This document shows, in pieces, positions 1-60,810 of a DNA stretch of 60,810 nt. This DNA comes from Cellulomonas cellasea (GTDB lineage: Bacteria; Actinomycetota; Actinomycetes; Actinomycetales; Cellulomonadaceae). The stretch's first letter is position 1, and every line of letters begins with the position of its first letter. Location: the NCBI RefSeq assembly GCF_006538745.1, contig NZ_BJLR01000043.1, positions 1 to 60,810 of the forward strand, in the 5' to 3' direction. The notes under the pieces were generated by a model. It searched no databases. It was given only the letters and a program-made list of their open reading frames with translations, and was not told where the DNA came from. Both the position numbers and the translations under genes were made by a program.

Positions 1-384
1 CGGTGCGTCTGCGGTGGTGCGGGTGCGGGACCACAGGGGGAGCAGCGGGGCGATGCCCGGGCCGCAGTCCGGTGGGGTGATCGCTCCGTCGCCGGGGTCG
101 CACGCGCCGTCGAGGGTCGAGGTGAGGAACTGCGAGGACACGTCGCACATCTCCGCACGGGCGTACTCCACCAACCTCGCCGCCGGGACGCCGGACGCCT
201 TCGCGGACAACCACCCGCTCTCTTGAGCCGCAGCTCTCTTCGCGTTCAGATCGATGGCACTGTCTTGCGCCACCGCACCGATCTCATCAGCATGAGCGAC
301 GCCGGCGCCGAGAAGAGACAGCGCGGTCGCGGCAAGAATCCCACCGACCGCCGGGCCCAGGCGGGAAGCCCTCGGTGCGTTCAT
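1..384 (-). CDS. Exported protein of unknown function, truncated by window edge
   Basis: An open frame of 128 codons runs from ATG at 384 off the left edge, so the C-terminus is missing. The start overlaps the stop of the upstream lipoprotein gene in a TCAT/ATGA arrangement, which supports translational coupling. The N-terminus has a signal-peptide pattern: basic start, a hydrophobic stretch (GGILAATALSLLGAG) and an AHA-like cleavage region near residue 32. The mature part contains two Cys residues and no domain I recognise. Being coupled to a DUF6318 lipoprotein suggests the two act together at the cell surface, but that is inference. Confidence 0.6.
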   Translation of the reverse strand, partial: MNAPRASRLGPAVGGILAATALSLLGAGVAHADEIGAVAQDSAIDLNAKRAAAQESGWLSAKASGVPAARLVEYARAEMCDVSSQFLTSTLDGACDPGDGAITPPDCGPGIAPLLPLWSRTRTTADAP

Positions 385-1019
385 GCGCTCGGAGTCGCCT
401 CAGCAGCACGGATGACCCAGCGCTCAGAGTCGCGTACCACCGCGAGCGTGAACGCGTAGTTCTGTGCGGGCCCGCTGCGCACTGGTTCTCCTTGCAACCC
501 GACGACGGTCCACTCGCCCTGGGCAACATCGAGCCGGACGGAGAACCAGACACCGGCTTCGACCTCTGCGCTCTCACGCGGGACGAGTGTCAGCTCGGTC
601 CCCTCCTGCCGCTGACCGAGCGCGTGCATCTCGTCGACGCTGGACGAGACGCTCGCGCAGAAGACGCACTCCGGGTGGCTCAGTGCCTTCCACGCCGTGA
701 GGTCGCCGGTGTTGTAGACGTACGGGTACAGCGACAGGAAGTACGTCGCCGCGGCGACCGCTCCGTCAACACCGGGGTCGTCCATCGCGGTCGGCCGCTC
801 CGGCTCCGGCGTGGTGGTCGGCGTCGGCGTGGGCTCCGCTGTCGGGCTCGCGCTCGCCGTGCGCGTGGGTGTCGGCTCGGCCGCAGGCTCGCCGGTGCAC
901 GCCGTCAGCGACACCGCCAGCACCACCACGGCGCCGACAGCCGCGGCATCCGCCCGTCGGAAGCGGCGGAGGCGTCGAGCAGGGCGGCGGGCGTCGTCGG
1001 CCGCACGAGGCGAAGGCAT
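381..1019 (-). CDS. DUF6318 family lipoprotein
   Basis: 212 residues. A basic N-terminus and hydrophobic segment end in a lipobox LTAC with Cys41 as the lipidation site. A Thr/Pro/Glu/Ser-rich linker (about residues 43-75) follows, then a globular domain with the motif YFLSLYPYVYNTGDLTAW and a CVFCAS Cys pair, which I recognise as DUF6318, an actinobacterial family of unknown function. It would sit on the outer face of the membrane. Its stop overlaps the start of the truncated exported gene downstream. The start is set at ATG 1019; no strong ribosome-binding site is visible, so a slightly different start is possible. Confidence 0.8.
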   Translation of the reverse strand: MPSPRAADDARRPARRLRRFRRADAAAVGAVVVLAVSLTACTGEPAAEPTPTRTASASPTAEPTPTPTTTPEPERPTAMDDPGVDGAVAAATYFLSLYPYVYNTGDLTAWKALSHPECVFCASVSSSVDEMHALGQRQEGTELTLVPRESAEVEAGVWFSVRLDVAQGEWTVVGLQGEPVRSGPAQNYAFTLAVVRDSERWVIRAAEATPSA

Positions 1020-1118
1020 GCCCGCGAACCTAGCGAAACCGGGGCGGGCCGGTCACTGCTCGTCCGACATCTGTGGACGACGCGAGCGGCCGCGTCGTCG
1101 AGCGGATCGGTGCTTCTG

Positions 1119-1164
1119 CCGGTTCACACAACCCTTGCGCACGCGACAGGGTTGTGTGAACCGG
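1119..1164 (-). terminator. Perfect 17-bp stem-loop downstream of the WXG100 gene
   Basis: CCGGTTCACACAACCCT (1119-1135) is exactly complementary to 1148-1164, with a 12-nt loop. It lies 74 nt past the WXG100 stop and 100 nt upstream of the lipoprotein start. The strand is assigned by the gene it most likely terminates. There is no U-tract, as is common for actinobacterial terminators. Confidence 0.65.
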
Positions 1165-1237
1165 TCCCGGCGAGAGGGCAGCGCTCCGGCGGAGGGCGGG
1201 AGGTGCGTGGTGCACCGTCCCGCCTCCCGCCACGGCG

Positions 1238-1528
1238 TCACCGCAGGAACAGCCGCGACGCCTGGTCCTCCGCGTCCGAGTACGTGCGGGCGGCGGCGGA
1301 CAGCGCCGCAGTGATGTGGTCGAGCGACTGCTCGACGCGCGCCTGCGTCGCGGACCACTCGGTCATCACGCCGGCGAACGCCGTGGCAGCGCCGCCGCGC
1401 CAGGCGCCCTGCAGCTCGGCGAGCTGGCGCTGCATCGCCGCGACCTCGCCGCGGACGGCCGTCGTGCGGGCCTGCACCCCGGCGGCTGCCTGCGCGACCA
1501 GCGCGCTGTCGACCTCGTACCTGCTCAT
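1238..1528 (-). CDS. WXG100 (ESAT-6-like) family protein
   Basis: 96 residues, the usual size for the family. A central W-R-G motif (in GAWRGGAATAF) sits in the turn between two Ala/Gln-rich helices, the hallmark of small type VII-secreted helical hairpins. The C-terminus has Y-S-D-A-E, close to the YxxxD/E export signal seen in such proteins. A clear AGGAGG lies 7 nt before ATG 1528. No second WXG100 gene, EccC ATPase or other ESX component is adjacent, so it is an orphan. Its secretion route is unknown from this window. Confidence 0.85.
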   Translation of the reverse strand: MSRYEVDSALVAQAAAGVQARTTAVRGEVAAMQRQLAELQGAWRGGAATAFAGVMTEWSATQARVEQSLDHITAALSAAARTYSDAEDQASRLFLR

Positions 1529-1617
1529 CTCGTCCTCCTGTGCTCGTGGAGGTCCGGACGCTACGCAGGCGACGTCGCGGTCGAGCGCCGCAGCCCGAGG
1601 GGCGTCGGCGCCGCGCG

Positions 1618-2559
1618 TCAGCGGCGGGCTGTGGGCGGCTGAGCGGCGACCGACGTGCGCACGCCCGACGCGCTCTCCCCGGCCACCGGTGCGCCCGTGC
1701 CCGTGCCCGGGGCCGTCGCGTCGCCCTGGCCGGACGGCGTCGTCCCGCCCTCGCCCGGCGCCCCCGCCTCGGCGGCTGCCGGCGCGTGCCCGTCCGAGGG
1801 CGCCGTGCCCGACTCCGCGTTCGCGGCGTCGATCTTCGCGAGCTCCTTCTCGAGCCGCTGGAGCTCGGCGCCGAGGTTCTGGCGCGCCGCCTCCTCCCAC
1901 GCCGCACCGAGCGGGCTGACGAACAGGCTCGTGCGGCCGAGGAGCTTGCGGACGATGTTCACCCGGGCCCGCACGTAGTGCTCGACGGGCAGGTGCGCGT
2001 ACTCGGCGCGGATGTCGTGCAGGTAGGACTTGTAGCGCTGCGGCTCGGCGGCCAGCATCGCGAGGTCGGCGTCGCACAGGACGGCGCAGTCGAAGTCCGA
2101 CGCGTCGGTGTTGTGACGTCGGAGCGCTACCACCAGGTCGTGGACGCGGCGGGCGCGCTTCTCGGAGACCCCGAGCGCCGTGAGCTCCTCGAGCGCGAGG
2201 CGCGCGCTCGCGAGCTCGTCCTCGCCGCCCCGGTTCGCGTACGCCGCGGCGTCCGCGGAGTCGAAGATCGCCCCGTGGTACCAGGCCGCGAGCCGCACGA
2301 GCTCCGGCTCGTGGGTCTCGGCGGCGAGCTCGTCGACGCGCGCGAGGACGTCCACGAGGTGCTTGAGGTTGTGGAAGTCGCGTCCCTTGGAGGACCAGCG
2401 GTCCACCAGGGCGACCCCTGCTGTCTTGATCTCCTCCGGCGGAGCGGTGGCTCCGGCCCCGAGTGCGCTGCGGACGAACGCGGAGAGCAACCACTGCGGT
2501 GCGTCGTAGACGCCCATGACCAGCCTCACGAACGGTGACCCTTGCTTCGGACCCGACAT
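1618..2559 (-). CDS. Predicted HD-superfamily metal-dependent phosphohydrolase-like protein
   Basis: 313 residues from ATG 2559. Residues about 40-210 match the COG4339-type HD family: FHNLKHLVDVL, AAWYHGAIFDS, then CDADLAML near the end of the helical core. The usual His-Asp dyad reads His-Gly in the second motif, so catalytic activity is uncertain. The C-terminal ~70 residues are Pro/Gly/Thr-rich and look disordered. Neither candidate start is decisive: ATG 2559 lacks a good ribosome-binding site, while ATG 2518 (MGVYDAPQW) has GAGG upstream and would shorten the protein by 14 residues. It lies just downstream of a two-component system on the same strand. Confidence 0.75.
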   Translation of the reverse strand: MSGPKQGSPFVRLVMGVYDAPQWLLSAFVRSALGAGATAPPEEIKTAGVALVDRWSSKGRDFHNLKHLVDVLARVDELAAETHEPELVRLAAWYHGAIFDSADAAAYANRGGEDELASARLALEELTALGVSEKRARRVHDLVVALRRHNTDASDFDCAVLCDADLAMLAAEPQRYKSYLHDIRAEYAHLPVEHYVRARVNIVRKLLGRTSLFVSPLGAAWEEAARQNLGAELQRLEKELAKIDAANAESGTAPSDGHAPAAAEAGAPGEGGTTPSGQGDATAPGTGTGAPVAGESASGVRTSVAAQPPTARR

Positions 2560-2597
2560 CGTAACCACGGTGCCGCGCGACGGCATACGCCTCGACG

Positions 2598-4382
2598 TCA
2601 GTGTTCGTCGTGGGCGGAGGTGGCCGTCGTGCGTGCGTCGTCGGGCTCCGTGCCCGCCTCGCCGGCGTCGTCCCCGTGCTCGTCCCCGACGTCCCCCGGC
2701 TCCGCGAGCGGGAGGCTCACGCGCACCGTCGTCCCGCCGCCCGGGGTCTGCGCGAGGCTCACCTCGCCCCGGTGCGCCGTGACGATCGCGGCGACGATGG
2801 CCATGCCGAGCCCCGCGCCACCGCCCGTGCCCCCGCCGGCCGTCCCGCCGCGCGTGCGGCTCGCGTCGACCCGGTAGAACCGCTCGAAGACGCGCGCGGC
2901 GTGCTCGGGGTCGATCCCCGGGCCGTGGTCGCGCACCTCGAGCACGCCCTCGCCGGGCCGGTCGCCGACCACGCCGACCGCGAGCTCGACCGGCGTTCCT
3001 GCGGGCGTGTGCTGCACGACGTTGCCGACGAGGTTCGACACGACCTGGCGGAGCATCCGCTCGTCGCCCGCGACGACGCAGGACCGGATCGGGGCACCGT
3101 CGGGGCCGAGCAGCGCCGTCGCGCGCGACGGGTCGAGCGCGTGCAGGTCGCTCAGCGCGTCGGCCGCGAGGACCGCGAGGTCGACGTCGGCGAGGTGCAT
3201 CGGGCGGCCGTCGTCGAGCCGTGCGAGCGCGAGCAGGTCCTCGACGAGCCCGCCCATCCGGGTCGCGGACTCCTCGACGCGCCGGAAGGTGTCGTCGACC
3301 TGGTCGCTCTCGGTGAGCGCGCCCATCCGGTAGAGCTCGCCGTACCCGCGGATCGCGGCGAGCGGGGTCCGCAGCTCGTGCGAGGCGTCGGCCACGAACC
3401 GCCGCATGCGGGCCTCGGACGCCGTGCGGTCCGCGAACGCGCTCTCGATCTGGGCGAGCATCCCGTTGAGCGCGGCGCCGAGCCGGCCGACCTCGGTGGT
3501 CTCCGGGGCGGTCGGGACGCGCCGCGACAGGTCCCCGGCGGCGATCGACGCCGCGGTCGACTCGATCTCGCGCAGCGGGCGCAGCGAGCGGCGGACCGCC
3601 CAGCTCCCGGCGAGCGCGCCGAGCACGATGATGCCGAGCCCGCTCGTGAGCAGCAGGAGCGTGATGCGCTTGACGGTGCGCTGGACGTCGCCGAGCGGCA
3701 GGCCGACGCTCACGGTGCCGATGGCCTCGCCGCCGGTCGACATCGAGAAGGCGACGAACCGCCACGACGACCCGGGGCGGCTGCTCGGGACGTCGAAGGG
3801 GCGGCGCTCGGTCGCGCGGGCCTCGGCGGGGGTCAGCTCGGGCGGCGCCGGGACGCCGTACTCCCGGTAGGTCGTGTCCCGGCCGGAGATCGTGCGGCCA
3901 CCGAGGACGTCCCGCACGACCAGCACGTAGTCCGTGGGCACGAACGAGGCGGCGCCCGGGCGGGCGTCCCCGAACAGGCTGTCGGCCTCGCGCTGCGCGA
4001 GGTACTCGGCCTCCGTCGCGAGGCGCCGGTCGACCTGCCCGACGAGGTAGCGCTCGAGCAGCGTCGCCGTCGTCAGCCCCGCGATCATCAGCCCCACCGC
4101 GAGCAGCGCCGTGATGATCCCGACCAGCCGGGCGCGCAGCGGGACGCCGAGCCAGGCGCCGCGGGCACGGTCCGCCACGAGCGCGGACCGGGAGGGGGTC
4201 GACGGGGCGGCGCCCTCGGCCGTCGGCCCCTCGCCCGGCACCGGCTCCTCGCCCGGCGCCGGCGCCGGCGCCGGCCCGGTCGTCGGCTCGGGTGCGGCCG
4301 CCTGCGGCACGGCGGCCGCCTGCGGCTCACCGGCGGTGCGCGACCGGCCCGGGGCGGGAGCGCCGGCGGGCGTCGCGCTCAC
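2598..4382 (-). CDS. Two-component sensor histidine kinase, HAMP/HisKA/HATPase
   Basis: 594 residues. The order is: Pro/Ala-rich cytoplasmic N-tail (1-75), first membrane segment near 85-110, an extracytoplasmic region of about 130 residues, second membrane segment near 245-265, HAMP, HisKA with SHELRTPLAAIRGY (His335, the predicted autophosphorylation site), and HATPase with N box (NLVGNVVQHT), G1 (DHGPGID) and a G2 region widened by a Gly/Thr-rich insertion before GLGMAIV. The acidic tail is non-conserved. GTG 4382 overlaps the response-regulator TGA, giving coupled synthesis of both partners. The sensed signal is unknown; the kinase resembles the TrcS/TcrY group by architecture only. Confidence 0.9.
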   Translation of the reverse strand: MSATPAGAPAPGRSRTAGEPQAAAVPQAAAPEPTTGPAPAPAPGEEPVPGEGPTAEGAAPSTPSRSALVADRARGAWLGVPLRARLVGIITALLAVGLMIAGLTTATLLERYLVGQVDRRLATEAEYLAQREADSLFGDARPGAASFVPTDYVLVVRDVLGGRTISGRDTTYREYGVPAPPELTPAEARATERRPFDVPSSRPGSSWRFVAFSMSTGGEAIGTVSVGLPLGDVQRTVKRITLLLLTSGLGIIVLGALAGSWAVRRSLRPLREIESTAASIAAGDLSRRVPTAPETTEVGRLGAALNGMLAQIESAFADRTASEARMRRFVADASHELRTPLAAIRGYGELYRMGALTESDQVDDTFRRVEESATRMGGLVEDLLALARLDDGRPMHLADVDLAVLAADALSDLHALDPSRATALLGPDGAPIRSCVVAGDERMLRQVVSNLVGNVVQHTPAGTPVELAVGVVGDRPGEGVLEVRDHGPGIDPEHAARVFERFYRVDASRTRGGTAGGGTGGGAGLGMAIVAAIVTAHRGEVSLAQTPGGGTTVRVSLPLAEPGDVGDEHGDDAGEAGTEPDDARTTATSAHDEH

Positions 4383-5113
4383 GGGGTCGCGACGCGGCGC
4401 AGCAGGTACCCGACGCCGCGCTTGGTCTGGATGAGCGGCTCGACGGGCTGCCCGCCCGGCCCGGTGACCTGGTCGACCTTGCGGCGCAGGTAGGAGATGT
4501 ACGACTCGACGATGTTCGCGTCGCCGCCCCAGTCGTACTGCCACACGTGGTCGAGGATCTGCGACTTCGACAGGACCCGGCCGGGGTTGAGCATGAGGTA
4601 GCGCAACAGCTTGAACTCGGTGGGGGACAGGTCGACGACCTGACCGGCGCGGCGCACCTCGTGGCTGTCCTCGTCGAGCTCGAGGTCGCCGACGCGCAGG
4701 ATGCTCGACTCGTCGACGTCGCCGGGGTGGGTCCGGCGCAGCACCGCGCGGATCCGGGCCACGACCTCCTCGAGGCTGAACGGCTTCGTCACGTAGTCGT
4801 CGCCGCCGACCGTGAGCCCGGTGACCTTGTCCGAGGTGTCGTCGCGCGCGGTCAGGAACAGGACCGGGACGTGCTGGCCCTTCTCGCGCAGCCGCCGGGT
4901 CACCGTGAAGCCGTCCATGTCGGGGAGCATCACGTCGAGCACGACGAGATCGGGCTCGACCTGGCGGGCGAGGCGCAGCGCGGAGGCGCCGTCGGCCGCG
5001 GCGTGCACCTCGAAGCCGGCGAAGCGCAGCGACGTCGCGAGCAGCTCGCGGATGTTCGGCTCGTCGTCGACGACGAGCAGGCGGGCCTCGGGCTGCGCGG
5101 GGGTCCCGGTCAT
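4379..5113 (-). CDS. OmpR/PhoB-family response regulator
   Basis: 244 residues. The receiver domain (about 10-122) has the acidic pair in VVDDEPN, phospho-acceptor Asp60 in VLDVMLPDMDG, the conserved Thr in FLTARDD and Lys in VTKPFS. A winged-helix Trans_reg_C domain (about 145-240) contains LSPTEFKLLRYLMLNPGRVL and ends in TKRGVGYLLR. It is the cognate partner of the kinase just downstream, overlapping it by 4 nt. The regulated genes are not evident here; the PspA/TPM pair lies 228 bp upstream on the same strand but with its own reading. Confidence 0.93.
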   Translation of the reverse strand: MTGTPAQPEARLLVVDDEPNIRELLATSLRFAGFEVHAAADGASALRLARQVEPDLVVLDVMLPDMDGFTVTRRLREKGQHVPVLFLTARDDTSDKVTGLTVGGDDYVTKPFSLEEVVARIRAVLRRTHPGDVDESSILRVGDLELDEDSHEVRRAGQVVDLSPTEFKLLRYLMLNPGRVLSKSQILDHVWQYDWGGDANIVESYISYLRRKVDQVTGPGGQPVEPLIQTKRGVGYLLRRVATP

Positions 5114-5341
5114 GGTCCCAGTGTGCGGCGCGGGGCTGGGAGCGACCTGGGAGGGCGCTGCGGACGGCGTGGCGTCGGCCGGTGCGGCACATGCCCACTC
5201 GGGTGGTCCGGCGACGCGCGCCCCGGCCCGCAGCGCGCAGCCCGTGCTGCGGGGCCTTCGCAGCGGGCGCGCCGACGCCCGCGGTCCGGCCGCTCGGGGA
5301 GCAGCAGGGCGCGCGGGCGTCGGCGGGGGAGCGGTGGTGCG

Positions 5342-6067
5342 TCAGGCCGGGGCGGACCCGCGCTTGAGGGCGGCGAGCCGGGCCTCGACCTCGAGGTTCT
5401 GCCCCGACGCCTCGAGCTCCTCGAACTGCGCGTCGATCGACGACGCGGCGAGCTCGGCGTGGCCCTGGACGCGGGCCTCCTCGCGGCGCACCTTGTCCTC
5501 GAAGCGCGAGAGCTCGCTCGTCGGGTCGAGCACGTTGATCGAGCCGAGGGCGTCCTGCAGCTGCGACTGCGCCTGGGCGCTCTTCTGGCGGGCGACCAGG
5601 TTGTCCCGGCGGGTCTTCAGGTCCGCGAGGCGCTCCTTCGACGCCGACAGCCCGGCCTTGAGCTTCTCGACCGTCTCGGTCTGCGACGCGATGAGCGGCT
5701 CGGCGTCCTTGGCCTCCTGCTCCGCGGCGATCTGCTTGCCGAGCGCGACCTTGGCGAGGTTGTCGAACTTGTCGGCCCCGGCGGCGTCACCGGCCCCACG
5801 GAGCGAGTCCGCCTTGGACGACGCGGCGAGCGCCTTCTGCCCCCAGCTCGCGGCCGCGGCGACGTCCTCCCGGTGGTCCGCCTCTGCCAGGCGCAGGTTG
5901 CCGATCGTCTGGGCGACGGCCTCCTCGGCCTCGGCGATGTTGTTCGTGTAGTCGCGGATCAGCTGGTCGATCATCTTCGCGGGGTCCTCGGCCCGGTCGA
6001 GCATCGCGTTGATGTTGGCGCGGGCCAGCGTCGTGATGCGGCCCAGGATCGTCTGCTTCTCGGTCAT
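5342..6067 (-). CDS. pspA: PspA/IM30 family membrane-stress protein
   Basis: 241 residues, almost all predicted coiled coil, with the conserved start ILGRITTLARANINAMLDRAEDP and DQLIRDY typical of PspA/IM30. The family forms ESCRT-III-like oligomers on the inner face of the cytoplasmic membrane and protects it under envelope stress. No PspF or PspBC gene is adjacent. Instead the upstream gene encodes a membrane TPM-domain protein, a common actinobacterial pairing. GAGAGGG precedes ATG 6067. The C-terminal 20 residues diverge from the core family. Confidence 0.9.
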   Translation of the reverse strand: MTEKQTILGRITTLARANINAMLDRAEDPAKMIDQLIRDYTNNIAEAEEAVAQTIGNLRLAEADHREDVAAAASWGQKALAASSKADSLRGAGDAAGADKFDNLAKVALGKQIAAEQEAKDAEPLIASQTETVEKLKAGLSASKERLADLKTRRDNLVARQKSAQAQSQLQDALGSINVLDPTSELSRFEDKVRREEARVQGHAELAASSIDAQFEELEASGQNLEVEARLAALKRGSAPA

Positions 6068-6157
6068 CGTGCGTCCCTCTCGTCGTGCGACGCGCCCCGG
6101 TGGGTCGTCGTCGCGCCTGGTCCTGCGTCGTGCCGTCCTCGCGGTCGGTCGGGTCCG

Positions 6158-8215
6158 TCAGAAGCGACCGCCCCCGCCGAAGCCCCCACCGTCGCCGCCA
6201 CCGCCTCCTCCGCCGAAGCCCCCGCCGCCGAAGCCCCCGCCGCCGAAGCCGCCGCCCCCGCCGCGCAGCAGCGAGTCGAGCAGGATGCCGCCGAGCACCA
6301 TCCCGCCGACGTTCGACCCGCCCCCGCCGAAGCCGCCGTACCCGGAGCGCTGGCGGCGCTGGTCCTCCCAGTCCTGCACGTCGAGCTGCGCGAGCTGCTG
6401 CGCCTCGTTCGCGAGCTCCCCGGCCCGGTGCGCGAGGGACAGCGCGCCCGTCGCGTCGGTCGCGGCGTCACGGTGCGCCTGCTGGGCGAGGCGGGCGGCC
6501 TCGGAGAGCCGGGTCCGCGCCTCGGGGCCGACGGCGCCGCGGCGGGTCTCGATGTAGTCGTGCACCGCGCGGATGTGCGACGCGAGCCGCCCGAGCTGGT
6601 CGTCGAGCTGCGCGCGTGCCCGGGCCTCGTGCTCGGCGCGCTCCCGGAACGGCTCGAGGGTCTCGTCGAGGCGGGCCTCGGCGGCGCGCACGTCCCGCAG
6701 CGCGGCGAGCGGGTCGCCGCCCGTGCGCGCGGCCTCCGCAGCGGACGCCGCCGCCCGGCCGGCCTGGACCGCGGCCTGCACCGCGGGCTCGCGCGGCGCG
6801 AGGCGCTCGGCGTCGGCGAAGTCCGCGCCGATCGAGGCGATCGCGGCGGTCAGGTCGGTGCCGGCCCGGGCGAGGTCCTGGCCGGCGCGGTCGACCGCGT
6901 CGAGCAGCGTGACGGCCTGCGCGACGGCGTCCTGCGCGGCGCGGGCGGCGCCGACGGCGGCACCCCGGTCGTCGGCGGTGAGCGCCTCGCGGCCCCGGGC
7001 GACGGACTCGTGCGCCCCCGCGAGCAGGGCCGACGCCTGGTCCGGGTTGGGGGTGACCGACGCGAGCGCCGCCGCCGGATACGTCGTCGCGAGCTGGGCG
7101 ACCGTCGCGCGGGCGGGCTCGACGCGCGCGGCCACCTCGGTCGCGCGCTGCTCGGCGTCGTCGAGCACCTGCGGGGCGCGCGCCTGCAGGTCGCGCATCT
7201 TCTCGAACTCGTCGGTGTGCGCGTCGAGCGAGTCGGCCGCGACCTGGCACGTCTCGATGATCGCGATCATGATCTGCCGCGCCTGCGGCTCGGTCTCGGG
7301 CGTCGAGTCGTCGAGCTGCTGGCGCCACCGGAACGCCTCGGACACGCGGGCCCGGGCCTCCTCGAGCGCGGCGCCGAACTGGCGGGTGGCCTCGAGCCCG
7401 AACTGCGCCTGCGCGAACCCGAGCTCCTGCGCCGACGTGGTGAGCGCGTCGTCGATCGCGACGAGCGCCTGGCTCGCCCGGCGGTTGAGCTCGGGGGTCG
7501 GCAGCGCGGCGAGGCCCTGCGGCGCCGCGCCCGCGGGCTGGGCACCGGCCTTCCCGGCGGCCGAGCGGCGGCGCACGAGCGAGCGGACCACGAGGATCCC
7601 GAGGACGACGACGAGCCCGATGACCAGCAGCGTGCCGAAGCCGCCGCCGCCCCCGCCCGAGGCCGCGGTGCCGGTCCCGAGCGCCGCGTCGCGCAGCCCG
7701 TCCGCCGCGGCGACCGCCGCGCCGCCCCAGTCACCGGCGGCGAGCCGGGGCTCCACGAGGTCGACCCGCACGCGCGTGGCCTCCTCCTCGGTGATCTCGC
7801 CCGCGCTCTGCACCCACATGCCGTAGCGGCGGTCGTCGACCGCGACGGCGAGGATCACGTCCTCCGCGCCGAGGCCCGATGCGGCCGCGGTCTCGCGCGC
7901 CCACTGCTCGCCCTCCCGCCCGGAGAACCCGTCGACGAACACCACGAAGAGGTCGTACGCGGTGTCCTGGGACAACCGGTCGAGGCTCGCCTCGACCTCG
8001 GCGGTGCTGCCGGTCAGCGCCCCCACCTGGTCGGTGATGCGGCTCGGCACGTTCAGCGGCTCGACGGCGGCCGCGGGCGACGCGGGGCCGAGGGCCGCGA
8101 GGAGGCCGAGCAGCACCGCGCAGGCGGCCGCCGCGCGGGTGATCCACGGGGCCGGTGCCGCGCGGGTGAGCTCGGGGGTGGAGGCGGACGGGTCCGGGAC
8201 GCGACGGTGGCTCAC
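6158..8215 (-). CDS. TPM-domain membrane protein with coiled coil and Gly-rich tail
   Basis: 685 residues. A signal peptide (about 1-50, ending PAAAVEP) leads into a TPM domain (about 55-175, with TAYDLFVVFVDGF and DVILAVAVDDRRYGMWV). A short Gly run and one membrane helix (GTLLVIGLVVVLGILVV) follow, then about 380 residues of Ala/Glu/Arg-rich coiled coil. The tail of repeated GGGFGGGG units is encoded by near-perfect repeats at 6164-6262. The TPM domain would be outside and the coiled coil inside, where it could meet PspA encoded 90 nt downstream. That interaction is inference. GTG 8215 is chosen because GAGG lies about 9 nt upstream. Confidence 0.85.
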   Translation of the reverse strand: MSHRRVPDPSASTPELTRAAPAPWITRAAAACAVLLGLLAALGPASPAAAVEPLNVPSRITDQVGALTGSTAEVEASLDRLSQDTAYDLFVVFVDGFSGREGEQWARETAAASGLGAEDVILAVAVDDRRYGMWVQSAGEITEEEATRVRVDLVEPRLAAGDWGGAAVAAADGLRDAALGTGTAASGGGGGGFGTLLVIGLVVVLGILVVRSLVRRRSAAGKAGAQPAGAAPQGLAALPTPELNRRASQALVAIDDALTTSAQELGFAQAQFGLEATRQFGAALEEARARVSEAFRWRQQLDDSTPETEPQARQIMIAIIETCQVAADSLDAHTDEFEKMRDLQARAPQVLDDAEQRATEVAARVEPARATVAQLATTYPAAALASVTPNPDQASALLAGAHESVARGREALTADDRGAAVGAARAAQDAVAQAVTLLDAVDRAGQDLARAGTDLTAAIASIGADFADAERLAPREPAVQAAVQAGRAAASAAEAARTGGDPLAALRDVRAAEARLDETLEPFRERAEHEARARAQLDDQLGRLASHIRAVHDYIETRRGAVGPEARTRLSEAARLAQQAHRDAATDATGALSLAHRAGELANEAQQLAQLDVQDWEDQRRQRSGYGGFGGGGSNVGGMVLGGILLDSLLRGGGGGFGGGGFGGGGFGGGGGGGDGGGFGGGGRF

Positions 8216-8519
8216 CCGTCGATCCTCGACCGGGCGGGGCGGGCGTGCAAACGTGGGGAGGCCGGTTCGCCCGGAGGTGTCGGTGCAGGTGGGCGGCAGG
8301 TCGGGCGCACGCCGGTGGCTCCGTCGTGGTCGTCGACCCCTGGCTGGGCGGCGGGGTGGGCGTTCTGCGGGCCCGGGACGACCGGTCGGTGCGCAACCCC
8401 CTGGCCCGGATCCGGGGCGCAGCGGACATGTCGGACGCGCGTGAGCCGGGTCACCTGAACGGTGCACGGCGTGACGTGCGGGTTTACGTCCTCGGCGGGG
8501 CCGGGAGTACCGTCGGCGC
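8216..8519. other. Divergent intergenic region, no gene seen
   Basis: 304 bp separate the divergent starts of the TPM gene and the glutamine amidotransferase gene. Short frames here have no ribosome-binding site, no recognisable domain and Pro/Arg-biased composition typical of non-coding high-GC DNA. The only structure I can support is a possible promoter just before 8520. Confidence 0.6.
8483..8513 (+). promoter_or_regulatory. Possible promoter for a leaderless amidotransferase mRNA
   Basis: TACCGT at 8508-8513 fits an actinobacterial TANNNT -10 and sits 6 nt before GTG 8520, the spacing of leaderless transcripts. TTTACG at 8483-8488 is a weak -35 with 19-nt spacing. No Shine-Dalgarno precedes the GTG. 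Confidence 0.45.
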
Positions 8520-9299
8520 GTGACTTACCAGACTCCCGGTGTCCCCGCCACCTCTGGCGCGCGTGTCGTGACCGTCATCCAGAACAGCCCCGAGGTCCCG
8601 CTCGACCGGTTCGCCGACTGGCTGACCGGCGTCGAGCTCCGCACCGTGCACGCCTACGCGGGCGAGACGGTGCCCGCGTCGGCCGACGAGGTCGGCGACG
8701 GCCTGGTCGTGCTCGGCGGCCCGATGTCCGCGGTCGACGACCAGGTCGCCCCCTGGCTGCCCGCGGTGCGGGCGCTCCTCGCGGACGCCTCGACGTCCGG
8801 CGTGCCGACGCTCGGCCTCTGCCTCGGCGCGCAGCTCCTCGCCGTCGCGCGCGGCGGACGCCTCCAGGTCGCCGCGCCTCCCGGGCGCGAGGCCGGCGTG
8901 ATCGACGTCCAGTGGCGCCCCGAGGCGGTCGGCGACCCGATCCTCGACGGGCTGCAGGACCTCGACGTGGCCGACGACCGCCGCAGCACCCCGCAGCCGA
9001 GCATGCACGCGGACGCCGTCGTCGACCTCCCGCGCGGTGCCACGTGGCTCGCGTCGTCGGCGACGTACCCGTACCAGGCGTTCCGCGTCGGGTCCGCGTG
9101 GGGCCTGCAGTTCCACCCCGAGGCCGGCCCGGAGCTGCTCGCGGCGTGGGCGGCGACGCACGACGACGTCGACGCCGCCGCGCTGCGCGCCGAGTACGAC
9201 CGCCGGGCCGACGAGGTCGCCGCGGGCGGGCGGGCCGTCGCGCAGGCGTTCGCGCTGCTCGTGAACGAGCGCGCCGACACGATGCCCGAGCTCGTCTGA
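8520..9299 (+). CDS. Class I glutamine amidotransferase domain protein
   Basis: 259 residues, a stand-alone GATase1 domain. The nucleophile elbow is GLCLGAQLL (Cys101) and the His-x-Glu pair is FHPEA (His199, Glu201), completing the Cys-His-Glu triad. The first Gly loop is VVLGGPMSAVDD. Stand-alone members resemble GuaA-type or gamma-glutamyl hydrolase-like amidotransferases; the acceptor substrate cannot be told from sequence. It is a single-gene unit: an upstream TANNNT box suggests a leaderless mRNA starting at GTG 8520, and a strong stem-loop follows the stop. Confidence 0.88.
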   Translation: MTYQTPGVPATSGARVVTVIQNSPEVPLDRFADWLTGVELRTVHAYAGETVPASADEVGDGLVVLGGPMSAVDDQVAPWLPAVRALLADASTSGVPTLGLCLGAQLLAVARGGRLQVAAPPGREAGVIDVQWRPEAVGDPILDGLQDLDVADDRRSTPQPSMHADAVVDLPRGATWLASSATYPYQAFRVGSAWGLQFHPEAGPELLAAWAATHDDVDAAALRAEYDRRADEVAAGGRAVAQAFALLVNERADTMPELV

Positions 9300-9317
9300 C
9301 CGTTCCCGCACGTGCGT

Positions 9318-9354
9318 CGCGCACCCCCGGTCCCTCGTGGGCCGGGGGTGCGCG
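9318..9354 (+). terminator. Terminator of the amidotransferase gene
   Basis: CGCGCACCCCCGG (9318-9330) pairs perfectly with 9342-9354 around an 11-nt centre that can itself pair CCC with GGG. It begins 19 nt after the stop. Confidence 0.8.
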
Positions 9355-9426
9355 TGTGTCCGGTCGCTGTCGCTCCGAGGTGCGGTCGCGACGCGCGGGA
9401 GCCTGTGGCGGCGTCGGCCAGGGCGT

Positions 9427-9486
9427 TGACACCCCGACGACCGCGCGCGTAGTTTACCAAGTGGAAAATTAACCGAGCGGTACAGT
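9427..9486 (+). promoter_or_regulatory. Promoter and putative ArsR operator
   Basis: TTGACA (9427-9432) and TAGTTT (9451-9456) are spaced 18 nt. An inverted repeat TTTACCA-AG-TGGAAAA (9454-9469, 6 of 7 pairs) overlaps and follows this -10, where a repressor would block transcription. A second -10, TACAGT (9481-9486), lies 6 nt before GTG 9493 and could give a leaderless mRNA. The AT-rich stretch stands out from its surroundings. Confidence 0.6.
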
Positions 9487-9492
9487 AGCGGT

Positions 9493-9840
9493 GTGACTGC
9501 CGATCCGCTCAGCCTGACGTTCGCCGCCCTCGCCAGCCCGGTGCGCCGCGCGATCCTCGCCCGGCTCGCCGAGGGGGAGGCGACCGTCAACCAGATCGCG
9601 GAACCGTTCGACCTGACGCTCCCCGCCGTGTCCAAGCACCTCAAGGTGCTCGAGCAGGCGGGTCTGATCAGCCGGGGCCGTGAGGCGCAGTGGCGGCCCT
9701 GCCGGCTCGAGCCGGCGCAGCTCGACACGGCGTCGGAGTGGCTCGACCGGTACCGGAACGTCTTCGCCGAGCGGCTGGACCTGCTCGACCGCGAGATCCG
9801 ACGACTGCAGCGCGACACCCGAGGGGCAGACCATGACTGA
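9493..9840 (+). CDS. ArsR-family winged-helix regulator (SRPBCC-associated type)
   Basis: 115 residues. It shows the subfamily start LTFAALASPVRRAILARLA, then a helix-turn-helix with TVNQIAEPFDLTLPAVSKHLKVLEQAGL and the wing GLISRGREAQWRPCRL. The Cys-rich metal site of ArsR/SmtB is absent, so it is unlikely to be a metal sensor. Such regulators typically repress an operon containing an SRPBCC gene; here the SRPBCC gene overlaps the end of this one by 8 nt. An inverted repeat just upstream is the likely auto-operator. Confidence 0.9.
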   Translation: MTADPLSLTFAALASPVRRAILARLAEGEATVNQIAEPFDLTLPAVSKHLKVLEQAGLISRGREAQWRPCRLEPAQLDTASEWLDRYRNVFAERLDLLDREIRRLQRDTRGADHD

Positions 9841-10849
9841 CACCGAGCTGATCATCGAGCCCGGCCGGCAGGACCTCGTCATCCGTAGGACGTTCGACGC
9901 ACCCGCCGCGCTGGTCTGGGCCGCGTACACCGACCCGGCCCGCGTCCCTGCGTGGTGGGGCGGCTCGCGGTTCGACACCCGCGTCGACGAGATGGACGTG
10001 CGCCGCGGCGGCAGCTGGCGCTACGTCACCACCAACCGCACGGACGGCACCGAGTACGCGTTCCGCGGGGTCTACCACGACGTCGTCGCCGGGGAGCGGA
10101 TTGTCGCGACGTTCGAGCTCGAGCAGGGCGGCCCGGGCTACCTGCAGCTCACGACCGACACGTTCACGGAGCACGACGGCGCGACGACGCTGACCAGCGT
10201 CGTCCTGTTCCAGTCGGTCGAGGACCGGGACGGGTGGGTGCCGACCGACATGGAGTCCGGGATCCGCGACGCGACGGAGCGGCTCGACGCGGTCGTGCGG
10301 GAGGCGTCGGCGGGGGCGCAGGGGTCTGCCGACGCGGCGGCGCCCGTCGACCCGGCGGCGCGGCGGCTCGACGTCGTCGCGAGCCGCACGGTCGCCGCGC
10401 CGGTCGAGCAGGTGTGGGCCGCCTGGACCGAGCCCGAGGGCGTCCGCGCCTGGTGGGGACCGGCGGGCTGGACGTGCCCCGAGGCGGTCATGGACGTGCG
10501 GGTCGGTGGCTCGTCGCGCGTCACGATGCGCTCGCCCGACGGCCACGACATGCACAACCTGTGGACCTGCTCGGCCGTCGAGGCCCCGCACCGGCTCGCG
10601 TTCGTCCTGGAGTTCTGCGACGCCGAGGGCCGCGTCGTCGACCCCACGGAGCTCGGCCTCCCGCCGGGGATCCCCGTCCCGGTGCCGCACGTCCTGACGT
10701 TCGAGGATCTGCCCGGGGGCGGCACGCGCCTGACCGTCACCGAGCACGGCTACACGTCCGAGGCGACGCAGCAGATGTCCCTCGCGGGCCTCGAGCAGAC
10801 CCTCGACAAGCTCGTCGGGAGCCTCGTCGGCGCCCGCGCGGCGGGGTGA
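9833..10849 (+). CDS. Tandem SRPBCC (AHSA1-like) domain protein
   Basis: 338 residues made of two AHSA1/CalC-type START-fold domains, roughly 15-155 and 178-330, each with the signature of an aromatic pair in a loop (PARVPAWWGG; PEGVRAWWGP) and a MDVR..GG strand. The Ala-rich linker between them suggests fusion of two formerly separate genes. The fold binds small hydrophobic ligands or acts as an Aha1-like cofactor; the ligand is unknown. ATG 9833 lies inside the ArsR gene, so the two are translationally coupled. Confidence 0.88.
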   Translation: MTDTELIIEPGRQDLVIRRTFDAPAALVWAAYTDPARVPAWWGGSRFDTRVDEMDVRRGGSWRYVTTNRTDGTEYAFRGVYHDVVAGERIVATFELEQGGPGYLQLTTDTFTEHDGATTLTSVVLFQSVEDRDGWVPTDMESGIRDATERLDAVVREASAGAQGSADAAAPVDPAARRLDVVASRTVAAPVEQVWAAWTEPEGVRAWWGPAGWTCPEAVMDVRVGGSSRVTMRSPDGHDMHNLWTCSAVEAPHRLAFVLEFCDAEGRVVDPTELGLPPGIPVPVPHVLTFEDLPGGGTRLTVTEHGYTSEATQQMSLAGLEQTLDKLVGSLVGARAAG

Positions 10850-10910
10850 CGCCGCCAGCTCCGGCGCGCCGGCGGTGAGGCGCGGGCCCGGCAGCCGTGC
10901 GGCGCGGCAG

Positions 10911-10932
10911 CCCCGGTGCGGGTGCACCGGGG
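10911..10932. terminator. Bidirectional terminator between convergent genes
   Basis: CCCCGGTGC (10911-10919) pairs with GCACCGGGG (10924-10932) around a 4-nt loop, in the gap between the SRPBCC stop and the XPB stop on the other strand. Confidence 0.7.
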
Positions 10933-10960
10933 CGACCGCGCCCCCGAGGGGCGGGCGGGG

Positions 10961-12655
10961 TCAGTCCGCCGCGGGCTCGCCCGCCGCGAGGTCCTCGGCG
11001 TCGAGGATCGTGTACGCGTAGCCCTGCTCCGCGAGGAAGCGCTGGCGGTGCGCCGCGAAGTCCTGGTCGACGGTGTCGCGCGCGACGACCGCGTAGAAGT
11101 GCGCCGTCCGCCCGTCGCCCTTGGGCCGCAGGAGCCGGCCGAGCCGCTGCGCCTCCTCCTGGCGGGAGCCGAACGACCCCGACACCTGGATCGCGACCGA
11201 CGCCTCGGGCAGGTCGATCGAGAAGTTCGCGACCTTGCTGACCACGAGCTTCGTGATCTCGCCCGCCCGGAACGCGTCGTACAGGCGCTGGCGCTCGGTG
11301 ACCGAGGTCGCGCCGGTGATGACGTCGGCCTGGATGTGGTCGGCGAGCTCCTCGAGCTGGTCGAGGTACTGGCCGATCACGAGCGTCGGCTCGCCCTCGT
11401 GCCGCGCGACGAGCTGCTCGACGACCCGGTTCTTGCCCGGTGCCGTCGCGGCGAGGCGGTACTTGTCCTCGGGCTCGGCGGTCGCGTAGAGCATCCGGTC
11501 GCGCTCGGGCAGCGTGAGGCGCACCTCGACGCAGTCGGCGGGCGCGATGTAGCCCTGCGCCTCGATGTCCTTCCACGGCGCGTCGAACCGCTTGGGCCCG
11601 ATGAGGCTGAACACCTCGTCCTCGCGCCCGTCCTCTCGCACGAGCGTCGCGGTCAGGCCGAGGCGGCGGCGCGCCTGCAGGTCCGCGGTCATGCGGAAGA
11701 TCGGCGCGGGCAGCAGGTGGACCTCGTCGTACAGCACGAGGCCCCAGTCGCGGGCGTCGAGCAGCTCGAGGTGCGTGTAGACGCCCTTCCGCTTGGTCGT
11801 GAGCACCTGGTAGGTCGCGATCGTGACGGGCTTGATCTCCTTGCGGGCGCCCGAGTACTCGCCGATCTCGTCGGCGGTCAGCGTCGTGCGCTTGACCAGC
11901 TCGTCGCGCCACTGCCGGGCGCTGACCGTGTTGGTCACGAGGATGAGCGTCGTCGTCTGCGAGCGCGCCATGGCCCCCGCGCCGACGAGCGTCTTGCCCG
12001 CGCCGCAGGGGAGCACGACGACGCCCGAGCCGCCGTGCCAGAACCCCTCGACGGCCTGCTTCTGGTACGGCCGCAGGTCCCACGGCTTCGGCTGACCGTC
12101 CGGACCGAGGTTCGACTGGCCTGACGTGTCGAGCGCGATCGCGTGCGCCTCGCCGTCGACGTACCCGGCGAGGTCCTCCGCGGGCCAGCCGAGCTTGAGC
12201 AGCACCTGCTTGAGGTGGCCGCGCTCGCTCGGGTGCACGACGACGTCGGTGTCGTCGATCCGCGCGCCGACGAGCCCCGCGGTGCGCTTCGAGCGCAGCA
12301 CCTCGGCCATCACGGCCCGGTCGAGCGCGTGCAGGACGAGCCCGTGCACCGGGTGCTGGACGAGCTGGAGCCGCCCGTACCGTGCCATGGTCTCGGCGAT
12401 GTCGACGAGCAGCGCGTGCGGCACCGGGTAGCGCGAGTAGTCGAGCAGGACGTTGACGACCTGCTCGGCGTCGTGGCCCGCGGCGCGCGCGTTCCACAGG
12501 CCCAGGGGCGTCAGCCGGTAGGTGTGCACGTGCTCGGGGGCGCGCTCGAGCTCGGCGAACGGCGCGATCGCCCGGCGGCACGCCTCCGCCTGGTCGTGGT
12601 CGACCTCGAGCAGCAGCGTCTTGTCGCTCTGCACGATCAGGGGGCCGTCAGTCAT
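10961..12655 (-). CDS. DNA repair helicase XPB-like
   Basis: 564 residues. The N-terminal ~180 residues form the damage-recognition/helicase-associated part, followed by two RecA domains of an SF2 3'-5' helicase: motif I PCGAGKT (Lys221), motif II DEVH, motif III TAT, a VREDGRED segment matching the RED motif of XPB, and motif VI QRLGRLLRP. It is the bacterial homologue of eukaryotic and archaeal XPB, expected to unwind DNA near lesions. Its ATG overlaps by 8 nt the end of the upstream helicase-associated gene, suggesting the two products form a complex. I leave the symbol blank because bacterial naming varies. Confidence 0.93.
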   Translation of the reverse strand: MTDGPLIVQSDKTLLLEVDHDQAEACRRAIAPFAELERAPEHVHTYRLTPLGLWNARAAGHDAEQVVNVLLDYSRYPVPHALLVDIAETMARYGRLQLVQHPVHGLVLHALDRAVMAEVLRSKRTAGLVGARIDDTDVVVHPSERGHLKQVLLKLGWPAEDLAGYVDGEAHAIALDTSGQSNLGPDGQPKPWDLRPYQKQAVEGFWHGGSGVVVLPCGAGKTLVGAGAMARSQTTTLILVTNTVSARQWRDELVKRTTLTADEIGEYSGARKEIKPVTIATYQVLTTKRKGVYTHLELLDARDWGLVLYDEVHLLPAPIFRMTADLQARRRLGLTATLVREDGREDEVFSLIGPKRFDAPWKDIEAQGYIAPADCVEVRLTLPERDRMLYATAEPEDKYRLAATAPGKNRVVEQLVARHEGEPTLVIGQYLDQLEELADHIQADVITGATSVTERQRLYDAFRAGEITKLVVSKVANFSIDLPEASVAIQVSGSFGSRQEEAQRLGRLLRPKGDGRTAHFYAVVARDTVDQDFAAHRQRFLAEQGYAYTILDAEDLAAGEPAAD

Positions 12656-15647
12656 GCGTCTCCTCGGTCGGGGCGCCGGGCGGGGCCGGCGGGTCGTGCT
12701 CGTCGTGCGTGCTCGTGTCGGGCAGGGTGTGCTCGGTGGCGGGTGGCTCGGGGGCGGACGGCACCCGGGTCACGGAGGCGATGCGGTGCACCGCGACGGT
12801 CAGCTCGGCGTCCCTCGCCGCGTCGACCGCGCGCAGGCGGCCGGCGTCGACCCGCAGCGGCCGCACGAGCCGGCGCTGCGGCACCCCGTGGTGGTCGACG
12901 AGCTCGACCCACACCTGGGCGCGGTCGGCGACCGCCTCGCGCAAGATCCCCAACGCCGTCGCGGGGTCGGCTGTTCCCTCGGCGGGCTCGCCGGCCGGAC
13001 GCGTCGTCGACGCGGTGCCGGTGGACCGGGCGGCCGCTGCCGCTGTGCCCACGTTGCCGGCGTCGGGGCCGGTGACGCCCTCGCCGTGGTGCGCACCCGC
13101 CGTGCCGGGCGCCGTGCTCGGCGGCACGGCCGCGGTGCTGCCCGACGACGCGCGGGCGGCCGCGTCCGAGGTCCCGGGCGCGGTGCCCGACGACGCGCCG
13201 CCCGCTGTGCCCGACGACGCGCCCCGTGCTGCGGCGGACATGGTGCCGTTCGCGGAGCCGGTGCCCGGCCCGTCGACGCCCTGGGCGGCCGCCCGCTCGT
13301 CCGACGCCGTTCTCGCCCGCTCGGCGTCCACGAGCCGCTGCTGCGCCTCCCGGAGCTCGAGCGCGCGTGCCTGCGCCAGGCGGTCGGCCTCGCGCGCGGC
13401 CCGCTGCACCTCCTCGGCGCGGCGCAGGTCGGGCACGAGCGCGGCGAGGCGCTCGCGGCGTGCGGCGCTCGGGGGCGCGCCGTCGTCGGCGGGGTGCGCG
13501 GGCGAGACCGGGGCGAGGCGGCGGCTGCGGCCGTGCACGCGGCGCACGACCCGCTCGGCGTGCACGATCTGCCCGTTCGCCCCCTCGGCCACGGGCGCGA
13601 GGCCGCGGTCGCGCAGTGCGGCGAGGAGCTCGCGCGTCGAACCCTGCGAGCCCAGCACGGTGGGCGCGAGCCGCACGAGACCGAGCGGCGCCAGCCGGGT
13701 GTCCTCGACGAGTCCGGCGAGCAGCGCCGGGTCCTCGGCGCGCACGTAGCTGCTGATCGCGCCCGCGCGGAGCCGCCCGTGCCGGCGCGCGGCGTCGCGC
13801 ACGAGGTACTCGAGCGGCTGCGGGACCGGCCCGCGGGAGTGCGCGGCGAGGTCCGCGAGGAGCTCGTCGGCGGTCGTCCCGGCGTCGAGCGCGGCACGCA
13901 CGCTCTCGGGCGTGAAGCGCACGGTCAGGGCGCCGCCGCGGGACTCGACCCGCGCCGCGCGCTCGACGAGCGCCTCGAGCGCGGGCGACGGCCGGCCCGG
14001 GATCACGCCCGTGAGGTCGGCCTGCAGGAGCATCTCGTCGACCGTCGCCCCGAGGGCGCCCGCGAGCGCCTCCGCGACGGGGTCGGCGACCGGTCCGGCG
14101 CGCCGCTCGAGCACGAGGCCCGGGCCACCGTCCGAGCCGGTGACCGCGGTCAGCAGCGCGCGGCCCGCGGGCGCGAGGGCCCCCGCGGCGACGACCCCGA
14201 GCAGCGTCGCCTCGCGCAGCGTCGCGGCGACGGCGTGCTCGGGCGGGACGCTGCGGGGTGTGCGCCACGTGAGCTGGTCGAGGACCTGCGCCGCGTCGAG
14301 CGTGACCCCGGGGGCCACGTCCGCGAGCACACCGAGCACCGAGCGCCGCAGCCGGGGCGCCCAGGGGCGCACGAGCTCCGGGTCGAGCGCGGCACGGACG
14401 ACGCCGCGGTCGTCGCGCGTGCCGACGAGCCACGCCGCCCGCGCGGTCGAGAGCCACGTGCGCGCGAGCGTCGACCAGCGCGTCGGCAGCTCCGCCGCGA
14501 GCCACTCGTCCACCGCCGCGGTCGGCGCGAACGACGGCGTCTCCTCCTCGTCGTCGACCACGAGCCCGGCGGCGCCGGCGAGCTCGACGACGAGGGCGGC
14601 CTCGGTCTCGTCGACCTCGAGCCGCCCCGCGACCCGCCGCAGCTCGCGCACACCGAGGCCCCCGGCCCGCAGCACCGGGGCCGGCTCGATCTCCCACGCC
14701 CGCACGAGCCCGGCGACGAGGCGCACGACCTGCTCGGCGGCGCGGCCGGACTCCGCGGCGACGACCTCGGGGCTGAGCGCCCCGGCGCGCGAGGCGAACC
14801 CGCCCTCGCCCCCCACCCCGCCCGAGGGCACCGCCGGGTGCCGCGCGAGGGTGCGGTGCGTGCGGCCCTCGCGCAGCGCGAGCGCGACGGCGCGCGGCAG
14901 GAGCACGTGGCGTGCGTCGCCCGGCACGAGCAGGCCCTGGCCCAGCAGCCACTGGACCGCCTCGCGCGCGGGCGTGCGCGGTGCGGGCAGGACGCCGACC
15001 GGCGGACCCCACGCGAGCGCGTCGAGCACCGAGCGCGCGCCCGGCGGCACCTCGCGGAGCAGCGCCCCCACCGTCCCCGGGCGCGCCGCGGGGCCGTCCG
15101 CGCCGTCGCCGGCGTCCGACGGGCGGGCGAGACCGGCGGGGTAGGGCCCGAACAGCTCCGCGAGGCCCGGCGCGGGCACGAGCGGTGAGTCGTCGTCGGG
15201 CGCGCTCGCGGCACCGCCACCGCCACCGGCACCGGCACCGGCCCCGGCGCCCGCACCGGCAGCCGCCTCACCGGTGCCCGCACGCGCGTCCGGGTCGTCG
15301 GGCACGTCCGGGGCGTCCGGACGCACGAGCAGCAGCCCCCGCGCGCGGTCGAGGGCGTCCCGCACGAGCGCGACGTCGGCGGCGTCGGTCGCCCCGAGCG
15401 CGCGCAGCACGTCGTCCGCCGTCACGGGGTCCGACGGGCCGTGCAGCGCGACGACGGCCTCGACGACCTGCAGCACCGCCGCGTCGACCCCGGCCAGCGC
15501 ACGCTCGAGGCTGCTGCGGCTCGTCGCCCGCGCGGCCAGCGAGGACAGCGTCGACGGCGAGGGGGTGGCCAGGTCAGGGCGGCGCAGCAGCAGCGCGACG
15601 AGCTCCTCGTCGCTCCGCGAGCGCAGGTACGCACTGAACGTGGCCAT
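12648..15647 (-). CDS. Helicase-associated (XPB/Ssl2 N-terminal-like) domain protein
   Basis: 999 residues. It begins MATFSAYLRSRSDEELVALL and belongs to the actinobacterial helicase-C3/XPB-associated family that accompanies xpb. The N-terminal half is a series of winged-helix-like segments; an Ala/Gly-rich low-complexity run interrupts it near residues 130-150. There is no Walker A motif, so it is not itself a helicase. Near residues 795-890 lies a Ser/Thr/Ala/Gly-rich linker, and the last ~100 residues (GILREAVADRAQVWVELVDH) resemble a WYL-like small beta domain. The tight coupling to xpb suggests an adaptor role. No strong ribosome-binding site precedes ATG 15647. Confidence 0.85.
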   Translation of the reverse strand: MATFSAYLRSRSDEELVALLLRRPDLATPSPSTLSSLAARATSRSSLERALAGVDAAVLQVVEAVVALHGPSDPVTADDVLRALGATDAADVALVRDALDRARGLLLVRPDAPDVPDDPDARAGTGEAAAGAGAGAGAGAGGGGGAASAPDDDSPLVPAPGLAELFGPYPAGLARPSDAGDGADGPAARPGTVGALLREVPPGARSVLDALAWGPPVGVLPAPRTPAREAVQWLLGQGLLVPGDARHVLLPRAVALALREGRTHRTLARHPAVPSGGVGGEGGFASRAGALSPEVVAAESGRAAEQVVRLVAGLVRAWEIEPAPVLRAGGLGVRELRRVAGRLEVDETEAALVVELAGAAGLVVDDEEETPSFAPTAAVDEWLAAELPTRWSTLARTWLSTARAAWLVGTRDDRGVVRAALDPELVRPWAPRLRRSVLGVLADVAPGVTLDAAQVLDQLTWRTPRSVPPEHAVAATLREATLLGVVAAGALAPAGRALLTAVTGSDGGPGLVLERRAGPVADPVAEALAGALGATVDEMLLQADLTGVIPGRPSPALEALVERAARVESRGGALTVRFTPESVRAALDAGTTADELLADLAAHSRGPVPQPLEYLVRDAARRHGRLRAGAISSYVRAEDPALLAGLVEDTRLAPLGLVRLAPTVLGSQGSTRELLAALRDRGLAPVAEGANGQIVHAERVVRRVHGRSRRLAPVSPAHPADDGAPPSAARRERLAALVPDLRRAEEVQRAAREADRLAQARALELREAQQRLVDAERARTASDERAAAQGVDGPGTGSANGTMSAAARGASSGTAGGASSGTAPGTSDAAARASSGSTAAVPPSTAPGTAGAHHGEGVTGPDAGNVGTAAAAARSTGTASTTRPAGEPAEGTADPATALGILREAVADRAQVWVELVDHHGVPQRRLVRPLRVDAGRLRAVDAARDAELTVAVHRIASVTRVPSAPEPPATEHTLPDTSTHDEHDPPAPPGAPTEETHD

Positions 15648-15690
15648 CCGCTCCACGATACGTGGGCACCACATCCGGCCGCGCCACGTC

Positions 15691-15718
15691 CTCAACCCGT
15701 CCCCGCACGCGCCGATGG
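15691..15718 (+). promoter_or_regulatory. Sigma-28-type promoter for the first EAL-HDOD gene
   Basis: CTCA (15691-15694), 16-nt spacer, GCCGATGG (15711-15718). It matches the element before flagellar operons in this window, although it is about 9 kb from them. The predicted start of transcription is near 15725, leaving a leader of about 64 nt. Confidence 0.75.
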
Positions 15719-15788
15719 ACAGGAGGACCGGCCGACGTCGCCGGGAGCGCCGACCCCCGGCGCGCAGCCCACGTGCAGGAGTCCAGGG

Positions 15789-17045
15789 ATGACGCAGGCG
15801 CCGGTTCGGGTCGACCCGCGCCGCACCCACGAGGTCTGCATCGCGCGGCAGGGCATCCACGACCTCGTCGGGCGGCCCGTCGGCCACGAGCTGCTGTTCC
15901 GGCCCACCGCGAGCAGCACCGTCTCGGGCGTGCGTCCCGGCATCGACGACGACGAGGCGACCGCGACCGTCATCTCCGCGACGCTCGGCGAGTTCGGGGT
16001 GAGCGACGTCGCCGGGGACGGCCTGCTGTTCGTCAACGTCCCGCGCTCGTTCGTCGTCGGCTCGCTGCCCGTCGCGCTCGAGCCCGACCGCGTCGTGCTC
16101 GAGGTGCTCGAGCGGGTCCCGGCCGACGAGGAGGTCCTCGCCGGCGTGCGGGCGCTGCGCGAGCAGGGCTTCGCGATCGCGCTCGACGACTACGTGCCCG
16201 GCGACCACCGCGCGCCGCTGCTCGAGCTGTGCGACTACGTCAAGGTCGACATCGAGGACCTCGGCGACCGCCTCGCGGACTTCGCCGCGGAGCTGCGCGA
16301 GCAGTGGCCCGACGTGACGCTGATCGCCGAGCGCGTCGAGACCGAGGCCGACCTGGAGGCGGCCCACGCCGCGGGCTTCGACCTGTTCCAGGGCTGGTTC
16401 TTCCGCCGGCCCGTCGTCCTCACGCGGCCGGCGCTCGCGCACCACGCGCTCGTCGCGGGTCGCCTGCTCATCCGGCTCGGGGACCCGCAGGTGTCGTTCC
16501 GGGTCGTCGCGCGCCTGACCGCGGCCGACCCGTCGATCGCGCTCAAGGTCCTGCGCGTCGTGAACTCCGCGGCCGGCGCGGGCCGCCCCGTCCGCAACCT
16601 GCACCAGGCGCTCGTGCTCCTCGGGCGCGAGCGGTTCCGCGCGATGCTCATCCTCGAGATCCTCGTGACCGCCGGGCACCACGACGACGAGCTGCCGCTG
16701 CGCTCGCTCGCCCGCACCCGCGCCGCCGAGCTGCTCGCCCCCGGGGCGCCGCTCGAGGCGTCGACTGAGGAGCTCGTGCGCATCGTCTCGGAGCTGCTGC
16801 GGGTGCCCGTGAGCGAGCTCGACCCCGCGCTGCACCGCGCCCGCCCGAGCGCCGAGGCCCTCGGTGCGTGCGACGTCCTCGCCGCGTACCTCCAGGCGGT
16901 CGACGTCGACACGACGCCGGCGATCGGGGCGCCCTTCACGGCGCTCGACGTCTCGCACGCCTACCTCACGGGGGTCAAGGAAGCGCGGGCGCTGCTCGCG
17001 ACGGTCTTCTCGCCGGTCGAGCGCCCCGACGGCTGGGACGACTGA
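15789..17045 (+). CDS. EAL-HDOD signalling protein (YuxH/COG3434 type)
   Basis: 418 residues. The N-terminal half is an EAL-fold domain with HELLFRP in place of EAL, then LLFVNVPR, VVLEVLERV, IALDDYVPGD, YVKVDIEDL, AERVETEAD and LFQGWFFRRP. Several metal/c-di-GMP positions survive, but the signature Ala is Leu. The C-terminal half is an HDOD domain (RLLIRLGDPQVSF, SIALKVLRVVNSA, HQALVLLGRERFRAMLI). HDOD proteins are signalling scaffolds without the HD catalytic pair. AGGAG lies upstream of ATG 15789. A sigma-28-like promoter ties it to motility, so a c-di-GMP-linked role in swimming is plausible but unproven. Confidence 0.87.
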   Translation: MTQAPVRVDPRRTHEVCIARQGIHDLVGRPVGHELLFRPTASSTVSGVRPGIDDDEATATVISATLGEFGVSDVAGDGLLFVNVPRSFVVGSLPVALEPDRVVLEVLERVPADEEVLAGVRALREQGFAIALDDYVPGDHRAPLLELCDYVKVDIEDLGDRLADFAAELREQWPDVTLIAERVETEADLEAAHAAGFDLFQGWFFRRPVVLTRPALAHHALVAGRLLIRLGDPQVSFRVVARLTAADPSIALKVLRVVNSAAGAGRPVRNLHQALVLLGRERFRAMLILEILVTAGHHDDELPLRSLARTRAAELLAPGAPLEASTEELVRIVSELLRVPVSELDPALHRARPSAEALGACDVLAAYLQAVDVDTTPAIGAPFTALDVSHAYLTGVKEARALLATVFSPVERPDGWDD

Positions 17046-17182
17046 GCGCCGGCTGCGGCCGTCGCGTGCCCGGTGCGGGCCGGTCCGCCGCAGGCCCCGC
17101 CCGGGGGCGTCGGGTGCCGCGAGCACATCACGGGCAGGTAGCCTTGAGCGTTACGACATCCATCGACACCTCAGGGGTTGCA

Positions 17183-17566
17183 GTGCCCACCGGCAAGGTC
17201 AAGTGGTTCGACACCGAGCGCGGCTTCGGCTTCATCGCCAGCGACGCGGGTGACGAGGTGTTCCTGCACGCCTCGGCGCTGCCCGCGGGGGTCACCGCGC
17301 CCAAGCCCGGCACCAAGGTCGACTTCGGCGTGGCCGACGGGCGACGCGGCCCGCAGGCGCTGTCCGTGAAGTTCCTGGACCCGGTGCCGTCGGTCGTGAA
17401 GGCGACCCGCAAGCCCGCCGACGACATGGCGATCATCGTCGAGGACCTCATCAAGGTCCTCGACAAGGTCGGCAACGACCTGCGCCGTGGCCGCTACCCC
17501 GACAAGGCCGCCGGCGAGAAGTACGCGTCGCTGCTGCGTGCCGTCGCCGACAACCTCGAGGGCTGA
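17183..17566 (+). CDS. Cold-shock domain protein with C-terminal extension
   Basis: 127 residues. Residues 1-66 are a cold-shock domain with RNP1-like KWFDTERGFGFIA and RNP2-like DEVFLHASAL, binding single-stranded RNA or DNA. A further ~60 residues (DDMAIIVEDLIKVLDKVGNDLRRGRYPDKAAGEKYASL, given here as start and end of one helical segment) are unlike the short CspA proteins and are typical of the actinobacterial version next to DUF3027. GTG 17183 has AGGGG upstream. The next gene starts 1 nt after this stop, so the two are an operon. Confidence 0.92.
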   Translation: MPTGKVKWFDTERGFGFIASDAGDEVFLHASALPAGVTAPKPGTKVDFGVADGRRGPQALSVKFLDPVPSVVKATRKPADDMAIIVEDLIKVLDKVGNDLRRGRYPDKAAGEKYASLLRAVADNLEG

Positions 17567-17567
17567 C

Positions 17568-18833
17568 ATGGCCGCCGCCACGAAGGACGCCGTGCTGGGC
17601 TCCGCCGTCGAGCTCGCGCGCCAGGCCGCCGTCGAGCTCGCCGAGCAGGCGGGCGACGTCGGCGAGCACCTCGGCCACGTCGTGGACGGCGAGCGGCTCG
17701 TCTCGCACCGCTTCGCGTGCACCGCGCGCGGCTACCGCGGCTGGGTCTGGACCGTGACGCTCGCGCGCGTCGCCCGCTCGCGCACCGCGACCGTCTGCGA
17801 GGCCGTGCTGCTGCCGGGGGACGACGCGATCCTCGCGCCCGAGTGGCTGCCGTGGTCCGACCGGCTGCGCCCCGGGGACATCGGTCCCGGCGACGTCCTG
17901 CCGTTCCGTGCCGACGACCCGCGCCTCGAGCCCGGGTGGACGCCGACCGGTGACGAGGAGCTCGACTCCGTCGCGATCGAGGAGCTCGCGCTCGCGCGGG
18001 CCCGCGTCCTGTCGGCCGACGGCCGGAACGAGGCCGCGAACCGCTGGTACGCCGGGCCGCACGGGCCGACGTCCCCCGGGTCGCTCGCGTCCGCCGCGGC
18101 GTGCGGGAGCTGCGGCTTCCTCGTGCCGCTCCAGGGCTCGCTCGGCACCATCTTCGGCGTCTGCACCAACGCGTGGTCGCCCGACGACGGCACGGTCGTG
18201 AGCATCGACCACGGCTGCGGCGCGCACTCCGAGACCGACGCCGAGCCGCAGGCCAGCGAGTGGCCCGCGCCGGACCACCACCTGGACGAGCACGACGTCG
18301 AGGTCGTGCAGCTCGCTCCGGCCGCCGCGGTGGCGGGCGTGGCGGACGGCGCCGACGTCGACGCGGCTGCCGCGGACACGGCGGTCGAGGCCACGGCTGA
18401 CGACACGACGGCTGACGACACGACGGCTGACGACACGACGGTCGACGACACGGTGGTCGACGGCACGGCGGCTGCCGACACGGCGGCCGACGAGGCCGCC
18501 GACGACTCTGCTGCGGTCGACGCGCCCGAGGTCGTCCCGGTCGTGTCGGGCGACGCGGTCCTCGGCGCGGACACCGAGCCGGCCGACGCGGCGGACGCCA
18601 CCGACGAGCCCGCCGCCGACACCGACCCGCTCGCGGGTGAGCACCTCGCCGAGCTGGGCTCCGAGGCCGACCCGGAGCCGGGCGACCCGACCGACGAGCC
18701 GTCCACCGCCGGGGCTCCGGCCGACGAGACCGCTCCGGCCGACGAGACCGCGCCGGCCGACGAGACCGTCGCCCCGTCGGACGTCCCCGCGGAGCCCGCC
18801 ACCGAGACGGTCGAGCCGAGCCCCGAACCGTGA
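17568..18833 (+). CDS. DUF3027 family protein
   Basis: 421 residues. The conserved part (about 1-235) contains GYRGWVWTVTLARV, EWLPWSDRLRPGD, RWYAGPHGP and a Cys cluster (ACGSCGFLVPL, then CTNAW and HGCGAHSE) that could bind zinc. From about residue 245 onward it is an acidic Ala/Asp/Glu/Thr-rich tail containing two tandem-repeat blocks, probably disordered and expected to vary between strains. Function is unknown. It is tightly packed between the cold-shock gene and the sacsin-like gene, a conserved trio as I recall it, and its stop overlaps the next start (GTGA). Confidence 0.88.
   Translation: MAAATKDAVLGSAVELARQAAVELAEQAGDVGEHLGHVVDGERLVSHRFACTARGYRGWVWTVTLARVARSRTATVCEAVLLPGDDAILAPEWLPWSDRLRPGDIGPGDVLPFRADDPRLEPGWTPTGDEELDSVAIEELALARARVLSADGRNEAANRWYAGPHGPTSPGSLASAAACGSCGFLVPLQGSLGTIFGVCTNAWSPDDGTVVSIDHGCGAHSETDAEPQASEWPAPDHHLDEHDVEVVQLAPAAAVAGVADGADVDAAAADTAVEATADDTTADDTTADDTTVDDTVVDGTAAADTAADEAADDSAAVDAPEVVPVVSGDAVLGADTEPADAADATDEPAADTDPLAGEHLAELGSEADPEPGDPTDEPSTAGAPADETAPADETAPADETVAPSDVPAEPATETVEPSPEP
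18393..18452 (+). repeat. 15-bp tandem repeat, four units, in DUF3027 tail
   Basis: ACGGCTGACGACACG occurs three times exactly (18393-18437), followed by one diverged copy to 18452. It encodes TADDT repeats and keeps the reading frame. Confidence 0.85.
18714..18767 (+). repeat. 18-bp tandem repeat, three units, in DUF3027 tail
   Basis: GCTCCGGCCGACGAGACC and two near copies encode APADET three times. Being in frame, copy-number change would alter the length of the acidic tail without disrupting the gene. Confidence 0.85.
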
Positions 18834-21800
18834 GCCCGGACGCCTTCGGCACCGCTGCGCTGCGCGCGGCCGTGCTGGAGGCGTGGCGTGCCTCGCCCGC
18901 GCGCCTGCGCGAGGACGCCAACACCGAGGAGGACCACGCCCGCGGCTACTACCGCGACCGCGTGCTCGTCGAGCTGGCCCAGAACGCCGCCGACGCGGCG
19001 TCCCGTGCGGGGGTGCCCGGGCGCCTGCTGCTGCGCCTCGCGTCGACGCCCGACGGGTCGGTGCTCATCGCCGCGAACACCGGCGCACCGCTCGACGAGG
19101 CTGGTGTCGCGTCGCTCGCGTCGATGCGGGCGTCGGCGAAGCGGGAGGGCTACGTCGCGCCGGCCCAGCCGTTCGGGCGGGGGCCGGCGGTCGTCGGGCG
19201 GTTCGGCGTGGGGTTCGCGGCGGTGCGCGCGGTCGCCGACGAGGTCTCGGTGCTCTCGACCAGCGGGGGCGTGCGGTTCTCGCTCGCGGACACCGTCGGG
19301 CTGCTCGCGGAGGCGTCGGCGGACGTGCCCGCGCTGGCGGACGAGGTGCGCCGACGCGACGGCTCGCTGCCCGCGCTGCGGCTCCCGCTGCCGGCCGAGG
19401 GGTCGCCGCCGACGGGCTACGACACCGCGGTCGTGCTCGAGCTGCGCGACGAGGTCGCGGCCGACGAGGTCCGTGCGCTGCTCGCCGCGGTGGGCGACCC
19501 GCTGCTGCTGGCGCTGCCGGGGCTCGTCGAGATCCTCGTCGAGGACGACGGCGCGCCGCGGCCCGTGCGCCGGGTCGCGGACCTGCACGAGCGCTGGCAC
19601 GTCGCGTCCGCGCACGGGGAGCTCGACCTCGCGCTGCTCGCGGACCGCCCGGTCGAGGAGCGCACCGCACGCGGCTGGCGCGTGACGTGGGCGGTCCCAC
19701 GCTCCGCGGCGCACGCCGGGCAGGGGGACGTGCTCGCGTCCGGTGGGCCGCCGCCGGCGGCCGCGACGTGGACCCCCGTCGTGCACGCCCCGACGCCGAC
19801 CGACGAGCCGTGCACGCTGCCCGCGCTGCTGATCGCGACGCTCCCGCTCGACCCGTCGCGCCGGCACGTCGCACCGGGCCCGCTCACGGACGCCGTCCTC
19901 GCGCACGCCGCGCACGTCTACGCGATGCTCGCGTCCGGCGCGGCCGAGCGTGGCGACGACCCGCTCGCGCTCGTCCCCACGGGGCTGCCGGCCGGGTCGC
20001 TCGACGGCACGCTCCGCCGGCTCGTCGTCGAGCGCCTGGCCCGCACGCCGCTGCTGCCCTCGGGGGCCGCGGCGGTCCCTGCACCGGGCGGGTCCGGGCG
20101 GCGATCCGAGGACGAGGCGGTCCCGTCGGACGCGAGCACGTCGTCGGAGCACGGGCACGGGCCGGCGCCCGACGGGACGCGGGGCGACGCGAGCCGCGTG
20201 CGGGGCGACGTGCCGGGCGCGGGCCTCGTCGAGCCCGGGCGCGCGGTCGCGGTCGAGGGCGAGGTCGGGCGCGACCCCGCGGCCGTCCGCGCCCTCGCGG
20301 CGCACGCGCGCGGGCTCGTGCTGCTCCGGCCGGGCAGCGAGACCGCCGCGCGCACGCTCGGCGTCGAGGTCCGCCCGCTCGCCGACCTCGTCGAGGAGCT
20401 GCCGGCCGTCCGGGGCGCGGAGCCGGGGGAGTGGCGGGACCTGTACGCGGCGCTCGACGGCGCGGCGCAGGACCCGGCGACCCGCGAGGCCCTCGGCGCG
20501 CTGCCGGTGCCGCTCGCCGACGGCCGGGTGGTCCGCGGCGCGCGCGGGCTCGTGCTGCTCGACGAGGCGGACCGCCGCCCCGACGTGCTCGACGCGCTCG
20601 GCGTCCTCGGCCGGTGGGGGCTGCGCGTCGTGCACCCGGACGCCGAGCACCCGCTGCTCGCGCGGCTCGGCGCGACGACCCCCGACGCCGCGGGCCTCCT
20701 CGCGCACACCGCCGTGCGGCAGGCGGTGCTCGACCAGGCCGACGACGACGACCTCGCGCTCGCGAGCGACGTGACCGACGCGGTGCTCGCGCTCGTCGCC
20801 TCCGCGGTGGCGGAGCGGGGGGACACCCCGGCCGGCGCCGGGCCGCTCGCCGCGGTCGCCCCGTGGCTCGGGCTCCTCACGCTCCCCGCCGCGGACGGCG
20901 AGCCCACGCCCGCGCACGGTCTCGTGGTCCCGGGCTCCACGGCGGCGACGCTGCTCGACGACCGCGTCCTCGCACCCGTGCAGGTCGAGCTCGTCGAGCG
21001 CTGGGGGCGGGACGTCCTCGTCGCGGTCGGCGTGCGCGAGGACCTGGTCGTCGTGCACGTCGGGGACGTCGTCGCCGGGGCGGTCGACCTCGCGTCCTCG
21101 GACGCCGACGCGCTCGCCGCGGGGTCGCTCGACGCCTGGGAGGACTACGCGGAGGTGCTCGCGGACGTGTTCGGCGCGGGCGCGTACGTGCCCGACGTGC
21201 GCGCCGTCGCGGACCTCGACGCCGTCGGGCCCGGGCAGTGGCCCGCGGTGCTCGCGCGGCTCGCCGGGCGCCCGGACCTGCGCGGTGCGCTGCTCGACCC
21301 GGTGCGGGCCGAGGGGTCCGCGGCCGGCAGCGCGCCGTCGTACACCGCGTGGTGGCTGCGCGAGCGCGCGGACCTCGGGCTCGGGCGACCCTTCGCCGTC
21401 GGCGGCGCGCACGACGACGCCCTGACCCGGCTGCTGCCCGCCCCGCCGGACGTCCTCGCGGGCATCGACCCGGAGGTGCAGCGCGCGCTCGGCGGCGTCG
21501 GCTCGCTCGACGGCCTGGACCCGGGCGCGTGGCGGCACGTGCTCGACGGGCTCGGGGCCGCGGGCTCCCCGGTGACCCTGGCCGTCGCCGCGGGCCTCTG
21601 GCGCACGTGGGCGGCGCTCGCGGACGGGCGCTCGGGCACGGGCACCGGCCCGGGCGACGAGGTCGAGCTCGTGCCGGCGCTGGTCGGGCCGACGCGCGTC
21701 GCGGTCGTGCACGCCGACGACGCCGCCGTCGCCGACTCCCCGATGTGGTGGCAGCGCACCGACGTCGCGGCGCTCGTCCCGGCCGCGGCCCCGGCCCCGG

Positions 21801-22246
21801 CACCCGTGCCAGGCCCCGCCCCCGACGGCCCTGCACCTGAGGGCACCGAGGGGCCGACGCCCGCCGCGGCGCTCGCGGCGCTGCTCGGGCTGCCGCTCGC
21901 GTCCGACCTGGCGGACGGCGTCGTCGACACGGACGGGCCCGCGGACGCGGGGCAGGGCGGTGACGTCGTGCCGACCCCCGAGGCGGTCCTGCGCCTGCTG
22001 CCCGAGGCGCCGGCGACCTGGGTCGAGCACGACGAGCTGCGGGTCGACGGGGTGCCCGTGGACTGGTGGGTCGAGGGGACCGGGCCGCGGGCCGTCGTGC
22101 ACGCGACGCAGCTCGCGGCGCTGGCGCGGGGGCTCGCGCAGGCGGCCGGGCGCTGGGCGGACCGGCACGCGGTCGAGATCGTGCTCACCGAGCCGGGGCG
22201 TGCGGACGAGATCGCGGTCGAGCAGGCGGCGGACCCCGCGCCCTGA
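18830..22246 (+). CDS. Sacsin N-terminal ATPase-like domain protein
   Basis: 1138 residues. The N-terminus is a GHKL (Hsp90-like) ATPase module: RVLVELAQNAADAA is the helix that holds the Mg-binding Asn, IAANTGAPLD is the Asp/Gly strand, and GRFGVGFAAVRAV is the Gly lid motif. The remaining ~800 residues have no recognised domain and include Pro/Ala linkers. Such proteins share the nucleotide-binding part of sacsin and Hsp90, so a chaperone-like or conformational ATPase role is inferred. GTG 18830 overlaps the DUF3027 stop (GTGA), implying linked expression with DUF3027 and the cold-shock protein. Confidence 0.88.
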   Translation: MSPDAFGTAALRAAVLEAWRASPARLREDANTEEDHARGYYRDRVLVELAQNAADAASRAGVPGRLLLRLASTPDGSVLIAANTGAPLDEAGVASLASMRASAKREGYVAPAQPFGRGPAVVGRFGVGFAAVRAVADEVSVLSTSGGVRFSLADTVGLLAEASADVPALADEVRRRDGSLPALRLPLPAEGSPPTGYDTAVVLELRDEVAADEVRALLAAVGDPLLLALPGLVEILVEDDGAPRPVRRVADLHERWHVASAHGELDLALLADRPVEERTARGWRVTWAVPRSAAHAGQGDVLASGGPPPAAATWTPVVHAPTPTDEPCTLPALLIATLPLDPSRRHVAPGPLTDAVLAHAAHVYAMLASGAAERGDDPLALVPTGLPAGSLDGTLRRLVVERLARTPLLPSGAAAVPAPGGSGRRSEDEAVPSDASTSSEHGHGPAPDGTRGDASRVRGDVPGAGLVEPGRAVAVEGEVGRDPAAVRALAAHARGLVLLRPGSETAARTLGVEVRPLADLVEELPAVRGAEPGEWRDLYAALDGAAQDPATREALGALPVPLADGRVVRGARGLVLLDEADRRPDVLDALGVLGRWGLRVVHPDAEHPLLARLGATTPDAAGLLAHTAVRQAVLDQADDDDLALASDVTDAVLALVASAVAERGDTPAGAGPLAAVAPWLGLLTLPAADGEPTPAHGLVVPGSTAATLLDDRVLAPVQVELVERWGRDVLVAVGVREDLVVVHVGDVVAGAVDLASSDADALAAGSLDAWEDYAEVLADVFGAGAYVPDVRAVADLDAVGPGQWPAVLARLAGRPDLRGALLDPVRAEGSAAGSAPSYTAWWLRERADLGLGRPFAVGGAHDDALTRLLPAPPDVLAGIDPEVQRALGGVGSLDGLDPGAWRHVLDGLGAAGSPVTLAVAAGLWRTWAALADGRSGTGTGPGDEVELVPALVGPTRVAVVHADDAAVADSPMWWQRTDVAALVPAAAPAPAPVPGPAPDGPAPEGTEGPTPAAALAALLGLPLASDLADGVVDTDGPADAGQGGDVVPTPEAVLRLLPEAPATWVEHDELRVDGVPVDWWVEGTGPRAVVHATQLAALARGLAQAAGRWADRHAVEIVLTEPGRADEIAVEQAADPAP

Positions 22247-22335
22247 CGGCGCCCGGACGCCCGGACGCGACCCGGTCGGGCTGCGCGCGAGCCCACCCGG
22301 TCGGACCGCCCGCGGGCGACCCCGTCGGGCCGGCT

Positions 22336-22356
22336 GCGACCGCCCGGGACGGTCGC
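22336..22356. terminator. Stem-loop between convergent genes
   Basis: GCGACCG (22336-22342) pairs with CGGTCGC (22350-22356) around a 7-nt loop, 90 nt after the sacsin-like stop and 54 nt beyond the DUF2530 stop on the other strand. It is modest in length. Confidence 0.5.
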
Positions 22357-22409
22357 TGTCCCGCGGGACCGCCGTCCCGCGGTGCGGCCGCGGGGCCGGG
22401 GAGCGCCGG

Positions 22410-22643
22410 CTAGCGCTGGCGCCGGGCCCAGAGCAGCCCGAGGCCGCCGAGCAGCACGCCCACGAAGCAGGTCGCGATGACCGCGGACGTCACCTCGACG
22501 CCCGGCCACAGGACCATGACCGTGAGCGCGACGAGCCACCCCACGCTGCCGACGACGAACGCCGGCCCAAGGCTCACCGGGGCGGGCTCGGGGGCGGGCT
22601 TGCGGCGGTCGGGGTGGAGCACGAGCTCGATCAGCGAGGGCAC
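22410..22643 (-). CDS. DUF2530 small membrane protein
   Basis: 77 residues starting at GTG 22643. A short soluble N-terminus (LVLHPDRRKPAPEPAPV) precedes two predicted membrane helices (VVGSVGWLVALTVMVLW and AVIATCFVGVLLGGLGLLW), ending in ARRQR. Size and layout match the actinobacterial DUF2530 family of unknown function. It stands alone between two larger genes, ending beyond the second EAL-HDOD gene on the same strand. Confidence 0.8.
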   Translation of the reverse strand: MPSLIELVLHPDRRKPAPEPAPVSLGPAFVVGSVGWLVALTVMVLWPGVEVTSAVIATCFVGVLLGGLGLLWARRQR

Positions 22644-22788
22644 GCCCCCAGGCTACGGGGGTCCCGCCGCTCCGCGGGCAAGGTGCCGGGCCGCCGTCAC
22701 CACCAGGAGGTGTCCTGGGTCGTGCAGGTGCCGCGGGCCTTCGCCGTACCCGGGCGGCGTCAGGGCGACGCCGGTCCGGCCGGTCGGC

Positions 22789-24012
22789 TCAGGCCGGGGC
22801 GGCGACCGCGAGCGCCGTCGCGGTCGCGAGCGCCTCGGGAACGACCGCGAGGCACGCCTGAGCGACGTCGTAGGGCTCGAGGCCCGTCGCCCGAACACCC
22901 TCGATGTCGTTCTCCTCGAGGGCCAGGACCGCGGCGAGCGCGGGCCCGTAGGGGCCGGAGAAGCTGCGCAGCGCGTCGGCGACGTCCGCGGACACCCCGG
23001 TGCGCTCGACGAGCTCGTCGACCGCGATGCGTTGGTGCGCCCCGACGGCGGAGAGCAGCCCGACGGTGTACGCGGCGTCGGCCCCGGTCACGGCCCGGCA
23101 GGACAGCGCGCGCGTGAGGATCGACCAGAGCGGGCCGATCGTCGTGGGCTGCGCGTCGATGAGCGAGGCCATCGCGACCGCGGAGAGCTGGTGGGGGCCC
23201 ACGAGCACGACGGCCTGGTGCACCGAGTCGACCTTGCGGCGCAGCGCGAACGTGCTCGCGTTGACCAGGTGCAGGACGCGCATGGCGAGCTCGGGGTCGG
23301 ACCCGACGGTGCGGACGACCGCGGCCTGGTCGATGTGGTTCTGCGTGAGGAGCTGCAGCAGCTCGAGGCACTGGAGCTCGCCCGCGGTGAGGCTGCGGCC
23401 CACGACCTCGGGGTCGCGCTCGAACATCGGGCCCTGGAGCATCTCGACGCCGAGGTCGAGGCCGGCCTTGATGCGCTCGCGGCTGTCGGCGCGCTCGGCG
23501 ATCACGAGCACGCCGGAGCCCTGGGCCCGCGCGACGAGCATCGCGAGCCGGTCGTAGCCGCGCCCGATGTCGATCTTGACGAAGTCCGCCTGGTCCAGCA
23601 GGGCGTCCTGCGCGACCGTGCCGGTGTAGTCGGCGAGCGCGATGCCGAAGCCGCGCTGGCGCGCGACGGCGACGAGGCCGGCGACGTCGGGGAGGTGGGT
23701 GAGCTCGGGCGTGACCTCCAGGACCACGCCGGACGACGGGCGCAGGAGCGCGACGTCGCCGAGCAGGATGCGGGGCGTGGCGCGCAGGAACACGACGTGG
23801 TCACCGGCGAGCCGCGGGAGGTCGAGCCGGGCGTACTCGGCGTCGGCGAACCCCGCGATCTCGTGCTCCGGGACGGCCTCGCCGGCCGGGTCGAGCGCGG
23901 CGACGCGGACGGCGTAGCCGTAGACGGACCGGTCGACGTAGACGACGGGCTGCCGCAGCACGCTGATCTCGCTCACGCGCGTGGGGGTGCCCGGGTCGTC
24001 GATGACGCTCAT
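22789..24012 (-). CDS. EAL-HDOD protein with degenerate EAL domain
   Basis: 407 residues with the same two-domain plan as the gene at 15789. In the EAL half the EAL motif reads GYAVRV, the DD pair is ALADYTG and only some lysines and glutamates remain (FVKIDIGRG, VIAERADSRERI, MLQGPMFERD), so phosphodiesterase activity is unlikely. The HDOD half (RVLHLVNASTFALRRKVDSV, shown as its first segment) is well preserved. AGGAGA lies 8 nt before ATG 24012. A sigma-28-like promoter in the 83-nt gap after fliW makes it a separate transcription unit of the motility regulon. It may act as a non-catalytic c-di-GMP or protein-binding scaffold. Confidence 0.86.
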   Translation of the reverse strand: MSVIDDPGTPTRVSEISVLRQPVVYVDRSVYGYAVRVAALDPAGEAVPEHEIAGFADAEYARLDLPRLAGDHVVFLRATPRILLGDVALLRPSSGVVLEVTPELTHLPDVAGLVAVARQRGFGIALADYTGTVAQDALLDQADFVKIDIGRGYDRLAMLVARAQGSGVLVIAERADSRERIKAGLDLGVEMLQGPMFERDPEVVGRSLTAGELQCLELLQLLTQNHIDQAAVVRTVGSDPELAMRVLHLVNASTFALRRKVDSVHQAVVLVGPHQLSAVAMASLIDAQPTTIGPLWSILTRALSCRAVTGADAAYTVGLLSAVGAHQRIAVDELVERTGVSADVADALRSFSGPYGPALAAVLALEENDIEGVRATGLEPYDVAQACLAVVPEALATATALAVAAPA

Positions 24013-24051
24013 GGACTGGTCTCCTGGATCGAGAGAGGTGTGTCGCCCTGC

Positions 24052-24079
24052 CCATCGGCAGGCGACGGTCCCCGGTGAG
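24052..24079 (-). promoter_or_regulatory. Sigma-28-type promoter for the second EAL-HDOD gene
   Basis: On the minus strand: CTCA (24079-24076), 16-nt spacer, GCCGATGG (24059-24052). Transcription would start near 24045, giving a leader of about 33 nt with an AGGAGA site. Confidence 0.75.
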
Positions 24080-24095
24080 GGGCCGTTCGGGCGAC

Positions 24096-24530
24096 TCAGG
24101 CGAGCGGCGCGCGCAGCGGCCAGTCCTCGTCGACGACGGTCTGGACGGCGGCGCCCGTGACCGGGTCGACGACGAGCGGCGCGAGCAGGTTCGCGGTCGC
24201 GGGGTGCGGGCCGTCGGCGGGGTGCACGACGACGAGCAGGACGAGGCGCTCCGCGGGGCCGCCGACGGCCGCGACGGCGTCGGTCGAGACCGCCGGGGCG
24301 TAGTCGGGGAAGAACGGCTGCGGCACGACGACGAACAGGCGCACCGGCTGCGCGCCCGCGGCGGGCACGGAGCGGATCGCGTGCAGGACGCCGATGTCGT
24401 CGAGCGACGTGACGTCGAACTCGGTGTGCCCGGGCAGGCCCGGCAGCGGCTCGCGCAGGTGCAGCGTGGTGGGGACGTGCACGCCGGTGAACGGGTGCGC
24501 CTGGTGCTCGGTCACGGTGGTCTGGCTCAT
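24096..24530 (-). CDS. fliW: Flagellar assembly factor FliW
   Basis: 144 residues, the usual size. Recognisable family features are LPGLPGHTEF near the N-terminus, a central FVVVPQPFFPDYAP and the C-terminal NLLAPLVVDPVTGAAVQ. FliW binds flagellin and, when free of it, binds and inhibits CsrA, relieving repression of flagellin translation. Both partners are present in this window: fliC 4.4 kb away and csrA at 55880. ATG 24530 overlaps the flgL stop (ATGA), so it is the last gene of the flgN-flgK-flgL-fliW operon. Confidence 0.92.
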   Translation of the reverse strand: MSQTTVTEHQAHPFTGVHVPTTLHLREPLPGLPGHTEFDVTSLDDIGVLHAIRSVPAAGAQPVRLFVVVPQPFFPDYAPAVSTDAVAAVGGPAERLVLLVVVHPADGPHPATANLLAPLVVDPVTGAAVQTVVDEDWPLRAPLA

Positions 24531-25408
24531 CGCAGGAACTCCATCAGTGTCGGCTGCAGGACCTTGCCGGCCGCTCCGAGGGCGCCCTGGTAGGCGACCT
24601 CCTGCATCTGGAGCTCGAGGATGATGCCCGCGAGGTCGACGTCCTCGATCGCGGACAGCTGGGCCTTCGTGGACTGCTGGGTCTCCAGCAGCGTGCTCTG
24701 CGCGTCCTGCACGCGGTTCTGGCGCGCACCGACTCCGGAGACCTGCGTCAGCATCGACTCGAAGCGCGAGTCCATCGCGGCCAGGTGGGAGGTGACGTCG
24801 CCACCCGAGCGCAGGGTCGCGGAGACGGTCTCAAGGAGCGCGAACACCGAGCTCGCCCCCTCCCCGTACACGGCGGCACCGTCGGCGTCGACGCGCACCG
24901 AGGTGTTCTCCGCGACGCGGCGCTCGACACCCGACCCGGGTGTGCCGGTGAACACGTAGGTGTCGGTGAACGCGACGCCCGCGTCGGACGTCCCGGCGAA
25001 CACGCTCCGCCCCAGGTAGGACGTGTTGGCCTGCTCGAGCAGCGCCGCGCGCAGCCCGTCGACCTCCGCGGCGAGGGCCTCTCGGGACGTGGCGCCGAGC
25101 CCGCCGTTGCCGCCCTGGACCACGAGGTCGCGTGCACGGCGCATCGAGGTCAGCGACGACGTGAGCGCCGAGTCGACCGTCGTGAGCCAGCCGTTGCCGT
25201 CGTCCGCGTTGCGCGCGAACTGCGTCTGGGCCCGCTGCTCGCCGCGCAGGCGGAGCATGTCGGAGGCCCCGGCGGGGTCGTCCGAGGGGACGTTGATGTT
25301 CTTGCCGCTCGACATCTTCGCCTGCAGGTCCGCCATCTTCGACAGGTTCTGCTGCAGGTTCCCGAGCGTCGAGCGCTGGACCGTCTGGTGCGTCACGCGG
25401 TTGATCAC
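24527..25408 (-). CDS. flgL: Flagellar hook-filament junction protein FlgL
   Basis: 293 residues. It has a flagellin-like N-terminus (INRVTHQTVQRSTLGNLQQN, then MSSGKNINVPSDDP) and a C-terminal helix (VDLAGIILELQMQEVAYQGAL), which pack together in the axial structure. FlgL (HAP3) joins the hook to the filament above FlgK. Start GTG 25408 has GGAGG just upstream, overlapping the flgK stop region, and the gap to flgK is only 4 nt. FlgN, encoded at the head of the operon, is its predicted export chaperone. Confidence 0.93.
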   Translation of the reverse strand: MINRVTHQTVQRSTLGNLQQNLSKMADLQAKMSSGKNINVPSDDPAGASDMLRLRGEQRAQTQFARNADDGNGWLTTVDSALTSSLTSMRRARDLVVQGGNGGLGATSREALAAEVDGLRAALLEQANTSYLGRSVFAGTSDAGVAFTDTYVFTGTPGSGVERRVAENTSVRVDADGAAVYGEGASSVFALLETVSATLRSGGDVTSHLAAMDSRFESMLTQVSGVGARQNRVQDAQSTLLETQQSTKAQLSAIEDVDLAGIILELQMQEVAYQGALGAAGKVLQPTLMEFLR

Positions 25409-25412
25409 GGTG

Positions 25413-26846
25413 CTACCTCCCGACCACGCCGGTGCGGTTGATGAGTGTGTCGAGCATCTCGTCGATGGCGGTGAGGACCCGGGCGGCCCCCTCGTACGCG
25501 CGCTGGTACGCGAGCATGTTCACGGCTTCCTCGTCGGTGTCGACGCTGGCCTGGGAGAGCTGCTGCGCCGCGGCGGACGCGCGGGACGTCTCGGCGACGT
25601 TCGCGCGGGAGGCGGCGCTCGCGGTGCGGACCCCGAGGCTGACGACGGTGGCGCTCCAGCTTGCGTCGGGGCCGTCCTTCGCTGTGCCGAGCTTGGCGAG
25701 CGCGTCCCCGACCGAGCCGTCGAGCGGCCCCTTCGCGGGGTTGCCGACCGCCACGTGGCTCGGGTCGGTGATCGCCACGCGCAGTCCGAGCGCCGCGGGC
25801 TTGCCGGCGTCGATGGTGAAGAACGCACCGCCCGGGGTCGTGCCGTCGGCGCGCGTCGCGGTCGAGTGCAGCGCGTTGACCTGGGTCGTGATCCGGGTCG
25901 CGAGCGCGTCGTACGACGCGGCGGCCTCGGTGAGCATCCCGCCCGAGCCGGCCGGCGTCCCCGGGGGAGCGGTCACCGACAGCAGGCCCGCGACGCGGCC
26001 ACCGTCGAGCCCGACGGACAGGCCGGGCTTGCCGGCCCAGCCGACCGTGACCGCGGCGCCGCCGGTCGCCTGCGCGAACGTCGTCGCGCCGGTGACCTCG
26101 AGCGTCTTGGCCTTCGCGCCGTCGACGAGCGTGTTCCCGGCGACGTACACGTCGAGCTGGCCGTCGGGGCGCGTGCGGGTGGTCGCGCCCACGAGACCCG
26201 AGAGCTGCACGACGAGCTGGTCGCGCTGGTCGAGGAGCTCGTTCGCGGCAGCACCCGAGTTCGTGATCGCGAGGATGCGCGCGTTGAGGTCCGCGACGTT
26301 CGCCGCGGTCGTGTTCACCTGGTCGACGAGGCCCGCGGTCGTGGTGCGTGCGTGGGACCACTGCGACTCCGCGGCGTCGTAGAGCGACGCGACGCGGTCG
26401 ACGACGGCCTGCGCCGTCTCGAGCAGGACGGCACGTGCGGAGTCCTTGTCCGGGGTGTTCGACACGTCGCCGAACGCGCCCCAGAGGTTGCTGAGCTGCT
26501 TGGCGAGGCCGGTCGTCGACGGCTCGCCGACGCTCTTCTCGAGCTGCGTGTAGGCGGCGGACTGCGCGGCGAGGTAGGACGCGCCGGCCGTCTCGGTGCG
26601 CACGCGGGCGTCGAGGAAGGCGTCGCCGAGGCGCGAGACCCCGGTGACGTTCACGCCGAGCCCGACGCCGTCGGACGTCGAGAACATCGAGGCGACGCTG
26701 GCCGCGGGCAGCGCCGACATCGCGGCACGCTGGCGCGTGTAGCCGACGGTGTTGGCGTTCGCGACGTTCTGGCCCGAGACGTCGAGGGCCTGACGCTGGG
26801 CGATGAGCGAGCTCAGCGCGGTGCCGAGTCCGGAGAAGGTGCTCAC
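25413..26846 (-). CDS. flgK: Flagellar hook-associated protein FlgK
   Basis: 477 residues. The N-terminus has the axial-protein motif LDVSGQNVANANTVGYTRQR and the C-terminus has EEAVNMLAYQRAYEGAARVL, both required for assembly at the hook tip. The middle is variable. GTG 26846 is preceded by AAGGG, which overlaps the flgN stop codon. It is the second gene of the operon, following its chaperone gene by 10 nt. Confidence 0.95.
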   Translation of the reverse strand: MSTFSGLGTALSSLIAQRQALDVSGQNVANANTVGYTRQRAAMSALPAASVASMFSTSDGVGLGVNVTGVSRLGDAFLDARVRTETAGASYLAAQSAAYTQLEKSVGEPSTTGLAKQLSNLWGAFGDVSNTPDKDSARAVLLETAQAVVDRVASLYDAAESQWSHARTTTAGLVDQVNTTAANVADLNARILAITNSGAAANELLDQRDQLVVQLSGLVGATTRTRPDGQLDVYVAGNTLVDGAKAKTLEVTGATTFAQATGGAAVTVGWAGKPGLSVGLDGGRVAGLLSVTAPPGTPAGSGGMLTEAAASYDALATRITTQVNALHSTATRADGTTPGGAFFTIDAGKPAALGLRVAITDPSHVAVGNPAKGPLDGSVGDALAKLGTAKDGPDASWSATVVSLGVRTASAASRANVAETSRASAAAQQLSQASVDTDEEAVNMLAYQRAYEGAARVLTAIDEMLDTLINRTGVVGR

Positions 26847-26856
26847 TGGTTCCCTT

Positions 26857-27342
26857 TCAGAACGACCGGTCGAGCAGCTGCGCGCTGCGGTCGTGGGGCG
26901 TGCTGGCCATGCCCTGCACGTCGTAGGTCTGGACGGTGTCCTGCATCGTCATGAGCGTCTCCTGCGTCGCGCGGTGCGACATCGCGAGGAGCTCGCGGTT
27001 GCCGTCGGCGAGCTGGCCGATCTCGGCGGTGAGGGTCACGAACGCGTCGCGGTGCGCGCGCAGCAGCTCGTCCCACGGCGGGGGAGCGTGCTGGGAGATC
27101 TCGAGGAGGCTCGCACCGGGCTCCATGCCGAGCAGCGCGGCGACCTCGTCGGCCTCGACCGAGCGGCCGAGCTCGGCGTCGCGGATCTGCTCCAGCACGG
27201 TCTCGACCTCGCGGGTCGCGTGACCGAGCCAGCGGGTGCGCCCGCTCGTGAGGACGAGCTGCTCCTCCTCGAGCTTGAAGAGCAGGAGCTCCAGGAGGTG
27301 CCGTTCCTTCCACAGGACGTCGGACAGTCGGGCAAGGGCCAC
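26857..27342 (-). CDS. flgN: FlgN-type flagellar export chaperone
   Basis: 161 residues, mostly helical and rich in Leu/Glu (LSDVLWKERHLLELLLFKLE, LGHATREVETVLEQIRDAEL), matching FlgN, the cytosolic chaperone that keeps FlgK and FlgL export-competent. Sequence similarity within the family is low, so context (directly before flgK and flgL) carries much of the call. GTG 27342 has a good GGAGG site. It heads the leftward operon, about 60 nt downstream of the predicted transcription start. Confidence 0.83.
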   Translation of the reverse strand: MALARLSDVLWKERHLLELLLFKLEEEQLVLTSGRTRWLGHATREVETVLEQIRDAELGRSVEADEVAALLGMEPGASLLEISQHAPPPWDELLRAHRDAFVTLTAEIGQLADGNRELLAMSHRATQETLMTMQDTVQTYDVQGMASTPHDRSAQLLDRSF

Positions 27343-27409
27343 GGGGCGGACCTCCTCTCACGTCTCTCGTGCGCTCTCCGGCGCAGGGGTTCGGGTGCTT
27401 CTGGCTCCT

Positions 27410-27437
27410 CTATCGGCCGGCGTGCCCGCATGCTGAC
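27410..27437 (-). promoter_or_regulatory. Sigma-28-type promoter of flgN-flgK-flgL-fliW
   Basis: On the minus strand: GTCA (27437-27434), 16-nt spacer, GCCGATAG (27417-27410). The -10 is the closest in the window to the classical GCCGATAA. Predicted transcription start near 27403. Confidence 0.75.
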
Positions 27438-27769
27438 GATTCCGGCGCGATCTCTCGCGGACCGCGTGGACACCTGCGAGCGGTGACGGCCGGCGTGCGG
27501 CGCACGGGCCGCGTCCTTGCTTCTCGCGTGGGCGCGCGCGAGGCCGGACGGGCGGCGCCTGAACCGGACGATCGTGGGCAGGTGCGGCGAGCCGGTCCTG
27601 GACGTCCGTCCAGGTCAGGGCCCTCACCCGGGTGGATCGGTGTGATCTGAGTCACACTCGGATGGCGCAGCGGGAAACCTATGGGCAGCGATGGGCGATT
27701 CGCTCACCCACATCGTCCGATTCGTTCTCGACGGTTGCCTCGGTGCCCCCACTTGAGCGCTCACACGGG

Positions 27770-27798
27770 CTCAAGCCGGGGCTCAGGGACCCCGAAAT
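27770..27798 (+). promoter_or_regulatory. Sigma-28-type promoter of the sigma gene itself
   Basis: CTCA (27770-27773), 17-nt spacer, CCCGAAAT (27791-27798), 7 nt before GTG 27806. The spacer is one longer than at the other sites and the -10 is weaker. It implies autoregulation and a leaderless mRNA. Confidence 0.55.
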
Positions 27799-27805
27799 AC
27801 GTGAG

Positions 27806-28687
27806 GTGACAACCACCAGCGGACACCCCACGGACGAGCTCGTCGTCGCGAACCTGGCCCTCGTCGGCTACCAGGTCTCCGAGGTCCTCATGCGCGTCCC
27901 CCCGACCGTCAGCCGCGACGACCTGGCCTCCGCCGGGCACCTCGCGCTCGTCCTCGCCGCCCGGGCCTACGACCCGACCACCGGCGTTCCCTTCGCCCGC
28001 TACGCCGCCCTGCGCATCCGCGGCGCGCTGCTCGACGAGCTGCGGTCCATGGACTGGGCGACCCGCGGCGCACGCCACCGTGCCCGTGAGCTCGCCAGCA
28101 CGAGCGAGCGCCTCACCGCGACGCTCGGGCGCACCCCGAACCGCGAGGAGCTCGCCTCCGCGCTCGGTACCGACGTCGCGAGCGTCGACCAGGCCCGCCA
28201 GGATGCCGAGCGCCGCGTGCTCAGCATCGACTCGACGGTGAACCCGATCGCGGAGCTCGTGAGCGACAAGTCGCCCGGCCCCGAGGAGTCGCTCCTCACG
28301 AACGAGCGCCTGCGCTACCTGCGGGCCGGCGTCGACACGCTCCCCGAGCGCCTGCGCGTCGTCGTCGAGCAGCTCTTCTTCCACGACCGGCCCGTCTCCG
28401 AGCTCGCCGAGGAGCTGGGCGTCACCCAGTCCCGCATCAGCCAGCTGCGCACCGAGGCCCTCGGCCTCCTGCGCGACGGGCTCAACGCGAGCCTCGACCC
28501 CGACCTGGTGCCCCAGGCCGAGCGTCCCGACGGCGTCGCCGAGCGTCGCCGCCAGGGCTACTTCGCGGCCGTCGCCGCGCGTGCCGCGATGGGGGCCTCG
28601 GCCGCCGGCGTCACGCTCAGCCCGTCCGTCCCGACGCAGCGTCCTAGCGTCGCCGCCGAGCAGCGCTCGCTCAGCACCGCGTCCTGA
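27806..28687 (+). CDS. fliA: Sigma-28 (FliA/WhiG-type) RNA polymerase sigma factor
   Basis: 293 residues from GTG 27806. Region 2 spans about 12-95 (AYDPTTGVPFARYAALRIRG then ALLDELRSMDWATRG, the classic FliA/WhiG signature). Region 3 follows (RTPNREELASALG) and region 4 near 185-235 (LPERLRVVVEQLFFHDRPV, then ELAEELGVTQSRISQLRTEAL). About 55 extra C-terminal residues are not conserved. The frame is open further upstream, but there is no ribosome-binding site there. I prefer GTG 27806 because a sigma-28-like -10 ends 7 nt before it. It sits between the flgN operon and fliC, and is the obvious reader of the promoters found here. No FlgM gene was seen. Confidence 0.9.
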   Translation: MTTTSGHPTDELVVANLALVGYQVSEVLMRVPPTVSRDDLASAGHLALVLAARAYDPTTGVPFARYAALRIRGALLDELRSMDWATRGARHRARELASTSERLTATLGRTPNREELASALGTDVASVDQARQDAERRVLSIDSTVNPIAELVSDKSPGPEESLLTNERLRYLRAGVDTLPERLRVVVEQLFFHDRPVSELAEELGVTQSRISQLRTEALGLLRDGLNASLDPDLVPQAERPDGVAERRRQGYFAAVAARAAMGASAAGVTLSPSVPTQRPSVAAEQRSLSTAS

Positions 28688-28741
28688 CCCGCCCGCACCA
28701 CCACGGTCCGGGGTTGTCACAGCTCTGACCTGCACGACGAG

Positions 28742-28790
28742 ATCCCCCGTTCACCCGGCCGGTAGGCCGAGAGGGTGAACGGGGGATTTT
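28742..28790 (+). terminator. Rho-independent terminator of the sigma gene
   Basis: ATCCCCCGTTCACCC (28742-28756) pairs perfectly with 28773-28787; the loop contains a second GGCC/GGCC stem. A TTTT run at 28787-28790 follows, unusual for this genome, making it the most canonical terminator in the window. Confidence 0.92.
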
Positions 28791-28803
28791 CGTTGCCGAA
28801 CCT

Positions 28804-28831
28804 CTCATCAGCGGGGGAGGCCCCCCGATGA
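28804..28831 (+). promoter_or_regulatory. Sigma-28-type promoter of fliC
   Basis: CTCA (28804-28807), 16-nt spacer, CCCGATGA (28824-28831). It falls between the strong terminator and the flagellin gene. Transcription would start near 28838. CTCATC/GATGAG also forms an inverted repeat through the two boxes. Confidence 0.75.
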
Positions 28832-28839
28832 GCACGGTG

Positions 28840-28880
28840 TGGCCATGGACGGCCAGCATCTCGACCCGAATCAAGGAGGA
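28840..28880 (+). promoter_or_regulatory. Flagellin leader with predicted CsrA sites
   Basis: TGGCC (28840-28844) and GGCCA (28851-28855) form a hairpin whose loop ATGGAC exposes GGA, the core CsrA target. A second GGA pair lies in the Shine-Dalgarno GGAGGA (28875-28880). Two GGA sites, one in a hairpin and one over the ribosome-binding site, is the layout known from the Bacillus hag leader controlled by CsrA and FliW. Confidence 0.6.
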
Positions 28881-28888
28881 GTTCCATC

Positions 28889-30052
28889 ATGGGTCTCTCG
28901 ATCAACCAGAACATCGCGGCGGTCAACTCGTACCGCAACCTCAGCAACACGCAGAACGACCTGGGCAAGTCGCTCGAGAAGCTCTCCTCGGGCTTCCGCA
29001 TCAACCGTGCGGCCGACGACGCTGCCGGTCTCGCCATCTCCGAGGGCCTGCGCTCGCAGGTCGGCGGCCTGAAGGTTGCGGCTCGCAACGCGCAGGACGG
29101 CATCTCGGTCGTGCAGACGGCGGAAGGCGCGCTCACGGAGGTCCACTCGATCCTCCAGCGTGTGCGTGACCTGGGCGTCCAGGCCGCGAACGACTCGAAC
29201 AACACGGCGGCGCGGACGAACATCGCGACCGAGGCGTCCAGCCTGGTCTCGGAGCTCGACCGCATCGGCAAGTCGACGAACTTCAACGGCACCAAGCTGC
29301 TCGACGGCTCGGCCGGCACCCTGAACTTCCAGGTCGGCGCGGACGGCGACTCGAACAGCCAGATCAAGGTCGACCTGTCGACGGCGAACGTCTCGCAGAT
29401 CGCCTCGGCGCTCTCGGTCGGCAACAAGGGCGCGACCTTCGCGCTGACGGACGCCGGTGCCCAGGCCGTCACGGGTGCGACGACCTTCAGCACGACCGAC
29501 GGCACGACGACGTCGGAGGTCTCCGTGACCCTCGGTGCGGCGGGCGACTACAAGACGGTCGAGGACGTGGCGGACGCGCTCAACGCGGACAAGACCTTCT
29601 CCGGCAAGCTCGTCGCCTCCGTCACTCGTGACGCCACGGGCGTCGCAACCGGCCTGAACGTCAAGTCGGTCACGGGTGCGACGGTCGACATCGGCACCAC
29701 GCCGAACGCCACCGGCTTCACCGGCACGGGCGCTGCGGGCGGTGCGGGCGCGCTGGACTTCAGCACGAACGCGGGCGCCCAGGCCGCGATCAAGCTCGTC
29801 GACTCGCAGATCGGCAGCGTCTCCACGGCTCGCGCCAACCTCGGTGCGCTGCAGAACCGCTTCGAGCACACGATCAAGAACGTGAACGTCGCGGTGGAGA
29901 ACCTGTCCGCGTCGGAGAGCCGCATCCGCGACACCGACATGGCGTCGGAGATGGTCTCGTTCACGCGGGCCCAGATCCTCTCGCAGGCCGGCACGTCGAT
30001 GCTCGCGCAGGCCAACCAGATCCCCCAGGGCGTGCTCTCGCTCCTGCGGTGA
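28889..30052 (+). CDS. fliC: Flagellin
   Basis: 387 residues. The conserved N-terminal D0/D1 part (SINQNIAAVNSYRNLSNTQN, then LSSGFRINRAADDAAGLAIS and NAQDGISVVQTAEGAL) and C-terminal part (FEHTIKNVNVAVENLSASES, then RAQILSQAGTSMLAQANQIP) flank a Thr/Ala/Gly-rich variable domain of about 130 residues (about 160-290) exposed on the filament. Codon use is strongly biased and AAGGAGG precedes ATG 28889, fitting high expression. It has its own promoter and leader and is followed by a long stem-loop before fliD. It is the only flagellin gene here. Confidence 0.97.
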   Translation: MGLSINQNIAAVNSYRNLSNTQNDLGKSLEKLSSGFRINRAADDAAGLAISEGLRSQVGGLKVAARNAQDGISVVQTAEGALTEVHSILQRVRDLGVQAANDSNNTAARTNIATEASSLVSELDRIGKSTNFNGTKLLDGSAGTLNFQVGADGDSNSQIKVDLSTANVSQIASALSVGNKGATFALTDAGAQAVTGATTFSTTDGTTTSEVSVTLGAAGDYKTVEDVADALNADKTFSGKLVASVTRDATGVATGLNVKSVTGATVDIGTTPNATGFTGTGAAGGAGALDFSTNAGAQAAIKLVDSQIGSVSTARANLGALQNRFEHTIKNVNVAVENLSASESRIRDTDMASEMVSFTRAQILSQAGTSMLAQANQIPQGVLSLLR

Positions 30053-30107
30053 CCTGAGGGCTGACCACGCGGGGTGACCCTCCGCGCAGCCCGCACAGCA
30101 CCACACG

Positions 30108-30146
30108 ACCGGCGGTGGGTGGACGAACCGTCCGCCCGCCGCCGGT
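30108..30146 (+). terminator. Long stem-loop between fliC and fliD
   Basis: ACCGGCGGTGGGTGGACG (30108-30125) pairs with 30129-30146 with two G-U wobbles and a 3-nt loop. It starts 55 nt after the flagellin stop. No U-tract follows, so partial termination, leaving abundant fliC mRNA and less fliD mRNA, is likely. Confidence 0.75.
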
Positions 30147-30216
30147 CGCGCATCCAGGACCGCCCGGTCGCCAGCACCGCCTGCCGGCCGGCTCAGCACG
30201 AAGGACGGGGAACCTC

Positions 30217-31605
30217 ATGGTGTCGATGGGCATCGACGGGATGGTCAGCGGTCTGGACACGACCAGCCTGATCAACCAGCTCATGCAGGCCGAGGCGATG
30301 CCGCAGACGCTGCTGAAGACCAAGCAGACGAGTACGACGAGCTTCGTCACCGCGCTCCAGTCCCTCAACACCAAGGTCGCCTCGCTCGCGGAGGCTGCGA
30401 CGACCGCGACGAAGCCCGTCTCGTGGCAGGCGTACAAGGCGACCGCCTCGGCGACGTCCGTCACCGCGACGACGACCGCGACGGCGCTGCCCTCGGAGCT
30501 GAGCTTCAAGGTCACCTCGCTCGCGAGCAACCAGGTGTCGATCCTCGACTTCCCCGGCGCCTCGGGCGCGTTCACCGGGACCCCGCCCACGTTCACCATC
30601 CGCACGGACGCCGACTCGACGACCGGCACGGCCAAGGACGTCACCGTGACCGCGGCGTCCGACTCGGTCGAGGACGTCGTCAAGGCGATCAACTCCACCA
30701 CCGCCGCGGGGGTCAAGGCCGTGGCCGTCAAGGTCGACGGCACCTACCGCATCCAGCTCACCGGCTCCGAGACCGGCGCGACGAAGGACTTCGAGGTCTT
30801 CGCCGGCGCGGCCGGAACCCTCACCGGTGCGTCCGTGCCCGTCGCGAAGAACGACCTGCGCACGGCCCGTGACGCGGAAGTCCTGCTCTGGGCCGGCAGC
30901 GGCGCCGAGAAGGCCGTGAAGTCCACCACCAACACGTTCGCGAACGTGCTCGACGGCGTGAGCTTCACCGTCTCCGCGCTGACGAAGGCGGACGAGCAGC
31001 CGGTCACGCTCACGGTCGCACGCGACGACGCCGCGGTGAAGAAGCTCGCGTCCGGCCTCGTCGGCGCACTCGGCGTCGTCCTGTCCGACGTCACCTCGCG
31101 CACCTCCACGACGACGAAGACCGGCGAGGACGGCCGCAGCGTCGTCACGGGTGGCCTGTTCAGCGGTGACTCCGCGGTCCGCGGCCTCGCGCAGCAGCTC
31201 CAGACGGCCGCGTCGTACCCGGTCGACGGGGTCTCGCCGACCACCGTCGGCATCGTCGTGGGGCGTGACGGCACGTTCACGTTCGACGAGGCCAAGTTCT
31301 CCGCGGCGCTGGCCGCCGACCCCGCGAAGGTCGAGAAGGTCATCTCGGGGCTCGCCCAGCGCGTCGCCGACGTCGCGACCAAGGCGTCCGACAAGGTCGA
31401 CGGCAGCCTGACCGCCAAGATCACCAGCCAGCAGGGCGTCGTCAAGGACCTCGGCAACCAGATCGCCAACTGGGACCTGCGCCTCGCGACGCGCCGCGCC
31501 GGGCTGCAGAAGACGTACGCCTCGCTCGAGGTCAGCCTCTCGGGCCTGCGGTCGCAGTCCTCCTGGCTCGCGGGCCAGCTCTCGTCGCTGTCCGGCTCCC
31601 GCTGA
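30217..31605 (+). CDS. fliD: Flagellar filament cap protein FliD
   Basis: 462 residues. FliD_N near 10-105 (MGIDGMVSGLDTTSLINQLM) and FliD_C over roughly 200-440 (VRGLAQQLQTAASYPVDGVS, then DPAKVEKVISGLAQRVADV), with a C-terminal helix. The cap sits at the filament tip and promotes flagellin polymerisation. ATG 30217 is chosen; ATG 30226 (MGIDGM) is equally compatible. No separate promoter box was found, so expression probably depends on read-through from fliC. fliS follows after 29 nt. Confidence 0.94.
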   Translation: MVSMGIDGMVSGLDTTSLINQLMQAEAMPQTLLKTKQTSTTSFVTALQSLNTKVASLAEAATTATKPVSWQAYKATASATSVTATTTATALPSELSFKVTSLASNQVSILDFPGASGAFTGTPPTFTIRTDADSTTGTAKDVTVTAASDSVEDVVKAINSTTAAGVKAVAVKVDGTYRIQLTGSETGATKDFEVFAGAAGTLTGASVPVAKNDLRTARDAEVLLWAGSGAEKAVKSTTNTFANVLDGVSFTVSALTKADEQPVTLTVARDDAAVKKLASGLVGALGVVLSDVTSRTSTTTKTGEDGRSVVTGGLFSGDSAVRGLAQQLQTAASYPVDGVSPTTVGIVVGRDGTFTFDEAKFSAALAADPAKVEKVISGLAQRVADVATKASDKVDGSLTAKITSQQGVVKDLGNQIANWDLRLATRRAGLQKTYASLEVSLSGLRSQSSWLAGQLSSLSGSR

Positions 31606-31634
31606 CCGCCTCCCGACCACCGAAGGACACAGCC

Positions 31635-32090
31635 ATGTACGACGTCCGCTCCCGGTACCTCGCCGACACCGTCGCGACGGTCGGGCCCTCGCGTCTGCTC
31701 ACGATGCTCTACGACCGGATGGTGCTCGACGTCGAGCGCGCCGAGAAGGCGCTCCAGGCGGGGGACAAGGTCGAGGCGACCCAGCAGCTCGCGCACGCGC
31801 AGGACATCCTCGCCGAGCTCATCTCGAGCCTCGACGTGGGCGCGTGGGACGGCGGCCCGGGCCTCATGTCGATCTACACGTTCCTGCTCTCGGAGCTCAT
31901 CGAGACCTCCATGACGGGCAGCGCCGAGAGGGCCGCGGCGTGCCGCGAGATCATCGCCCCGCTGCGCGACGCGTGGCACGAGGCCGCGGCGTCGCTCGCC
32001 ACCGCTCCGGCAGCCCCCGTCGTGCCGACCCAGCGCTTCGGCGCCGAGCCGGGCGCCAGCACCGGGCTCGGTGTCCTCGGTGTCGGCTGA
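31635..32090 (+). CDS. fliS: Flagellin export chaperone FliS
   Basis: 151 residues. The family signature RYLADTVATVGPSRLLTMLYDRMVLD is split here as start and end of the first helices; later come AQDILAELISSLDVG and IYTFLLSELIETSM. FliS caps the C-terminal helix of flagellin to prevent premature polymerisation. The last ~30 residues are an Ala/Pro-rich extension. AAGGA precedes ATG 31635. The next gene begins inside its 3' end. Confidence 0.95.
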   Translation: MYDVRSRYLADTVATVGPSRLLTMLYDRMVLDVERAEKALQAGDKVEATQQLAHAQDILAELISSLDVGAWDGGPGLMSIYTFLLSELIETSMTGSAERAAACREIIAPLRDAWHEAAASLATAPAAPVVPTQRFGAEPGASTGLGVLGVG

Positions 32091-32457
32091 CCAGGGGATC
32101 GCGGCCCCTGCGGGGATGCACGCCGGCCTCCACGCCGTGACGGCTCCCGCGTGGGACGCGGCCTGGTCGCACGCGCTGACCGAGCTCGAGCTCGACGTCG
32201 CGGAGGCCGAGGCGCTCCTGCGCGCCGACCACGCGGGTCCCGTCGAGCTGCGCTCGCAGCAGTGGGTGCCGCCCACCGGGCTGGGCCCGCTGCCCGCGCC
32301 CCTCGTCGAGCGCGCCCAGGCGCTGCTCGACCGCCAGCTCGACGTCGCCCGGCGCACCGCCGCGGCCGCCCTGCTGAGCCGCCGTCACCTCGTCGCCGTC
32401 GACGCGATGCGCGAGCGCCCGCCGGCCGTGCCGGTGTACCTCGACACCCAGGGCTGA
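32071..32457 (+). CDS. Small helical protein, FliT-like by position
   Basis: About 125-128 residues from GTG 32071 (GTG 32080 is in frame and equally good). Two amphipathic helical stretches, ALTELELDVAEAEALLRAD and APLVERAQALLDRQLDVARR, surround a Pro-rich middle. I see no recognised domain. Position directly after fliD and fliS and overlap with fliS by about 20 nt suggest a FliT-type chaperone for the cap protein, as in other flagellar operons, but sequence alone does not prove it. A stem-loop ends the unit. Confidence 0.7.
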   Translation: MSSVSADQGIAAPAGMHAGLHAVTAPAWDAAWSHALTELELDVAEAEALLRADHAGPVELRSQQWVPPTGLGPLPAPLVERAQALLDRQLDVARRTAAAALLSRRHLVAVDAMRERPPAVPVYLDTQG

Positions 32458-32475
32458 GCCCCACCGCACCCCGCC

Positions 32476-32506
32476 CGTGCACCGGAGTCCCGCACTCCGG
32501 TGCGCG
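32476..32506 (+). terminator. Terminator of the fliC-fliD-fliS unit
   Basis: GCACCGGAGT (32479-32488) pairs with ACTCCGGTGC (32494-32503), extended by a G-U and two G-C pairs to 32476-32506, with a 5-nt loop. It begins about 20 nt after the FliT-like stop. Confidence 0.8.
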
Positions 32507-32618
32507 TCGTCGTGCCAGGGCGCTGCGCCGCACCCGGACACCGCGGGACAACCCGAGCGACGCGGCTCGACCGTCCGGGTGAGGAGAGGGTGAAGCCCGG
32601 CCTGACCGGGGAAAAGAC

Positions 32619-32646
32619 CTCAGGTCACCCGGGTGGAACCCGATGG
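32619..32646 (+). promoter_or_regulatory. Sigma-28-type promoter of the flgB operon
   Basis: CTCA (32619-32622), 16-nt spacer, CCCGATGG (32639-32646). Predicted start near 32653 with a leader of about 75 nt. The 270-bp gap 32458-32727 otherwise holds only the preceding terminator. Confidence 0.75.
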
Positions 32647-32727
32647 GAGGCGTGAGCACGGATCGCTCACCCAGCAGGCCACGGATCGGCCGACCCCCAG
32701 CACCATCGTCGGTGAGGTGTACCCCGC

Positions 32728-33078
32728 ATGGGCATGTTCGACTCCGTCGGCTACGTCGCGCTCAACAGCGCGCTCGACGGCCTCGCGCTGCGTCAGCGCA
32801 CCATCGCGGAGAACGTCGCGAACATCCAGACCCCCGGCTACCAGGCCAAGCGCGTGCAGTTCGAGGCCGAGCTGAGCCGCGCGGTCGGGACCGGGTCGAA
32901 GGACGCCACGGTCGCGGGCGTCGCCCGCTCGCTCGAGCCGACGCGCGAGGACGGCAACAACGTCAACCTCGACGCCGAGACGCTGCTGAACGTCGACACC
33001 AACCTGCGCTACCAGCTCGCGACCCAGGCGGTCGACGGCACCTTCTCGAGCGTGCGCGCCGCGATGAGGACGAGCTGA
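32728..33078 (+). CDS. flgB: Flagellar proximal rod protein FlgB
   Basis: 116 residues. The rod-protein N-terminal motif LRQRTIAENVANIQTPGYQA and the C-terminal NLRYQLATQAVDGTFSSVRA identify FlgB. It forms part of the proximal rod crossing the cell wall. GGTGAGG lies upstream of ATG 32728. It is the first gene of a 12-gene operon in which the next six genes overlap by 1-4 nt or nearly so. Confidence 0.95.
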   Translation: MGMFDSVGYVALNSALDGLALRQRTIAENVANIQTPGYQAKRVQFEAELSRAVGTGSKDATVAGVARSLEPTREDGNNVNLDAETLLNVDTNLRYQLATQAVDGTFSSVRAAMRTS

Positions 33079-33479
33079 TGACGATCTTCGGGGCGATCGG
33101 CGTCGCCGGCAGCGGACTGACCGTGTACCGCAAGTGGCTCGACGCGGTGAGCGACAACCTCGCGAACATGTCCACGGTGCGCTCGTCGAACGAGGCGGCC
33201 TACCAGGCGAAGTACGTCGTCGCGAGCGAGATCCCCACCGCGAACGGCGGCGGCGTGCAGGTCGCGGGCATCGAGCTCGGCGACGCCGAGGGCCGCATGG
33301 TCTACGAGCCCGACCACCCGCTCGCCGACGAGGGCGGCTACGTCCGCTACCCCGACATCGACATGTCGTCCCAGATGTCCCAGCTGATCATGGCGCAGCG
33401 CGGCTACCAGGCCAACGCCGCCATCGTCGACCGTGCCAAGGCCACCTACGAGGCCGCTCTCCAGATCGGACGTTCCTGA
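33078..33479 (+). CDS. flgC: Flagellar proximal rod protein FlgC
   Basis: 133 residues. N-terminal GVAGSGLTVYRKWLDAVSDN with LANMSTVRSSNEAAYQAK, the central VYEPDHPLADEGGYVRYPDI characteristic of FlgC, and the C-terminal QLIMAQRGYQANAAIVDRAK. The NLANMST segment differs slightly from the usual NIANANT. The start overlaps the flgB stop in TGATG. Confidence 0.95.
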   Translation: MTIFGAIGVAGSGLTVYRKWLDAVSDNLANMSTVRSSNEAAYQAKYVVASEIPTANGGGVQVAGIELGDAEGRMVYEPDHPLADEGGYVRYPDIDMSSQMSQLIMAQRGYQANAAIVDRAKATYEAALQIGRS

Positions 33480-33814
33480 TGAGCATCCCCGCGATCTCCG
33501 GCATCTCCGCCGGCGTCTCCCCGGTCGCCGCGACCGGCTACCTCTCCGGCCCGACGGGCGCCACGGGCGTCGACGCCGGCGCCTCGACCGACGGCGGAGC
33601 CGGCTTCGCCTCCGCGCTCGGCTCGATCGACAACCTGCAACAGCTCCAGTCGACGAGCAACGAGCTCTCGGTCAAGGCCGTCACGGGTGACCTCGACGAC
33701 GTGCACGACTACACGATCGCCGCCGCCGAGTCGAAGCTCGCGCTCGAGCTGACCGCCGCGGTCCGCAACAAGGCCGTCGAGGCGTTCTCCGAGATCATGC
33801 GGATGCAGGCCTGA
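33479..33814 (+). CDS. fliE: Flagellar hook-basal body protein FliE
   Basis: 111 residues. The conserved C-terminal half (VKAVTGDLDDVHDYTIAAAE then AVRNKAVEAFSEIMRMQ) is typical. The N-terminal half is Gly/Ala/Ser-rich and variable. FliE links the MS ring to the proximal rod and is the first substrate of the export gate. Starts within the flgC stop (TGATG). Confidence 0.93.
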   Translation: MSIPAISGISAGVSPVAATGYLSGPTGATGVDAGASTDGGAGFASALGSIDNLQQLQSTSNELSVKAVTGDLDDVHDYTIAAAESKLALELTAAVRNKAVEAFSEIMRMQA

Positions 33815-35412
33815 TGCCCGCGCAGCTCACCGGGGCGCTGGGCAAGCTCACCGCCGCCGTCAAGCAGTTCTCCCTCGCGCAGCGCACCCTCGCGCTCATC
33901 GGCCTCGCGGTCCTCGTGCTCGGCGCGGTCGCGCTCAGCAGCTGGGCCGCCAAGCCCACGCTGAGCCCCCTGTTCACGGGGCTCTCGGCCACGGACGCCT
34001 CGGCGGTCGTCGACCAGCTCGACGCCGAGGGCGTCGCCTACGACCTGACCGACGGCGGCGGCACGGTGCTCGTGCCCGCCGACAAGCTCTACGGCATGCG
34101 CCTCAAGCTCGCCGCGGCGGGCCTGCCCGCGAACACCGACGGCGGCGGCTACTCGCTGCTCGACGACATGGGCATGACGTCCTCGGAGTTCCAGCAGGAG
34201 GTCACCTACCAGCGGGCGCTCGAGGGCGAGCTCGCCAAGACGATCGGCGCGATGCAGGGCGTCGAGGCCGCGACCGTCAAGCTCGCGCTCCCGCAGGACA
34301 GCGTCTTCGTCTCCGAGAAGGCCGACCCCACGGCGTCCGTGTTCATCCGCACCAAGACCGGCGTCGAGCTCTCGGGCGACCAGGTCCAGGCGATCGTGCA
34401 CCTCGTGTCCGCGGGCATCGAGGGCATGAAGACGACCGACGTCGCCGTGATCGACGCGGCCGGCAAGGTCCTCTCGACGGTCGGCGCCAACCCCACGGGC
34501 GGCATGTCCGGCCAGCAGACCGGCGAGTACGAGGCCCGCGTCAAGGGCGCCGTGCAGGCGCTGCTCGACCAGGTCGTCGGCGTCGGCAAGTCCGCCGTGA
34601 CGATGACCGCCGAGCTCGACTACGACCAGACGCAGCGCACGAGCGAGTCGTTCACCGCCAAGCCCGAGACCCCGCCGCTCGCGTCGTCCACGACGACCGA
34701 GGAGTACACGGGCACCGGCGGCGGCAACGCGACCGGCGTGCTCGGCCCCGACAACATCGCCGTCCCGTCGGGCGAGGCCGGCAACGGCACCTACACCTCG
34801 ACGAGCGAGGACGTCACGAACGCGATCGACAAGGTCACCGAGCAGACGACGACCGCGCCGGGCAGCGTCAAGCGCCAGTCGCTCGCCGTCGTGGTCGACG
34901 CCGAGGCGACCGCCGCGATGGACCTCGCCGCGCTCACCGCGACGCTGAGCGCCGCGGCCGGGATCGACGCCGCGCGGGGCGACACCATCGCCGTGCAGCA
35001 GATGCTCTTCGACACGAGCGCCGCCGAGACCGCGCAGGACGCGCTCGCCGCCGCCGACCGGCTCGCCGAGAAGGAGCAGCAGGAGACGCTGATCCGCCAG
35101 GCCGCCATCGCCGGGGTCGTGCTGCTCGTCGTGCTGGCGCTGATCATCGCCGCGGCCCGCCGGTCGCGCCGCAGCCGCCGTGAGTCGCTCGACATCGGCG
35201 AGCTCCTGCCGATCCGCGAGCCCGACCCGATCGGCATCGAGGGCGCCGGCGACGGCCTCCCGGCGCTGCCCGTGGGCGACACGGTGCCCGAGCTGCCCGA
35301 CGCGCTCGCGGTCAAGCGCGCCGAGATCTCCGCGCTCGCCGACGAGCAGCCGGCCGAGGTGGCCGACCTGCTGCGCGGCTGGCTCACCACGTCCGGAAGC
35401 GGTCGCCGCTGA
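33814..35412 (+). CDS. fliF: Flagellar MS-ring protein FliF
   Basis: 532 residues, standard length. A first membrane helix near 25-47 (LALIGLAVLVLGAVALSSWA), the YscJ/FliF ring-building domains (DGGGTVLVPADKLYGMRLKL; EFQQEVTYQRALEGELAKTI), a Thr/Gly-rich exposed loop near 280-330, a second membrane helix near 425-450 (AAIAGVVLLVVLALIIAAAR) and a cytoplasmic C-terminal tail (AEISALADEQPAEVADLLRG) that binds FliG. It is the base on which the motor is built. Confidence 0.96.
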   Translation: MPAQLTGALGKLTAAVKQFSLAQRTLALIGLAVLVLGAVALSSWAAKPTLSPLFTGLSATDASAVVDQLDAEGVAYDLTDGGGTVLVPADKLYGMRLKLAAAGLPANTDGGGYSLLDDMGMTSSEFQQEVTYQRALEGELAKTIGAMQGVEAATVKLALPQDSVFVSEKADPTASVFIRTKTGVELSGDQVQAIVHLVSAGIEGMKTTDVAVIDAAGKVLSTVGANPTGGMSGQQTGEYEARVKGAVQALLDQVVGVGKSAVTMTAELDYDQTQRTSESFTAKPETPPLASSTTTEEYTGTGGGNATGVLGPDNIAVPSGEAGNGTYTSTSEDVTNAIDKVTEQTTTAPGSVKRQSLAVVVDAEATAAMDLAALTATLSAAAGIDAARGDTIAVQQMLFDTSAAETAQDALAAADRLAEKEQQETLIRQAAIAGVVLLVVLALIIAAARRSRRSRRESLDIGELLPIREPDPIGIEGAGDGLPALPVGDTVPELPDALAVKRAEISALADEQPAEVADLLRGWLTTSGSGRR

Positions 35413-36416
35413 TGTCCGCGACCCTGACCGGCACCCAGAAGGCCGCGATGCTGCTCCTGCAGCTCGGCCGCGACCGCGCCGCCCGCGTCATGGCGCAGCT
35501 CGACACCGACGAGATCGAGGCGCTCACCGCCGAGATCATGCGGCTCGAGCGCGTCGAGCAGGGCCAGGCCGACGAGGTCCTCGAGGAGTTCTACGACGTG
35601 TCCGTCGTGGGGCCCGGGGTCGGCGGCGGCATGGCGTACGCGCAGGCGCTGCTCGAGTCCTCGCTCGGCAGCGAGCTCGCCGCGGGCATGCTCGCGCGGC
35701 TCCAGACCACGATGGCCGGCCAGCCGTTCGAGTTCCTGCAGAACGCCGACGCGCGCCAGGTCCTCTCGCTGATCAGCAACGAGCACCCCCAGGCCGTCGC
35801 GCTCGTGCTCGCGCACCTGCGCCCCGAGCACGCGTCGGCGATCCTCGCGGGCCTGCCGGGCGAGCTCCAGGGCGACGTCGCGCACCGCATCGCGCTCATG
35901 GAGCGGGCCTCGCCGGACGTCGTCAAGGTCATCGCCGAGAACCTGCAGCGCAAGGCCTCGACGGTCCTGACGCCCACGGAGATGTCCGCGATCGGCGGCG
36001 TCCAGCCGCTCGTCGAGATCATCAACCGCGCCGACCCGACCACGGAGAAGCTCATCCTCGAGGGCCTCATGTCCCGCGACGAGGCGCTCGCCGACGAGGT
36101 GCGCAGCCGGATGTTCGTCTTCGGCGACATCGTGCTGCTCGAGGACCGCGCGATGCAGCTCGTGCTGCGCTCGGTCGAGACCTCGGAGCTGTCGATCGCG
36201 CTCAAGGGCGTCTCGACCGAGGTGCGCGACAAGATCCTGCGCAACCTGTCGGAGCGGGCGCGCGAGAACCTCGTCGAGGAGATCGAGCTGCTCGGGCCCG
36301 TGCGCCTCTCGCAGGTCGAGGACGCGCGCGCGCAGATCGTGCAGTCGATCCGCCGGCTCGAGGAGAGCGGCCAGATCGTGATCCGCCGCGACGGTGAGGA
36401 CGAGTACGTTGCCTGA
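35412..36416 (+). CDS. fliG: Flagellar motor switch protein FliG
   Basis: 334 residues. The N-terminal domain (TGTQKAAMLLLQLGRDRAAR) contacts FliF; the middle domain carries the EHPQ motif (LISNEHPQAVALVLAHLRPE); the C-terminal domain (LEDRAMQLVLRSVETSELSI, then VRDKILRNLSERARENLVEE) has the charged torque helix facing MotA. All three domains are intact. Start overlaps the fliF stop by 1 nt (TGATG). Confidence 0.97.
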   Translation: MSATLTGTQKAAMLLLQLGRDRAARVMAQLDTDEIEALTAEIMRLERVEQGQADEVLEEFYDVSVVGPGVGGGMAYAQALLESSLGSELAAGMLARLQTTMAGQPFEFLQNADARQVLSLISNEHPQAVALVLAHLRPEHASAILAGLPGELQGDVAHRIALMERASPDVVKVIAENLQRKASTVLTPTEMSAIGGVQPLVEIINRADPTTEKLILEGLMSRDEALADEVRSRMFVFGDIVLLEDRAMQLVLRSVETSELSIALKGVSTEVRDKILRNLSERARENLVEEIELLGPVRLSQVEDARAQIVQSIRRLEESGQIVIRRDGEDEYVA

Positions 36417-37230
36417 CCTCTTCGGCGCCGTGCTGCGCCCGTCCGCCGCTGCGCAGTCCGAGGCGCCGGTCGCCCGGTCCGCGTTCACCGCGCAGACGGG
36501 CGCCCCGACGGCCCCGTCCGTGCCCACGGCCCCCTCGGCGCCCGTGCCGGCCGTCTTCGAGCGCGTCTCCTCGGCGACCGCCACGCACGCGGTCGAGGCC
36601 GAGCGCGAGCGGGCCCGGTCCGCCGGGTACGCCGCGGGCTTCGCCGCCGGGGCGTCCGAGGCCGCCCGCGCCGCGCAGGTCGAGGCCGAGCACGTCGCCG
36701 CCCGCCGCGCGTCGGAGGACGCCCGCCGTGCCGCGGAGCACGCCGCCGCGCTCGACGCCCTCGGGCGCGCCGCGCAGGTCGCCGCCGCCCGGACCGCGCC
36801 CGTGCTCGCGCACGCCGAGGCCCGGCTGCACGCCGCCGCGCTCGAACTCGCCGCCGCGGTGCTCGGCACCGAGCTCACCGACGGCGAGCGCTCCGCCCGC
36901 GCCGCCCTGGCCCGTGTGCTCGGCCACCCGCTCGTCCCGGGCGTGCACACCGTGCGTCTGCACCCGCGCGATGTCGCGGCGCTCCAGGCCGCCGGCGGGG
37001 TCCCCGCCGCGGCGGGCGTCGAGGTCGTCGCCGACCCCGCGCTCGCCCCCGGCGACGCGGTCGGGGAGCACCCGGACGGGTACCTCGACGGGCGCATCGA
37101 CGCCGCGCTCGACCGTGCCCGCGCCGTCCTGCTCGCCGAGGTCGGGTCCGCGCCCGCCCTGTCCGCCGCGGGCCGCGAGCACGCCGCCGCCGGCCACGTC
37201 CTGCCGCACCAGCGGGGGTACCTCGCATGA
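36394..37230 (+). CDS. fliH: Flagellar assembly protein FliH
   Basis: About 273-278 residues. An Ala/Pro-rich N-terminus is followed by the glycine/alanine-heptad region (SAGYAAGFAAGASEAARAAQ), a long Ala/Arg/Glu-rich coiled coil and a C-terminal domain with VHTVRLHPRDVAALQAAGGV and YLDGRIDAALDRARAVLL. FliH is the stator that regulates the FliI ATPase encoded next. The start is ambiguous: GTG 36394 overlaps fliG by 23 nt, whereas TTG 36409 (LPDLFGAVL) has GAGG upstream and an 8-nt overlap. Homology is low, so position adds weight. Confidence 0.88.
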   Translation: MRTSTLPDLFGAVLRPSAAAQSEAPVARSAFTAQTGAPTAPSVPTAPSAPVPAVFERVSSATATHAVEAERERARSAGYAAGFAAGASEAARAAQVEAEHVAARRASEDARRAAEHAAALDALGRAAQVAAARTAPVLAHAEARLHAAALELAAAVLGTELTDGERSARAALARVLGHPLVPGVHTVRLHPRDVAALQAAGGVPAAAGVEVVADPALAPGDAVGEHPDGYLDGRIDAALDRARAVLLAEVGSAPALSAAGREHAAAGHVLPHQRGYLA

Positions 37231-38570
37231 GCGCGCTGAGCTTCGCCCCGCACGCCGTCACGTCCGCGTGGGACCGTGCGCTCGGCGCGAGCGCGCCCGA
37301 GGTCGTCGGCACCGTGCGCGGCGTGGTCGGGCTCACCGTCGAGATCGCCGGGACCGGCTCCGCCGTGGGCGACCTCGTCGAGATCGACCTCGAGGACGGC
37401 ACGCGCGTGCCGGCCGAGGTCGTCGCCGCGCAGGGCCCGTCCGCGCGCTGCATGCCGCTCGGCCCCACGCACGGCCTGCGCGCCGGGATGCGCGTGCGCC
37501 CGACGGGCGCCGAGCTGACGGCACCGGTCGGCCACGGTCTGCTCGGGCGGGTCCTCGACGGGCTCGGCCGGCCCATCGACGGCAAGGGCCCGCTGCGCGC
37601 CGACGCGTACGTCGGGGTCAACGGCACCGCGCCGCACCCGCTCGAGCGTGCCCGCGTCGACGCCCCGCTCGACCTGGGCGTGCGCGTGCTCGACACGCTC
37701 GTCACGGTCGGCCGCGGCCAGCGCATGGGCCTGTTCGCGGGCTCGGGCGTCGGCAAGTCGAGCCTGCTGTCGATGGTCGCGCGCGGCACCGACGCCGAGG
37801 TCTCCGTGATCGCCCTCGTCGGCGAGCGCGGGCGTGAGGTCCGCGAGTTCCTCGAGGACGATCTGGGGCCCGAGGGCCTGGCCCGCAGCGTCGTCGTCGT
37901 CGCGACGTCCGACGAGCCGCCGCTCGTGCGCCTGCGCTCCGCGTTCGTCGCGACCCGCATCGCGGAGCACTTCCGCGACGGCGGCAGCGACGTCGTGCTG
38001 ATGATGGACTCCCTGACCCGCGTCGCCATGGCGCAGCGCGAGATCGGCCTCTCGGTCGGCGAGCCGCCCGCGACGCGCGGCTACCCGCCGAGCACGTTCG
38101 CGCTGCTCGCCCAGCTGCTCGAGCGCGCCGGCACGGCGTCGAGCGGCTCGGTCACCGGGATCTACACCGTCCTCGTCGACGGCGACGACCACAACGAGCC
38201 CATCGCCGACGCCGCGCGCTCGATCCTCGACGGCCACGTCGTGCTCGACCGCCGCCTCGCCGTCCAGGGCCACTTCCCGAGCGTCGACGCGCTCGGCTCG
38301 ATCTCCCGCGTGGCGTCCCGGGTCACGACGCGCGAGCAGCGCGACCTGGCGACCCGGCTGCGGTCGGTCATGGCCGCGCGCCGCCAGGCGCAGGACCTGC
38401 TCGACGTCGGCGCGTACGTCCCGGGCAGCAACCCGCTCGTCGACGCGGCCGTGACGCACCGTCAGGCGATCGACGCGTTCCTGCAGCAGGACCTCGCCGA
38501 CGCCGCCGGGTCGCACGACTCGTGGCAGCGGCTCGCCGCGCTCGTCGCCGCGATGGGGCCGCTGTCATGA
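37227..38570 (+). CDS. fliI: Flagellum-specific ATPase FliI
   Basis: 447 residues. An F1-beta-like ATPase: Walker A GLFAGSGVGKSSLL (Lys177), VIALVGERGREVREFLEDD, Walker B VVLMMDSLTRVAMAQREIGL, and the family-specific TRGYPPSTFALLAQLLERAG. It powers and energises the type III export apparatus with FliH and FliJ, which flank it. The start overlaps fliH in ATGA. Confidence 0.97.
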   Translation: MSALSFAPHAVTSAWDRALGASAPEVVGTVRGVVGLTVEIAGTGSAVGDLVEIDLEDGTRVPAEVVAAQGPSARCMPLGPTHGLRAGMRVRPTGAELTAPVGHGLLGRVLDGLGRPIDGKGPLRADAYVGVNGTAPHPLERARVDAPLDLGVRVLDTLVTVGRGQRMGLFAGSGVGKSSLLSMVARGTDAEVSVIALVGERGREVREFLEDDLGPEGLARSVVVVATSDEPPLVRLRSAFVATRIAEHFRDGGSDVVLMMDSLTRVAMAQREIGLSVGEPPATRGYPPSTFALLAQLLERAGTASSGSVTGIYTVLVDGDDHNEPIADAARSILDGHVVLDRRLAVQGHFPSVDALGSISRVASRVTTREQRDLATRLRSVMAARRQAQDLLDVGAYVPGSNPLVDAAVTHRQAIDAFLQQDLADAAGSHDSWQRLAALVAAMGPLS

Positions 38571-39019
38571 GCCGCACCTTCCGCCTCGCGAGCCTGCTGC
38601 GCCTGCGGTCGGCGGCCGAGGAGCGCGCCGCCGTCGAGCTCGCCGACGCCGCCCGGCTGCGGGCGCGCGCCGAGGCCCGCCGGCACGACACCGAGGTCCA
38701 GCTCGGCTCGGCCGCGATGCCCGCGCACTCCGACGAGCTGCACTTCCGTGCGGCCGTCGCGGCGCGCGTGTCGCTCAGCGGCCTGCTCGCCGAGCGCACG
38801 GTCGAGGTCCGCGTCGCGGACGACGGCGTCGACCAGGCGCACGCGGTCTGGGCGAGCGCCAAGGCCCGCGCCCGTGCCCTGGAGAAGCTCGAGGAGAAGC
38901 ACGACGCCGAGGTCCGCGCCGAGGACGAGCGCGCCGAGCAGCTCGTGCTCGACGAGGTCGCCGGGCAGGCCGCGCGCCGCGCCGCGCTGCGGGCGGGCAC
39001 CCCGGAGGTGACCCGGTGA
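38567..39019 (+). CDS. fliJ: FliJ-type export chaperone/ATPase stalk protein
   Basis: 150 residues, almost entirely charged coiled coil: it starts RTFRLASLLRLRSAAEERAA and continues through ALEKLEEKHDAEVRAEDERA. FliJ forms the central stalk of the FliI hexamer. Divergent in sequence, but start motif, size, coiled coil and position directly after fliI agree. ATGA overlap with fliI and GTGA overlap with the next gene. Confidence 0.87.
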   Translation: MSRTFRLASLLRLRSAAEERAAVELADAARLRARAEARRHDTEVQLGSAAMPAHSDELHFRAAVAARVSLSGLLAERTVEVRVADDGVDQAHAVWASAKARARALEKLEEKHDAEVRAEDERAEQLVLDEVAGQAARRAALRAGTPEVTR

Positions 39020-39741
39020 CCGGGATCGCCGCCGTCCAGGCCCGCATGAGCGAGCTCGACCGCCTCGTCGCGCCGCAGCCGGTCGTGCCGCGCACGACGT
39101 CGGCCGTCCTGCCGGCCGTCGCGCCGACCACCCGCACAGCAGGCCTGGGGGGCCCCGGGACCGGGACGTCCGACGCGACGTTCGCCGCCGCGCTCGCCGC
39201 GCTCGGGGTCGACGCCGGCTCCCTCGGCCTCGCGGCCACCGCCGCTTCCGCCCCGGCGGCGCCGGCCGCTGCGGCCACTGCGTCCGGTCCGACCGGCGCG
39301 AGCCTCGTCGAGGCCGCGACGAAGTACGTCGGCACGCCCTACGTGTGGGGTGGGGAGTCGCTCGCCGAGGGCGGCCTCGACTGCTCGGGCCTCGTGCTGC
39401 GGTCGCTCGCCGACCTCGGCGTGACCGACGTCCCGCGCACCGCGCGCCAGCAGATGACCCTGGGCACCCCGGTGGCCTCGCTCGACGACGCGCGGCCGGG
39501 CGACCTGGTCGTCTTCGGCGGCGGGACGCACATCGGCATCTACGTGGGCGACGGCCGGATGGTCGACGCGCCCAAGCCCGGCCAGGACGTCACCGTCCGC
39601 GACGTGTACACGACCCCGACGGCGATCCGCCGGGTCCTGCCAGCAGAAGGAGCAGCGCCGGTGAGCGCCACCACGACCGCCCAGGGGGCCGCCGCCGACG
39701 CCGCGGCGTTCGCCGCACGCCTCGCGGGGGTGACCGCGTGA
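39016..39741 (+). CDS. NlpC/P60 peptidoglycan hydrolase within the flagellar operon
   Basis: 241 residues. The N-terminal ~90 residues are Ala/Thr/Pro-rich with no signal peptide seen. A C-terminal NlpC/P60 domain (about 95-205) shows YVGTPYVWGGESLAEGGLDC with Cys123 in DCSGLV, His172 in THIGIYVG, and RPGDLVVFGG. The third catalytic position is probably near DAPKPG. Enzymes of this fold cut gamma-D-Glu-diaminopimelate or related bonds. Lying between fliJ and fliK with 4-nt overlaps on both sides, and with no FlgJ in the cluster, it is likely the wall-opening enzyme for rod growth, perhaps exported by the flagellar apparatus itself. Confidence 0.85.
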   Translation: MTGIAAVQARMSELDRLVAPQPVVPRTTSAVLPAVAPTTRTAGLGGPGTGTSDATFAAALAALGVDAGSLGLAATAASAPAAPAAAATASGPTGASLVEAATKYVGTPYVWGGESLAEGGLDCSGLVLRSLADLGVTDVPRTARQQMTLGTPVASLDDARPGDLVVFGGGTHIGIYVGDGRMVDAPKPGQDVTVRDVYTTPTAIRRVLPAEGAAPVSATTTAQGAAADAAAFAARLAGVTA

Positions 39742-41123
39742 CCGCGCTGACGATGGCGGGGGCGCCCGCGTCGACCGCGACGAGCAGCACGCGCAGCCCC
39801 GCACGCACGAGCGCGGGAGCGCCGCGCGACGCGTTCGACCAGGTCCTGCGCAGCGAGATCGGCGACCGGTCCGCGCGCCCCGACCCGAGCACGCGCCCGG
39901 CGGGGGAGCCCGGCCCGGCCCGGACCGGCGCAGCGACCCGCTCGGGTCAGCCCCAGGGCCGTCCCGACGACGCGGCGCGGGCCGACTCCTCCGCGAGCGC
40001 CCCCGCGGCCCCCGCGGCCGGGACGGCGGACGGCGCCGGTGCGCCGGACGCGACCGCCATCGCGGACGGCGGCCCGGTCGTGACGCCGCCGACCCCGCTC
40101 GACGCGGCCGCCGCCGCGCTGCAGCTCGCCGTCGCCGCGGCCGAGGCGACGTCCGCCGCGACCGCCACGGCGACCGGCACGGCGTCCGGCACGGCGACCA
40201 CCGGCACGGCGACCGGCGCGCTCGACCTGCTCGGGGCACCGGCGACCGACGCGACCGCGACCACGGCCTCGGCTGCCGCAGCGGCCGCCGCCGGGCAGGC
40301 GTCCGTGACGGCGACCCCGGCGACCGGCGCACCCGCGCCCACCGCGCCCGGGACCCCGGCGACCGCGCCCGCGACCGTCCCGACGGCCGACGGCTCCGCG
40401 TCGGGCACCGCACCGTCCCCGGCGCCCGCACCCGCCGCCGCACCGGAGGCCGCCCGCACCGCCGGCCCCGCCGCCCCGGCCGCGGCAGCCACCGCCGACC
40501 TCGCGCCGACCGCGGACCCGCGCACGGTCCGCGACGCCGCGGCGCTCCCGGTGACCCTCACGACCGCCTCGACCCCCGCCCCCCAGCCCGTCGCCCCGGC
40601 GGTCGGCGGGGTCGTCGCCCCCGACGCCGCGGCGGCCACGGCCGCACCGGCCGCCGCGCGCGGCACCGAGCAGGCACCGGCCCCCGCCCCGCAGGTCCCG
40701 CTCGCCGAGCAGCTCGGCGCGCGCCTGGCCTCGGTGCGCGGCCTCGGCGCCGGGCAGCACGTGCTCACGCTCGCGGTCGACCCGGAGCACTTCGGGCCGG
40801 TCCGCGTCGTCGCGCACATCACCCCGGACGCGGTCCGCATCGAGCTCCTCGGCGCGACCGACCAGGCCCGCGAGGCGCTCAAGGGCTCGCTCGCCGACCT
40901 GCGCCGTGACCTCGCCTCGGCCGGCCTCGACGCCGACCTCCAGCTCGGCTCGCGCGACCCCGGCCAGCAGGCCGGCGCGCAGGCCGACGCCCGCCGCGAC
41001 GCGCTCGCCGCGCGCTCCGCCGCCACCCGCGCCGGCTCGGACCCGTCCGACGCGGCCTCCGACGTCCCCGCCCGACCCGCGTCGCCCGCCAACCCGGCCG
41101 GCACGCTCGACCTCCTCGCCTGA
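39738..41123 (+). CDS. fliK: Flagellar hook-length control protein FliK
   Basis: 461 residues. The first ~310 are extremely Ala/Thr/Pro-rich, fitting an extended molecular ruler. The C-terminal Flg_hook domain (about 320-410) has LAEQLGARLASVRGLGAGQH, then LTLAVDPEHFGPVRVVAHI and LADLRRDLASAGLDADLQL. FliK measures hook length and switches FlhB from hook to filament substrates. Low-complexity coding is expected to vary in length between strains. Followed by flgD after 12 nt. Confidence 0.88.
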   Translation: MTALTMAGAPASTATSSTRSPARTSAGAPRDAFDQVLRSEIGDRSARPDPSTRPAGEPGPARTGAATRSGQPQGRPDDAARADSSASAPAAPAAGTADGAGAPDATAIADGGPVVTPPTPLDAAAAALQLAVAAAEATSAATATATGTASGTATTGTATGALDLLGAPATDATATTASAAAAAAAGQASVTATPATGAPAPTAPGTPATAPATVPTADGSASGTAPSPAPAPAAAPEAARTAGPAAPAAAATADLAPTADPRTVRDAAALPVTLTTASTPAPQPVAPAVGGVVAPDAAAATAAPAAARGTEQAPAPAPQVPLAEQLGARLASVRGLGAGQHVLTLAVDPEHFGPVRVVAHITPDAVRIELLGATDQAREALKGSLADLRRDLASAGLDADLQLGSRDPGQQAGAQADARRDALAARSAATRAGSDPSDAASDVPARPASPANPAGTLDLLA

Positions 41124-41135
41124 CCAGGGAGCACC

Positions 41136-41588
41136 ATGACCATCGACGTGTCCTCCGCCTACGGAGCGCAGGCCGCAGGCGCCACCCCGCCCGCCAAGGC
41201 CGCGACCAAGGAGCTCGACAAGCAGGCGTTCCTGCAGCTTCTCACCACCCAACTCCGCAACCAGGACCCCAGCTCGCCGATGGACAGCTCGGACCTGATG
41301 GCCCAGACGACCCAGATGACGACCATGGAGCAGCTGATCGAGCTCACCACGACCTCGCGCGAGAGCTTCTCGCTGCAGATGCGCATGGCCGCCGCGAACC
41401 TCGTCGGCAAGGACGTCACGTACACCGGCGCCGACGGGAAGGTCGCGACGGGCACCGTCTCGGCCGTCTCGTACGCAGGCGCCGTACCCGCCGTGAAGGT
41501 GGGGGACATGGAGGTCCCCCTCGACTCGGTCGCGAGCGTCACCGCACCCGCGGTGCCCACCACGCCCACGACCACCCCAGCCTCCTGA
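41136..41588 (+). CDS. flgD: Flagellar hook assembly (capping) protein FlgD
   Basis: 150 residues, at the short end for FlgD. The N-terminal motif KQAFLQLLTTQLRNQDPSSP with MDSSDLMAQTTQMTTMEQL is diagnostic. The C-terminal part is a short beta region (GKDVTYTGADGKVATGTVSA) without the full FlgD Ig-like domains. It caps the growing hook and is later replaced by FlgK. AGGGAG lies before ATG 41136. Confidence 0.94.
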   Translation: MTIDVSSAYGAQAAGATPPAKAATKELDKQAFLQLLTTQLRNQDPSSPMDSSDLMAQTTQMTTMEQLIELTTTSRESFSLQMRMAAANLVGKDVTYTGADGKVATGTVSAVSYAGAVPAVKVGDMEVPLDSVASVTAPAVPTTPTTTPAS

Positions 41589-41626
41589 CGCGCGAGCGTC
41601 GCACCCACCACCGAAAGGGACCTCCC

Positions 41627-42811
41627 ATGCTCCGCTCGCTCTTCTCCGGCATCTCGGGCCTCCGCAGCCACCAGACGATGCTCGACGTGACCGGCAACAA
41701 CATCGCCAACGTCAACACCACGGGCTTCAAGGCCTCGCAGGTGCAGTTCCAGGACACCCTGAGCCAGGTCGTGCAGAACGCCGGCGGCGCGCAGGCCGGC
41801 AACGGTGGTACCAACCCGGCGCAGGTCGGCCTCGGCGTCAAGGTCGCCGGCATCACCACGAACTTCACGCAGGGCGCCTCGCAGCTCACGGGCCGCAGCA
41901 CCGACATGATGATCCAGGGCGACGGCTTCTTCATGGTTCGCAAGGGCGCCGAGACGTTCTACACGCGCGCCGGGTCGTTCGACTTCGACGCGACCGGCCA
42001 GATGGTGCTCCCCGGCGAGGGCGCGCTCGTGCAGGGCTGGCTCGCCGGCCCCGGCGGGACGATCGACACCAACGGCCCGGTCAGCGACCTGAGCGTGCCC
42101 GCGGGCCGGCTCATGGAGGCCAACGCGTCGACCGAGGCGGTCTTCGGCGGCAACCTCAAGGCCGACGCCGCGGTGGGCACCTCGCTGGAGCGCGTCGTGC
42201 AGCTGTTCGACGAGACCGGCAACGCGCGCGAGCTCGCCCTGACGTTCACCAAGGGCGCGGCGGGCTGGACGATGTCCGCGACCGACGGCACGTCGACGTA
42301 CCCGACGACGCCGCTCGTCTTCGACGCCACCACGGGCGCCCTGACGTCGCCGCGGACGTTCGCGGTCGGCGCGGTCACGGTCGACCTGAGCACCGTCTCG
42401 GGCTTCGCGGGCGTCGACACGATCGCCAAGAAGAGCCAGGACGGCTACGCCGCCGGGACGCTCGAGTCGTTCGCGCTCGCCGCGGACGGCACGATCACCG
42501 GCTCGTTCAGCAACGGGCTCAAGCAGGCCATCGGCAAGCTCGCGATGGGCAGCTTCACCAACCCGGCCGGCCTGTCCAAGGCGGGCGGCTCGCTCTACCG
42601 GACGAGCGTCAACTCGGGCGACGCGCAGATCGGCGCCGCGGGCACGGGCGGCCGCGGCAGCCTCGCGGGCGGCGCGCTCGAGATGTCGAACGTCGACCTG
42701 TCGAGCGAGTTCACGAACCTCATCGTCGCCCAGCGCGGCTTCCAGGCGAACTCACGCGTCATCACGACGTCCGACGAGCTGCTCCAGGAGCTCGTCAACC
42801 TCAAGCGCTGA
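41627..42811 (+). CDS. flgE: Flagellar hook protein FlgE
   Basis: 394 residues. N-terminal MLRSLFSGISGLRSHQTMLD with VTGNNIANVNTTGFKASQVQ, the FlgE/F/G central motif MIQGDGFFMVRKGAETFYTR, and C-terminal LSSEFTNLIVAQRGFQANSR. It polymerises into the hook. Last gene of the flgB operon; AAAGGGA upstream of ATG 41627 and a strong terminator after the stop. Confidence 0.96.
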   Translation: MLRSLFSGISGLRSHQTMLDVTGNNIANVNTTGFKASQVQFQDTLSQVVQNAGGAQAGNGGTNPAQVGLGVKVAGITTNFTQGASQLTGRSTDMMIQGDGFFMVRKGAETFYTRAGSFDFDATGQMVLPGEGALVQGWLAGPGGTIDTNGPVSDLSVPAGRLMEANASTEAVFGGNLKADAAVGTSLERVVQLFDETGNARELALTFTKGAAGWTMSATDGTSTYPTTPLVFDATTGALTSPRTFAVGAVTVDLSTVSGFAGVDTIAKKSQDGYAAGTLESFALAADGTITGSFSNGLKQAIGKLAMGSFTNPAGLSKAGGSLYRTSVNSGDAQIGAAGTGGRGSLAGGALEMSNVDLSSEFTNLIVAQRGFQANSRVITTSDELLQELVNLKR

Positions 42812-42842
42812 CCGACGACCCCCGGGTCCCGGGGTGGTGGAC

Positions 42843-42883
42843 GACGCAGGGCCCCTCGCGTGCGGCGCGAGGGGCCCTGCGTC
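42843..42883. terminator. Bidirectional terminator between flgE and the transporter gene
   Basis: An 18-bp perfect stem (42843-42860 with 42866-42883, core CGCAGGGCCCCTCGCG) with a 5-nt loop lies between the two convergent genes. One of the strongest hairpins in the window. Confidence 0.88.
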
Positions 42884-42938
42884 CGTGCTCCCCGGGGCAG
42901 GGCGGCTCGGTGCCAGACAGGTGCCGGGCAGGTGCCGG

Positions 42939-43847
42939 TCAGGCGCCGGGCGTGGGGGACGCGCTCACGCGCAGGTCGACGGCGTCGCGGGTGACGTCCG
43001 CGGCGTCCTCGCGACCGGCGTCCGTGCGCTCGGGCGCCGCCTTGTAGTGCGTGAGGTAGATCGCGGCGCCCGTGAGCAGCAGCCCGCCCACGAGGTTGCC
43101 GAGCACCGTCGGGATCTCGTTCCACAGGGCGTAGTCGACCCACGTGAAGTCGGCGCCGAGCATGAGGCCGACGGGGAACAGGAACATGTTGACGACCGAG
43201 TGCTCGAAGCCCATCGCGAAGAACAGCATGATCGGCAGCCACATCACGACCACCTTGCCGAGCACGTCCTTGGCGAGCAGGGCGCCGACGACGGCCGTCG
43301 AGACCATCCAGTTGCACAGCATCCCGCGGACGAAGACCGCACCCCACCCGCCGGCGCCGTGGGCCTCGTAGCCCAGCGTCCGCTCGTGGCCGATCGCGGC
43401 GAGCTTCTGGCCGTACGCGGCGAACGGGTTCGCCGCGTCGTCGATCGTCGTGTCGAAGCCGAACGTGACGAAGACGGACACGAGCACCGCGACCATGAGC
43501 GCGCCGAGGAAGTTGCCGGAGAACACCAGCCCCCAGTTCCGCAGCACCGCGCGGGCGGTCACGCCGGGGCGTCTCGCGACCCACGCGAGCGGGCCGAGGA
43601 CGAACATCCCGGTCAGCAGGTCGTAGCCGAGCAGGTAGAGCAGGACGAAGCCGATGGGGAACAGCACGGCCCCGACGACCGGCAGCCCGGTGTCGACGGT
43701 CATCTTGACCGCGAAGGCGGCCGCGAGCGTCAGGAGCGCGCCGCCCATGAACGCCCGCACGAGGGTGTCGCGCGTCGACATGTGGACCTTGATCGCTCCG
43801 GTGTCGACCAGCGAGGTCGCGAGCTCGGGCGGCTTCACGTAGGTCAT
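42939..43847 (-). CDS. Formate/nitrite transporter (FNT) family channel
   Basis: 302 residues, six predicted membrane helices. Family features include the helix-2/5 broken-helix regions: RAFMGGALLTLAAAFAVKM, NWGLVFSGNFLGALMVAVLV, RGMLCNWMVSTAVVGALLAK and FFAMGFEHSVVNMFLFPVGL, the last with the conserved central His. FNT proteins are pentameric channels for formate, nitrite or hydrosulfide; the substrate is not decidable here. AAGGAGA precedes ATG 43847. It is on the opposite strand, interrupting the flagellar island, with no nitrite or formate enzyme beside it. Confidence 0.9.
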   Translation of the reverse strand: MTYVKPPELATSLVDTGAIKVHMSTRDTLVRAFMGGALLTLAAAFAVKMTVDTGLPVVGAVLFPIGFVLLYLLGYDLLTGMFVLGPLAWVARRPGVTARAVLRNWGLVFSGNFLGALMVAVLVSVFVTFGFDTTIDDAANPFAAYGQKLAAIGHERTLGYEAHGAGGWGAVFVRGMLCNWMVSTAVVGALLAKDVLGKVVVMWLPIMLFFAMGFEHSVVNMFLFPVGLMLGADFTWVDYALWNEIPTVLGNLVGGLLLTGAAIYLTHYKAAPERTDAGREDAADVTRDAVDLRVSASPTPGA

Positions 43848-44206
43848 CTGGGTCTCCTTGCGAGCGGCGCTGCACGGCGCAGCGGCATCGACGTCCACGC
43901 CCCGGTGGCTCGGCGTCGAGCCCGGGGCCGGTGCGGGCGGTGCCAGCACACCGGACGCACGTTGCCGGTCCGCGCGCGGCGTGTGACGCCGCGGTCAACT
44001 TCTGTTCACGCGCGAGGCGGCCCTCCTGTGAGACCGCGCGCGCGCACCCCGGACGGACGGACGGCCGCGCGCGTAGGAGGCGCGCGTCGCCGGGCAGCCC
44101 CCGGGCGGGACGCCTCACAAAGCGGGACCCCGTGCCGATCAGGGCAGAGAACGACGACAAGGCCTATGGACGGGCCGGACGACGAAGAGAACCAGGGACG
44201 GTGGCT
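43848..44206. other. Divergent intergenic region before flbD
   Basis: 359 bp with no gene I can support. It contains the flbD-motA promoter at 44114-44141 and a short GGCGT/ACGCC hairpin at 43978-43990. The promoter of the transporter gene on the other strand must also lie here, but I cannot identify it with confidence. Confidence 0.6.
44114..44141 (+). promoter_or_regulatory. Sigma-28-type promoter of flbD-motA-motB-fliL
   Basis: CTCA (44114-44117), 16-nt spacer, GCCGATCA (44134-44141). Predicted start near 44148, leader about 59 nt. Confidence 0.78.
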
Positions 44207-44542
44207 GTGATTGTCGTGACGCGCCTCAACGGGCCGCAGTTCGGGGTGAACCCGGACCTGCTGCTGCGCATCGACAGCGCCCCGGACACCATCCTCACCC
44301 TCATCGACGGCACGAAGTACATCGTCGAGGAGTCGATGGCCGAGGTCATCGACTCGATCCGCGAGCACCGCGCCCAGCTCCTGGCCCGCGCGCAGGACCT
44401 GCACACCGGTCCCGCCGCCGACGCCACCCACGCGCCGCTCCACGAGGTCGGCTCGCGCACCGCCACCCCGGCACCGCGCACGGGTGCGCACGACGCGCCC
44501 CTCGCCCAGCCGGTCCCGATCCGCCCGAGGGGGAACCGCTGA
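44207..44542 (+). CDS. flbD: FlbD family flagellar protein
   Basis: 111 residues from GTG 44207, chosen because family members begin (M)IVVTRLNG; the frame is open to GTG 44201 as well. The core IVVTRLNGPQFGVNPDLLLR with ILTLIDGTKYIVEESMAEVI is the whole conserved SwrD/FlbD domain. In Bacillus SwrD increases motor torque, and the position just before motA fits. The C-terminal ~45 residues are an Ala/Pro/His-rich extension absent from typical 70-residue members. Confidence 0.9.
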   Translation: MIVVTRLNGPQFGVNPDLLLRIDSAPDTILTLIDGTKYIVEESMAEVIDSIREHRAQLLARAQDLHTGPAADATHAPLHEVGSRTATPAPRTGAHDAPLAQPVPIRPRGNR

Positions 44543-45309
44543 TGGATCCCGCCGGCCTCATCGGCATCGTGGTCGCGTTCGGCGCGATCTTCGGCGCGCT
44601 GCTCCTCGAGGGCGCCGACCCGATGTCCATCTTCCTGCCCGCGCCGCTCCTGCTCGTCTGGGTCGGCACGATCGGGGTCGGCGTCGCCGGCCACACGATG
44701 AAGGACGTCGTCGCGTCGTTCAAGGCGGTCCCGCGCGCCATGCGCAGCAAGGCCCCGGACCCGGCCGCCGCGGTCGAGACGATCGTCGACCTCGCCGACC
44801 GGGCCCGCCGGGAGGGCCTGCTCGCGCTCGAGGACGCCGCGCGCGACATCGACGACCAGTTCCTGCGCAGCGGGCTCCAGGCCGCGATCGACGGCACCGA
44901 CCCCGAGGACCTGCGCACGATCCTGGACGACAAGATCGCGACCAAGCGCACCGCGGACCGCGTGCACGCCAAGTACTTCGCCGACATGGGCGGCTACGCG
45001 CCGACCATCGGCATCATCGGCACGGTCATCTCGCTCGTGCACGTGCTCGAGAACCTGTCCGACCCCTCGGCCCTCGGCCACTCGATCGCGGCGGCGTTCG
45101 TCGCGACGTTGTGGGGCATCCTCTCGGCGAACGTCGTGTGGCTGCCGATCGGTGCGCGCATCAAGCGCATCTCGGACCTCGAGTGCACGCAGATGGAGGT
45201 CACCGTCGAGGGGCTCCTCGCGGTGCAGGCCGGCGCGAACCCGCGACTGGTCGGCGAGCGCCTGCGCAGCCTCCTGCCCGAGCAGGCCCCGAGCGAGGCA
45301 GCGGCGTGA
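44542..45309 (+). CDS. motA: Flagellar motor stator protein MotA
   Basis: 255 residues. Four membrane helices: two near the N-terminus (GLIGIVVAFGAIFGALLLEG; PLLLVWVGTIGVGVAGHTMK) and two near 150-205 (GGYAPTIGIIGTVISLVHVL; AAAFVATLWGILSANVVWLP) with the conserved prolines. The cytoplasmic loop carries charged residues facing FliG. With MotB it forms the proton channel that generates torque. TGATG overlap with flbD. Confidence 0.95.
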   Translation: MDPAGLIGIVVAFGAIFGALLLEGADPMSIFLPAPLLLVWVGTIGVGVAGHTMKDVVASFKAVPRAMRSKAPDPAAAVETIVDLADRARREGLLALEDAARDIDDQFLRSGLQAAIDGTDPEDLRTILDDKIATKRTADRVHAKYFADMGGYAPTIGIIGTVISLVHVLENLSDPSALGHSIAAAFVATLWGILSANVVWLPIGARIKRISDLECTQMEVTVEGLLAVQAGANPRLVGERLRSLLPEQAPSEAAA

Positions 45310-46283
45310 GCGCCCCCGCCGCGACGCGCCCGAAGGGCGGGACGTCGAGCCACGGCTCGAGCGCGCACGCCACCAAGAGCGCGCCCCGGCGGAGGCACAA
45401 GGGCGGCCACGAGGAGGAGCACGTCAACCACGAGCGCTGGCTCGTGAGCTACTCCGACATGATCACGGTCCTCATGGCGCTGTTCATCGTGCTGTTCGCG
45501 ATCAGCCAGGTCGACCAGCAGAAGTACGTCGAGCTGCGCGACTCGCTCGCGGCCGGGTTCAACACGAGCTCGAACCCGTCGATCCTCGACGGCACGTCGG
45601 GCACGCTCGACGGCCAGAGCATCGAGCCGAAGACGTCGGCCGCCCAGGGCACCGCCGGGATGGTGAACGCGGACGCGGGCCTCGGCCAGCAGGGCGCGAA
45701 CCCGTCGCCCCCGCGGGTCGCCGCCGACCCGGACCCGCCGGGGGTCGACCCCGAGGTCCTCGCGGCCGCGCAGGCCGAGGCGGCGCGGCTCCAGGGCCTG
45801 CGCGACCAGCTCGCGGCGCAGCTCGCCGCGAACGGGCTCGGTGACACCGTGCGCTTCCGCATCAACGAGCGCGGGCTCGTCATGGGCCTCGTGGCCGACG
45901 ACGTGTTCTTCGCCGCCGCGAGCGCCGTGCTCACGCCGACCGCGGCGCGCGTGCTCGACGTCTCGGGCCCGACACTCGTCGCGATCCCGGAGAACGTCTC
46001 GGTCGAGGGGCACGCCAACACCGTGCCCGTGTCCGGCCGCTACCCGACCAACTGGGAGCTGTCGTCCGACCGCGCGACGCAGGTGCTCCGGCACCTCGTC
46101 GAGGCCGACGGCATGCCCGCGAACCGCATCATGGCCGTCGGCTTCGGCGACGCCCGCCCGCTCGTGGCGGGCGACGGCCCCGAGGCGCTCACGGCGAACC
46201 GCCGTGTCGACCTCGTCATCCTCAGCAGCGCGCCGGAGCAGGTCCGCAACCTGCTGCCGGCCGTCCTCGGAACGGAGGGGTAG
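45306..46283 (+). CDS. motB: Flagellar motor stator protein MotB
   Basis: 325 residues. A basic cytoplasmic N-terminus (RRRHKGGHEEEHVNHERW), one membrane helix with the proton-binding Asp51 (YSDMITVLMALFIVLFAISQ), a plug/linker, and a C-terminal OmpA/MotB domain (VSVEGHANTVPVSGRYPTNW, ELSSDRATQVLRHLVEADGM, NRRVDLVI) that anchors to peptidoglycan. GTGA overlap with motA. The Asp and helix are compatible with a proton-driven motor. Confidence 0.95.
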   Translation: MSAPAATRPKGGTSSHGSSAHATKSAPRRRHKGGHEEEHVNHERWLVSYSDMITVLMALFIVLFAISQVDQQKYVELRDSLAAGFNTSSNPSILDGTSGTLDGQSIEPKTSAAQGTAGMVNADAGLGQQGANPSPPRVAADPDPPGVDPEVLAAAQAEAARLQGLRDQLAAQLAANGLGDTVRFRINERGLVMGLVADDVFFAAASAVLTPTAARVLDVSGPTLVAIPENVSVEGHANTVPVSGRYPTNWELSSDRATQVLRHLVEADGMPANRIMAVGFGDARPLVAGDGPEALTANRRVDLVILSSAPEQVRNLLPAVLGTEG

Positions 46284-46285
46284 AG

Positions 46286-46819
46286 ATGCCCATCGAGCAG
46301 CGTGTGATGTCGTCCCCCGGCAAGATCGGGGCCCGCAACCCGGCCGGCAAGATCGGCGCGAAGACGCCGGCCCCCGCCGAGGAGGAGGCCCCCGCGAAGG
46401 GCGGGAAGAAGAAGCTCCTGATCATCGTGCTCGCCGCGGTGCTCGTGCTCGGCGGCGCCGCCGCCTGGTACTTCCTGATGGGGCCCGGTCACGCCACGGA
46501 GGGCGAGGCGCACGCCGAGCCCGAGCCCGAGCCGGGCGCGGTCCTGACCGTCGAGCCGATCAGCGTCAACCTCGCCGCGGGCCACTACCTGCGCATCGGC
46601 CTCGGGCTGCAGATGACCATCGACGCGGGCGGCCACGGCGAGCCGGACCCGTCCAAGGCCGTCGACCTGATGATCGCCAAGTTCTCCGGCCGTGACATGG
46701 CGGCCGTCTCCGACCCCGCGACCCGCGACGCGCTCAAGGCCGAGCTGCTCGCCGAGATCGAGGAGGCCTACCACGGGGAGGTGATGGACCTCTACCTGAC
46801 GAACTACGTCACGCAGTAG
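46286..46819 (+). CDS. fliL: Flagellar basal body-associated protein FliL
   Basis: 177 residues. A basic cytoplasmic tail with two KIGA repeats precedes one membrane helix (KKLLIIVLAAVLVLGGAAAW) and an extracytoplasmic FliL domain (VEPISVNLAAGHYLRIGLGL then FSGRDMAAVSDPATRDALKA). FliL rings surround and stabilise the stator. It starts 2 nt after motB and is followed by a weak stem-loop and a new promoter. Confidence 0.93.
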   Translation: MPIEQRVMSSPGKIGARNPAGKIGAKTPAPAEEEAPAKGGKKKLLIIVLAAVLVLGGAAAWYFLMGPGHATEGEAHAEPEPEPGAVLTVEPISVNLAAGHYLRIGLGLQMTIDAGGHGEPDPSKAVDLMIAKFSGRDMAAVSDPATRDALKAELLAEIEEAYHGEVMDLYLTNYVTQ

Positions 46820-46832
46820 CACCGCTGCTGCC

Positions 46833-46851
46833 CCCGGCTGCCACAGCCGGG
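46833..46851 (+). terminator. Weak stem-loop after fliL
   Basis: CCCGGCTG (46833-46840), 3-nt loop, CAGCCGGG (46844-46851). Only 8 bp and no U-tract, so read-through into fliM is likely. A GGCGCC/GGCGCC pair follows at about 46859-46876. Confidence 0.5.
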
Positions 46852-46952
46852 TCGTTCGGGGCGCCATGGAGGGCGCCGCACCGCTCCGTCGTACGCGTCG
46901 GCCCAGGACGGGCCGTGGGCGGAGATGTTCACCCAGCCGGCTCAACGAGTTC

Positions 46953-46980
46953 CTCACATCCCGGCGCGGACCGCCGATGA
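46953..46980 (+). promoter_or_regulatory. Sigma-28-type promoter overlapping the fliM start
   Basis: CTCA (46953-46956), 16-nt spacer, GCCGATGA (46973-46980). The -10 box contains the ATG at 46977. Transcription from it would begin near 46987-46989, at an in-frame GTG. Confidence 0.72.
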
Positions 46981-47933
46981 GTGCTCTCGTGACGGTCCAG
47001 GACACCCCAGCCACCTCAGTGCGCCCTGCGCAGCGGCGCAACCGCGCGCACGAGCCCGAGGCGTACGACTTCCGCCGGCCGACGACGCTCGCCCGCGAGC
47101 ACGCCCGGCTGCTGGAGATGGCCTTCGAGACGTTCGCCCGCCAGTGGGGCACGCAGCTCACCGCGCGCCTGCGGGTCATGTCCGGCGTGACCTTCGACGG
47201 CGTCGCGCTGCTCTCCTACGACGAGTACGTCCGGGCACTGCCCTCGACGACCGCGATGGTGCTGTGCACGGTCGAGCAGACCCGCCAGACGGCGGTCGTG
47301 CAGATGCCCGTGAGCGCGCTCATGGTGTGGATCGACTACCTGCTCGGCGGCAACGGCGTCGGCGACGAGCGCGAGGGCCGCGAGCTCACCGAGATCGAGC
47401 TGACGCTGGTCCGCGACCTGCTGCAGCACGCGCTGGGCGACCTGTCGTACGCGTTCGCCGCGCTGCTCCCGCTCGACGTGAGCGTGCGCTCGGTGCAGTA
47501 CAACCCCCAGTTCGTCCAGGCCGTCGGCGCGTCCGACTCGGTCCTCGTCGCGACGTTCACGCTCGCGTCGGGGGAGCGCGAGGACACCGCGACCTTCATG
47601 CTCCCCGCCGAGCTGCTGCTCGCGTCGCTGCGCGCCAACGAGGGCACCGACGCCCGGACGGCCGACGAGCGCCGCGCGCACGCCCTCGCCCTCGTCGAGC
47701 TCGACGCCGCGGTGCAGGAGGTCCCGGTCGACGTCTCGGTGCGCTTCGCGCCCGTCACGGTCAGCCCCCGCGACGTCCTCGGCCTCACCGTCGGCGAGGT
47801 CCTGCCCCTGTCCCACCCCACGACGAAGCCGCTGGACGTGGTCGTCGACGGGGTCGTGCTCGCACGAGCCGCGGCCGGGAACAACGGTTCCCGGCTCGCC
47901 TGCATGGTCGTCACCGTCGAGGAGAACCACTGA
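46977..47933 (+). CDS. fliM: Flagellar motor switch protein FliM
   Basis: 318 residues from ATG 46977, or 314 from GTG 46989. The middle domain (RRPTTLAREHARLLEMAFET, LSYDEYVRALPSTTAMVLCT, LTEIELTLVRDLLQHALGDL) forms the C-ring wall, and the SpoA-like C-terminal domain contains VTVSPRDVLGLTVGEVLPLS. The usual N-terminal CheY-binding peptide (consensus LSQxEIDALL) is missing. Neither start has a good ribosome-binding site. A sigma-28-type -10 box covers the ATG, so mRNA from that promoter would be leaderless and use GTG 46989; ATG 46977 is usable only on read-through mRNA from fliL. Confidence 0.93.
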   Translation: MSALVTVQDTPATSVRPAQRRNRAHEPEAYDFRRPTTLAREHARLLEMAFETFARQWGTQLTARLRVMSGVTFDGVALLSYDEYVRALPSTTAMVLCTVEQTRQTAVVQMPVSALMVWIDYLLGGNGVGDEREGRELTEIELTLVRDLLQHALGDLSYAFAALLPLDVSVRSVQYNPQFVQAVGASDSVLVATFTLASGEREDTATFMLPAELLLASLRANEGTDARTADERRAHALALVELDAAVQEVPVDVSVRFAPVTVSPRDVLGLTVGEVLPLSHPTTKPLDVVVDGVVLARAAAGNNGSRLACMVVTVEENH

Positions 47934-48643
47934 TGAACCCCACCGCCACGCTCACCGACACCGCGCTCGCCGCGGCGACCGCGGTGGCCCGGCTCGTGCC
48001 CGCGACCACCCCGCTGACGGCCGTCCCGGCGCGTCCCGGCACGGGTCCCGCGCCGACCGCCACGGCCGTCGTCGCGTCGTTCGTCGGCTCGCCGAGCGCG
48101 GACCTCGTGCTCGTCGCCGAGGAGGCCGTCGCCGGTGCGCTGCTCGCGGGCGCCGAGGGCGGTGCGCCGCTCGCGCTCGCCGACGCGCTGCGCCCGGCGC
48201 TCGAGGGCGCGTGCGCGGTGCTCGGCGCCGGCGTGCTCGACTCGGCCCGCACCGAGCCGGCCGGGACCGCGGTCGCCGACGACGCGCTGCTGTTCGCCCT
48301 CGAGCGCGACGGCGTCGCGCAGGCCTGGTTCGCGCTGCGCGTGCGCGCCGAGCCCAGCGCGGTCGTGCAGGTCCCCGGCGTCCCGGCGCAGCGGGCCAGC
48401 ATGCACGTGCTCTACGACGTCGAGATGACGCTCACGGCCGAGCTCGGCCGGACGCGCCTGCCCGTGCGGCAGGTCCTCGAGCTCACGCCCGGCGCGGTGC
48501 TCGAGCTCGACCGCGCCGCCGGCAGCCCGGCGGACATCATGGTCAACGGCCGGCTCGTCGCGCGCGGCGAGGTCGTCGTCGTCGACGAGGACTACGGCAT
48601 CCGGATCACGGAGATCGTCGCGGGCGAGCAGGGCACCCTCTGA
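47933..48643 (+). CDS. fliN: Flagellar motor switch protein FliN, long form
   Basis: 236 residues, about twice the length of enteric FliN. The last ~85 residues are the SpoA domain (YDVEMTLTAELGRTRLPVRQ, VLELTPGAVLELDRAAGSPA, GEVVVVDEDYGIRITEI). The N-terminal ~130 residues (FVGSPSADLVLVAEEAVAGA then LADALRPALEGACAVLGAGV) recall a CheC-like domain as in FliY, but the E-x-x-N phosphatase motif appears as EGAC, so CheY-P phosphatase activity is doubtful. TGATG overlaps join it to fliM and fliO. Confidence 0.9.
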   Translation: MNPTATLTDTALAAATAVARLVPATTPLTAVPARPGTGPAPTATAVVASFVGSPSADLVLVAEEAVAGALLAGAEGGAPLALADALRPALEGACAVLGAGVLDSARTEPAGTAVADDALLFALERDGVAQAWFALRVRAEPSAVVQVPGVPAQRASMHVLYDVEMTLTAELGRTRLPVRQVLELTPGAVLELDRAAGSPADIMVNGRLVARGEVVVVDEDYGIRITEIVAGEQGTL

Positions 48644-49377
48644 TGGACGACGGTCCCGTGCTGCTGCTGCGCGTGCTGGTCTCGCTCCTGTGCGTCGTCG
48701 GCCTGATCTGGGTCGTCGCGCGCAAGGTCGGGGCGACGCCGGGCCGCCGTCTGCCCGCGGGGCCGTCGCTGCAGGTCGTCGGCCGGCAGTCGCTCGGCCG
48801 GCACGCAGGCGTCGCGGTGCTCGCGGTCGGCAACCGCCGCCTGCTGCTCGGCTACGGCGAGCAGCAGGTCACGATGCTCACCGAGCTCGCCCCGGTGCTC
48901 GACACCGCGCCCGCGTCCGGCCGTGAGGTCGCGACCCGGCCGGCCGGGACGGCGCTGCCCGCCTCGCTCACGGCGTTCGTCGCGGCGCGCCGCGGTGGCC
49001 GCCCGACCGCCGCCGCGGTGCCCGCGGACGTCCCGGTGACGCCGCCCGCGGCGGGCGACGTGCTGCTGCGTGCCCCGCTCGACATCGACGCCCTGCTCGC
49101 CGGCGCATCGACGTCCCCCGCCGCGGCGTCCTCGACGGCACCCGCCGCCGCCGTCCCGGTGGCCGACCCCGCGGGCGCCCCGGCGGACGACGCCGCGCCC
49201 GCCGCCGCCCGCTCCACGGCTCCCGCCCCGGGAACCGCCGCGCCCGTCCCGGCCCGTCCGGTGGCGCCCGCGGTCCCGACGCAGGCCGCCGGCTCGGCCC
49301 TCGACGGCTCGATCCTGTCGCCCGCGACGTGGCGCCGCGCCGTCACCTCGCTCCAGGAACGCACGGTCCGCCGGTGA
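48643..49377 (+). CDS. fliO: Flagellar biosynthesis protein FliO
   Basis: 244 residues. One N-terminal membrane helix (VLLLRVLVSLLCVVGLIWVV) is followed by the small conserved cytoplasmic domain SLQVVGRQSLGRHAGVAVLA with VGNRRLLLGYGEQQVTMLTE. The remaining ~150 residues are a low-complexity Ala/Pro/Thr extension. FliO helps assemble the FliP ring. It lies directly before fliP with a GTGA overlap. Confidence 0.88.
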   Translation: MDDGPVLLLRVLVSLLCVVGLIWVVARKVGATPGRRLPAGPSLQVVGRQSLGRHAGVAVLAVGNRRLLLGYGEQQVTMLTELAPVLDTAPASGREVATRPAGTALPASLTAFVAARRGGRPTAAAVPADVPVTPPAAGDVLLRAPLDIDALLAGASTSPAAASSTAPAAAVPVADPAGAPADDAAPAAARSTAPAPGTAAPVPARPVAPAVPTQAAGSALDGSILSPATWRRAVTSLQERTVRR

Positions 49378-50258
49378 ACCCGACCGCCCCGCGCGCCGCC
49401 GCGGCCACCCGCGCCGCCGTCGTGCCGCTGACCCCCGCGCGCCGTCGCGCCGTCGTGCTCCTGCTCGTCGCGGCCCTCGCGCTCGTGCTGCTGCTCGTCG
49501 GCGCGGGCTCCGCGGACGCCGCGCCGACCCCGCCCGAGCAGCCGGCCGCCCCCACGGCCCCGGTCGACCCGGGCGGCTCGGCGGGTGACACGGTGTCGGT
49601 CGACATCAACGGCGTCAACGGCACGCCGAGCAGCTCGATCGTCGTGCTGCTCGCGATCACGCTGCTCTCGGTCGTGCCGGCGCTGCTCCTGATGATGACG
49701 AGCTTCACGAAGATCTTCGTCGTCCTGGCCCTGACCCGGAACGCGCTCGGCCTCCAGGGCGTCCCGCCCAACCAGGTCATCGCCGGCCTCGCGCTGTTCC
49801 TCAGCCTGTTCATCATGGCGCCGGTCGTCGGCGACGTGAACGAGCTCGGCGTCCAGCCCTACCTCGCCGGCCAGCTCACGTTCACGCAGGCCGTCGACGT
49901 CGGCTCGGGCCCGCTGCGCGACTTCATGCTCGACCACACCCGGGAGTCGGACCTCGCGCTCATCACGCGCGCCGCGGACCAGCCCAACCCGGAGAGCCCC
50001 GAGGCCGTCCCGATGCTCACGCTGATCCCGGCGTTCATGCTCTCGGAGCTGCGGGCCGCGTTCATCATCGGGTTCGTCGTCTTCGTGCCGTTCCTCGTGA
50101 TCGACATCGTCGTCTCCTCGGCGCTCATGTCGATGGGCATGATGATGCTCCCGCCCGTCATGGTCTCGCTGCCGTTCAAGCTGCTGCTGTTCGTGCTCGT
50201 CGACGGCTGGGGCCTCGTCGTCACCGCGCTCATCGGCTCGTACATGGGCGGGGGCTGA
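49374..50258 (+). CDS. fliP: Flagellar type III export gate protein FliP
   Basis: 294 residues from GTG 49374. An N-terminal hydrophobic signal-like segment (VVLLLVAALALVLLLVGAGS) precedes helices with the family motif LLLMMTSFTKIFVVLALTRN and ALGLQGVPPNQVIAGLALFL, then MLTLIPAFMLSELRAAFIIG and SSALMSMGMMMLPPVMVSLP. FliP forms the FliP5Q4R1 export channel with the next two genes. Overlaps fliO by 4 nt. Confidence 0.96.
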   Translation: MNPTAPRAAAATRAAVVPLTPARRRAVVLLLVAALALVLLLVGAGSADAAPTPPEQPAAPTAPVDPGGSAGDTVSVDINGVNGTPSSSIVVLLAITLLSVVPALLLMMTSFTKIFVVLALTRNALGLQGVPPNQVIAGLALFLSLFIMAPVVGDVNELGVQPYLAGQLTFTQAVDVGSGPLRDFMLDHTRESDLALITRAADQPNPESPEAVPMLTLIPAFMLSELRAAFIIGFVVFVPFLVIDIVVSSALMSMGMMMLPPVMVSLPFKLLLFVLVDGWGLVVTALIGSYMGGG

Positions 50259-50260
50259 GC

Positions 50261-50533
50261 GTGGACACCAACGCCGTCCTCGACATCGGGCTCGACGCCC
50301 TCGTGCTCGCGGCCAAGCTCTGCGCCCCGGTGCTCGTCACCGCGCTCGTCGTGGGGTTCGTCGTGTCGCTGCTGCAGTCGATCACCCAGATCCAGGAGGT
50401 CACGCTCAGCTTCGTGCCCAAGGCGCTCGCCGCCGCGGCCGCGCTGCTCGTCTCGGGCCACTGGATGATCTCCGAGCTCGTCTCCTTCACGAACGACCTG
50501 TACGCGCGGATCCCCGCGCTGCTGGGCGGCTGA
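50261..50533 (+). CDS. fliQ: Flagellar export gate protein FliQ
   Basis: 90 residues, standard size, two membrane hairpin helices: DALVLAAKLCAPVLVTALVV with GFVVSLLQSITQIQEVTLSF, the strongly conserved loop, and VPKALAAAAALLVSGHWMIS. Part of the export gate. Starts at GTG 50261, 2 nt after fliP. Confidence 0.95.
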   Translation: MDTNAVLDIGLDALVLAAKLCAPVLVTALVVGFVVSLLQSITQIQEVTLSFVPKALAAAAALLVSGHWMISELVSFTNDLYARIPALLGG

Positions 50534-50537
50534 CGCC

Positions 50538-51311
50538 GTGGAGCCGCTGGGCATGACGCTGCCGCTCGCGACCGTCGAGACCGCGATGCTCGCGAGCGTG
50601 CGGATCGCCGCGTTCCTGGTGATCGCGCCGCCGTTCGCGCACCGTGCCATCCCGGGCCAGGTCAAGGCGATGCTCGCGCTCGGGCTGGCGCTCGCGGTGA
50701 CCCCGCGCCTCGAGGCCGCCGGGGGAGCGCCCACGTCGACGCCCGCGTTCGTCGGCGACCTCGTGGTGCAGGTCGTGATCGGCGGCGGGCTCGGCTTCCT
50801 CGTCGCGCTCGTCTTCTCCGCGGTCCAGGCGGCGGGCACCCTGATCGACCTGTTCGGCGGCTTCCAGATGGCGGCGGCGTTCGACCCGATGCAGATGACG
50901 AGCGGCGCCCAGTTCGCGCGGCTCTACCAGCTCACGGCGCTCGTCCTGCTGTTCGTGACGAACGGCTACCAGATGGTGCTCGCGGGCCTCGTCCGCACGT
51001 TCGACGCGCTGCCGCTCGGCGCGACGCTGGACCTCGGGGTCATGGCCGGGTCCGTCACCGAGGGCCTCACGCAGATGTTCCTCGCGTCGCTGCAGATCGC
51101 AGGCCCGCTCGTCGTCATCCTCTTCCTCACCGACGTCGGGCTCGGGCTCCTCACGCGCGTCTCGCCGGCGCTCAACGCGTTCGCGCTGGGCTTCCCGCTC
51201 AAGATCTTGATGACCGTCACGTTCGCCGGCTTCGCGTACCTCGCGATGCCCGGGCAGATCGAGGGCCTCGTCTCGACCGCGGTGCGCACCGTCCTCGGGG
51301 TGTCCGCATGA
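50538..51311 (+). CDS. fliR: Flagellar export gate protein FliR
   Basis: 257 residues. Six membrane helices; conserved segments include SVRIAAFLVIAPPFAHRAIP, AVQAAGTLIDLFGGFQMAAA with FDPMQMTSGAQFARLYQLTA and LGFPLKILMTVTFAGFAYLA. Completes the FliP/Q/R channel. Start GTG 50538; its stop overlaps flhB in ATGA. Confidence 0.95.
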   Translation: MEPLGMTLPLATVETAMLASVRIAAFLVIAPPFAHRAIPGQVKAMLALGLALAVTPRLEAAGGAPTSTPAFVGDLVVQVVIGGGLGFLVALVFSAVQAAGTLIDLFGGFQMAAAFDPMQMTSGAQFARLYQLTALVLLFVTNGYQMVLAGLVRTFDALPLGATLDLGVMAGSVTEGLTQMFLASLQIAGPLVVILFLTDVGLGLLTRVSPALNAFALGFPLKILMTVTFAGFAYLAMPGQIEGLVSTAVRTVLGVSA

Positions 51312-52516
51312 GCGGCGGGGACGGCGGGGAGAAGACCGAGAAGGCCACCCCGCAGCGGATGAAGGAGGTCCGCAAGAAGGGCCAGCTCTCCCGGTCCCAG
51401 GACCTGTCGGCCTGGGTCGGCCTCGGGGCCGCCGCCGTGGCGCTGCCGATGGTGCTGGAGCGCGGGGGCGACGCCGCGGTCGCGCAGCTCACGGCCGTGC
51501 GGGACGTCGCCGCGAACCCCGAGCCGGCGCTCGCGGTGCAGGCGCTCGCCGACGCGAGCCGCTCGATGGGCACGACGCTGCTGCCGATCCTCGCGCTCGT
51601 CGTCGTCGTGACCATCGCCGTCGCCGCGGGCCAGGGCGGGATCCACCCCCGCAAGGTCACGGTCCACATGAAGCAGCTCAACGTGTTCAAGGGCGTCAAG
51701 AACATGGTGTCGGGGCAGTCGCTGTGGCAGGGCGCCAAGACGCTGCTCAAGACCGCGGTCGTCGGCCTCGTGCTCTATGCCGGCGTCCAGGCGCTCGTCC
51801 CCGTCCTGATGGGCTCGGGCCAGCTCTCCGTGAGCCAGCTCCTCGGCGTCGCCGAGGGCGGCGTGACCGACCTCCTGCGCGGCGGCATCGTGGCGGGCGT
51901 GGCGCTCGCGGTCCTCGACGTGATCGTCGTCATGAAGCGCAACCGCAAGCAGACGCGGATGTCGATGCAGGAGATCAAGGACGAGAACAAGCGCACCGAG
52001 GGCGACCCGCTGCTCAAGGGCGCGATCCGCTCCAAGCAGATGGCGATGAGCCGCAACCGCATGATGGCGGCCGTCGCCGACGCCGACGTCGTGCTGGTCA
52101 ACCCGACGCACGTCGCCGTCGCGCTGCGCTACGAGCCCGGCACCGGCGCACCGCGCGTCGTCGCGAAGGGCGCCGGGGCGGTCGCGACGCGCATCCGTGC
52201 CGAGGCGACCGACAAGCGCGTCCCGATGGTCGAGGACATCCCGCTCGCCCGTGCGCTGCACGCGGCGTGCGAGGTCGGCCAGGAGGTCCCCGAGTACCTG
52301 TACACGGCGGTCGCCCGCATCCTCGCGTTCGTCATGGCGCTGCGTCGCCGCGGCGCCGCGCTCGGTCAGCACCGCCTGCCCACCGGCCCGAGCGAGCTCC
52401 CGCCGGAGGCCGCGAACCCGCGCCGCCGGCCCGCCCGCGGCGCCCCGTCCACGAGCCCGTCGAGCCCGTCGACCCCCGAACCCCGTCCGTCCGCGACCGC
52501 GGGCGCGACCTCATGA
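51308..52516 (+). CDS. flhB: Flagellar export switch protein FlhB
   Basis: 402 residues. The N-terminal motif GGEKTEKATPQRMKEVRKKG, four membrane helices, and the cytoplasmic domain with the self-cleavage site N265-P-T-H (VLVNPTHVAVALRYEPG). Cleavage after Asn changes export specificity from rod/hook to filament proteins in concert with FliK. A Pro/Ser-rich tail of about 50 residues after ALRRRGAALGQHRLP is non-conserved. Confidence 0.96.
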   Translation: MSGGDGGEKTEKATPQRMKEVRKKGQLSRSQDLSAWVGLGAAAVALPMVLERGGDAAVAQLTAVRDVAANPEPALAVQALADASRSMGTTLLPILALVVVVTIAVAAGQGGIHPRKVTVHMKQLNVFKGVKNMVSGQSLWQGAKTLLKTAVVGLVLYAGVQALVPVLMGSGQLSVSQLLGVAEGGVTDLLRGGIVAGVALAVLDVIVVMKRNRKQTRMSMQEIKDENKRTEGDPLLKGAIRSKQMAMSRNRMMAAVADADVVLVNPTHVAVALRYEPGTGAPRVVAKGAGAVATRIRAEATDKRVPMVEDIPLARALHAACEVGQEVPEYLYTAVARILAFVMALRRRGAALGQHRLPTGPSELPPEAANPRRRPARGAPSTSPSSPSTPEPRPSATAGATS

Positions 52517-52533
52517 CCCCGGAAGGTCAGCGC

Positions 52534-54591
52534 ATGAAGAACCGGTCGATCACCCAGTACGCGGTGCCCGCGGGCGTCGTGGGCATCGTCCTGCTGCTCG
52601 TGGTGCCGCTGCCCGCGGCGATGCTCGACGTGCTGCTCGCCGTCAACATCACCGCGTCGCTCGTCATCCTGCTGACGAGCATGTACGTGCGGCGCCCGCT
52701 CGACTTCTCGGTGTTCCCGTCGCTCATCCTCGTGTTCACGCTGTTCCGGCTCGGGCTCAACGTCGCGAGCACGCGCCTCGTGCTGCGCGACGGGTACGCG
52801 GGCGCGGTCATCGACGCGTTCGGGCACTTCGTGGTCGGCGGCTCGCTCGTCATCGGGCTCGTGATCTTCCTGATCCTCGTCGTCATCCAGTTCGTCGTGA
52901 TCACCAACGGCGCCGGCCGCGTCGCCGAGGTCGGGGCGCGGTTCACCCTCGACGCGATGCCCGGCAAGCAGATGGCGATCGACGCGGACCTCAACTCCGG
53001 GTTGATCGACGACGACACCGCCCGCCGCCGCCGCGCCGACGTCGCCGCCGAGGCCGACTTCTACGGCGCCATGGACGGTGGCTCGAAGTTCGTCAAGGGC
53101 GACGCGATCGCGGGCATCATCATCACGGTCATCAACCTCGTCGGCGGCTTCGTCATCGGCATGGTCCAGATGGGCATGTCGGCGCCCGAGTCGCTCGAGC
53201 GGTTCAGCCTCCTGACGATCGGCGACGGCCTCGTCACGCAGATCCCCGCGCTGCTGCTCTCGGTCGCGACCGGCATCGTCGTGACGCGCGCGACCGCCGA
53301 GGGCGACCTCGGGTCCGCCGCGTCCAAGCAGCTCCTGCAGAGCCGCCCCGCGCTGCTCATCGCCGGGGTCGGCGCCATCTGCCTCGCGCTGCTGCCGGGC
53401 ATGCCCAAGCCGCCCTTCGTGCTGGTCGGCGCGTGCCTGCTGATCGCCGCGCAGCGGCTCGGTGCCGCCGAGAAGCGTGAGGCCGCCGCGGGCGAGGTCC
53501 AGGTCGCCGCGGAGGCGGTCGCGCCGTCCGCGGACAGCCCCGAGCAGCTCATCGAGCAGATGCGCGTGCACACCCTCGAGATCCTGCTCGCGCCCGACCT
53601 CGTCGACCTCGTCGGCTCGGGCCCGGACCAGGACCTGCTCGTGCGGGTGCGCGGGCTGCGCCGCAAGATCGCGATGGACCTCGGGATCGTCGTGCCGCCG
53701 GTCCGCACGCGCGACTCGGTCGACCTGCCGCGCGCGACGTACGTCGTGCGGATCGCGGGCGTCGAGGTCGGGCGCGGCGAGGCGCCCGGTGGCCGGGTGC
53801 TCGCGCTCGGCGACGACCTGGGGTCGCTGCCGGGGCAGAGCGTCGTCGAGCCGGTGTTCGGCCTCGCGGGCAAGTGGGTCCCGGCCGAGCTGCGGCACGC
53901 CGCGGAGATGGCGGGCGCGACGGTCGTCGACCGCGTCTCGGTGCTCATCACGCACCTCGGCGCGATCATCACGCAGAACGCCCCGCGCCTGCTCGGCCGC
54001 GAGGACGTGCGGGTCCTGACCGAGGGCGTCAAGCAGGTCAACCCGTCGGTGGTCGACGAGCTCGTGCCCGGCCTCATGTCCCTCGGCGAGGTCCAGCGCG
54101 TGCTGCAGGGCCTGCTCGCCGAGGAGGTCGCGATCCGCGACCTGTCCCGCATCTACGAGGCGCTCACCCTGCGCGCGAAGGTCACGACCGACCCCGAGCA
54201 GCTCGTCGAGGCGGCGCGCGGCGCGCTCGGCCCGGCGCTGACCGCGCAGTACACCGCGGGCGGCGCGCTGCGCGTCCTCACGCTCGACCCGGGCCTCGAG
54301 CAGTCGCTCGTCGAGAACCTGCGCCCGTCGGACGCGGGGTCGCAGATCCTCGTCGACCCGGCGCGCCTCGAGGCGATCCTGGCCCAGCTCGGCAACGCCG
54401 TCGCCGCCGCCGAGGCGAGCGGGAACCCCGTCGTGCTCGTGTGCGCGCCGGCCCTGCGCCCGGCGATGCACCGGCTCGTGCTGCTCGGCCTCCCGCGGCT
54501 CCCGGTCCTCTCGTACTCCGAGGTCACGGGCGCCGGCATCCGGATCGAGACCGTCGGGGTGGTGACCGGTGTCCACGCGATTGCTTCTTGA
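52534..54591 (+). CDS. flhA: Flagellar export gate protein FlhA
   Basis: 685 residues from ATG 52534, preferred because GGAAGG lies 7 nt upstream and family members begin near MKNRS. ATG 52513, overlapping the flhB stop, would add seven residues. About eight membrane helices in the N-terminal half, with the FHIPEP-type conserved segments MYVRRPLDFSVFPSLILVFT, FRLGLNVASTRLVL, GRVAEVGARFTLDAMPGKQM and AIDADLNSGLIDDDTARRRR. The cytoplasmic domain (about 330-685) binds chaperone-substrate complexes. The 3' end overlaps flhF by 23 nt. Confidence 0.96.
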   Translation: MKNRSITQYAVPAGVVGIVLLLVVPLPAAMLDVLLAVNITASLVILLTSMYVRRPLDFSVFPSLILVFTLFRLGLNVASTRLVLRDGYAGAVIDAFGHFVVGGSLVIGLVIFLILVVIQFVVITNGAGRVAEVGARFTLDAMPGKQMAIDADLNSGLIDDDTARRRRADVAAEADFYGAMDGGSKFVKGDAIAGIIITVINLVGGFVIGMVQMGMSAPESLERFSLLTIGDGLVTQIPALLLSVATGIVVTRATAEGDLGSAASKQLLQSRPALLIAGVGAICLALLPGMPKPPFVLVGACLLIAAQRLGAAEKREAAAGEVQVAAEAVAPSADSPEQLIEQMRVHTLEILLAPDLVDLVGSGPDQDLLVRVRGLRRKIAMDLGIVVPPVRTRDSVDLPRATYVVRIAGVEVGRGEAPGGRVLALGDDLGSLPGQSVVEPVFGLAGKWVPAELRHAAEMAGATVVDRVSVLITHLGAIITQNAPRLLGREDVRVLTEGVKQVNPSVVDELVPGLMSLGEVQRVLQGLLAEEVAIRDLSRIYEALTLRAKVTTDPEQLVEAARGALGPALTAQYTAGGALRVLTLDPGLEQSLVENLRPSDAGSQILVDPARLEAILAQLGNAVAAAEASGNPVVLVCAPALRPAMHRLVLLGLPRLPVLSYSEVTGAGIRIETVGVVTGVHAIAS

Positions 54592-55819
54592 GGGCGGTGA
54601 CCTCGCCGAGCTCATGGTGCACGTGCGCGAGGAGTTCGGGCCGGGCGCCCGCATCGTGCGCGCCGAGCGCATCCGCACCGGCGGCGTCGCGGGGTTCTTC
54701 GCGCGCGAGCGCTACGAGCTGACCGTGGAGGTCCCCGAGCCTCCGCGCCCGCGTCCGCGCGCGCTGCGCCAGGGACCGCAGCCCGCGGCGGCCGGCCCGG
54801 TCGGCATCGACGCGCTCCTCGCCGCCGCGGAGGCCGCCGAGGCCGACGACCCGGCGTCGCTCAGCACGGGCGCCGCGGCGGGGTCCGTGCCGGTGGACGA
54901 CGGTGTGCCGCGCGTCTCGACCGGCGCCGAGTCGTTCGCGTCGGTGCTCGAGCAGGTCCGGGCCATGGCGGGCGGCCAGCCGCTGCCCGCGGACGTCGAG
55001 GTCCCGGCGCCCGCGGAGCGCGTGTTCTCCCCGCTCGCGCCGCCGGCCGTCCCCGGACGCACGGAGGACGACGCGGTCGTCCCCGTCGTGCTGCCCGCGG
55101 CGCCGGTCCCCGCGCCCGTGATCGACGCATCCGTGATCGACGCGGTCGCCACCCCCGCGGCGGCAGGCTCGCGCGAGGCGCTCGTCCGGCTCGGCGTCCC
55201 CGCGCGCCTGCTCGCCGACCTGCCCGCGGGCGCACCCGCGACCCTCTCGGGGCTGCTCGCGCACGTGCCCGACGCCCCGCACCTCGTGCGCACGCGCGGC
55301 TCGGTCGTGGTCGTCGTCGGCCGCGGCGAGGACGCGATGACCGTCGCGGGCCAGCTCGCCGAGCGCCTGCGTCAGGCGCCGGCCGGCATCGTCCTCGCCG
55401 GCGAGGTCGAGCACGTACCCGGCCGCGGCCGGCGGCTCACGACCCCCGCCGCCGCCGAGCGCTGGCGCACGCGGTCCGGGGAGTCCGGCGACGTGGCGCT
55501 CGTCGTGCTCGGCGTCGGGCCCGAGCCGGAGGACCGCGGCCACGCCGCGGCGATCCTCGCGGCGCTCGACGCCGACCAGGTGTGGGGCGTCGTCGACGCA
55601 CGCGACAAGGCGCGCGACTGCGAGCGCTGGCTCGGCGAGGTCGGCGCGCAGCGGGCCGTCGACGTGCTCGCGGTGCGGGGCCTGTTCGAGACGACCGAGC
55701 CCGGCACGGTCCTCGACCTGCCCGTCCCGGTCGCGTGGATCGACGGCATCCCGGCGACGCGGGTCGCGTGGGCCGCGGCCCTGAGCCAGCACCTCGGGCG
55801 CGACGCGCGCTGGGACTGA
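54569..55819 (+). CDS. flhF: FlhF-like protein with degenerate GTPase domain
   Basis: 416 residues from GTG 54569. The N-terminal B domain (LAELMVHVREEFGPGARIVR, then GGVAGFFARERYELTVEV) is clearly FlhF. A Pro/Ala-rich linker (about 65-195) follows, then an SRP-GTPase-like NG region. Where FlhF has the P-loop GxxGxGKT, this protein has GRGEDAMT (residues 251-258), lacking the Lys; the later DxxR-type motif reads VVDARDKARD. GTP binding is therefore unlikely as drawn. FlhF normally sets flagellar position with FlhG, and no flhG follows. It may persist as a structural or localisation factor. Confidence 0.82.
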   Translation: MSTRLLLEGGDLAELMVHVREEFGPGARIVRAERIRTGGVAGFFARERYELTVEVPEPPRPRPRALRQGPQPAAAGPVGIDALLAAAEAAEADDPASLSTGAAAGSVPVDDGVPRVSTGAESFASVLEQVRAMAGGQPLPADVEVPAPAERVFSPLAPPAVPGRTEDDAVVPVVLPAAPVPAPVIDASVIDAVATPAAAGSREALVRLGVPARLLADLPAGAPATLSGLLAHVPDAPHLVRTRGSVVVVVGRGEDAMTVAGQLAERLRQAPAGIVLAGEVEHVPGRGRRLTTPAAAERWRTRSGESGDVALVVLGVGPEPEDRGHAAAILAALDADQVWGVVDARDKARDCERWLGEVGAQRAVDVLAVRGLFETTEPGTVLDLPVPVAWIDGIPATRVAWAAALSQHLGRDARWD

Positions 55820-55834
55820 CCGCGCGACACCCGA

Positions 55835-55872
55835 CGCTCCGCGGGAGCGCCCCGGGCTCCGGCAGGTAGGGT
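55835..55872 (+). promoter_or_regulatory. Stem-loop and -10 box upstream of csrA
   Basis: CGCTCC (55835-55840) and GGAGCG (55844-55849) form a short hairpin after flhF. TAGGGT (55867-55872) matches TANNNT and ends 7 nt before ATG 55880, the spacing of a leaderless transcript. No sigma-28-type box was found here. Confidence 0.45.
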
Positions 55873-55879
55873 CGAACTC

Positions 55880-56203
55880 ATGCTGGTCCTGAGCCGTCGC
55901 GTCGGCGAACGCCTCCTCATCGGGGACGACATCGTCCTGACGGTGATCGAGGTGCGCAGCGACGGTGTGCGCCTCGGCATCGACGCCCCCCGCTCGGTGC
56001 GCGTGCACCGGGCCGAGGTCATCGAGGCCGTCACCGCCGCCAACGTCGAGGCCAGCGCGGTGACCGACGCCGACGCCGAGGCGCTGCAGAAGCTCGTGCC
56101 CCGCCCGCCCGCCGCGGGGGCACGTCCGCCGGTCACGCCGGTCCCGGCACCCGAGGCGGCGTCGAGCGCGGAGCCGCACGCGGGGACCGAGCGCGCGGAG
56201 TAG
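55880..56203 (+). CDS. csrA: Translational regulator CsrA with C-terminal extension
   Basis: 107 residues. Residues 1-55 are a complete CsrA: MLVLSRRVGERLLIGDDIVL, VIEVRSDGVRLGIDAP, RSVRVHRAEVIEAV, including the basic RNA-binding edges. A further ~50 Ala/Pro/Glu-rich residues are not part of the known fold. CsrA dimers bind GGA motifs near ribosome-binding sites; in flagellated Gram-positives FliW antagonises CsrA at the flagellin mRNA. FliW is encoded at 24096 and a suitable leader precedes fliC. The extension overlaps the oppositely oriented transporter gene by 71 nt. Confidence 0.93.
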   Translation: MLVLSRRVGERLLIGDDIVLTVIEVRSDGVRLGIDAPRSVRVHRAEVIEAVTAANVEASAVTDADAEALQKLVPRPPAAGARPPVTPVPAPEAASSAEPHAGTERAE

Positions 56204-57122
56204 CACCCGCGCGGGTCCGGACGGCGATCCCGGCGCAGGCCACGACCGCCGCGCCGCCCACGGCGGTGGTCCACGTGACGCTCTCGTGCAGCAGCACGGC
56301 CGCCCAGGCGAGGCTCAGGACGGGCTGGGTGAGCTGGACCTGGCTGACCTGCGTCATCGGTCCGATCGCGAGCCCGCGGTACCAGGCGACGAAGCCGAGG
56401 AACATGCTCACGACCGAGAGGTAGCCGACCGCGGCCCACTGCGCGGTGTCGCCCCGGGGCACGTCCGCCCGCACGGCGGTCGCCGTCAGGGCGACCATGA
56501 CCGGCGAGGCGAGGACGAGCGCCCACGACACCGTCTGCCACGCACCGAGGCTCCGCGCCAGCAGCCCGCCCTCCGCGTAGCCGACGGCCGCGGCGGCCAC
56601 GGCGCCGAGCAGCAGGAGGTCGGCGGCGTGCAGCCCGCCGAGCCCGCCGCCGTGCAGCGCGGCGAACACCAGCGCCGCCACGACCCCGGCGGCGGTCGCG
56701 GCCCAGAAGACGGGCGAGACGTGCTCGCGGGTCCGCAGGACCGCGACGATCGCGGTCGCCGCGGGCAGGAGCGCGATGACGACGACGCCGTGGCTCGCCG
56801 GGGTCGACGTGAGCGCGAACGACGTGAGGAGCGGGAAGCCGGCGACGACGCCGGCCGCGACGACGGCGACCTGACCCCACTGGCGTCCGCGCGGCAGCGG
56901 CTGCCGGGTGACGGCGAGCGCGGCGCCCGCGATGAGGGCCGCGACGACGGCGCGCCCAGCCCCGACGAAGAGCGGCGACATCTGGCCGTCCGCGACGGCG
57001 ACGCGCGTGAGCGGAACCGTCAGCGAGAAGGCGGTGACGCCGAGCAGCCCCCAGAGGAGACCGGCGGGCCGGGGCGGAAGCGCTATCGGGGGCGGGGCGA
57101 TAGCGCTACTCTGATTCGTCAT
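56133..57122 (-). CDS. EamA (DMT superfamily) membrane transporter
   Basis: 329 residues, about ten predicted membrane helices in two EamA repeats (GLLWGLLGVTAFSLTVPLTR near the start; LLLGAVAAAAVGYAEGGLLA mid-protein; QVQLTQPVLSLAWAAVLLHE late). Family members export metabolites or amino acids; the substrate is unknown. The only plausible start is ATG 57122, which overlaps the ATG of the divergent MocR gene in the palindromic CATG; TACCGT 5 nt upstream suggests a leaderless mRNA. Its 3' end runs 71 nt into csrA on the other strand. The pairing with a MocR regulator suggests the regulator controls it. Confidence 0.87.
   Translation of the reverse strand: MTNQSSAIAPPPIALPPRPAGLLWGLLGVTAFSLTVPLTRVAVADGQMSPLFVGAGRAVVAALIAGAALAVTRQPLPRGRQWGQVAVVAAGVVAGFPLLTSFALTSTPASHGVVVIALLPAATAIVAVLRTREHVSPVFWAATAAGVVAALVFAALHGGGLGGLHAADLLLLGAVAAAAVGYAEGGLLARSLGAWQTVSWALVLASPVMVALTATAVRADVPRGDTAQWAAVGYLSVVSMFLGFVAWYRGLAIGPMTQVSQVQLTQPVLSLAWAAVLLHESVTWTTAVGGAAVVACAGIAVRTRAGATPRARSPRAAPRSTPPRVPGPA
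57079..57112. promoter_or_regulatory. Palindromic operator and MocR promoter
   Basis: AGCGCTATCG (57079-57088) and CGATAGCGCT (57098-57107) form a perfect 10-bp inverted repeat with a 9-nt spacer. The right arm abuts TACTCT (57107-57112), a TANNNT -10 ending 8 nt before the MocR ATG. It lies inside codons 6-15 of the divergent transporter gene, so a bound regulator could affect both genes. Confidence 0.65.
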
Positions 57123-58533
57123 GACCGACGGTAGCACTGGCCGCATCGTGGCGGACCTGACCGCCTGGGTCGCGCAGGCGCCGCCCGGCAGCCGGCTGCC
57201 CCCGACCCGGGCGCTCGTCGCGCGGTACGGCGTCAGCCCGGTCACGGTCCAGAAGGCCCTGCGCACGCTCGCCGCGCGCGGCAGCATCGAGACGCGGGCG
57301 GGCGTCGGGGCGTTCGTGCGCGCGCAGCCCGCGGCGCGGACCCCCGACCACGGGTGGCAGACCGCGGCGCTCGGCAGCCCCCGGACCAGAAGCCCGCAGC
57401 TGTCCGCCGCGCTGCGCGTCGCCCCGCAGGACGCGATCGCGCTGCACTCGGGCTACCCGGACCCGGCGCTGCTGCCCGACCGTCTCGTGCGAGGCGCGTT
57501 CGGCCGTGCGGCCCGCGGCGACGTCGCGCTGAGCCGGGCCCCGGTCGCCGGCCTGCCCGAGCTGCGCCGCTGGTTCGCCGCCGAGCTCGGCGCGGCGTCG
57601 GCCCCGGGCGTGGCGCCGCCGCTGCCCGGCGACGTGCTCGTCCTGCCGGGGAGCCAGAGCGGGCTCAGCGCGGTCTTCCGCGCGGTGGTGGGCGCCGGCC
57701 GGCCGCTCGTCGTCGAGTCACCGACCTACTGGGGCGCGATCCTCGCCGCCGAGCAGGCGGGCGTCCGGCTCGTCCCCGTGCCCAGCGGGCCGGCGGGGCC
57801 GGACCCCGAGGTCGTCGACCGGGCGTTCGCGCAGTCCGGGGCGCGGGCGCTGTACTGCCAGCCCTCGTTCGCCAACCCGACGGGAGCCCGATGGTCGGCC
57901 GACCGCGCGGAGCAGGTGCTCGACGTCGCCCGGTCCCACGGCGCCTTCCTCGTCGAGGACGACTGGGCCCACGACCTGGCCATCACCGGGGACAGCACGC
58001 CGCTCGCCGCCCGGGACGACGGCGGGCACGTCGTCCACCTGCGCTCGCTCACCAAGAGCGTCTCGCCCGCGGTGCGGGTCGCGGCGGTCGTCGCGCGCGG
58101 CCCGGCGCGCGACCGGCTCCTGGCCGACGCCCAGGCCGAGTCGATGTACGTCAGCCCCGTCCTCCAAGCCGTCGCGCTCGACGTCGTGACGCAGCCCGCG
58201 TGGCAGACGCACCTGCGGCACCTGCGCCAGCAGCTCGGGACGCGCCGCGACCTGCTGGTCCGCGCGCTCGAGCAGCACGTGCCCGGCGCGAGCCTCGACG
58301 CGGTGCCGGCCGGCGGGCTCAACCTGTGGCTACGGCTGCCCGCGGGCACGGACCTCGCGCGGCTCGTGCGCGACTGCGAGAGCGCCGGCGTCCTCGTCGC
58401 GCCGGGCGACGAGTGGTTCCCCGCCGAGCCCACCGGGCCGTTCCTGCGGCTCGGGTACGCCGGGCCGGACCCGGGCCGGTTCGACGAGGGCGCACGGCTC
58501 CTCGGCGCGGCGCTCGCGCTCCAGGGCGACTGA
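57121..58533 (+). CDS. MocR-type GntR regulator with aminotransferase-like domain
   Basis: 470 residues. The N-terminal GntR winged helix (about 5-68: GSRLPPTRALVARYGVSPVT, VQKALRTLAARGSIETRAG) is joined to a fold-type I aminotransferase domain (about 95-465) with PLP Lys312 in RSLTKSVSPAVRV, the YCQPSFANPTGARWS segment and VEDDWAHDLA. MocR proteins use PLP or an amino-acid adduct as effector. A perfect inverted repeat just upstream is the likely binding site, and the divergent EamA gene the likely target. ATG 57121 shares two bases with the opposite start codon, so the mRNA is probably leaderless. Confidence 0.92.
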   Translation: MTDGSTGRIVADLTAWVAQAPPGSRLPPTRALVARYGVSPVTVQKALRTLAARGSIETRAGVGAFVRAQPAARTPDHGWQTAALGSPRTRSPQLSAALRVAPQDAIALHSGYPDPALLPDRLVRGAFGRAARGDVALSRAPVAGLPELRRWFAAELGAASAPGVAPPLPGDVLVLPGSQSGLSAVFRAVVGAGRPLVVESPTYWGAILAAEQAGVRLVPVPSGPAGPDPEVVDRAFAQSGARALYCQPSFANPTGARWSADRAEQVLDVARSHGAFLVEDDWAHDLAITGDSTPLAARDDGGHVVHLRSLTKSVSPAVRVAAVVARGPARDRLLADAQAESMYVSPVLQAVALDVVTQPAWQTHLRHLRQQLGTRRDLLVRALEQHVPGASLDAVPAGGLNLWLRLPAGTDLARLVRDCESAGVLVAPGDEWFPAEPTGPFLRLGYAGPDPGRFDEGARLLGAALALQGD

Positions 58534-58537
58534 GCGA

Positions 58538-58574
58538 CGCCCCGACCGCCTGCGGGGTGCCGGCGGTCGGGGCG
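58538..58574. terminator. Bidirectional terminator between MocR and GH62 genes
   Basis: CGCCCCGACCGCC (58538-58550) pairs perfectly with 58562-58574 (plus a flanking A-T pair) around an 11-nt loop, in the 102-bp gap between convergent stops. Confidence 0.82.
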
Positions 58575-58635
58575 TTCGGGGCCGTCCTGGGCTGGGGTGC
58601 GTGCGGCGGTCGGGACGGTCCCGGCCGCCGGGCGC

Positions 58636-60177
58636 TCAGCAGGCCGAGTTCGTCTGCGTCAGCAGCCCGATCCGCCAGGGCAGGTCGTTGTACTCGGCGG
58701 TCGAGGCCGGGTCCATGCCCTGGTAGGCGTACCGCAGGTCGCAGGCGCTGATCTCCATCGTCTGGTCGGTGCCCGAGCGGATCATCTCGCCGTGGCTGAT
58801 GTCGCGCGTCCAGGCGCCGCCCGGGAAGGTCACGGTGCTCGCCCGCGCGAACGGGTTGGCCTCGGTGTCCGCCAGCGCGGCCCACGGCCCCGCGATCGAC
58901 GACGCGGTCCACGACCGGAAGTAGCGCTTGCCGCCGGAGTCGAACGCCTCGTGCACCAGGAGCCAGGTGTCCTGACCGGCGATCTTGTACACGTTCGAGG
59001 CCTCGAACAGGCGGTAGCGGTTGGCGTCCTCCATCGCGATCACGGTGTTCGTGAACCCGTTCGGGAAGCTCGCGAGCGACGTCTCGGACCGGTAGAGGTG
59101 GCCGTTGTCGTCCGACGAGAACAGGTGGCACCGCGCGGTGTCGCAGACGGTCCAGAAGTCGACCCAGTAGCCGTCGCCGATGTTGTCCCGGATGATCTGC
59201 GGCTGCTCGGCGTAGAAGTTCTTCGGCGCCGACCACGACAAGGGGTCCGAGATCGTCCGCGTCGTCGAGTACGAGCCGCCCGCGCCCGTCTGGTAGACGA
59301 GGTACCACAGCTGGTGCGGCTCGAACCAGAAGACCTGCGGGGCCGCGCGGTAGCCGGGGCCGATCGCGGACCGGTCGAGGTAGGTGTGGGGCGCCGACGA
59401 GGCCTGCGACCAGTCGGCGAAGCTCGTGTGGACCAGGTTGTAGCCGCCGTTCTGGACGACCGACGCGAAGACGTGCCACCGTCCCTCGGCGAACACGACC
59501 GACGGGTCCTTGATCGCGACGGGGTCGTGCGACGCGTCCCGCTGCGGGGAGATGATCGCGCCCGTCGACGACCAGCGGAAGCTCGACGGCAGGGTGCCCG
59601 TCGGCGCCGTGGCGGTCGGGGTCGGGGTCGGCGTCGGGGTGGCCGTGGGCGTCGGGGAGACGGTCGGCGTGGGCGTCGGCGTCGGTGTCGGGGTGACCGT
59701 CGGTGTCGGGGTGACGACGGGACCCGGGCCGGTGCACGGGGTGCCGCCGAGCGCGAACGCGGTGGGCGCCGGGTTGCTGCCGCTGTACGAGCCGTTGAAG
59801 CCGAGGTCCACCGTTCCCCCGGTCGGGATCCGCGCGTTGTACGGGGCGTTCCGGGCGGTCACCCGAGCGCCGCTCTGCGTGACGACGGCGTTCCAGGCGT
59901 TCGTGACCGTCTGGTTGCCGGGGAACGTCCAGGTCAGGGACCATCCGTCGACCGCCGGTCCGTGGTTCGTGACCCGGACGCTCGCGGTGAAGCCGGACTG
60001 CCACTGGCTGGGTGCGGTGTAGACGACCGTGCACCCGCCGGCGGGCGCGGCTGCGGCCGGTGCGCGCGTGCTCGCCGCCGAGTGCGCCGGGGTGGTCAGG
60101 ACGAGCCCGGCGACGGCCGTCGCGAGCGTCAGGCCGGCGGCGACGACCGCGCGCCGGGCGCGTGCTGTGCTTCTCAT
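58636..60177 (-). CDS. Secreted CBM2-GH62 alpha-L-arabinofuranosidase
   Basis: 513 residues. Signal peptide (about 1-34, ending AHSAAS), an N-terminal CBM2 (about 47-150, CTVVY to GGTPC, Cys at both ends; conserved Trp residues in SQWQSGF, DGWSLTW and TNAWNAV), a Thr/Pro linker (155-192), then a GH62 catalytic domain. GH62 marks: [56 protein letters not shown] and [13 protein letters not shown], which contain the acidic residues of the five-blade propeller. GH62 enzymes remove arabinose from arabinoxylan. CBM2 directs the enzyme to cellulose or xylan. The start ATG 60177 has GAGAGAGG upstream. Confidence 0.94.
59608..59717 (-). repeat. Thr/Pro linker repeat region of the GH62 gene
   Basis: Imperfect 6- and 12-bp repeats of the type GTCGGGGTCGGC encode alternating Thr-Pro dipeptides linking CBM2 and the catalytic domain. 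Length variation here would stay in frame. Confidence 0.7.
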
Positions 60178-60239
60178 GCGTGCCTCTCTCCGGTGTGCCC
60201 ACCGAGGGAGGTGGGTCGGCCAGGACGTCCCCCATGGGT

Positions 60240-60271
60240 GGTCCCCGGCGCGAGGATCCGCGCCGGGGACC
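60240..60271 (-). terminator. Second stem-loop between the two CBM2 genes
   Basis: GGTCCCCGGCGCG (60240-60252) pairs perfectly with 60259-60271 around a 6-nt loop, upstream of the GH62 start and downstream of the truncated CBM2 gene. Confidence 0.75.
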
Positions 60272-60290
60272 GGGGACCACGAGGTGGTGC

Positions 60291-60322
60291 CCGGCCGCCG
60301 CCCGGGTGGGGGCGGCGGCCGG
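60291..60322 (-). terminator. First stem-loop after the truncated CBM2 gene
   Basis: CCGGCCGCCGCCC (60291-60303) pairs perfectly with 60310-60322 around a 6-nt loop, about 60 nt after the stop at 60384. With the hairpin at 60240-60271 it forms a tandem terminator. Confidence 0.78.
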
Positions 60323-60383
60323 CCGTGCCGTCAGGCCGCGTCGCCCGCGTCAGCGGGCTGCGTGACCGGGACGGCGTGGGTGC

Positions 60384-60810
60384 TCACCCGGTGCAGGCGG
60401 CGCCGTTGAGCGTGAAGCTCGTGGGTGCCGGGTTGCTGCCGCTGAACGACCCGTTGAAGCCGATCTCGACGGTGCCGCCCGCGGGGATCTGTGGGTTGTA
60501 GGCGGCGTTCTTCGCGGTGACCTGGGTGCCGTTCTGCGTGACGACGGCGTTCCAGGCGTTCGTGACCGTCTGGTTGCCCGGGAACGTCCAGCTCAGCGTC
60601 CAGCCGTTGACGGCCGGGCCGTTGTTGGTGATGCGGACGTTCGCGGTGAAGCCGCTCTGCCACTGGCTCGGCGCGGCGTAGACGACCTTGCAGGCCCCGG
60701 TCCCGCCCGTGGGCTGGGGAGTGGTCGGCGTGGGATCGGGCGTCGGGTCGACCGGGTCGCCGCCGTTGAGGGCGTCGAGGGTCGCGGTGTAGGCGGCCTT
60801 CTTGTTCCCC
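60384..60810 (-). CDS. C-terminus of secreted CBM2 enzyme, probably GH10 xylanase (partial)
   Basis: 142 codons at the right edge; the N-terminus is outside the window. The end of a catalytic domain, GNKKAAYTATLDALNGGD, resembles the last helix of GH10 xylanases (pattern KPAYxAxLDAL), but that is a short match. It is followed by a Pro/Thr linker and a complete CBM2 (CKVVY to GAACTG, plus-strand 60387-60698) with Trp residues in SQWQSGF, NGWTLSW and TNAWNAV. This CBM2 is about three quarters identical by eye to that of the GH62 enzyme downstream. A xylanase next to an arabinofuranosidase would make sense for arabinoxylan breakdown. Confidence 0.75.
   Translation of the reverse strand, partial: GNKKAAYTATLDALNGGDPVDPTPDPTPTTPQPTGGTGACKVVYAAPSQWQSGFTANVRITNNGPAVNGWTLSWTFPGNQTVTNAWNAVVTQNGTQVTAKNAAYNPQIPAGGTVEIGFNGSFSGSNPAPTSFTLNGAACTG

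Follow-up and report, generated by a model that had tools for sequence, protein, structure and literature searches.

The question raised by this locus is what reads the eight copies of a two-part box, CTCA and (G/C)CCGAT separated by 16-17 nt, that lie along the flagellar cluster of Cellulomonas cellasea, and how far their reach extends. The window analysed here is the whole stretch of 60,810 nucleotides that holds the cluster. A sequence-only reading had taken the boxes for sigma-28-type promoters that define a motility regulon. Our results make it very likely that they are promoters of this type, read by an RNA polymerase holoenzyme carrying the FliA-like sigma factor encoded at 27806-28687, and they place genes well beyond the flagellum behind the same signal.

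Boxes and genes of the window

A pattern search of the window located all eight boxes at the coordinates and on the strands listed earlier by eye:

15691..15716, plus strand: CTCA-N16-GCCGAT, 72 nt ahead of an EAL-HDOD gene
24054..24079, minus strand: CTCA-N16-GCCGAT, 41 nt ahead of a second EAL-HDOD gene
27412..27437, minus strand: GTCA-N16-GCCGAT, 69 nt ahead of flgN
27770..27796, plus strand: fliA box, CTCA-N17-CCCGAA, 9 nt ahead of a GTG start
28804..28829, plus strand: CTCA-N16-CCCGAT, 59 nt ahead of fliC
32619..32644, plus strand: CTCA-N16-CCCGAT, 83 nt ahead of flgB
44114..44139, plus strand: CTCA-N16-GCCGAT, 61 nt ahead of flbD
46953..46978, plus strand: CTCA-N16-GCCGAT, overlapping the first called fliM ATG and 10 nt ahead of the GTG at 46989

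The presence of the eight boxes is confirmed. Six are exact copies of CTCA-N16-(G/C)CCGAT, the number claimed, the other two being those at 27770 (N17, CCCGAA) and at 27437 on the minus strand (GTCA), and each of the eight precedes a gene on its own strand, as had been proposed. In 200 dinucleotide-preserving shuffles of the window, the strict form CTCA-N16-SCCGAT occurs 0.21 times on average (maximum 2) against 6 in the window, and CTCA-N15-17-SCCGAW 1.1 times (maximum 5) against 7, in agreement, as far as the window goes, with the earlier judgement that eight boxes at unit heads are very unlikely to arise by chance. The loosest form, STCA-N15-17-SCCGAW, has 10 matches (shuffled mean 2.4, maximum 8), eight of which are the boxes above; the remaining two (6157 plus, 33121 minus) sit in genes called on the opposite strand.

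The genes of the window that concern us are as follows:

15789..17045, plus strand: EAL-HDOD gene, a degenerate-looking c-di-GMP/HDOD signalling protein (gene call, Pfam)
22789..24012, minus strand: second EAL-HDOD gene (Pfam; EAL match under the curated cut-off)
24096..27342, minus strand: flgN-flgK-flgL-fliW unit (Pfam)
27806..28687, plus strand: fliA, a divergent sigma-28-type sigma factor (Pfam; start placed from the conserved box geometry)
28889..32090, plus strand: fliC, fliD and fliS (fliC by Pfam; fliD and fliS named by eye and homology search)
32728..42811, plus strand: flgB to flgE stretch (flgB, fliH, an NlpC/P60 gene and flgD by Pfam; others by eye)
42939-43949, minus strand: formate/nitrite transporter gene (Pfam), between flgE and flbD within the flagellar cluster
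44201..46819, plus strand: flbD, motA, presumed motB and fliL (flbD and motA by Pfam; the last two by order)
46989..55819, plus strand: fliM and downstream export genes (fliM by Pfam; export genes by eye)
55880-56203: csrA-like gene, after fliM and the export genes

Pfam backs the names flgN, flgK, flgL, fliW, the sigma factor, fliC, fliH, NlpC/P60, flgB, flgD, flbD, motA, fliM and the two EAL-HDOD genes, and the remaining flagellar names rest on inspection by eye, homology search or gene order. The gene starts are our own approximate calls, and the called start overlaps a box in a few cases. One of these is fliM, where the ATG at 46977 chosen by the gene caller overlaps the -10 box, so that a later start, such as the GTG at 46989 (10 nt after the box), is likely. 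The boxes head every flagellar unit that can be delimited, and since early and late units alike are boxed, no tiers are visible. Both EAL-HDOD genes near the cluster own a box, and their orthologues in the genus-mate G120 keep both. By eye, CTCATC ... GATGAG form an inverted repeat that nearly flanks the fliC box (28804-28832).

The -35 and -10 words

The -10 core is (G/C)CCGAT in seven of the eight window boxes and CCCGAA in the eighth, which upholds the proposed match to the sigma-28 consensus. The -35 word is CTCA in seven and GTCA in one, and the TAAA by which a sigma-28-type promoter would be recognised is found in none. The longer form of the classical flagellar promoter is CTAAAGT. Base statistics were drawn from the 33 intergenic sites (first gene caller) among 61 outside the window: two positions after CTCA a G is found in 70%, and at the next position a T in 39%; the -10 ends in T in 76%, with G directly behind it in 61% and A one position further on in 45%, the trailing AA being usually absent. 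CTCA-n-G-T thereby aligns with CTAAAGT at equal spacing, CTCA-N16 corresponding to C-TAAA-N15, and a literal CTAAAG stands before fliA in one relative (L134). CTCA therefore looks like a variant of the classical CTAAA -35 in register, with one base changed from A to C. The earlier description of the -35 as CTCA rather than TAAA holds for seven boxes, but the two words do not appear unrelated, given this register and the CTTA and CTAA words of relatives described below. The consensus given for sigma-28/WhiG promoters in PMC8325347 is TAAA and GCCGATAA. The CCCGAW form has 34 genomic matches, 31 of them outside the window, and none of these 31 is found ahead of a GGDEF or MCP match.

Two sigma factors of the FliA/WhiG family

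Two proteins encoded in the genome score strongly as FliA/WhiG family members: the window sigma and a WhiG orthologue beside rpsB. The former had been placed in the middle of the cluster as a FliA/WhiG-type gene, and Pfam regions and a family match at 27806-28687 bear this out: sigma regions 2, 3 and 4 are present (Pfam), and FliA and WhiG chains in the PDB match. Its score of 164.7 bits falls under the curated cut-off of NCBIfam TIGR02479 (189.6), and on sequence it is accordingly described as a member of a divergent FliA-like clade. The closest FliA sequences found are from Cellulomonas, at up to 78% identity, in a search that may leave out close kin of the window; a Kineococcus origin, considered at first in view of PMC2587704, was set aside on these grounds. 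The WhiG orthologue (G000:C19:183616-184296, L091) scores 264.5 bits, and its reading frame is broken by a TAG before the recognition helix. A nonsense mutation and a sequencing error are both possible, the latter because none of the other WhiG-level matches listed, including that of G120, has a stop.

A tree parts the actinobacterial FliA proteins from WhiG and other FliA proteins (100/99), its root being arbitrary and its long branches carrying warnings. Of the 39 FliA-type rows, 34 have SQ(L/M)R in the recognition helix and five have SQ(Q/H/I)R, whereas all 39 WhiG rows read (S/C)Q(I/M/L)H. The E. coli FliA of PDB 6pmi has SQLH. Arginine thus appears to accompany the CTCA clade and histidine the described TAAA readers, a correlation only, as most rows have no tested promoter. 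The window's divergent FliA is the probable reader of the boxes. FlgM is said to be absent from the flagellated actinobacteria sequenced by 2008 (PMC2587704) and from WhiG-bearing actinobacteria by 2013 (PMC4255298).

Genome-wide counts and site position

CTCAN{15,17}GCCGAW matches the 4.73 Mb genome at 65 places, 24 of them inside genes, and the reversed pattern does so at 23. This excess seemed strong at first and was dropped as evidence, because the same ratio is found in relatives with or without FliA: across 39 relatives the median forward/reversed ratio is 2.6 for the 23 in which a FliA-like sigma matches at 150-181 bits and 2.3 for the other 16 (p 0.38). By this ratio the genome itself ranks 13th, and 118 class members look similar by eye for motif counts. 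The suggestion that motif frequency, checked by a whole-genome count, would bear on the regulon does not survive this comparison. The count is uninformative, and it is the position of the sites that carries the evidence.

Position was assessed with CTCAN{16,17}GCCGAT, a site being taken as in promoter position when it is intergenic and no more than 150 nt ahead of a start on its own strand, under one G+C-adaptive gene caller. By this measure 29 of 46 sites qualify in the genome (reversed pattern, 1 of 23) and 37 of 61 in G120, against 5 of 20 in G140 (FliA, no WhiG), and 1 of 21 in G138 (FliA, no WhiG, 57% G+C). G127, which has WhiG but no FliA, gives 3 of 17, and G132, with neither sigma, 0 of 24. 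An earlier gene caller, weak in lower-G+C genomes, gave 27/46, 33/61, 5/20, 0/21, 1/17 and 0/24 in the same order. G138 speaks against a simple rule from FliA to position; lower-G+C genomes may use other -35 words. Each of the two genomes with FliA alone retains an exact box at a relevant gene, 81 nt ahead of flbD in G140 and 48 nt ahead of a cheA-like gene in G138.

Conservation before orthologous genes

Window proteins were placed on 39 loci of FliA relatives (from 80 found), counting copies with tblastn above 60 bits, and for each gene the best box was sought between 260 nt ahead of it and 45 nt into it. Among the unit heads fliC (16/23), flgB (15/17) and flgN (17/29), 48 of 69 copies are preceded by a box with no more than one mismatch, against 2 of 115 copies of the operon-internal fliW, flgL, flgK, flgC and fliF (Fisher p 5e-25). 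Of these 48 boxes, 43 stand 45-95 nt before the gene, with outliers at -32, 36, 132 and 187 for flgN and -4 for flgB. Ahead of flgN, 6 relatives also have the GTCA variant. Jonesia (L145) and Timonella (L149), whose G+C is 58-59%, show CTAA, CTTA and TTCA among the best boxes ahead of flgN, fliC, flgB and fliD, words biased by the choice of the best box for its likeness to CTCA; the same search found no good box before flgB in L145 or flgN in L149. In the Actinoplanes loci examined, nothing apart from FliA homologues matched the flagellar proteins of the window, and no Actinoplanes box could be confirmed in them.

Closer to home, 21 of the 29 promoter-position sites have a G120 orthologue with an exact box. 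The spacers of box pairs average 71% identity, and in 14 of the 21 pairs the called spacing between box and start differs by no more than 5 nt. A gene identified by eye as cheB-like has GTCGAT as its -10 in the genome (L360) and GCCGAT in G120 (L276), both 46 nt from the start, and GTCGAT is here a natural -10 variant.

A leaderless-looking geometry at fliA

The arrangement CT(C/A)A-N17-n(C/A)CGAn-N9-start recurs in 12 of 14 fliA rows of the Cellulomonas-like set (the window, L129-L138, L144, L148 and L150) and in none of the 25 other fliA rows. The fliA box deviates from the others in its N17 spacer and in its last -10 base, which is A, G or C. A sigma-28 transcript is expected to start about 9 nt after the -10, so messages whose start codon stands 9 nt after the box probably begin at that codon. 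This geometry suggests a leaderless fliA mRNA and autoregulation.

The same offset is seen at other genes. Exactly 9 nt separate GCCGAT from a following ATG at 4 of 34 intergenic sites in the genome and 7 of 45 in G120, against about 0.8% per other offset, and at none of 24 sites in G132; the p values (1e-4 and 7e-8) are flattering, as the offset was chosen after the distribution had been seen and some sites are orthologous pairs, and it is the fliA rows that back a leaderless class independently. A GTG 10 nt after the box occurs at 4 sites in each of the two genomes and was left uncounted, because GTG is common at this G+C.

Reach beyond the flagellum

Among the 35 GGDEF matches of the genome, 12 are preceded, at a distance of up to 2.5 kb, by a box on their own strand, against 1 with the strands flipped and 0.6 expected. 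Taking called genes and open frames together, the box heads the GGDEF-holding gene in ten of the 12, which include one weak GGDEF match (28 bits, C17:180415) and one box inside another gene (C9:231838). Boxes of at most one mismatch stand 31-48 nt before the start of four of the seven MCP genes, and a fifth such box precedes the cheB-like gene, which adjoins an MCP gene. Others precede a gene for a PilB-type ATPase with an MshEN domain, a GAF-MCP gene, a SpoIIE phosphatase gene, a PP2C gene, and LuxR- and MerR-type regulators. Some of the 27 outside genes run on Pfam are unmatched or metabolic-looking, for example an E1 dehydrogenase component, and the boxes before these may be chance.

The term motility regulon is therefore apt for the flagellar units and too narrow for the whole, which takes in GGDEF, chemoreceptor, pilus ATPase and regulator genes. 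Of the enrichment proposed as a check before flagellar, chemotaxis and signalling genes, the GGDEF genes (12/35) give an instance, and the genome-wide count provides no test of it.

Discussion

The sigma-28-type reading is supported by the agreement between where the sites lie, the constant distances seen in other families, the boxes kept before orthologues while their spacers diverged, and the kinds of gene that follow. On the mechanism we propose, a holoenzyme with the FliA-like sigma would read the eight boxes and express the flagellar units jointly, with sigma region 2 reading (G/C)CCGAT and region 4 an extended -35 whose commonest form is CTCA-n-G-T. The fliA gene would drive itself from the box 9 nt before its start, giving a leaderless mRNA and positive feedback. 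Pilus, chemotaxis and c-di-GMP genes would be co-induced with swimming through the same boxes.

The WhiG orthologue beside rpsB might instead read the boxes wholly or in part, leaving FliA a subset. It is the better match to the family, 3 of the 17 sites of G127, which has WhiG alone, are in promoter position, and in Rubrobacter WhiG drives pilus and c-di-GMP genes (PMC8325347). Yet this genome's own whiG is interrupted ahead of the recognition helix, if the stop is not a sequencing error, the exact boxes before flbD in G140 and the cheA-like gene in G138 persist where FliA is the only one of the two, and WhiG is described with TAAA (PMC8325347), so that we consider this reading unlikely.

That the boxes are sites of a transcription regulator rather than elements contacted by sigma seems very improbable. 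Two short words at near-fixed spacing could be half-sites, but the boxes are consistently oriented to the gene, their spacers run to 15-17 nt, the -10 word is that of sigma-28, the -35 is in register with CTAAA, and start codons peak at 9 nt. Chance matches in G+C-rich DNA would accord with genome-wide counts no higher than in relatives without FliA and with the 24 of 65 matches inside genes; shuffles, positions and conservation make this scarcely credible for the window, although single distant sites may be chance. Reading by the window's FliA-like sigma is thus the explanation we prefer.

The boxes yield a list of targets and a concrete link between motility and c-di-GMP. They also allow transcription starts to be predicted to the base for fliA and several other genes, and one helix residue, arginine versus histidine, emerges as a candidate for the change from TAAA to CTCA. 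More speculatively, the FliA/WhiG family may have split in flagellated actinobacteria into a WhiG branch with histidine and TAAA and a FliA branch with arginine and CTCA, sharing one -10 word, with a FliA that feeds itself through a leaderless mRNA, has no flagellar checkpoint, and controls the flagellum, the motor of the pilus and roughly one in three GGDEF genes. We put this forward tentatively, as a doubtful possibility; if true, swimming and the signal that ends swimming would be induced together.

Comparison with known systems

FliA-dependent promoters of Actinoplanes missouriensis, attributed to Jang et al. 2016, reportedly have the consensus CTCA-N15-17-GCCGAA; our literature search, with most subscription papers outside its reach, found no FliA paper printing it. 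The boxes described here would share with these reported promoters the CTCA -35, the 15-17 nt spacer, the GCCGA core and the flagellar operons. They would differ in a last -10 base that is mostly T, a Cellulomonas-like host, many GGDEF genes and a leaderless-looking fliA. Flagellar, pilus and MCP genes rise together in A. missouriensis, according to PMC11960193.

Set beside classical sigma-28/WhiG promoters, as given in PMC8325347, the boxes have the same -10 core, in-register spacing and following G-T, but CTCA in place of CTAA, and the last two -10 bases are usually not AA. The WhiG regulon of Rubrobacter radiotolerans, described in the same paper, likewise has a sigma factor of this family in control of genes for type IV pili and c-di-GMP turnover; it differs in its TAAA boxes, in the use of WhiG rather than FliA, and in transcription starts that were mapped there. 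The motility island of Kineococcus radiotolerans (PMC2587704) is similar in gene content and order around fliA, with csrA nearby, and the section consulted leaves regulation open and gives no promoter motif. The boxes are most likely of a known kind, sigma-28 promoters, and what may be new is their extension to Cellulomonas-like hosts, their reach into c-di-GMP signalling, the leaderless fliA geometry and the arginine/histidine correlate.
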